The position numbers and the translations under genes were made by a program. The notes under the pieces were generated by a model. The model did not search any database and was not told where the DNA came from. It worked only from the letters and a program-made list of their open reading frames with translations. From positions 1-23,037 of IMG/VR virus record IMGVR_UViG_3300035701_006050: a stretch of DNA of 23,037 nt, one strand, 5' to 3'. Of the stretch, positions 1 through 23,037 are shown piece after piece. Position 1 is the stretch's first letter. Each line of letters opens with the position of its first letter. The stretch is from a virus.

Positions 1-75
1 CATAAGCTCGTGCCATAGGAATATAGATATCCAGGCAAATACAAAGAATGCCGAATAGACTATATATTCAATCAC
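1..75 (-). CDS. N-terminus of a small membrane protein, truncated by the window edge
   Basis: An open frame of 25 codons runs from a GTG at 75 to the window edge without a stop. The GTG shares bases with the TGA of the preceding 42-residue gene (GTGA junction), the same coupling seen at 3580 and 19888. The product begins MIEYIVYSAFFVFAWISIFL and is almost wholly hydrophobic, as expected for an N-terminal transmembrane helix. Function unknown. The weak points are its short visible length and the lack of a clear ribosome site. An alternative reading starts at the ATG at 16 in another frame. Confidence 0.45.
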   Translation of the reverse strand, partial: MIEYIVYSAFFVFAWISIFLWHELM

Positions 76-200
76 AATTTATCAACTTTTGATTCGACTG
101 TTTCCGCCGGCTGTGTTGATTGATTCACAGGCAGGTTATTTTCAAGCGAGTAGATCTTCTTCTGTCCAGTCTTCCGATCCAGTACGGTGTAAGTTGTCAT
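72..200 (-). CDS. 42-residue hypothetical protein
   Basis: A short frame starts at the ATG at 200, preceded by GAGGTGA with a 6-base spacer, one of the best ribosome sites in the window. The product begins MTTYTVLDRKTGQKKIYSLE and ends in a Ser/Thr/Glu-rich tail. The start looks like a beta-hairpin. Its first 59 bases overlap the 3' end of the upstream gene in another frame, which is long even for this compact genome. It is followed by a GTGA junction to the next gene. I do not recognise the family. Confidence 0.5.
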   Translation of the reverse strand: MTTYTVLDRKTGQKKIYSLENNLPVNQSTQPAETVESKVDKL

Positions 201-528
201 TTTCATTCACCTCATGCGTAAAATTTAAATTCCAAGTAATTGTAAGTGTATCGCCGGGAGTCACGTTAATAGGCCCCAGCTGTCGTGTGCGCGTGCCATG
301 CGATCTTAAATGAAGATCAATACTTTCAACTGCTTCTTCAGGTCCTATAGGAACATTCTCCATGGAAGTTGCACGTTGTAAAGTAACGGTTAAACCATCA
401 CTTGTGTCTAGTAGTTCACCAAGAATAGCATCGAGACATTCTAAACATCCTTCTCGCGTTTTTTCGTATTCCATTACAGCGCGAATATGCTCAACAAAGT
501 CGGCAAGACTTTTATATTCCTCTGGCAT
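142..528 (-). CDS. Hypothetical protein, 128 residues, downstream of queE
   Basis: Not recognised. I chose the ATG at 528, which has GGGGAT about 4 bases upstream and overlaps the end of queE by 17 bases. The longer reading from 588 would overlap queE by 77 bases and has no better ribosome site. The N-terminal half is helical with a Cys-x2-Cys (EGCLECLDAI, about residues 27-36). The C-terminal half is rich in beta-prone residues (ITWNLNFTHEV) and ends in an acidic tail. Co-transcription with queE is inferred from the overlap. A role in the 7-deazaguanine pathway is possible but nothing in the sequence shows it. Confidence 0.6.
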   Translation of the reverse strand: MPEEYKSLADFVEHIRAVMEYEKTREGCLECLDAILGELLDTSDGLTVTLQRATSMENVPIGPEEAVESIDLHLRSHGTRTRQLGPINVTPGDTLTITWNLNFTHEVNENDNLHRTGSEDWTEEDLLA

Positions 529-1192
529 CAAATCCCCACAAAATTTTATGAAATTGAGGCACCACTCGGATGTCTTCACTCTCGTCAAATTTCTTGTTAA
601 CTTCAGCGAGCAGGTCGAGGTATATCTTCACATAGGACTTGACAGTCTTATCTTTGCCCTCAACCCAAGGCATAATGTATGCGCGCTTCAGGCGAAATAT
701 CTTATACCATTTTCTAATTCTATCGACGTCCTCGGGGCGTCCCACAAACTTGAATGTGGCTCCCTGGACTGCCCAGTAAAAGTAAGAGTCACGGTTTTTA
801 TCATTAAGCATCCATGGCTTAGGAGATATCACAATGTGTGATGGCACAGCAACCATTGTTGGGTGAATAATCCCATTTGATTCAACGGTAACTTCGATCC
901 CATTTTGAATAAGATGCTTCATAAATTCATATAGATTAGGTTGTTCAAAGGGTTCACCGCCAGTAATGGTAACATGGCGGATTTTCTTTTCTCGGAGTTC
1001 TAAAACTAAGTTAGACGCATCGAGATGTTCTAAGGTAGCTGGGGGCTTGCCGTGGGAATACATAGTATCACACCCTGGACAGTTTGCACTACATCCAAAT
1101 ACTCTAACAAAATATGTCCGACGACCTAATTCGTCACCTTCGCCATTAATTGATTCAAATTTTTCAACTACATCTAATATTCTATTACTCAT
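512..1192 (-). CDS. queE: 7-carboxy-7-deazaguanine synthase (QueE), radical SAM
   Basis: QueE rearranges 6-carboxy-tetrahydropterin to 7-carboxy-7-deazaguanine (CDG), the committed step of the preQ0, queuosine and archaeosine routes. The radical-SAM cluster motif CX3CX2C is at Cys34, Cys38 and Cys41. The substrate-side motif ESINGEG is at 13-19, the SAM motif ITGGEP at 76-81, and the QueE-type PQFHKILW lies near the C-terminus. At 226 residues it has the normal length for the family. The start at 1192 has GGAGGT with a 6-base spacer and shares a TAATG junction with the Cas4-like gene, so the two are translationally coupled. Together with queD and folE2 in this window it completes GTP-to-CDG synthesis. 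Assignment is strong; use for DNA rather than tRNA modification is inferred from the DpdA-like gene. Confidence 0.93.
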   Translation of the reverse strand: MSNRILDVVEKFESINGEGDELGRRTYFVRVFGCSANCPGCDTMYSHGKPPATLEHLDASNLVLELREKKIRHVTITGGEPFEQPNLYEFMKHLIQNGIEVTVESNGIIHPTMVAVPSHIVISPKPWMLNDKNRDSYFYWAVQGATFKFVGRPEDVDRIRKWYKIFRLKRAYIMPWVEGKDKTVKSYVKIYLDLLAEVNKKFDESEDIRVVPQFHKILWGFDARGI

Positions 1193-1914
1193 TATGTTAC
1201 CTCCAAACTCGTATCGTTTGCGTAACAGGTGTCAGCCACCCCACACCAGACGCATGCGTTGGATTCTTTATCCCATTTCTTATCACGAATAGATTGCTTA
1301 ACATACGCTACCTTCTTTCGGGCAATATGTTCGTTAGAGGGTTTCTTAAAGTAGACGCCCGAAGGCAATTTTGTTCCATATAACTCTTTAGGAAATAACG
1401 CGCAAACGTAATCAATCTTTTGGTGTGTTACAAATTCATACAACACCTTATACATCATTAATTCCTGATTAATAGACGATTGAAATGAGCCAGACTTATA
1501 CTCAATAAGAATATTCTTTCCATCAACTCTATCTATTCGATCAATGATTCCTACGTCCAAACACCAATCGGGAGCATTCTCTGCTACTATTTTAGATTCA
1601 CGGACAATAGGAATAAATTCACTCTTGTTATTAAGAGTCATATAATGAACAGTTTGCATATGGGAAAAATGATCATAGACACTCCCTTCTCCTGGTAGCA
1701 AAGATCGAATATATCTTTCAATGCCATAAATAGATGTTTGATCAGCAAGTTCTTGCAGAGATACCCTATCAAAAAGTTTATTCGCTTGGTCGTGAAACTC
1801 GGACCCAGCACTCATCTCAGGTGTAGGTTCAAATCGTTGTCCTTTTTCGTATTGTAAATAAAAGGCATAAGGACACTTCAAATAGGCGAAGAGTCCTGAT
1901 TTAGATAATCTCAT
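1192..1914 (-). CDS. Cas4/RecB-like PD-(D/E)XK nuclease with Fe-S cluster cysteines
   Basis: A single-domain nuclease of the Cas4/RecB family. Visible motifs in order: the N-terminal LSKSGLFAYLKCPYAFYL segment with Cys14, His41 in GSEFH, Asp125 in GIIDRID, Glu138-x-Lys140 in IEYKSG, and the QxxxxY motif at Gln150 to Tyr155. Near the C-terminus Cys221, Cys224 and Cys230 (C-x2-C-x5-C) join Cys14 to form the four-Cys set that holds a 4Fe-4S cluster in Cas4 and AddB. Members cut single-stranded or end-resected DNA. With no cas1/cas2 or CRISPR array here, a role in viral recombination or end processing is more likely than adaptation. It is first gene of the queE unit, with a TATA box about 28 bases before the ATG. 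Confidence 0.88.
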   Translation of the reverse strand: MRLSKSGLFAYLKCPYAFYLQYEKGQRFEPTPEMSAGSEFHDQANKLFDRVSLQELADQTSIYGIERYIRSLLPGEGSVYDHFSHMQTVHYMTLNNKSEFIPIVRESKIVAENAPDWCLDVGIIDRIDRVDGKNILIEYKSGSFQSSINQELMMYKVLYEFVTHQKIDYVCALFPKELYGTKLPSGVYFKKPSNEHIARKKVAYVKQSIRDKKWDKESNACVWCGVADTCYANDTSLEVT

Positions 1915-1935
1915 AAATGTACATCTGCTTTATTA

Positions 1936-1949
1936 TTATTAAATATATT
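1936..1949 (-). promoter_or_regulatory. TATA box for the Cas4-like/queE transcription unit
   Basis: On the minus strand this AT-only stretch (AATATATTTAATAAT) is centred about 28-30 bases before the ATG at 1914. No ribosome site lies between, consistent with a leaderless archaeal transcript. It is placed just after the stop of the upstream glycosyltransferase gene. Confidence 0.5.
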
Positions 1950-1954
1950 GGTAC

Positions 1955-2815
1955 TTACGTTGAGAATATGTTAGAAACCTTCTTCCAGAAGACTACACCA
2001 GCCTGATCGAGAGCATGGACCCATTCATCGCGAGTTCTATAGGGGAAACTCATATTACCTACGTTTTGATTATAGATAATCTTGCATCCCATGAGAATTG
2101 CTTCAGTAACAGTCGCGGGGCACGGATCTAACATATGAGGAACGTGAATAAAGAATTCATGCTCTGCTAAGTAAGCCCATTTGTCTTCAATCTCACCAAG
2201 TATCTTAACATTTGGCGGAATAGGTGGTTTTACAAACCCGTTACGACCTGCAATATCGATCGTATAAGAAGGGTTTCTATCAGCTAATTGAATTACATCA
2301 TAGAGCCCTTTATATGCGCGAAGTGTTCCCAAAAAGGCGATTGACTTCTTCTTTCGTTCAACTTTGGGTTCAGGAACATTCTTAACTACCATTGTTAGAC
2401 AGCAGTCATGTTTAACTCTCCACCCTTGGAGGTGGGTCTGCTGCGCTCGCATATGCATAGGCGATTGAGACATTACAACACGCGCGTTCTCGAACATTTC
2501 TTTACAGAAAGGTGAGGTTTGTGCAGGGCAAGGAAGATCGCATCCTCGGCAGTCAATTAGATTGCGCTTCATACAATACCCGTAATCATGCTCTACTTTA
2601 ATATAGGGTAGTTTATCCACTATAGGGCGTAGCTGCGTCTCGGAGAAGCGTGTTACATTCTCAAGAATGAATGCGTCGTAATCACCATAGACGATTGTTT
2701 CGTCAGGTAATTTTAATTCAGCCTCAATATTAGAGGGCACATATTTTAGTCGAGATTTGATTGAAATTTCAGCGCCAGCGTATTCCTTAAAATCATTTAA
2801 TAGGGCTATCTTCAT
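1955..2815 (-). CDS. GT-B glycosyltransferase (GT4-like), short form
   Basis: It probably transfers a sugar from a nucleotide-sugar donor to a surface glycan or protein. The second Rossmann domain is clear: FLGTLRAYKGLYDVI near residue 160, then FIHVPHMLDPCPATVTEAIL, which holds the acidic donor-binding loop of GT4 enzymes (normally E-x7-E, here D-P-C-P-x4-E). At 286 residues it is shorter than typical GT4 proteins and lacks the usual final helices. The N-terminal domain carries five cysteines in about 25 residues (YCMKRNLIDCRGCDLPC and following Cys), suggesting a bound metal. The ATG at 2815 has GGAG nine bases upstream and overlaps the end of the zinc-ribbon gene. It belongs to the sugar-decoration block. 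Confidence 0.75.
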   Translation of the reverse strand: MKIALLNDFKEYAGAEISIKSRLKYVPSNIEAELKLPDETIVYGDYDAFILENVTRFSETQLRPIVDKLPYIKVEHDYGYCMKRNLIDCRGCDLPCPAQTSPFCKEMFENARVVMSQSPMHMRAQQTHLQGWRVKHDCCLTMVVKNVPEPKVERKKKSIAFLGTLRAYKGLYDVIQLADRNPSYTIDIAGRNGFVKPPIPPNVKILGEIEDKWAYLAEHEFFIHVPHMLDPCPATVTEAILMGCKIIYNQNVGNMSFPYRTRDEWVHALDQAGVVFWKKVSNIFST

Positions 2816-2951
2816 TTATTTCCGCTCCACATAAGGGACATATCTTTTGAGCCAAATTTACAGGGCTCGCTGCATAGTGGTTAAACCACATCCCACACTT
2901 AGGACATGAGTGGGCATAAAAACTTAAAGTGGTTACATTCATTTCGGTCAT
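2793..2951 (-). CDS. 52-residue zinc-ribbon protein
   Basis: A short gene between the methyltransferase and glycosyltransferase genes. The ATG at 2951 overlaps the methyltransferase stop (ATGA), and its own TGA lies 23 bases inside the next gene. The product contains HSCPKCGMWFNHY (Cys16, Cys19) and ICPLCGAEIN (Cys38, Cys41): a CPxCG-x18-CPxCG pair typical of a zinc ribbon. These knuckles and the coupling on both sides make it a confident gene despite its size. Function unknown; it could be a nucleic-acid or protein-binding adaptor. Confidence 0.78.
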   Translation of the reverse strand: MTEMNVTTLSFYAHSCPKCGMWFNHYAASPVNLAQKICPLCGAEINEDSPIK

Positions 2952-3580
2952 ATCATTTTCACATCCCAGAGGCCATGAAAGGTTGTTAATTCTTTTGCCC
3001 TACGGGTAATATATTCTTCTATGTCAAATTGAATTTCATTGCAAAATGGGGCTTGTGGGTCTGGAGGTACATAGATAAAACATCTATCACCAATACTCAA
3101 AAGCCAGTTTAGAGTCTTCTCGACTGATTCCGGAGGTAGCCGCTGGAGGGTATCCATTGATACTACGTAATCATAATGAGGAAGAGGTGCGGATAGTTCC
3201 GCATTTCGTCTTCTCATCCGCCAGAAAACAAAGTCAATGCAAAGAAGATTCATCTCTTCAATCGTTAGAGAAGCGGGATAGCGTTTCAGTAAAAGCGTTT
3301 CAAGTGTACCTATTCCTGCACCGAAATCAAAGACCGTCTTACTGCGTTCAACTCGACGCTTAATATAATCATAGAGAATTTCATAAAGGCCACTATCACG
3401 CGTCCTCGCTATCTCAAAAAGATAATAGGGGGATGCTTTATAGAACCACGGCTCATTGCATAGTTCGTCGAAGTAGGACGTATTAAACAGGTAGCTATTA
3501 TGTACATACTCATCAAACTTCGTATGATCTATACCAGTATAAAGGCGTAGTTCTTCGAAATCAGTTCGCATTAGTCTCAC
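2948..3580 (-). CDS. SAM-dependent methyltransferase-like protein
   Basis: The segment VFDFGAGIGTLETLLLKRYP is a Rossmann methyltransferase motif I (SAM-binding glycine loop). It is followed by a hydrophobic strand (YDYVVSMDTLQRLP), which resembles the post-motif region of class I enzymes. The substrate is not evident. Lying between two glycosyltransferase genes, it may methylate a glycan or sugar precursor. The annotated start is the GTG at 3580, coupled by a GTGA junction to the upstream gene. An in-frame ATG at 3571 is the alternative, and neither has an obvious ribosome site. Confidence 0.75.
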   Translation of the reverse strand: MRLMRTDFEELRLYTGIDHTKFDEYVHNSYLFNTSYFDELCNEPWFYKASPYYLFEIARTRDSGLYEILYDYIKRRVERSKTVFDFGAGIGTLETLLLKRYPASLTIEEMNLLCIDFVFWRMRRRNAELSAPLPHYDYVVSMDTLQRLPPESVEKTLNWLLSIGDRCFIYVPPDPQAPFCNEIQFDIEEYITRRAKELTTFHGLWDVKMI

Positions 3581-4755
3581 TTATATTGGGTAACTCTGTA
3601 AGGTGGGAAGTGCCCCTCTTGATCTAACTTTCGGAATAATGTATCCCACGCCGGGGCTATTATATCCCAATCATATTTCTGGGCAAATGCACATGCACGC
3701 TTACCGGTTGATTTAACTAACTCGGGATTATCTATTAACTTAATAAGAGTTTCCCCCGCTTTATCGTAATCGGGGATAGCAAGATATTGGTTTTTTAAAG
3801 TGTAAACATCTAATGCTCTTACGGGAATAAGCCAGCCGTGACCATCGGTAAGTTCCGTCATAGATGAAAAATCAGTACAAATTGCAGGAGTTCCACAAGC
3901 CATAGACTCTAATATGGGAATACCAAATCCTTCTCCTCGAGAAATATTAATAAGTACATCGAATGTGTTATACCACCCAGCCATCTCTTCTTCTGTAAAT
4001 GAAAAGGCCTGCGAGGGAAATAATAATCGATCTCTTGGAAGTCCTATGTAATCGGCAAGTTTCCACATATTATATCCACCCTGGGATACACCATCGATAT
4101 TTGTAACCATGATAACACGGAATTTTTTTCCTGCATCGTGTGCTTGCTTAAAAGCCATCATCATTTCTGATTGCCCTTTCCGCTTAGAAATGTTTGTGCC
4201 CACAAATCCAATAATAAATTCATCTTTGGGAATTTGGAATTTTTCTCGCCACTCATCTTTACTACCAGGCTTGTAGACTTTTGTATCAACACCGTGCGGA
4301 ATATACACACTACTTAGTCCCACTTTGTCGAGTTCTGTTTTAACATATTTGCACATTGCTACGCGTTCCGTAGCCGATGAAATTGCGTCAAACTCCTCAG
4401 GAGACGCTCTTCCGCCATCAATTGGCGAATAAGTAACAGAAACATATTCCCGAGCTATATCTTTAATGATATCTCGAAATGCCCAAGCGTCATTGTGAAA
4501 TAAGCAGGTATCAGAATTTGTTTCCTGCATAAGCTGTTTAAGATTCGGCATATATAGGTCACCCTTATTTCGTTCAACAGTTTGACCTGGATAATGCTTA
4601 ATGCCACCCCACTCAACAAACGGACCACTATTAATTCCGCCCGTTGTAATGACCACTTTTTGTTCTGGATATTTTAACCGAGTCATAAATTCGCGTGTGA
4701 CTTTTCCATAGCCCGTATTTGCCCACATTGGAGCTGAGACCCATGCAAGTTTCAT
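3577..4755 (-). CDS. Glycosyltransferase family 4-like protein
   Basis: A full-length (392 residues) GT-B enzyme. The N-terminus MKLAWVSAPMWANTGYG is a typical acceptor-domain start with a Gly-rich loop. IGFVGTNISKRKG opens the donor domain near residue 180. RGEGFGIPILESMACGTPAI (about residues 273-292) is the GT4 E-x7-E donor-binding signature. It transfers a hexose or similar sugar from a nucleotide donor, retaining the anomeric configuration as known for the family. The start at 4755 has AAGGTG with an 8-base spacer, and a TATA box lies about 44 bases upstream, leaving room for a short leader. It heads the unit running through the methyltransferase, zinc ribbon and short glycosyltransferase. 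Confidence 0.9.
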   Translation of the reverse strand: MKLAWVSAPMWANTGYGKVTREFMTRLKYPEQKVVITTGGINSGPFVEWGGIKHYPGQTVERNKGDLYMPNLKQLMQETNSDTCLFHNDAWAFRDIIKDIAREYVSVTYSPIDGGRASPEEFDAISSATERVAMCKYVKTELDKVGLSSVYIPHGVDTKVYKPGSKDEWREKFQIPKDEFIIGFVGTNISKRKGQSEMMMAFKQAHDAGKKFRVIMVTNIDGVSQGGYNMWKLADYIGLPRDRLLFPSQAFSFTEEEMAGWYNTFDVLINISRGEGFGIPILESMACGTPAICTDFSSMTELTDGHGWLIPVRALDVYTLKNQYLAIPDYDKAGETLIKLIDNPELVKSTGKRACAFAQKYDWDIIAPAWDTLFRKLDQEGHFPPYRVTQYK

Positions 4756-4792
4756 AAACCATACACCTTAAGATAGGCTAGGAAAGGGATTC

Positions 4793-4806
4793 AATAAATA
4801 TAAAGG
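4793..4806 (-). promoter_or_regulatory. TATA box for the glycosyltransferase/methyltransferase unit
   Basis: The minus strand reads CCTTTATATTTATT, centred about 44 bases before the ATG at 4755. Initiation about 26 bases downstream would leave a leader of roughly 19 bases containing the AAGGTG ribosome site. This makes it an exception to the leaderless pattern in this window. Confidence 0.5.
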
Positions 4807-4813
4807 TTGTGGG

Positions 4814-5752
4814 TTAGAACAAGTCAGCGTATTTGTTTAATAAAAGAGCATAATATTTTAGCACATCTTCATACGTGAGCTCTTCAACCACGCGCCGCCC
4901 TGCGTTCTGAATCCTGTCGTAGGCTGTTGGATCAGCCTCAATTAAATCAAATCTGTTAAGCATATCTTCTATGGTGCCATCAAATTCGATATAATTAACA
5001 TCGGGTTTCATTAAGTCATACCAGAATTCGCGGTGAACTAATGGTTCGGAAAATACAACACTATTGCATGCCAGAATATATTTTAGTCTACCAGAGTGTG
5101 CCTGATTATTTCTCCCTTCCAGGTGTAAAAGATATTTATATTTAGCAATATATTCATACGGCAAGAAGTGATTATTTGTAGCACTTATTGATTGTTCCGT
5201 ACCATCTGGCAGTTTGATACGCTGTGTTTCATTTGTCTGCATCTTCGTATGCCAGAATTTAAATCGAGAGTCGTTGAGTTTCAGATATTTATCTCGCGCG
5301 GTATGAGAATCGCCAGCAAAAAAAATCTTAGGATAATCTTTTGAGGTGAGATTAAGTAAAAGCATCTTCTCTCGCCATTCTTTCCAGCAACCCATATTCA
5401 CTTCACTATAATCAAAAAACGTAAAATCGGGAATAAGAAAATTTTTTGAGCCCTTAGCCTTTCCCACAATAAATAAAGGAGAGTTGGGTGTAAACGTGAT
5501 TTCATCTATAGTAATAACAAAGTCACAATCTTTTACTGTGTGTCGCTTTAAGACTTCACGGATTAATCCAGCTGTTTGTTCATTACGGTTCTTAAATTCA
5601 TTCTGATGACTAAGCAGTCTGAGGGTATTACCTTCTATTCTAAAATATAGCCACATATAGTTACTAAGACAGGTTACAAGATCCGTCTTAGTAATACGTG
5701 GCCAGAGCTTTATCTGATCGTCGACTGCTTTTGCAATGAATGCAGAATCCAT
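4814..5752 (-). CDS. GT90/CAP10-like glycosyltransferase
   Basis: It resembles the CAP10 domain (glycosyl transferase family 90) found in LPS-modifying proteins and protein O-glucosyl/xylosyltransferases. Family-like segments in order are KIFFAGDSHTARDKYLKL (usual form FFRGxxT...R), then LHLEGRNNQAHSGRLKYILA and NSVVFSEPLVHREFW. The latter two match the family's G-x-xxSxRLKYLLxxxSVVL...EFF core. At 312 residues it is close to the minimal domain. It starts 7 bases after the stop of the cohesin-dockerin gene, so that secreted protein is an attractive but unproven substrate. There is no signal peptide, so it acts in the cytoplasm. Confidence 0.78.
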   Translation of the reverse strand: MDSAFIAKAVDDQIKLWPRITKTDLVTCLSNYMWLYFRIEGNTLRLLSHQNEFKNRNEQTAGLIREVLKRHTVKDCDFVITIDEITFTPNSPLFIVGKAKGSKNFLIPDFTFFDYSEVNMGCWKEWREKMLLLNLTSKDYPKIFFAGDSHTARDKYLKLNDSRFKFWHTKMQTNETQRIKLPDGTEQSISATNNHFLPYEYIAKYKYLLHLEGRNNQAHSGRLKYILACNSVVFSEPLVHREFWYDLMKPDVNYIEFDGTIEDMLNRFDLIEADPTAYDRIQNAGRRVVEELTYEDVLKYYALLLNKYADLF

Positions 5753-5759
5753 ACTATAA

Positions 5760-6440
5760 TCACGTCATATGTGAAGCTACAACAGCAATATCAAGGACGT
5801 TTATTTTGCCGTCTTTAACAACATCTTGGGCAATCCATCCAACTGTGCCAGTTTCACCATAATGCCCCGCAACTGATGTGATATCAAGTAAATCAACAAT
5901 ACCGTCACCGTTTACATCCCACATATTCTGGGTTGCTACGGTAGTATTGGTAATAGTAACCGGAACATATGCTGATGCATTAGTAATCATATTTTTATTA
6001 TTAAAGGGGCCATAAATAGTAATCGCACTAGATCCTGCTGCTTTAACCTTAAATTGGATACTCACTAACTGACCAGGTGTTGAAACTAATCCAGCGCCTA
6101 CAATAAGACCATAGATATTTTTCACATATCCACCTGTATTGTTAATGATACCAGCGTTAAAAAACGTTTGATAACCCGTAAATATATTCCCTTCCGATAC
6201 TTGCATACATTGCAAATAGGCAGGATTATAGGTTATTTTAAATTCATAGGCCTTAATGGGCGTTCCTGGTGTGCACATCACATTCACATTAAAGTAGTCT
6301 CCTATAAAATAGGGCCCCGTAGTGGGAACGAGACTTATTGCGGTTGATGGGGGTGCACCAGGGGTCATCATAAATGTGGCAACTACTGCAAGAATAGCTA
6401 TAGTAGAAACGCCCCCTGTGACAACTGTTTTGGTTTGCAT
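5760..6440 (-). CDS. Membrane-anchored or secreted cohesin-dockerin protein
   Basis: An extracellular protein with a hydrophobic N-terminal signal or anchor (GGVSTIAILAVVATFMM, about residues 9-25). A cohesin-like beta-sandwich follows (about 38-150; YFIGDYFNVNV and AYEFKITYNPAYLQ are typical strands). The C-terminal type I dockerin (about 170-226) has two calcium loops, DVNGDGIVDLLD and DVVKDGKINVLD. Cohesin-dockerin pairs dock proteins into extracellular complexes. Having both modules on one chain would permit self-association or binding to host cohesin/dockerin proteins. I use the ATG at 6440 rather than the TTG at 6449, because a TATA box lies 32 bases before it. The GT90 gene follows directly. 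Confidence 0.85.
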   Translation of the reverse strand: MQTKTVVTGGVSTIAILAVVATFMMTPGAPPSTAISLVPTTGPYFIGDYFNVNVMCTPGTPIKAYEFKITYNPAYLQCMQVSEGNIFTGYQTFFNAGIINNTGGYVKNIYGLIVGAGLVSTPGQLVSIQFKVKAAGSSAITIYGPFNNKNMITNASAYVPVTITNTTVATQNMWDVNGDGIVDLLDITSVAGHYGETGTVGWIAQDVVKDGKINVLDIAVVASHMT

Positions 6441-6466
6441 AGATATCAATTATCTACAATGAGATG

Positions 6467-6479
6467 CATAAATATAAAG
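6467..6479 (-). promoter_or_regulatory. TATA box for the cohesin-dockerin/GT90 unit
   Basis: The minus strand reads CTTTATATTTATG, centred about 32 bases before the ATG at 6440. The 100-base gap to the divergent fibre gene holds this box and, on the plus strand, AAATATT at 6511-6517 with GGAAGGG at 6519-6525. The plus-strand promoter is less clear. Confidence 0.5.
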
Positions 6480-6540
6480 ATTCGTGCGTCGACCCGAGTC
6501 ATAAGATATTAAATATTAGGAAGGGCGAGAATATGATGCC

Positions 6541-8031
6541 ATGGGCAGGATACGCGGCAAACGGATGTTCTATGGCAATGGCAGACCTATTCGTGTTGAT
6601 TCAAATTGTTTAGCAGAGTTCAATTTTAACGAGGGAACCGGTTCAATTACAGCAGACGCCCAGGATTGGAGTACTAAAGTCGCAACTATGAAAAATGAGG
6701 TTGTGTGGACTACACCAACCGCAGATGAAAAATCTTCTATTGAAATACTACAAACTGGTATATGGGGGAAAACCGCAACACAAGTTCGACCGCCATATAT
6801 ACCTACACTTGATGGTGCAACAAACTATATTGATTGCGGGGTATTTGACGGATTTGCGTTTTCGTTTGCGCTTGAAGTTAATTTTACAATAGCCAGTTTT
6901 AGTACATCTACGGCAAACGCTTTCACATTGATAGCAGGAAAATGGGATGAAGTTGCGGGAAGAACGTTTGGTTTAGTATTATGCACTACTGTTAATGGGG
7001 GAGACTTAAATCAAGTAGGCATAGTTATGAATGATAAGGCAACAGATAAAACTTATTTGGGCGCCGTATCTGTAGAAGAAGCTATTACCGCAGGAGAATG
7101 GTATAGTGTTAGATTAAATTACTTAGATGGAGTGCCTGAAATAATCATTAATAGCGTTGCTAAGGATGTTAATGATGTATATAACACGCCGCCAATAGAA
7201 CTTACGGATAATGACACGGTTCCAATAACAGTAGGCGCAGCCCTAGCGAGTGGAAGTCCTGTATTGCCCACTCCCATAAAGGTTGCAACTGCCACTTATT
7301 ATAAACGCCCACCTGAATCTGGCGGAAATTATGCAACCCATCGCCGGGTATCCCGTTCATTCTCTGATAATATTATTGGATGGTCTACCACACAAAGTAT
7401 CCTTAATCAACACCAATACCTTAGTGAAAATATAGTAGAAACATCCGCTATTCAGTCAATGCCCGGAGATCATCACCATTTCATCCGATCAATGTACGAA
7501 TCAATAGTTGGAACGGACACTCGATCTAGAAACACCAACATAAGGCGTACTTATGCAGACCCCATTACAATGAACGCCGTGGGAAACTCAGATTTAGGGT
7601 CTGATACTTTTAGCCGTCTTCTATATGAGACGATGATTGGAACAGATACTCTAACCCGATCAATATGGCACAATTCCCAATCTGGATCAGCTCCACACTC
7701 AGAATCAGACATATTAACATCAACAATGGTTCGTAAAATAAAGAGTGCTAGAACGCCGGCACAATCTGCATATGTATCCGATACAATGTCTTCATCAAAA
7801 TGGCACTCGACTATGGCTGGTCATAATTACTGGCAATCCGAAATATTAACAGATATTATGACTTCTACTATAACCGGACATGCCGCCCCAATACAATCAC
7901 AAATTATCACATTATCTTCAACAGCCACTCCATCATTATTCCATACTACCGCGCCAAGTAGTAACTGGCATGGTGATACAGAGGTATTAACAGCAATGCT
8001 AACTACTCACTTAACTACTACTTATTCGTAA
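6541..8031 (+). CDS. LamG/ConA-like domain protein with C-terminal repeats, candidate viral fibre or adhesin
   Basis: The first half (about residues 20-256) has the LamG/concanavalin-A sandwich pattern: LAEFNFNEGTGS, TNYIDCGVFDGFAFSFALEV, a central strand with LIAGKWDE, then AGEWYSVRLNYLDGVPEIII. This fold commonly binds glycans. The second half (about 270-496) is built from imperfect repeats of about 43-45 residues rich in Ser, Thr, His and Asp, as in tail fibres. There is no signal peptide or membrane segment, which suits a virion component better than a secreted host protein. The ATG at 6541 is the only start after a stop at 6517. The 3' end overlaps the convergent polymerase gene by 10 bases. 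Virion location is inferred. Confidence 0.75.
   Translation: MGRIRGKRMFYGNGRPIRVDSNCLAEFNFNEGTGSITADAQDWSTKVATMKNEVVWTTPTADEKSSIEILQTGIWGKTATQVRPPYIPTLDGATNYIDCGVFDGFAFSFALEVNFTIASFSTSTANAFTLIAGKWDEVAGRTFGLVLCTTVNGGDLNQVGIVMNDKATDKTYLGAVSVEEAITAGEWYSVRLNYLDGVPEIIINSVAKDVNDVYNTPPIELTDNDTVPITVGAALASGSPVLPTPIKVATATYYKRPPESGGNYATHRRVSRSFSDNIIGWSTTQSILNQHQYLSENIVETSAIQSMPGDHHHFIRSMYESIVGTDTRSRNTNIRRTYADPITMNAVGNSDLGSDTFSRLLYETMIGTDTLTRSIWHNSQSGSAPHSESDILTSTMVRKIKSARTPAQSAYVSDTMSSSKWHSTMAGHNYWQSEILTDIMTSTITGHAAPIQSQIITLSSTATPSLFHTTAPSSNWHGDTEVLTAMLTTHLTTTYS
7348..8028 (+). repeat. Imperfect protein repeats (about 43-45 residues) in the fibre-like gene
   Basis: Segments RSFSDNIIGWSTTQS (residue 272), RSMYESIVGTDTRSR (316) and RLLYETMIGTDTLTR (359) recur at 43-44 residue spacing. 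A second recurring element is Trp-His followed by an acidic (S/T)E(I/V)LT segment, at residues 376, 421 and 477. At DNA level the copies have diverged, so this is a structural repeat rather than recent duplication. Confidence 0.65.
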
Positions 8032-10559
8032 GATTCTTCTTCCTCTTCTTCTTTGTCCTTTTTAATTGGGCGCTTAGAGCCATAGAGTGCAATCCTTTCT
8101 TCTTCTGTAACGCCAAGGGCATTGAGAATAGTATCAACCTTATTATAAACTACTTTCTCAAGTTGCGTTGGAATATCAACATATGGCCGCCAGATCTCTG
8201 GGGGAGCCTTCCGAAACGCCACTCTATCTGCAATATAAAATTTAGTGACAAAGGAATTCTCTTTCGGTGACCATGTCCACAGAGAGAAAGTCTGCGGAAG
8301 CCCCTCAGGTAAGATGGGTCGTTCCGAAAAGCCAAACGCTTTCTTTTCCTCCTTAACCAGATGGTCTGTCTTAATATAATATTCTAACGGACGAGTGCCT
8401 ACCTCAATCTTCTGCTCCAAGTATTGGTTAGCATATACAATAGCCTTAATCCGCGCCACATTTTTCATGGCCTTAATATCTGTCTTTAGCGGCAGAGGGA
8501 TTCCTATATCATGAAGCGAACGATTGCTTGCGATTAACGCGAAGGATTCAATGAATTTAACGATAGTCTCATTTCGATCGAACTGATGTATCATTTTGAA
8601 TAAAGATCGCTGTAGCTCTACGGAAACAACTGCACTATCACTGCGCCGAGTCTCAAATCCCACTATCTTAATCTTAGGTTCACACTCAACGCCATTATCA
8701 CATATGATCTCAGCCGAGTAACGTTTCTTCTTTGCTAGCATAAGAGACTTAAAGGCGTGTTCTAGTTTTGTACCTGGCGCCATATGAAGGCCATACTCAC
8801 CCTTAATATCTTCCCAGAATTTATTTACAGAGGAGTTCATCCATTTACCAATTTCAATAGTAAGTAGAGTATCAAGGGCGTCACAATGATCATCATCGGT
8901 AAACAAGGTCTTTAACATTATATATCTATTAAAATCAACCGCAAAATACATTCCATCTGTATCTGTGTACAGCGCTTCCGCGCCGAATGTATCAGATACG
9001 AATTGGATGGTGCGCTTCGCTAGCTGCTGGCCTTGCCCCGTCATAGAGGCAGATAAGTAGGGCTGAAATAATCTAAACTTTGGGTACGCAAACACGCCGT
9101 ACATAGCATCAAGAACTACTTTAAGAGCATCCTGTCGGTGCCAGAGTAGTTCATACTCGGAAGAATCACGGGGTAATGCAAACGCTTGCTTTTGAACATC
9201 GGTTCTCAATTTAATAAGATCGCGCGCTACCTCAGAAAGAAACCCAGCTGGCTCCTTTAGATAGTATACTTCTTTCCACTCAACGTATGGCTTGCCCTCT
9301 TCATCTTTATATTTGAGTCCAATGGGTAATGTATAGTGAGGTTCGAATGGTTTCGCAGTGCGCAGTGTTTCCGGGGATATATTATAAGAGATAAGAATAC
9401 TGGGATACATTTTAGTAAAATCAAGTAGAACAACCCATCTATGAACTCCCTTTACGGGCTTTAGAACAATGGCGCCAGTATAGTCAAGTCGCTGTTGCCC
9501 CTTTGGCTTACGCGGTAGCAGAAAACGACCACTAGCATATCGCAGAAGAAACACATCAACATATTTTGCCGCTTCCATTACCTCTTCATAGGTGCATCCC
9601 ACTACTTGCCTGATACTATCATAAAAGGGAATAATCTGAAGTTTTTCCTCCATCATTTGCATACGTAGAATATCTCGCGTATTGTAGTCGGCGATATCGT
9701 CTATGTATGAGCGATTCATTTTTTCTAAAGGAAATTCTTCCGCAAGCACCCCCACTTCGTCTTCAGCTACATCTTTAAGATTATAAGAGGGCAGGGTACG
9801 ATGTTTATATTTTTTATAAGCAGGCAGGTAGTCAAAAACATTGCGCCCTGATATTATTACTTCTTCATATTCATCGGGAATACGGACCTTCCCTAGTGGG
9901 GAAAGGCGCGTATAGTCGAGTTGATAATGCTTCATTCGGTTAACGACTGTAGCCATATCAAAAAACACATTGTAGGCAGTAAAGACGTCGGGATCGAACT
10001 CTTCAACTATGTCTAAGAATAGACTGAGGAACTCTTTTTCCTCTTCTTCGTTGGTTATTTCAAATCGCCACTGTGCGATATTGCCTTCAATGGGAACCCA
10101 AATCGATACGCATAAAATCAGCCACTTGGCAATTCTGGGCTCAGGAAAAATATCCGGGTCAGGTGTTTCGACTTCAATATCAAGGAAGAGTGGTAATACG
10201 GCGCCTCCTTTGTAGTCGGCTGGTACTACTTTCCCGTCCTTGATATCAAAGCCATATCTTATGCCTCGGTCGACAAGGAATCGAATCGGAAACAATACAT
10301 CCGATTCATATGTGAATTGATGACCTTCCCTTAGACGTGATACATCACTGGGAAGTTGGGTCTCGACTTTGGTTGCGGGGAAGCCGTCGATTCCCTTAAC
10401 AGGATAATTGCCTCGCACTTTATCCTGGTAATAATAATATGACTTAAAGCCTTTTACGTTAAATACCTTTCTGGTGTGTGCTTCATCGCGGGCAAAGAGA
10501 TATATTACTGGTTCGCCCTTCTCTACTTTATAGTCAATCGCTGTTAATCCGTACACCAT
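8022..10559 (-). CDS. polB: Family B DNA polymerase with 3'-5' exonuclease
   Basis: Replicative polymerase, 845 residues. Exonuclease motifs: ExoI LDIEVETP (Asp127, Glu129), ExoII YNVFFD (196-201), ExoIII YNTRD (Tyr292, Asp296). Polymerase motifs: A with LLDFTKMYPSI (Asp380), B with KVVLDAMYG (Lys480), C with YTDTD (531-535), and the KKRYSAEI thumb-side motif. All catalytic acids are present, so both activities should be intact. In motif B the usual Asn before Ser-x-Tyr-Gly is Asp484. The C-terminus is an acidic tail rather than an obvious PCNA-binding box. The ATG at 10559 follows a T-rich leader and a TATA box 28 bases upstream. It is apparently monocistronic and convergent with the fibre gene. 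Confidence 0.95.
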   Translation of the reverse strand: MVYGLTAIDYKVEKGEPVIYLFARDEAHTRKVFNVKGFKSYYYYQDKVRGNYPVKGIDGFPATKVETQLPSDVSRLREGHQFTYESDVLFPIRFLVDRGIRYGFDIKDGKVVPADYKGGAVLPLFLDIEVETPDPDIFPEPRIAKWLILCVSIWVPIEGNIAQWRFEITNEEEEKEFLSLFLDIVEEFDPDVFTAYNVFFDMATVVNRMKHYQLDYTRLSPLGKVRIPDEYEEVIISGRNVFDYLPAYKKYKHRTLPSYNLKDVAEDEVGVLAEEFPLEKMNRSYIDDIADYNTRDILRMQMMEEKLQIIPFYDSIRQVVGCTYEEVMEAAKYVDVFLLRYASGRFLLPRKPKGQQRLDYTGAIVLKPVKGVHRWVVLLDFTKMYPSILISYNISPETLRTAKPFEPHYTLPIGLKYKDEEGKPYVEWKEVYYLKEPAGFLSEVARDLIKLRTDVQKQAFALPRDSSEYELLWHRQDALKVVLDAMYGVFAYPKFRLFQPYLSASMTGQGQQLAKRTIQFVSDTFGAEALYTDTDGMYFAVDFNRYIMLKTLFTDDDHCDALDTLLTIEIGKWMNSSVNKFWEDIKGEYGLHMAPGTKLEHAFKSLMLAKKKRYSAEIICDNGVECEPKIKIVGFETRRSDSAVVSVELQRSLFKMIHQFDRNETIVKFIESFALIASNRSLHDIGIPLPLKTDIKAMKNVARIKAIVYANQYLEQKIEVGTRPLEYYIKTDHLVKEEKKAFGFSERPILPEGLPQTFSLWTWSPKENSFVTKFYIADRVAFRKAPPEIWRPYVDIPTQLEKVVYNKVDTILNALGVTEEERIALYGSKRPIKKDKEEEEEESYE
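10256..10274 (-). repeat. 19-base motif, copy inside polB
   Basis: The minus strand reads GTCGACCGAGGCATAAGAT, coding for part of VDRGIRY in the polymerase. It differs at one base from the copy at 18992-19010 on the same strand. Related plus-strand copies lie at 6488-6507 and 18089-18107. Confidence 0.5.
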
Positions 10560-10580
10560 AAAAAAAGAAAAGGATTATAG

Positions 10581-10595
10581 ATATATAAATATTAT
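10581..10595 (-). promoter_or_regulatory. TATA box for polB
   Basis: The minus strand reads TAATATTTATATATC, centred 28 bases before the polB ATG. The leader between contains CTTTTCTTTTTTT ending directly at the ATG. The pyrimidine run may also act as a poly-T terminator for the upstream operon ending at 10604. Confidence 0.6.
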
Positions 10596-10603
10596 TGATT
10601 AAT

Positions 10604-10792
10604 CTATTTCGCTTTAAAGTCTTTACAGGTACCGAAACAATTTTTAACCGCCGGTCGTGTAACATCTATCTTTCTAAAATAAGTATAGAAGTACAGTCGT
10701 ATTGGTCCACTGCAATCCTCGGTTTTTAATCGCTGAAGGATTGTAGCATCGTTTCCAGGCACGTAATATTTACATTCACTACATACTACCAT
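10604..10792 (-). CDS. 62-residue Cys-rich protein
   Basis: A small soluble protein with Cys4-x2-Cys7 (VVCSECKYY) at the N-terminus and Cys27, Cys52 and Cys56 later (KNCFGTCKDF), probably zinc-binding. The start is the ATG at 10792, with GGAGGT and a 7-base spacer. The longer reading to 10807 would begin at a TTG overlapping that ribosome site. It is the last gene of the unit that contains the DpdA-like gene. Its layout recalls the 69-residue Cys protein at 19885-20094. Function unknown. Confidence 0.72.
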   Translation of the reverse strand: MVVCSECKYYVPGNDATILQRLKTEDCSGPIRLYFYTYFRKIDVTRPAVKNCFGTCKDFKAK

Positions 10793-10816
10793 ATTAGTTA
10801 CCTCCAATATTGATAA

Positions 10817-11551
10817 TTATTCATCTGGTACATAACCTTCTTGGTGGTAGAGCTGCTGATATTTTCTAATACGACGGCTAATTATAAATGTATTCCAGAA
10901 GGTGTCGGGTAAGAACAAATCAAATTTTTGATCGTACTTTGGTTTAAAGGGCACAGAAGTATCGAAACTTCTTACAGGGTAGTCATATTCGGCAAGCTTA
11001 TCTATTTCCTCCTTATAGAAGCCTAAGAAGTGTATCTCAACATCGGGATATTTTTTTTTGATAAACTTAAGCATAATATCTCGACTCTTTGCCCCTAGCA
11101 TCTTGGGTAAATCAATTACATCTACTTTAAGAGTGACTAATTTATCTAAGCATTTTGTTTTTTCAACAAATTCGGTTCCATGAACTGCGCCGTGAATAAC
11201 GAAGTCATCGCGACATTTCTGCTTCTTGAGATATGATATAAATTCTTTAGTTAGTTCAACCGTTTTTACTCCTGAGAGATCATCCGGGGCAATGATTTCG
11301 TCGCAGTTAAGTATTTGCGCCCAGGACAAAAGTTCGTCATTCGCAACCATATTGCCTTCCCAAAGTCCGTTATCTATAATTGTATGTAGATGTGGATTGC
11401 TTAGATAGAAGGTCTTGTATTTATCGCTCGCATATAAATGAGGGGCAATGATCATATGAAAAGCCCATTTATTCATCATCTCCAGATAGTTCTCTGGCGG
11501 TATTGCGAACCATTTGGCTATATTAATCACCTCGGTAAATTTGGTTTTCAA
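10817..11551 (-). CDS. dpdA: TGT/DpdA-like 7-deazaguanine transglycosylase (candidate)
   Basis: A compact TIM-barrel-like protein whose motifs follow the order of tRNA-guanine transglycosylases: IIDNG (58-62, for DSGG), IIAPDD (86-91), VIHGAVHG (118-125, for VQGG), VIDLPKML (145-152), IHFLGF (173-178, for YLMGVG) and SFDTSVP (195-201, for FDCVLPTR). Asp197 would be the nucleophile. At 244 residues it lacks the C-terminal zinc site of TGTs, as do the phage enzymes called DpdA that exchange guanine in DNA for a 7-deazaguanine. folE2, queD and queE in this window support that role. The start is uncertain: the TTG at 11551 has no ribosome site, whereas GAGGTGA at 11527-11533 sits five bases before an in-frame ATA at 11521. 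Family assignment is by motif only. Confidence 0.68.
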   Translation of the reverse strand: MKTKFTEVINIAKWFAIPPENYLEMMNKWAFHMIIAPHLYASDKYKTFYLSNPHLHTIIDNGLWEGNMVANDELLSWAQILNCDEIIAPDDLSGVKTVELTKEFISYLKKQKCRDDFVIHGAVHGTEFVEKTKCLDKLVTLKVDVIDLPKMLGAKSRDIMLKFIKKKYPDVEIHFLGFYKEEIDKLAEYDYPVRSFDTSVPFKPKYDQKFDLFLPDTFWNTFIISRRIRKYQQLYHQEGYVPDE

Positions 11552-11693
11552 TTATAAGTGATTTCTTATTAAGAATGGTTACCACATTATAATACTTTCC
11601 GTTGTGATATTTTCTTTCCGGCAGCAAACGCATTCTATACATAACTGGTCGCCCAAGGATGATGTTCCAGATAATACGCAATTTTCTCTTCAT
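11523..11693 (-). CDS. 56-residue basic hypothetical protein
   Basis: The ATG at 11693 follows AGGAG with a 7-base spacer and lies one base after the upstream stop. A longer reading from a TTG at 11741 has no such support. The product begins MKRKLRIIWNIILGRPVMYR: a basic start followed by a short hydrophobic helix, then a beta-prone segment (YYNVVTILNKKSLIIEN). Its last codons contain the GAGGTGA ribosome site of the following DpdA-like gene. No family recognised; possibly membrane-associated. Confidence 0.6.
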   Translation of the reverse strand: MKRKLRIIWNIILGRPVMYRMRLLPERKYHNGKYYNVVTILNKKSLIIENQIYRGD

Positions 11694-11694
11694 T

Positions 11695-11883
11695 TTATGC
11701 TCCTTTATCTGCTTCTTCAAATCTACTTTTAATAGCACCAATTAATACATCTGTATGTGGCGCAGGACATAACTTTCTAATATCCTCTATGATATCTCGC
11801 TGTAGTGACCTAAAAAATAGTTCCGTTTCGTCAATATCATAATACTCTAAATGTATTTCGTCGACATGCAGTCTTAAATCCAT
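11695..11883 (-). CDS. 62-residue acidic hypothetical protein
   Basis: The ATG at 11883 has GGAG with a 7-base spacer and lies 4 bases after the stop of the SIS-domain gene, so it belongs to that operon. The product (MDLRLHVDEIHLEYYDIDET...) is acidic and largely helical, with one Cys. No motif or family is recognised. Confidence 0.6.
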   Translation of the reverse strand: MDLRLHVDEIHLEYYDIDETELFFRSLQRDIIEDIRKLCPAPHTDVLIGAIKSRFEEADKGA

Positions 11884-11887
11884 AATA

Positions 11888-12421
11888 TTACTCCACGAGG
11901 AATGTTAACCAATGTGAAATGATAGAAAATCCATCTTCACTATGAAACATATCCACCGGGAGGTGAATTAACTTAGATATATTTAAATTTTCTTGATATT
12001 GCTTAAGTGCTCCCCCGTCGATTCCAACAATGCCTATAGTTGTCATACCCACAGCATGTGCATAGTGACACGCTTGGATAATATTTTTAGAGCAGCCACT
12101 ACCACTAAAAACAATTAAAATATCACCCTTATTTGCACGACCTTCCATCTGGTAAGCAAACACAAAATTATAGTTAAAGTCGTTAGCCCACATAGTAATA
12201 GAAGCAACACTATCCGTAAGTGCCCACACTTTAAACACTTTCTTATGTAGATCGTTGGCGAAATGAGATGCTATAGATGCACTTCCGCCATTGCCGCATA
12301 TAAAAATTTGTTTACCGTCGATTTTTGCGGCTTTTAATATCTGCGCAATATCAATTATCATATCTTTTTGTTCTTCAAGTGAGGTAACACATTTTTGAAT
12401 TTCTTCTAAATAGGGTTCCAT
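11888..12421 (-). CDS. SIS-domain sugar-phosphate isomerase, GmhA-like
   Basis: Related to sedoheptulose-7-phosphate isomerase, which makes the first intermediate of NDP-heptose synthesis. The phosphosugar-binding loop CGNGGSASIASHFANDL is at 42-58, and the second Ser-rich loop FSGSGCSKN at 105-113. Length (177) matches GmhA. In E. coli GmhA a Glu follows HFA and a His lies in a C-terminal helix before a final His. Here the first position reads HFAND and the C-terminal helix reads SEDGFSIISHWL, with Phe at the usual His. Activity is therefore uncertain and the true substrate may differ. It could supply a sugar for the glycosyltransferases at 1955-5752. GGAG lies 10 bases before the ATG, and the upstream gene ends 3 bases away. 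Confidence 0.85.
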   Translation of the reverse strand: MEPYLEEIQKCVTSLEEQKDMIIDIAQILKAAKIDGKQIFICGNGGSASIASHFANDLHKKVFKVWALTDSVASITMWANDFNYNFVFAYQMEGRANKGDILIVFSGSGCSKNIIQACHYAHAVGMTTIGIVGIDGGALKQYQENLNISKLIHLPVDMFHSEDGFSIISHWLTFLVE

Positions 12422-12424
12422 GTT

Positions 12425-12784
12425 CTATAACTCCTGAATTGACCCTCGTAACTCTTTGTAGGCTATTAAAGCTTCTTGCTCGGTCTCGTAGTCCTTTATA
12501 ATAATATAGGAATTTCCGTTCTTAGATCTAATAGGGCCACTCACAAGGAGTTTCTCCTTTACTACGCGAAGCAATTCATAGCTTCCCGCCACTCTAATCT
12601 CAAATAACTTAGAGACGCTGAAAAGACTTAGTCTGAGTGTATTAGAAAGAATTTCATATTGGATTTCATCAGGAGTTTCAAATTCAGTGATACTAAAAAT
12701 ATAGCCGCATTCACACAATGGCAGCACACCCTTATATCGCCCAAATTCAACCATCCACCGTGTTTTACATTTTGGACAAATCAT
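12425..12784 (-). CDS. Zinc-ribbon protein, 119 residues, first gene of the dpdA-like operon
   Basis: An N-terminal zinc ribbon (MICPKCKTRW, Cys3 and Cys6; LCECGYIF, Cys24 and Cys26) is followed by about 85 residues of alternating strands and helices. The segment EIRVAGSYELLRVVKEKLL and the C-terminal YETEQEALIAYKELRGS could form a small alpha/beta domain. The overall design suggests a nucleic-acid-binding or regulatory protein. A TATA box 23 bases upstream and the short distance to the ATG suggest a leaderless transcript that continues through the SIS, small-protein and DpdA-like genes. Confidence 0.7.
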   Translation of the reverse strand: MICPKCKTRWMVEFGRYKGVLPLCECGYIFSITEFETPDEIQYEILSNTLRLSLFSVSKLFEIRVAGSYELLRVVKEKLLVSGPIRSKNGNSYIIIKDYETEQEALIAYKELRGSIQEL

Positions 12785-12801
12785 ACGTACCTATTTCTCC
12801 C

Positions 12802-12814
12802 CATATATAAATGT
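12802..12814 (-). promoter_or_regulatory. TATA box for the dpdA-like operon
   Basis: The minus strand reads ACATTTATATATG, centred about 23-24 bases before the ATG at 12784. It lies just beyond the poly-T terminator of the preceding operon. Confidence 0.6.
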
Positions 12815-12821
12815 TCGGAAT

Positions 12822-12831
12822 AAAAAAAAAA
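12822..12831 (-). terminator. Poly-T terminator after the OB-fold/RecA-like operon
   Basis: The minus strand has ten consecutive T residues, starting 8 bases after the stop codon at 12839 and preceded by a CT-rich stretch. Poly-T tracts without a hairpin are the usual archaeal termination signal. Confidence 0.7.
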
Positions 12832-12838
12832 GAGAGGG

Positions 12839-13045
12839 TTAATATTGCGCCCCTGTTTTTGTATAGTATCTGTCTACGATGAATATAGCAAGCCCTACTA
12901 CGATCATCGCAAGTCCTGCATACCATGGGTAGACACCGGTGTCTCCTTGCTGGAGCCAGCCGAAGCCTGTGGTAAGTAAGAAGATTGCAATAACATAGAG
13001 AGAGCCTGTTCCTGCGGACACTGCCGCGGCTCTAACATTTACCAT
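12839..13045 (-). CDS. Small membrane protein with two transmembrane helices
   Basis: The ATG at 13045 has GGAGAT with about a 6-base spacer and overlaps the preceding stop by 7 bases. The longer reading from 13087 adds an Arg-rich stretch without a ribosome site. The 68-residue product has two hydrophobic segments: SLYVIAIFLLTTGFGWL, then YAGLAMIVVGLAIFIV, joined by a short polar loop. Both ends carry positive residues. Small two-helix proteins of viruses can be structural membrane proteins or permeabilise the host membrane. There is no evidence here to choose. Confidence 0.7.
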   Translation of the reverse strand: MVNVRAAAVSAGTGSLYVIAIFLLTTGFGWLQQGDTGVYPWYAGLAMIVVGLAIFIVDRYYTKTGAQY

Positions 13046-13221
13046 ATTATATCTCCTGTTTCGATGGAACATGCGCCATCGTCGCACAGTTTCCCTTCAT
13101 TATTAAGCTTGTTACATATACCCCATGCCATCTGCTCAATCTCGGAGGAAGTTTTGTTAGGATACTTCTTCGTGAGAGCAGGCACGAGGCGTTTGACACA
13201 GTGTTCTACAACTGCTGGCAT
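13039..13221 (-). CDS. 60-residue hypothetical protein
   Basis: It starts 4 bases after the stop of the RecA-like gene. The product (MPAVVEHCVKRLVPALTKKY...) has an HCVKRL...EIEQMAWGICNKL pattern, two Cys about 27 residues apart within helices. The pattern recalls short uncharacterised segments often seen in phage and archaeal-virus proteins. No function can be assigned. It is coupled by overlap to the two-helix membrane protein. Confidence 0.55.
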   Translation of the reverse strand: MPAVVEHCVKRLVPALTKKYPNKTSSEIEQMAWGICNKLNNEGKLCDDGACSIETGDIIW

Positions 13222-13225
13222 ATAC

Positions 13226-14164
13226 TCACTGTTTCTCTTTAGGCTTATTTAAAGGTTTCTGAATCTCTTCAATCGCCTTATAGAGATCACGCAGACCGTG
13301 CCATTTGAAGACTGCCGTTGAGTTGGGATTCAATTTATCCTTCGGATATTCTACTTCGGCAACCATAAATTCCTTGCCTTCTAATGGTAAAGCACCTTTT
13401 GCTTTTTCCACCTTTGCAAGGAATTGCACCTTATCTGGTAGGTCTTTACGCACCATCTCAACCTTTTGAAACATGAGTCCAGGGGTTGATTTTTCCCAAT
13501 CTGGAACCCAATCTAAGTGAATAAGCTGCCCACTTGCGTATTGTTTAAGCTCCTTGTAGTGAGTTGTGAATAGCTTCCGGCACTTCAGACGTCGCAGCAT
13601 AAATATGGGCACCAAGTATCTTCGGTTTCGATTTGCCCACTGCCACCGATCTTTGATTTGAACATCAGGATCGGCCTTGAAGTCTTCGTATCTCATAACA
13701 TACTCCGCAATTTTTAACAGAGTGTCTAAACCATCCAGTGCAACCGTTGCTAGATTTAAGTCTGCTTCATTCTCATAGATGTATTTTACTACCGCGAGTA
13801 TTTTGTTATAGGTAGATAGATAATCTATTTCTCCATCGGGAAGTAGCATGAATGGATCAATGATACGAATATTTTCATCATCTGGGAAGTATTTCTCTTT
13901 AAGAGGCCCGGCAGTGCCATCTACATCTATAATGATAACCTTTTTGCCTGCTGCAATTTCGTCATCAAATCGACTATCGAGGCAGACACCTGATTTACAG
14001 GTTCCATCATGGCCGTAGAATGCAATACAGATAGGACTTCGTTTTGTACCTTCACCGGATGATTTGCCACTGACAATATCCGCGGCATCAGAAGTAGAGA
14101 AGGCCTTTGGTTTGGCCTTCTCCGTTTCATTGTGGAGCTCTTTTGAAGTCTCGCCCCACGTCAT
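13226..14164 (-). CDS. RecA-like P-loop ATPase (Sak4/AAA_24-type)
   Basis: An ATPase of the RecA/RadA superfamily, probably acting with the adjacent OB-fold protein in strand annealing or recombination-dependent replication. The P-loop is FYGHDGTCKSG (Gly51 to Ser58), with Cys at the position usually Gly. The Walker B-like strand is TVALDGLD near residue 140. The sequence around FTTHYKELKQYASG fits the later core. The N-terminal 40 residues are a polar, disordered-looking tail and the C-terminus is Lys/Pro-rich. At 312 residues it matches phage Sak4-like annealing ATPases better than full RadA, which has an N-terminal HhH domain. It begins one base after the upstream stop, with a GTGAG site. 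Distinguishing Sak4 from other AAA_24 proteins needs profile searches. Confidence 0.78.
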   Translation of the reverse strand: MTWGETSKELHNETEKAKPKAFSTSDAADIVSGKSSGEGTKRSPICIAFYGHDGTCKSGVCLDSRFDDEIAAGKKVIIIDVDGTAGPLKEKYFPDDENIRIIDPFMLLPDGEIDYLSTYNKILAVVKYIYENEADLNLATVALDGLDTLLKIAEYVMRYEDFKADPDVQIKDRWQWANRNRRYLVPIFMLRRLKCRKLFTTHYKELKQYASGQLIHLDWVPDWEKSTPGLMFQKVEMVRKDLPDKVQFLAKVEKAKGALPLEGKEFMVAEVEYPKDKLNPNSTAVFKWHGLRDLYKAIEEIQKPLNKPKEKQ

Positions 14165-14165
14165 C

Positions 14166-15227
14166 TTAACTCACTTCTTCAGCCTTAGACAGTACATCCT
14201 CAGGTGCTTCATCCGGAGCCATTAAAAACTTCGGGATCGCCCAGAGGCCTTCAATATTGATCATAGTGCGTTCTTGGTTGTTATAGGTATTTTGTGCTGT
14301 TCGTCCAAGCGCGTAGACTTTTGATCCTTTGCCAATAGTGTTTAGGACCGGTCGAAGATGCGCAGGAACCCATCCTACAACTTCAACATCGCCATCCTCA
14401 TCGGTTAGGGTAAGGCGTGCGTTTCCCGTTGATTGATTGGGTACATAATCTACATCATCAACATCTCCACAAACAATACACATCCGTCGAGGATCATCTT
14501 CATGCGATTTGTGCCAATCCGAGACATCATTAACACCAACAAGGTTATCCTTGAAGTATTTTTCAATGACTGCTTCGGGACCAGGGAAGCCTTCAATTGC
14601 AGCTGGTTTGAACTTTAGATTTGAATATTCATTCAGCGCTATTGAGCCATCAGTCGGTTGGGTTTTTGCTGGGTTTGCCCGGAATTTAACCGATTCAAAT
14701 ATAGGCACATCAACTTTGCCAGCAAGTCTTTCGCTAAGAACCATTGTAAATTTCACAGGCATTTTCATGTCAGGTGATTTTGCAACACCAACGATATTCT
14801 GAATGAGCCGCTCTGATGGGAGTGGTTTTCCATAATCATCGTTCTTTGATCCAGACTTAAATATCTTTCGCGGATCAAGTGGTACACCCTGTGCATTTGT
14901 TAGGCCCTGTGCGATAGCCTTTTTCGGGTCGTTGCCGTAAACAGTTTGAGCAGTGGCTCGCATTGTTCTTAATACGTCCATAGGAGTAGCAACACGCACA
15001 ACCATTCCCTCATAAAACTTTGCTGGGGAACGGAGTTCCTTTTTCCAGGCTCCTTTTAGCCGGAGGAAAGCTCGTTGCTCCTGCTCGATTGCAGATAGGT
15101 CGGTGCGAAGCTTCTTAACCAATGCAAGCTCTTGCTCCCACTGGTCGAACACTTCTTTTTTCTCTATACCAAGCTTTTCCTCGACCTGCTTGGCTAGGTC
15201 ACTTAGTTTGTCTTGTATTTCAGACAT
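14166..15227 (-). CDS. OB-fold single-strand-DNA-binding (RPA-like) protein
   Basis: The N-terminal 65 residues are predicted coiled coil (VEEKLGIEKKEVFDQWEQEL). The middle is of unknown fold. The C-terminal region holds CIVCGDVDDVDYVPN, RLTLTDEDGDVEVVGW and GSKVYALGRTAQNTYNNQER, which read as the strands of an OB fold in archaeal RPA-like proteins. Position directly before the RecA-like ATPase and inside a replication region supports ssDNA binding. The ATG at 15227 has GTGATC with a short spacer, matching the anti-Shine-Dalgarno tail; the reading from a GTG at 15236 is less likely. It is the first gene of a four-gene unit with a TATA box 34 bases upstream. Confidence 0.65.
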   Translation of the reverse strand: MSEIQDKLSDLAKQVEEKLGIEKKEVFDQWEQELALVKKLRTDLSAIEQEQRAFLRLKGAWKKELRSPAKFYEGMVVRVATPMDVLRTMRATAQTVYGNDPKKAIAQGLTNAQGVPLDPRKIFKSGSKNDDYGKPLPSERLIQNIVGVAKSPDMKMPVKFTMVLSERLAGKVDVPIFESVKFRANPAKTQPTDGSIALNEYSNLKFKPAAIEGFPGPEAVIEKYFKDNLVGVNDVSDWHKSHEDDPRRMCIVCGDVDDVDYVPNQSTGNARLTLTDEDGDVEVVGWVPAHLRPVLNTIGKGSKVYALGRTAQNTYNNQERTMINIEGLWAIPKFLMAPDEAPEDVLSKAEEVS

Positions 15228-15254
15228 AATGATCACTTCTAAAGAACACGTATT

Positions 15255-15268
15255 AGATATATAAATCT
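15255..15268 (-). promoter_or_regulatory. TATA box for the OB-fold/RecA-like operon
   Basis: The minus strand reads AGATTTATATATCT, centred about 34 bases before the ATG at 15227. This leaves room for a very short leader carrying the GTGATC ribosome site. Confidence 0.6.
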
Positions 15269-15274
15269 ATTTGA

Positions 15275-15505
15275 TTATTCACTTTTAACGGGCTTTTTCT
15301 TTGGAGATTTGCCGGGGTTTTTAGGCACACCTTTAGCACGGAAATCATCTATATCGAGAAAAGTCGTATGATTATGGGGGCACTTATATATCACCGTTTT
15401 TTTGCCATCCTTTCGAATGGCTCCCGATATATGATAAAAGGATGCCGTCATTTCACACACCATACATTTAGTGATATCCGATACCTCATATCCGTCATGC
15501 TTCAT
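15275..15505 (-). CDS. 76-residue zinc-binding protein with Lys-rich tail
   Basis: Cys14-x2-Cys17 (KCMVCEM) and Cys42 with His44/His46 (KCPHNHTTF) form a plausible zinc ribbon of about 30 residues. The C-terminal 20 residues are rich in Lys and Pro (NPGKSPKKKPVKSE), as in nucleic-acid-binding tails. It has its own TATA region and no ribosome site, so it is probably a leaderless single-gene transcript. Function unknown; the layout suggests a small DNA- or RNA-binding protein. Confidence 0.72.
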   Translation of the reverse strand: MKHDGYEVSDITKCMVCEMTASFYHISGAIRKDGKKTVIYKCPHNHTTFLDIDDFRAKGVPKNPGKSPKKKPVKSE

Positions 15506-15514
15506 AATAAAATA

Positions 15515-15533
15515 TAGATATATATAATATTAC
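15515..15533 (-). promoter_or_regulatory. TATA region for the 76-residue zinc protein
   Basis: The minus strand is an unbroken AT stretch (TAATATTATATATATC) centred 19-23 bases before the ATG at 15505. The exact box within it cannot be fixed. It shares the 104-base divergent gap with the plus-strand promoter at 15574. Confidence 0.5.
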
Positions 15534-15573
15534 TTAAACACTTGTGCGTACGCCAAAAACGAACACACCAAAT

Positions 15574-15587
15574 CATTTAAATAATTT
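15574..15587 (+). promoter_or_regulatory. TATA box for the plus-strand replication operon
   Basis: CATTTAAATAATTT is centred 30 bases before the ATG at 15610, with no ribosome site between, fitting a leaderless start of the kinase/nuclease/helicase unit. Confidence 0.6.
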
Positions 15588-15609
15588 CAACTCTTTCTGA
15601 TTACTCACG

Positions 15610-16185
15610 ATGCCTTACTCTATTGCGTTTGTTGGATATGATAGTTCTGGAAAGACAACCATAATCAACAACTTAAAAAAGATTCTTAAGACAAAGGTGG
15701 TTCATCACAACAAAATCAGTAGACTAATGTATCGACCACAACCCACCTATGTATGGGAAGTGTTTACTTTTTGTGAAGTCTCTCTTCGCAACAGCTGGCT
15801 AAAATATCTTTCTCATTTAACCTCTCTTACTTTAGACCGATGCTATATATGTGCATTAGTGTATTCTAATTTAGAAGGGCATCCATCTCTGATGCACCGA
15901 GTAGCGAAGAGAGCCTTCCGCCCCGATATTATATGTTTATTAGAACCCGCTGAAGAAATTGTTCCAAAGGCAAATCGATTTATCGTAGAATACCAAAAAA
16001 CATTAGCCGACGAGGGTTATATTAATTTTGAAAACAAACCATATCCCTTTGGAATGATATCATTCTGGAAATATCCCGAGATACTTTATACACCTCACCT
16101 CGAGGGGCTCGTAGAACTTATAGGAGCAATTATATGGCAACCAGTTTTACATTCGTCGTCGATACGCGCGAACCGGAAAAGTTAA
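15610..16185 (+). CDS. Thymidylate-kinase-like P-loop protein
   Basis: A small (191-residue) nucleoside-monophosphate kinase fold. The P-loop FVGYDSSGKTT has its core at Gly9-Thr16. LDRCYICALVYS (Asp76, Arg77) corresponds to the DR(Y/W) motif of dTMP kinases, and FRPDIICLLEP matches the PDL-x-hydrophobic-L strand. It would phosphorylate dTMP or another nucleotide to supply viral DNA synthesis. A different phosphate acceptor is possible, since the lid region is not clearly recognisable. The 3' end overlaps the XPF-like gene by 52 bases. Confidence 0.75.
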   Translation: MPYSIAFVGYDSSGKTTIINNLKKILKTKVVHHNKISRLMYRPQPTYVWEVFTFCEVSLRNSWLKYLSHLTSLTLDRCYICALVYSNLEGHPSLMHRVAKRAFRPDIICLLEPAEEIVPKANRFIVEYQKTLADEGYINFENKPYPFGMISFWKYPEILYTPHLEGLVELIGAIIWQPVLHSSSIRANRKS

Positions 16186-16832
16186 AAAATAAGGCCGCCG
16201 AGGATTATGAAAACATTTCTTTTGAAGCATTGTCGTCCGGTGATTTTGCCTGCAGAAAGGACTCTATACTAATCGCGGGTATTGAACGAAAAGAACTTAA
16301 AGACGCAGTGGGGTCCCTCAAGAATAAACAAAAATCATCCCCGGAGGGCCCGCCCAGACTTTTTGATCAAATGACTAGACTTCGAGCCGACTATCCTGTT
16401 GCATTTTTAATACTTGAAGGCGACATAGATTCACTGTATGGCTTCTATAAGAGATTCGGATTGCATTTTAATGAAGCATCTTTTTGGGGGGCAATAACCT
16501 CTATCTCAGTTAGAGAGAATATCCATATTCTATGGACTCCCAGGATGTCAAAAACAATAGACGTCGCGTACAGGGTATGCGCAAAGATGGCAGAAGGCAA
16601 ATATCAGTTACCCAAGAAGTGGAAACCCAAAAGCACAAACACACCTGCAGACTTGTTAGAACTGATCCCAGGTGTTGATAAAGACATAGCAATAAAGTTA
16701 TTAAAGAAATACAAATCTATCGAGATAATTAGTTCTCAAACGTTGAAAGAATTAAAAACAATCGATGGAGTTGGCCCCACTACTGCCAAAAACATAAAAC
16801 GGTGTTTGTGCGAATATGTCGAACTTGTATGA
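16134..16832 (+). CDS. XPF/ERCC4-family nuclease with HhH2 domain
   Basis: A structure-specific endonuclease of the XPF/Mus81 family, which cuts branched or flapped DNA. The ERCC4 catalytic signature is complete: VVDTREP (8-14), Gly36-Asp37, and GIERKELKD (Glu51-Arg52-Lys53 with Asp57). A tandem helix-hairpin-helix domain follows at about 172-228 (ELIPGVDKDIAIKLLKKY and TIDGVGPTTAKNIK), for dimerisation and duplex binding. At 232 residues it is the short archaeal form without the SF2 helicase. AGGAG lies 8 bases before the ATG. It overlaps both neighbours, so kinase, nuclease and helicase are translationally linked. A role in processing replication or recombination intermediates is inferred. 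Confidence 0.93.
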   Translation: MATSFTFVVDTREPEKLKNKAAEDYENISFEALSSGDFACRKDSILIAGIERKELKDAVGSLKNKQKSSPEGPPRLFDQMTRLRADYPVAFLILEGDIDSLYGFYKRFGLHFNEASFWGAITSISVRENIHILWTPRMSKTIDVAYRVCAKMAEGKYQLPKKWKPKSTNTPADLLELIPGVDKDIAIKLLKKYKSIEIISSQTLKELKTIDGVGPTTAKNIKRCLCEYVELV

Positions 16833-17967
16833 GATATGTCACCAATGGATGACCGAACGTAAGATCGGGTTCGTTGATCTAATATTACCGCATTACGTTG
16901 CGGCGGCCTGTTGCCACGTTATGAATTTAGAAAACAAAAGGAGAGAGTTTTATTTTGAGCATGGTCAGCCAGCCGATTTGAGATTGCACGTCTTCTTTAC
17001 AGCACCACCAGGGTATATGAAAACCTTTATCCTTAAACGGTGTCTAGATAGGAACAATTCTTTGTTTGGCAATTCAATAATCAAGACCGCATTCTTAGGT
17101 GAGATGACCACGGCAGGATTCATTGGAACAACCGAAATGGTTGATGGTGATACTATAACGCACACCGGTGCTGCATATGATTTCCAGGAGCATATATTAG
17201 GTATTGATGAATTTTCAGTTATCACCAATATGATGCAATCAGAACATTCAAAGAATCTGGATAACGCTATGCTTACGGCATTGGATTCAGGATATATTAT
17301 AAAGAGATTAGCGTCCGGTGAAATCAGATATGAAACTCATCTAACATTATTTACAGGATCACAACCAGCCAGGTTTAATTTAACATCCGGATTAGGCAGA
17401 AGATTTGATATGGTTTACTTTGTTCCTTCCCAGGCTGAGCAAGTTCAAATGAGGCAGTTCCGCAGGGAGGGTAAAGGAGTTGTCGGGCAGAATGCAACAA
17501 CACAGGCAGTTTATCATCTCACGGAAAGGCTTACGGATGACCTCAAGAGAGTACGTCAGCTATCCTTTGACGACTCTATATATAAGGCGTTAGATGCCTT
17601 CAGGATACCTCATTTTGAAGAGCCCCTCTATGAAAAGCTTGCAATGGGGATGTCACTTGCAACCCAAAAGATAGAGGAAGACTTCGTGGTGAAGTGCACA
17701 CCTCAAATACAGGCAGTGTGGAACCAAGAATATCAGTGGCGATTTAAGATTAAAGCCGGCGCACAAGATTCACAGGTCATGCAAATAATTACAGAGAATC
17801 CAGGAATAGATGAGAGTATTCTTAAAGACCTATTATTAGATTTTGGTATGTCTTACGCCGAAACATTTATGGCAATAGAAAATTTGCACCACCAGCGCCG
17901 GATAGGTATAGTGTTTGATACCAAGGACGCAAAGAACCGAAAGCGATATTTATGGCCTTGGCACTAA
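16816..17967 (+). CDS. MCM-like AAA+ helicase, minimal form
   Basis: Candidate replicative helicase. The AAA+ core shows Walker A as FFTAPPGYMKT (63-70), an MCM-style MTTAGFIGT strand (97-105), Walker B ILGIDEF (Asp131, Glu132), sensor 1 at TLFTGSQPARFN (177-188) and an arginine finger in LGRRFD (193-198), close to the LLSRFD of MCM. The C-terminal 60 residues look like a winged helix. It lacks the N-terminal OB and zinc domain of cellular MCM (383 residues against 600 or more). Walker A has Ala for the first Gly, and Met before Lys. It starts inside the end of the nuclease gene. Assignment to the MCM group is by motif. Confidence 0.78.
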   Translation: MSNLYEICHQWMTERKIGFVDLILPHYVAAACCHVMNLENKRREFYFEHGQPADLRLHVFFTAPPGYMKTFILKRCLDRNNSLFGNSIIKTAFLGEMTTAGFIGTTEMVDGDTITHTGAAYDFQEHILGIDEFSVITNMMQSEHSKNLDNAMLTALDSGYIIKRLASGEIRYETHLTLFTGSQPARFNLTSGLGRRFDMVYFVPSQAEQVQMRQFRREGKGVVGQNATTQAVYHLTERLTDDLKRVRQLSFDDSIYKALDAFRIPHFEEPLYEKLAMGMSLATQKIEEDFVVKCTPQIQAVWNQEYQWRFKIKAGAQDSQVMQIITENPGIDESILKDLLLDFGMSYAETFMAIENLHHQRRIGIVFDTKDAKNRKRYLWPWH

Positions 17968-17976
17968 TAGCAAAAT

Positions 17977-18081
17977 ATGATAACTACCGACGAACTTCTT
18001 ACAGAAATTTTAGCTGAACTGAAGGGTATCCACGCCACTCTGGCTCTTATTGAGGATAATACAGCAGCTGGCATAATGTAA
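17977..18081 (+). CDS. 34-residue peptide
   Basis: A short frame starting 9 bases after the helicase stop and ending 27 bases before glutaredoxin. The product (MITTDELLTEILAELKGIHA...) reads as one amphipathic helix with heptad-spaced Leu and Ile. No ribosome site is visible. The opposite-strand frame across the same region overlaps two real genes and is rejected. Plausible but unproven. Confidence 0.4.
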   Translation: MITTDELLTEILAELKGIHATLALIEDNTAAGIM

Positions 18082-18108
18082 CCTCCGCGTCGACCGAGGA
18101 ATAAGATT

Positions 18109-18357
18109 ATGATTGAAATATATACCCTGCCCAATTGCGCAGAATGTATTAGAGTTAAGAATTGGCTAAAAGATCGCAACATTCCCTATGTGGAGTATGA
18201 TCTAAAGCAGCCCCATAATAGAGAAGCGCGAAAGAATTGGCGTGAAATGGGTCTTAATATAGCGCCAGTCATTGTGTGCAAAAAAATGGGAGAGGAGAGC
18301 ATCATCACCGAGTTGGAGATATGCTCAGAGGAGTATTATCGGCGGTTTGTCGACTAG
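18109..18357 (+). CDS. Glutaredoxin-like thiol oxidoreductase
   Basis: An 82-residue thioredoxin-fold protein with the redox pair Cys10-Ala-Glu-Cys13 (LPNCAECIRVKNWL) and a cis-proline loop NIAPVIV. The CxxC of classical glutaredoxin is usually CPYC, so this is a variant closer to NrdH-like proteins. It may supply electrons to a ribonucleotide reductase for dNTP synthesis, although none is present in the window. GAGG lies about 10 bases before the ATG, within a motif that recurs elsewhere. Last gene of the plus-strand operon; its stop overlaps a convergent gene by 4 bases. Confidence 0.88.
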   Translation: MIEIYTLPNCAECIRVKNWLKDRNIPYVEYDLKQPHNREARKNWREMGLNIAPVIVCKKMGEESIITELEICSEEYYRRFVD

Positions 18358-18503
18358 TGTTTTCTAACCAGAGCCAAAAAGACTATTGCGGCACCAACAC
18401 AAATCCAGCACGCTGGGCCTCCCAATATACATAGTATACAGATAGGAACGAAACATACTGCCTGGATTTTATTAAATGGGTGTAATTCTGCCCACTTAAC
18501 CAT
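18354..18503 (-). CDS. 49-residue membrane protein with two hydrophobic segments
   Basis: The ATG at 18503 overlaps the preceding gene's end by 8 bases and has AGGT 6 bases upstream. The product starts MVKWAELHPFNKIQ, then has AVCFVPICILCILGG and ACWICVGAAIVFLALV, two membrane spans with five Cys, and ends RKH. Composition, coupling and complete use of the gap up to the convergent glutaredoxin stop support it. Function unknown. Confidence 0.65.
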   Translation of the reverse strand: MVKWAELHPFNKIQAVCFVPICILCILGGPACWICVGAAIVFLALVRKH

Positions 18504-18993
18504 ACATATACCTGCTTGCGTCCGTGTATTTTTTTGTACTTAGGTTGGGCGCGAGTTTTTGAATAAATTCATCTATGCTCTCCGAGGGAAGTTCCATGAG
18601 CAGTCTCATGATAACTGTTCTGTATACCTCGGTCTTATCGACTCCGAGCGAATCCATTGCTATTAAGTCTGCAAGAAACATATTCGCTAGCTTTTTTGTC
18701 ATGGCACCTATTCGGATATGGTCTTTATATTTTTCATAGCCCTGTAGCACATTTGCGTCGAGGTAGTGGTTGCGGTCTATAGATTGCTCCGCATTAAGAA
18801 GCGTATCAACCATCTTGAAAATATATGCCCGCGTTGCTGCGTCACATAGTGAGAGGATACTCAGAGTGCCGTGTTGTAGAACGGCCACGCTCTCAGGCCC
18901 AGTAGCCATATCTGCCGCCAGCTTGCGGATTATATCACAGTGCTGCTGCAGCTCATCGCGCACGGACTTGGTGAGCCTATCTTGCTTTTTCAT
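18496..18993 (-). CDS. Helical hypothetical protein, 165 residues
   Basis: The ATG at 18993 follows GAGG with a 7-base spacer and lies one base after the epimerase stop. The longer reading from 19152 runs over 150 bases into the epimerase gene and is rejected. The product is alpha-helical throughout, with Leu/Ala-rich amphipathic helices (LSLCDAATRAYIFKMVDTLL) and a basic start. No family recognised; a structural or scaffolding role is possible. Confidence 0.65.
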   Translation of the reverse strand: MKKQDRLTKSVRDELQQHCDIIRKLAADMATGPESVAVLQHGTLSILSLCDAATRAYIFKMVDTLLNAEQSIDRNHYLDANVLQGYEKYKDHIRIGAMTKKLANMFLADLIAMDSLGVDKTEVYRTVIMRLLMELPSESIDEFIQKLAPNLSTKKYTDASRYMYG

Positions 18994-19010
18994 CTTATGC
19001 CTCGGTTGAC
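18992..19010 (-). repeat. 19-base motif, copy at the ribosome site of the helical-protein gene
   Basis: The minus strand reads GTCAACCGAGGCATAAGAT and is followed directly by G to give the start codon of the next gene. It contains that gene's GAGG site. It is one base different from the polB copy at 10256-10274. Confidence 0.5.
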
Positions 19011-19888
19011 TTGTCTTTCCATGTGTTTCTTTTTTTAAGCGTTCTTTTGATAACCTCTTCCGAGGTATATTTTGGATGCCACCCTTCTGCTTTCGCTTTG
19101 GTGATATCCATATAGGTAATCGGAACATCTCCTGGCCATCCTCCTTCGCCACCCGTATATGCGGTTTGGGTTGGATATGTTTTCATGTGCTTGAAGATGA
19201 CTTCTGTTAAGCCATCAACGGATATGTTATCAGCTCCACTTAGATTGTATACCTCAGCGTCATTTGTCTGTATCTTTTCGGGAAATAATGTAAGTGCTCT
19301 TATACAATCCGATACATCCATATATGATTTTCGTTGTTGTCCGTCGCCAAGGATTTCCAGATTGGCGGGGTCTGCTTCTAACTTTCGTGTGATATCATAG
19401 ATGGCGCCTCCGGCGAGATAAGGACCGGCGACGTTGGCAAAGCGGAATATCCATCCCTTAATACCGTACAGGTGGCAGTAAGAACGGATAAATGCTTCCC
19501 CTGTGATCTTGCTTGCAGCATAATGTGATATAGGATTCGTCGCTGCTGTCTCGGGAGTAGGCATCTGCTGTGCTTTTCCATACACCGATGATGATGATGA
19601 AAACACTATCTTCTTCACGTCATTGCGGCGGATCCATTCTAAGAGTGTTAATGTACCCGCTACATTGTTATGATACATTTTCGCAATACTAAAAAAACTC
19701 TCTCGGATATCAGATGTTGCTGCCAAGTGGTATACTATATCCACCGGTTCACGGGGATACGCATCTTGATGATAAATATCATTTCCCTCTACGAGATCCA
19801 TTCCTATAACTTCAACTTTTTGGCTTTCAAGGTACTTTTTAAGATTTGTTCCTATGAAGCCGCGGTGTCCTGTGACGAGTGCTCTCAC
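18995..19888 (-). CDS. NAD-dependent nucleotide-sugar epimerase (extended SDR)
   Basis: An extended short-chain dehydrogenase/reductase of the UDP-glucose 4-epimerase group. It has the NAD-binding TGHRGFIG (6-13), DIVYHLAA, FSSSSSVYG (catalytic Ser/Thr strand) and active-site Tyr-x3-Lys in HYAASK. FRFANVAGP and the GDGQQRKSYMDVSDC region match NDP-sugar binding. It likely interconverts or oxidises a nucleotide sugar feeding the glycosyltransferases in the window; the exact sugar is not readable. At 297 residues it is slightly short. The start is a GTG at 19888 with GGAGG 8 bases upstream and a GTGA junction, which supports the unusual start codon. Confidence 0.92.
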   Translation of the reverse strand: MRALVTGHRGFIGTNLKKYLESQKVEVIGMDLVEGNDIYHQDAYPREPVDIVYHLAATSDIRESFFSIAKMYHNNVAGTLTLLEWIRRNDVKKIVFSSSSSVYGKAQQMPTPETAATNPISHYAASKITGEAFIRSYCHLYGIKGWIFRFANVAGPYLAGGAIYDITRKLEADPANLEILGDGQQRKSYMDVSDCIRALTLFPEKIQTNDAEVYNLSGADNISVDGLTEVIFKHMKTYPTQTAYTGGEGGWPGDVPITYMDITKAKAEGWHPKYTSEEVIKRTLKKRNTWKDKSTEA

Positions 19889-20094
19889 TTATTTTCCTCC
19901 TTTTCTTGCTTTGCTTTGTCGAGGTCTTCTTTTGTATCCCATCTTCTAACAAATGTGTTGCATTCCCAGCCAGCTATTCCATAAAGAACATTTGGTGTTT
20001 TATAGGTGCATCTGCCTTTAGCATTTGTTCGAAGGCTTTCTATGCTTCCGTAAATACATTTAGAGCACGTCTCTTCCCAATTAAGTTTTGGCAT
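19885..20094 (-). CDS. 69-residue Cys-rich protein
   Basis: Cys10-x2-Cys13 (ETCSKCIYG), Cys29 and Cys45 (GWECNTFVRRW) form a probable four-Cys metal site, and a charged helix (KEDLDKAKQEKEENK) ends the protein. The spacing resembles the 62-residue protein at 10604-10792, possibly a distant relative. AGGAG lies 7 bases before the ATG. It lies between queD and the epimerase and is coupled to the latter. Confidence 0.72.
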   Translation of the reverse strand: MPKLNWEETCSKCIYGSIESLRTNAKGRCTYKTPNVLYGIAGWECNTFVRRWDTKEDLDKAKQEKEENK

Positions 20095-20105
20095 AATAGT
20101 TCTCC

Positions 20106-20471
20106 TTACCAGCTCTCTTCAGCCCATGAGGTTGGTGTTTCCCAGATACGTATACGAGTAATCTGAATTGCTGGATTATCCCACACGCTGTCCAGTTGAA
20201 TTTTTAAATATCCCACTAGATTTTCAGCGGTGGGGTTCTTATTATAGCTGCGGAGACCCCGTAATTCATTTAAATACTTGTGGTCGAATGACACTAAATT
20301 AACGGTGTCCTTGAGCTCGTGAAAATCTATAACCATACCGTGGCTATCAATATCTCCTTCGACTTCTATTTCGACCTTATATGTGTGTCCGTGGAGTTCT
20401 GCACACGGTGATGTATAGGGGAGTATTAGTTTATGTGCTGCGTCCCATTGAAAAATTTTACACACTTTCAT
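20106..20471 (-). CDS. queD: 6-carboxy-tetrahydropterin synthase (QueD)
   Basis: QueD converts dihydroneopterin triphosphate to 6-carboxy-5,6,7,8-tetrahydropterin, the substrate of QueE. The zinc ligands are His13 (DAAHKL), His27 and His29 (LHGHTY). The catalytic Cys23 lies in C-x3-H-G-H, the spacing typical of QueD. Asp63-His64 (FDHKYLN), NPTAENL and the C-terminal WET segment complete the active site. At 121 residues it is a normal QueD. The ATG overlaps the preceding gene's stop (ATGA) and follows GGAGGAG. Use for archaeosine/queuosine-type tRNA or DNA modification depends on the other enzymes; the DpdA-like gene favours DNA. Confidence 0.94.
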   Translation of the reverse strand: MKVCKIFQWDAAHKLILPYTSPCAELHGHTYKVEIEVEGDIDSHGMVIDFHELKDTVNLVSFDHKYLNELRGLRSYNKNPTAENLVGYLKIQLDSVWDNPAIQITRIRIWETPTSWAEESW

Positions 20472-20629
20472 ATTAGCTCCTCCAGCATTACTAACATATA
20501 CTCATCCATATTAGGACAGAGCTTTTGGACTTTCTGGCGTGCTTCATCATCTACTTTTGCCAAGACGGCCACTTCTATGTGACGGTCAGTCCACGTTAGT
20601 TTTCGGCAATAAAAAGTATATTTTAGCAT
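20468..20629 (-). CDS. 53-residue hypothetical protein, first gene of the queD operon
   Basis: I use the ATG at 20629. The in-frame ATG at 20656 lies within the TATA box and cannot be in the transcript. The product (MLKYTFYCRKLTWTDRHIEV...) has a beta-hairpin-like start and a helical acidic end, with no recognised family. It is coupled to queD by an ATGA overlap. Confidence 0.6.
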   Translation of the reverse strand: MLKYTFYCRKLTWTDRHIEVAVLAKVDDEARQKVQKLCPNMDEYMLVMLEELI

Positions 20630-20653
20630 ATTCTCTATAACGAGAATAGCTAA

Positions 20654-20669
20654 CATATTTATATTATTT
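20654..20669 (-). promoter_or_regulatory. TATA box for the queD operon
   Basis: The minus strand reads AAATAATATAAATATG, centred about 32 bases before the ATG at 20629. It drives the leftward unit through queD, the epimerase and the small membrane protein. Confidence 0.6.
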
Positions 20670-20680
20670 GCGAACCGGGG

Positions 20681-20866
20681 CTACTCTGTGCCAGGGATGC
20701 ACGGCTCTTCGCCGCACTCTGTGGCTATAATCTCGAACATTTCATTGATATCGTACCCATCATTCCAGGCGTCAATGAGATCTTCAATGGCTAATCTAAT
20801 AGCCTCTTCCTCATCATCGCTGAATTGTACGCCTGAGCGTTTAAGGGTTACTTCAAATGCTGCCAT
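20681..20866 (-). CDS. 61-residue acidic hypothetical protein
   Basis: The ATG at 20866 follows AAGGAG with a 7-base spacer and shares a TAATG junction with the 32-residue zinc protein. The product is strongly acidic and helical (FSDDEEEAIRLAIEDLIDAW), with two Cys near the end (ECGEEPC). It could be a small inhibitor or DNA mimic given its charge, but nothing shows this. Confidence 0.65.
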   Translation of the reverse strand: MAAFEVTLKRSGVQFSDDEEEAIRLAIEDLIDAWNDGYDINEMFEIIATECGEEPCIPGTE

Positions 20867-20964
20867 TATATTGCTCCTTTATCAAAGCAGGTTGTGCAGA
20901 CATATCTACCGAACCATCTTATGCATTCGGCATTGTTTCCACACACACTACACTTTTCTTTCAT
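20866..20964 (-). CDS. 32-residue zinc-finger protein
   Basis: A tiny gene between the UDG gene and the acidic protein. The ATG at 20964 overlaps the UDG stop (ATGA) and its TAA overlaps the next ATG (TAATG). The product has Cys5-x2-Cys8 (KCSVCGNN), Cys14 and Cys23-x2-Cys26 (VCTTCFDKG), a compact zinc-finger layout. Tight coupling on both sides makes it credible despite its size. Confidence 0.68.
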   Translation of the reverse strand: MKEKCSVCGNNAECIRWFGRYVCTTCFDKGAI

Positions 20965-21611
20965 CGTTTGAACCCCTTATAAATGTTGTGGAGGATTTCA
21001 AAGTCACTATCCAGGGAGTCGATAAGTGTGCGATTGTAAAGTGCAGCAGCAGGATGATATGTAGGTAGTAAGATTAAGTTGTTTGTGTAGCATGTCATTC
21101 CATGTGTGCGCACCATATCCATTGGTCTAGTTACGTTATACATATCAAACACCAGGGTAGTAGCTGTTTGCCCCAAAGTTACAATTACTTTGGGATTGAT
21201 TAACTTTATTGTTTGTTCTAAATATTTGCGGCATGCAAGTGTTTCGATTTCAGTGGGGGAGCGATTGCCGGGTGGTCTACAGCATATACAATTGGTAATA
21301 AAATAAGAATCAATAGGAAAATGATATTTATTGAGTAGGGAATCTAAAACTTGTCCTGCCGCTCCTACAAATGGCATACCTTGTAAATCTTCATTCTTAC
21401 CGGGCGCCTCTCCTATAAAAAGAATTCGCGCGGTAGGGAACCCTCTTCCGTGCACTTTATGCGTTGCTGTTTTGCCTAATGCACACTCTTGGCATTGTTG
21501 GATAGTGTCATTCAGCGCTAAGAGCTGTCTTACCTTTTCTGAACAGTCATCACATACTCCCGTCATAATACTCAAGTCCTTGTATCGCTGCCAACATTTT
21601 AAGCAGAACAT
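20961..21611 (-). CDS. Family 4 uracil-DNA glycosylase with an N-terminal zinc knuckle
   Basis: It removes uracil from DNA in base-excision repair. Family 4 motifs: GEAPGKNED (67-75), TNCICCRPPGNRSPT and TYHPAA (184-189). The Fe-S cluster cysteines are Cys40, Cys43, Cys111 and Cys127, with the spacing seen in thermophile UDGa enzymes. The N-terminus adds two further pairs (FCLKC, Cys3/Cys6; VCDDC, Cys20/Cys23), a probable zinc ribbon not found in the minimal enzyme. Archaeal family B polymerases stall at uracil, so a UDG beside a viral polB makes functional sense. The start at 21611 has a TATA box 29 bases upstream. Confidence 0.94.
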   Translation of the reverse strand: MFCLKCWQRYKDLSIMTGVCDDCSEKVRQLLALNDTIQQCQECALGKTATHKVHGRGFPTARILFIGEAPGKNEDLQGMPFVGAAGQVLDSLLNKYHFPIDSYFITNCICCRPPGNRSPTEIETLACRKYLEQTIKLINPKVIVTLGQTATTLVFDMYNVTRPMDMVRTHGMTCYTNNLILLPTYHPAAALYNRTLIDSLDSDFEILHNIYKGFKR

Positions 21612-21633
21612 ACATCTCGATTAGTCGGTGTCC

Positions 21634-21646
21634 TATAATAATAATT
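21634..21646 (-). promoter_or_regulatory. TATA box for the UDG unit
   Basis: The minus strand reads AATTATTATTATA, centred 29 bases before the ATG at 21611, and lies just downstream of the terminator of the previous gene. Confidence 0.55.
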
Positions 21647-21653
21647 GCGGGTT

Positions 21654-21684
21654 AAAAAATAGAAGACCCTATATTAGAGGGTCT
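21654..21684 (-). terminator. Hairpin terminator of the winged-helix gene
   Basis: On the minus strand AGACCCT and AGGGTCT form a perfect 7-bp stem around a 7-base loop. Four bases later comes TATTTTTT. The stem begins inside the stop codon at 21683. It looks like a bacterial-style intrinsic terminator, unlike the plain poly-T at 12822. Confidence 0.75.
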
Positions 21685-21937
21685 AGTTTGCTTTTAGTTT
21701 ATAAGCAATGGTTGTTCGGGTTCCGTTACTGGTTTGAATCCGCTCAATCTTTTGCTTTTTGACCAGCGCCATAAGTGCGGAATGTACACTTGCGGGATAT
21801 TTAATCTGGGTCTGTTCCAAGAGATCGTGTTGGGTAAATTCCTCAGTTGGGAATTTTTCAAAAATCTCAACAATCTTTTCCTGGTTTTTTGCTATAATAA
21901 TCCGCGGCTTATGTGGTGGTTGAATTTCTTCTGCCAT
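21683..21937 (-). CDS. Winged-helix DNA-binding regulator
   Basis: An 84-residue protein. After a basic N-terminal arm (KPRIIIAKNQEK) it has a three-helix winged-helix fold: IVEIFEKF, FTQHDLLEQTQ and ASVHSALMALVKKQKIERI (recognition helix and turn), then a wing (TSNGTRTTIAYKL). Such small proteins act as transcription regulators or chromatin-like DNA binders. It has its own promoter, an AAGGAGG site 10 bases before the ATG, and its own terminator, so it is a single-gene unit. A palindrome over its TATA box suggests it may repress itself. Confidence 0.75.
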   Translation of the reverse strand: MAEEIQPPHKPRIIIAKNQEKIVEIFEKFPTEEFTQHDLLEQTQIKYPASVHSALMALVKKQKIERIQTSNGTRTTIAYKLKAN

Positions 21938-21975
21938 AGTCTTAAAACCTCCTTACAAAAATGAGAATGGCGTAC

Positions 21976-21988
21976 ACATTTATAATGT
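21976..21988 (-). promoter_or_regulatory. TATA box with operator-like palindrome for the winged-helix gene
   Basis: ACATTTATAATGT is a perfect 5-3-5 inverted repeat, with the TATA element at its centre, about 45 bases before the ATG at 21937. Transcription would start near 21956, leaving a leader with AAGGAGG at 21948-21954. No gene or other clear signal is seen in the rest of the 21938-22022 gap. Confidence 0.5.
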
Positions 21989-22022
21989 TTGTGTTCCACC
22001 TTACACCACTATGTTAAGCCAG

Positions 22023-22232
22023 CTATTTGTCATTGATAATAGGTTCGTCTTTAAGTTTTATTATAGTTGGAAACTGCTCCTGCAGTCGCTTAAAGTCGCG
22101 CTCACACATTTGTAGTGAATTGTACCCCTCTCCGCTCTCAGCAACAATGCGGCCATTTGACGCGACAATGCGAAACCGCCATTCGCCAGTAAGATCGCAG
22201 TAGAAGTGGCACTTATACACTATTTTTGCCAT
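22023..22232 (-). CDS. UPF0339/DUF1508 (YegP-like) domain protein
   Basis: A 69-residue protein consisting of one UPF0339 repeat: EWRFRIVASNGRIVAESGEG matches the family pattern (W-R-W/F-R...A-NG-x-I/V-A-S-x-E-G-Y), followed by a helix with CERDFKRLQEQFP. The family's biochemical role is not established. I use the ATG at 22232 rather than a TTG at 22241, because a TATA box sits 28 bases before the ATG. It is divergent from folE2. Confidence 0.8.
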   Translation of the reverse strand: MAKIVYKCHFYCDLTGEWRFRIVASNGRIVAESGEGYNSLQMCERDFKRLQEQFPTIIKLKDEPIINDK

Positions 22233-22253
22233 ACTATTCAATATAAATGGACT

Positions 22254-22266
22254 GATTTATATAGAT
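22254..22266 (-). promoter_or_regulatory. TATA box for the UPF0339 gene
   Basis: The minus strand reads ATCTATATAAATC, centred 28 bases before the ATG at 22232. A second AT-rich element (CCATTTATATTG) lies nearer, at 22239-22250, but is too close to the start. Confidence 0.6.
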
Positions 22267-22296
22267 TGCGTTCTTGCGAAGAGTTAATCAAAAACA

Positions 22297-22305
22297 TTTA
22301 TATAT
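22297..22305 (+). promoter_or_regulatory. TATA box for folE2
   Basis: TTTATATAT is centred 27 bases before the folE2 ATG, with no ribosome site between, indicating a leaderless transcript. Confidence 0.65.
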
Positions 22306-22327
22306 CTTTAAACGTCTCTCGATTTAT

Positions 22328-23037
22328 ATGGTAGATGTGGCAAAACAAACCGATAAGCGGGGCGTTTTTTTAGACGAAGTAGGCATAAGTGACCTTTTGC
22401 TACCTATTTGGGTAGTTGAACGTGAATCTGGCAAAGATCAGCATTCAATAGGCACATTTGATGTTTCCGTTGCGTTGGCAGATAATATTAAAGGTACTCA
22501 TATGAGTCGTATAATGGAAGCAATTTACGTCTATGCAGGTTCAATTAGCCAAAAGCAATTGCTTAATATGGCACTCGGACTTAAAGTAAAGCTCGAAGCG
22601 TCTGCTTGCAGAATAAGAGTTAGATTTCCTTATGCGGTTACTAGACTATCACCTATTTCTAAATTGGAAAATCAAATGGTGTTTCCGTCATGGTTCGAGG
22701 TTATCTGGAATGACGATTTGACATTTCAATTAGGAACAGAAGTAGATGTAATGACAGTGTGCCCTTGCGCCAAAGAGGAATGCGGTAATGGTAATAGTCA
22801 CGTTCAACGTGGCACCATCAATATCAGCGTATCCCCGAAACCAGGTAAGTGGATATGGCTCGAGGAACTTATTGAGATTGCAGAGCAGTCAGGTTCATCT
22901 CCTGTATATGATAGATTAAAAAGGCCTGATGAAAAGCAAGTGGTTCTCAATGGATTTAAAAACCCAAAGTTCGTTGAGGACATAGTTCGCGATGTGGTGG
23001 TTGCGTTGCAAAAGAGAGATGATATTGATGGGTATCG
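22328..23037 (+). CDS. folE2: GTP cyclohydrolase FolE2/MptA family, 3' end outside the window
   Basis: It opens GTP to dihydroneopterin triphosphate (FolE2) or its cyclic phosphate (archaeal MptA), the entry step to 7-deazaguanines as well as folate or methanopterin. About 236 residues are visible with no stop. Family motifs are GTHMSR (56-61), VCPCAKEECGNGNSHVQRG (144-162, with the metal-binding Cys145 and His158) and SSPVYDRLKRPDEK. The ATG at 22328 has a TATA box 27 bases upstream. With queD and queE it completes the route to CDG, so a biosynthetic role for base modification is favoured over cofactor synthesis. FolE2 and MptA cannot be told apart from these motifs. Confidence 0.93.
   Translation, partial: MVDVAKQTDKRGVFLDEVGISDLLLPIWVVERESGKDQHSIGTFDVSVALADNIKGTHMSRIMEAIYVYAGSISQKQLLNMALGLKVKLEASACRIRVRFPYAVTRLSPISKLENQMVFPSWFEVIWNDDLTFQLGTEVDVMTVCPCAKEECGNGNSHVQRGTINISVSPKPGKWIWLEELIEIAEQSGSSPVYDRLKRPDEKQVVLNGFKNPKFVEDIVRDVVVALQKRDDIDGY

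Follow-up and report, generated by a model that had tools for sequence, protein, structure and literature searches.

A 23,037-base stretch of viral DNA (positions 1 to 23,037 of IMG/VR virus record IMGVR_UViG_3300035701_006050; the whole stretch is here called the window) raises the question of whether a virus makes a 7-deazaguanine precursor for its own DNA and, if so, whether a compact protein of 244 amino acids (aa) inserts it. The window is a fragment from an uncultivated tailed virus. All four open reading frames from which an earlier note had proposed such a pathway (queE, queD, folE2, and the frame at 10817-11551) were confirmed at their positions, and family matches, motifs, and predicted fold all agree on the presence of 7-deazaguanine pathway genes and a protein like the tRNA-guanine transglycosylases (TGTs) and DpdA.

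Genes for precursor synthesis

The window encodes three enzymes of precursor synthesis:

22328..23035, + strand: folE2 (GTP cyclohydrolase IB); PF02649, E = 4.1e-61; cut by the contig end
20106..20471, - strand: queD (6-carboxytetrahydropterin synthase), 121 aa; PF01242, E = 3.2e-30, 105 bits (cutoff, 22)
512..1192, - strand: queE, 226 aa; phrog_2076 QueE, E = 3.4e-34; TIGR03963 QueE, E = 2.3e-27; PF04055

These had been described as three consecutive biosynthetic genes, which holds for the steps of the pathway and not for the map, on which folE2, queD, and queE are scattered across the window. FolE2 scored 207 bits against PF02649 (cutoff, 25); the GCHY-1 domain and metal and active-site motifs are present, with CPC...HVQR and LKRPDEK visible in the translation. 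The NF010200 FolE2 model gave 180 bits (cutoff, 215, with the gene truncated) versus 120 bits for MptA. The folE2 frame reaches the end of the contig without a stop codon, leaving ~20 to 30 C-terminal residues absent. An ortholog was found in a relative of the virus (L015/L098; E = 3.5e-25), and FolE2 matches occurred in 3 of 50,697 phage records. QueD contains the PTPS domain, with the active-site residues visible (CxxxHGH, DH, and E), and matched TIGR03367 at E = 1.8e-22 with 79.5 bits, below the cutoff of 89. QueE carries the radical-SAM motif CSANCPGC (CxxxCxxC) and a GGEP motif; its PF04055 match was above the cutoff, and QueE models were the best matches in both NCBIfam and PHROG, yet under the NCBIfam equivalog cutoffs. 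Judged by their sequences, QueE, QueD, and FolE2 are clear family members with active-site motifs.

A compact and divergent DpdA-like protein

The fourth gene encodes the candidate insertase:

10817..11551, - strand: compact DpdA/TGT-like transglycosylase, 244 aa; NF041059 DpdA; predicted catalytic D60 and D197; H124

The start codon is uncertain, being a TTG at 11551, and the protein of the relative starts ~10 residues later. A search with DpdA profiles, proposed in the earlier note, returned a match of the NCBIfam DpdA model (NF041059) to residues 97 to 207 at E = 4.8e-7, better than those of proven phage DpdAs. The same model gave E = 0.0022 for the DpdA of phage CAjan, which is essential for modification by genetics, and E = 0.018 for that of phage 9g, and it gave no match for the proteins of phage 7-11, the Rosebush-type phage Coffee, and nt-1. 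At 29 bits, the window protein falls far below the curated cutoff of 200, which counts against it; accepted phage DpdAs score lower still or not at all, so the cutoff is a poor fit for them. A six-frame search of the window with NF041059 passed over the gene at the initial filter, whereas direct hmmscan gave the E value of 4.8e-7. Pfam likewise gave no match for the 244-aa protein or for the DpdA proteins of 7-11 and phi3ST:2. Considering that 7-11, phi3ST:2, Coffee, and nt-1 all lack model matches, silence of the family models is normal for viral DpdAs.

The IDNG, HG...HG, and FDTSVP motifs pointed out in the earlier note exist. They are found where predicted beta strands end on their C-terminal side, and their counterparts in phage DpdAs are D-[SN]-G, xxH, HxLG, and D-[ST]-S. 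When a profile of ten DpdA/TGT-like proteins was compared with the window protein and its ortholog from the relative, 131 columns were aligned (P = 9e-4), and IDNG, APDD, AVHG, IHFLG, and FDTS were paired with D-S-G, the LD/PD loop, xxH, IHGLG, and D-S-S. The core alignment score of 31.6 compares with a maximum of 22.2 (over 26 columns) among 200 column shuffles, 12.6 for the reversed sequence, and a maximum of 17.2 among nine unrelated window/relative protein pairs. D60 (IDNG) and D197 (FDTS) align with the invariant Asp residues of phage DpdAs and of the relative. H124 (AVHG), kept in the window, the relative, and a third virus (L111), aligns with the xxH of phage DpdAs and is the probable counterpart of the conserved DpdA His by which DpdA is told from DpdA2. 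The GGxxG-like base-recognition segment of DpdA is altered, reading DLPKMLG in the window and VGFPNKAA in the relative.

The 244-aa protein has only three scattered Cys residues and no C-terminal domain; the zinc site (CxCxxC...H) of Tgt/TgtA and the archaeal PUA domain are absent from it, which suits a DNA over a tRNA substrate. The missing zinc site had been read as the mark of a divergent member; the site is indeed absent, but this is not peculiar to the window protein: none is seen in other compact phage DpdAs, that of 7-11 among them. Nor did its compactness stand as an unusual feature, ~240 aa being ordinary among phage DpdAs; an unusually small size was rejected in view of the proteins of phage 7-11 (234 aa), phi3ST:2 (240 aa), and a gut phage (247 aa).

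Searches with the 244-aa protein alone found no direct relative and reached no named phage, and tblastn found no relative in 50,697 phage records. The genome scans for relatives used short peptide patterns, with which divergent proteins are missed, and phmmer and a two-row profile gave chance matches only against PDB sequences. From the profile match and the collinear motifs, the 244-aa protein is a real member of the TGT/DpdA superfamily.

Predicted structure

With the 244-aa sequence alone, the AF2 model failed (pLDDT 36). An alignment of three rows (the window protein, the ortholog of the relative, and part of the TGT-like protein of L111) gave a model with pLDDT 69, pTM 0.72, and seven clear strands, in which strands and helices alternate. 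Because the L111 row is a clear TGT relative and could have steered the fold, the sequence evidence serves as independent support. Foldseek against the PDB gave four matches at E <= 0.001, three TGTs and the DNA preQ0 insertase DpdA (E = 8.7e-6 for TGT and 4.2e-5 for DpdA). DpdA 7ui4 was the best solved match in VIA-align, with Z 13.6 and an rmsd of 2.9 A across 181 residues; TGTs of bacteria and archaea came next, at Z ~11. Among the leading matches in BFVD are a protein of Cellulophaga phage phiST and mycobacteriophage proteins named queuine tRNA-ribosyltransferase. In the AF2 model, D60, D90, H124, and D197 lie at or beside the ends of successive strands. Structure prediction, suggested earlier as a check, thus yielded a predicted TGT/DpdA-type barrel with 7ui4 as the best solved match and the predicted catalytic Asp residues at strand ends.

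Gene neighborhood and a distant relative

Three neighboring genes bear on the setting of the pathway:

8022..10559, - strand: family B DNA polymerase (PolB), beside the DpdA-like gene; phrog_262, E = 7.7e-105
10604..10807, - strand: 67-aa ORF with Cys residues, separating PolB from the DpdA-like gene; no significant family match
1192..1914, - strand: Cas4/PD-(D/E)XK-like nuclease; PF12705, E = 4.9e-14; overlaps the queE start

A scan based on the PolB alignment recovered one relative, IMGVR_UViG_3300005098_000013 (78 kb), whose PolB is 32% identical in the best segment and ~35% overall (E = 6e-103). PolB alone as a query found nothing, and neither a second scan for PolB nor an MCM-like one added another family member. 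The relative is a tailed virus, as its terminase, portal, and capsid-type genes show. Genes common to it and the window are MCM-like, RPA-like, P-loop ATPase, ERCC4 nuclease, and Cas4-like; three of these (MCM-like, RPA-like, and ATPase) had weak family matches or none and were named by eye. The Cas4-like ortholog (E = 3.8e-14) adjoins queD-queE there too.

The relative also carries FolE2, QueD, QueE, and, beside PolB, a 237-aa ortholog of the 244-aa protein (28 to 30% identity), so that the PolB-DpdA-like neighborhood is common to both viruses. Retention of the same four genes in so distant a relative argues for a shared function. The third virus, L111 (67 kb), encodes FolE, QueD, QueE, and a 459-aa TGT-like protein with CxCxxC, with no QueC found; its set indicates more than one solution among such viruses.

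Archaeal hosts are probable, as suggested by PolB similarity to haloarchaeal viruses and by genes for a Hef/XPF nuclease, a family-4 UDG, and RPA-like and MCM-like proteins.

Proposed pathway and the source of QueC

Taken with the gene set of the relative, these results make it likely that the virus makes a 7-deazaguanine precursor and inserts it into its own DNA via a compact, divergent DpdA. FolE2 would convert GTP to dihydroneopterin triphosphate, QueD would form CPH4, and QueE would form 7-carboxy-7-deazaguanine (CDG), such that the predicted pathway to CDG is encoded in the window. Conversion to preQ0 would fall to QueC, from the host or from just past the contig end next to folE2. The 244-aa protein would then use the TGT mechanism to replace guanine in DNA with the 7-deazaguanine, with D197 as the predicted nucleophile and D60 as the predicted general acid/base. 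PreQ0 or one of its derivatives is the likeliest base to be inserted; direct use of CDG as the inserted base is also conceivable. The modified genome would resist host restriction enzymes, and on the precedent of phages (Hutinet et al. 2019, PMC6884629), protection from restriction is the most likely role in the window virus.

Neither QueC nor QueF was found in the 23-kb window. The missing QueC may lie beyond the contig end or be supplied by the host. Since the window folE2 runs off the contig, an adjacent queC would be invisible there, and the relative encodes QueC (E = 9.5e-63) immediately after FolE2 and in the same orientation. However, gene order around folE2 differs between the two viruses, so a queC behind the window folE2 is a possibility rather than a prediction. 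QueC was present in all four of the four archaeal control genomes, and Mycobacterium phage Bipper provides a precedent for a gene set without QueC.

Alternative explanations

Given that the relative has a second DpdA-like protein, the 244-aa protein may be neither the sole nor the main insertase; in the main rival reading, it is a second, specialized transglycosylase. This second protein of the relative is 517 aa long, lies beside the portal gene, and carries the motifs LDNGAFS, EIHALGV, and NSVDSMSY; a phage DpdA profile scored it at 35 bits versus 4 bits for the 244-aa type. The 244-aa protein could then be an additional enzyme of the TGT superfamily that has a task of its own, bulk insertion being done by a canonical DpdA encoded elsewhere in the virus genome. 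The presence of both the orthologous gene beside PolB and the 517-aa DpdA-domain protein in the 78-kb relative, the altered base-recognition segment of the 244-aa type, and the coverage by the window of only part of the virus genome are consistent with this arrangement. We nevertheless regard it as unlikely, as the window and the relative proteins each retain the two Asp residues predicted to be catalytic, the window protein matches the DpdA model, and no second copy was seen in the window. Distinct tasks of this kind might include handling a different 7-deazaguanine, a removal step, or sequence-specific co-replicative insertion.

For the lineage as a whole, we put forward, as a tentative and rather doubtful proposal, two TGT-superfamily enzymes that divide the work, namely a canonical DpdA-domain protein encoded among the virion genes and a new compact, replisome-coupled subfamily beside PolB. 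Such a division might be by base, by site, or by stage (installing versus removing or proofreading).

It is improbable that the genes instead raise 7-deazaguanine (archaeosine or queuosine) in host tRNA and leave virus DNA unmodified. The biosynthetic genes for tRNA and DNA modification are identical, a tRNA role has been proposed for phages with preQ0 genes and without DpdA (Hutinet et al. 2019, PMC6884629), and QueC occurs in the archaeal control genomes. In the window, however, the TGT/DpdA-like gene adjoins a DNA polymerase and encodes no visible tRNA-binding or zinc elements, and the gene set is kept together with a DpdA-like gene in two distant viruses, all of which speaks against a tRNA role.

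An unrelated TIM-barrel enzyme with a chance motif match is an already disfavored and very improbable identity for the 244-aa protein: TIM barrels are common, middling structural matches are usual among them, and the Pfam and tblastn searches were silent, but the NF041059 match, a collinear motif alignment above shuffles and decoys, and the TGT/DpdA proteins that top the fold searches all stand against it, and known phage DpdAs (e.g., that of 7-11) also lack Pfam matches.

Comparison with known systems

Insertion into DNA by a compact, divergent DpdA, the reading we prefer, has several known counterparts. Viral 7-deazaguanine pathways, compact DpdAs (234 to 247 aa), QueC-less gene sets, and examples from archaeal viruses are already known, as are phages that encode FolE, QueD, QueE, and DpdA together. 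Like the window protein, phage DpdAs (Hutinet et al. 2019, PMC6884629) belong to the TGT superfamily with D-[SN]-G, H, HxLG, and D-[ST]-S motifs, and are compact (7-11, 234 aa; phi3ST:2, 240 aa), with preQ0-pathway genes alongside in several. The window protein differs from them in giving no tblastn match, in its altered GGxxG-like segment, and in being encoded beside the family B polymerase of a virus whose replication genes are of archaeal type. The bacterial DNA preQ0 insertase DpdA (PDB 7ui4; NF041059), the best solved and best HMM match, is ~410 residues long versus 244, and no other gene of the bacterial dpd cluster was seen in the window. The DpdA2 of Vibrio phage nt-1 is also longer (464 versus 244 aa); by eye, nt-1 also shows HG at the place of the window His.

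As in the window, phage Bipper (KU728633) combines a GTP cyclohydrolase, QueD, QueE, and DpdA without QueC, but its cyclohydrolase is FolE rather than FolE2, its genes are adjacent in one run, and its host is bacterial. Among archaeal tailed viruses, Druskaviridae (HVTV-1) and HRTV-29 resemble the window in encoding a preQ0 pathway and/or a DpdA homolog. preQ1 has been found in HVTV-1 DNA (PMC8651126, PMC6884629). HVTV-1 has the pathway without a recognized DpdA and HRTV-29 has a DpdA without the pathway, whereas the window has both, with FolE2.

Three features are new here: a divergent DpdA subfamily encoded beside PolB, FolE2 where FolE is usual, and the occurrence of precursor genes with a DpdA-like gene in this lineage. 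Viral 7-deazaguanine DNA modification, as predicted, thereby extends to a previously undescribed lineage whose replication genes are of archaeal type. A DpdA subfamily that escapes ordinary searches suggests that DpdA is underannotated in viruses and possibly in archaea, and HVTV-1, with modified DNA and no recognized DpdA, is a candidate place to seek a hidden enzyme of this type.

DpdA-like and preQ0 genes

The start assigned to the window's DpdA-like gene is tentative: the region 11480-11560 holds a Shine-Dalgarno-like GAGGTGAT with an in-frame ATA after it. The DpdA-like protein of the relative, virus record IMGVR_UViG_3300005098_000013, begins at approximately the position of this GAGGTGAT/ATA. 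DpdA- or TGT-like genes, listed here with neighboring genes, also occur in the relative and in a third virus:

L101:8280-9833 (-), relative: protein of 517 aa whose C-terminal domain is DpdA-like
L101:4356-7958 (-), relative: protein of 1200 aa, encoded within the virion-gene module and containing a DNA ligase domain (PF01068, E = 7e-14)
2983-9839, third virus (IMGVR_UViG_3300020171_000021): QueD, QueE, FolE and a 459-aa TGT-like protein

The neighbors of the 517-aa gene are the portal gene and the gene for the 1200-aa protein, whose ligase domain is of the ATP-dependent type. The latter protein also contains a weak LigD-phosphoesterase-like stretch and is probably a fusion. By eye, the N-terminal part of the 517-aa protein resembles a nucleotidyltransferase (GGIVNHGSTTGDIDIL). 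In the third virus, the TGT-like protein carries a zinc-type CxCxxC motif, and QueC was not found in the 67-kb record.

Other genes

In the relative, the genes for the MCM-like protein and the P-loop ATPase [L015:1464-3011 (-) and L015:6029-7915 (+)] contain long in-frame insertions with intein-like ends, which are absent from the window's versions. The window additionally encodes:

20961-21611 (-): family-4 uracil-DNA glycosylase, virus-encoded (TIGR00758, E = 2e-50)
5760-6449 (-): secreted-looking protein with cohesin (E = 1e-10) and type I dockerin (E = 1e-7) domains
1955-5752 (-): run of glycosyltransferase and methyltransferase genes, one of which encodes a GT90-family enzyme (PF05686, E = 7e-26)
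11888-12421: SIS sugar isomerase
18995-19888: NAD-dependent epimerase

The combination of cohesin and type I dockerin in one protein seems unusual for a virus. Next to the gene for this protein, the plus strand encodes a 496-aa protein that had no family matches. Together, the glycosyltransferase/methyltransferase run, the isomerase, and the epimerase suggest glycan decoration.
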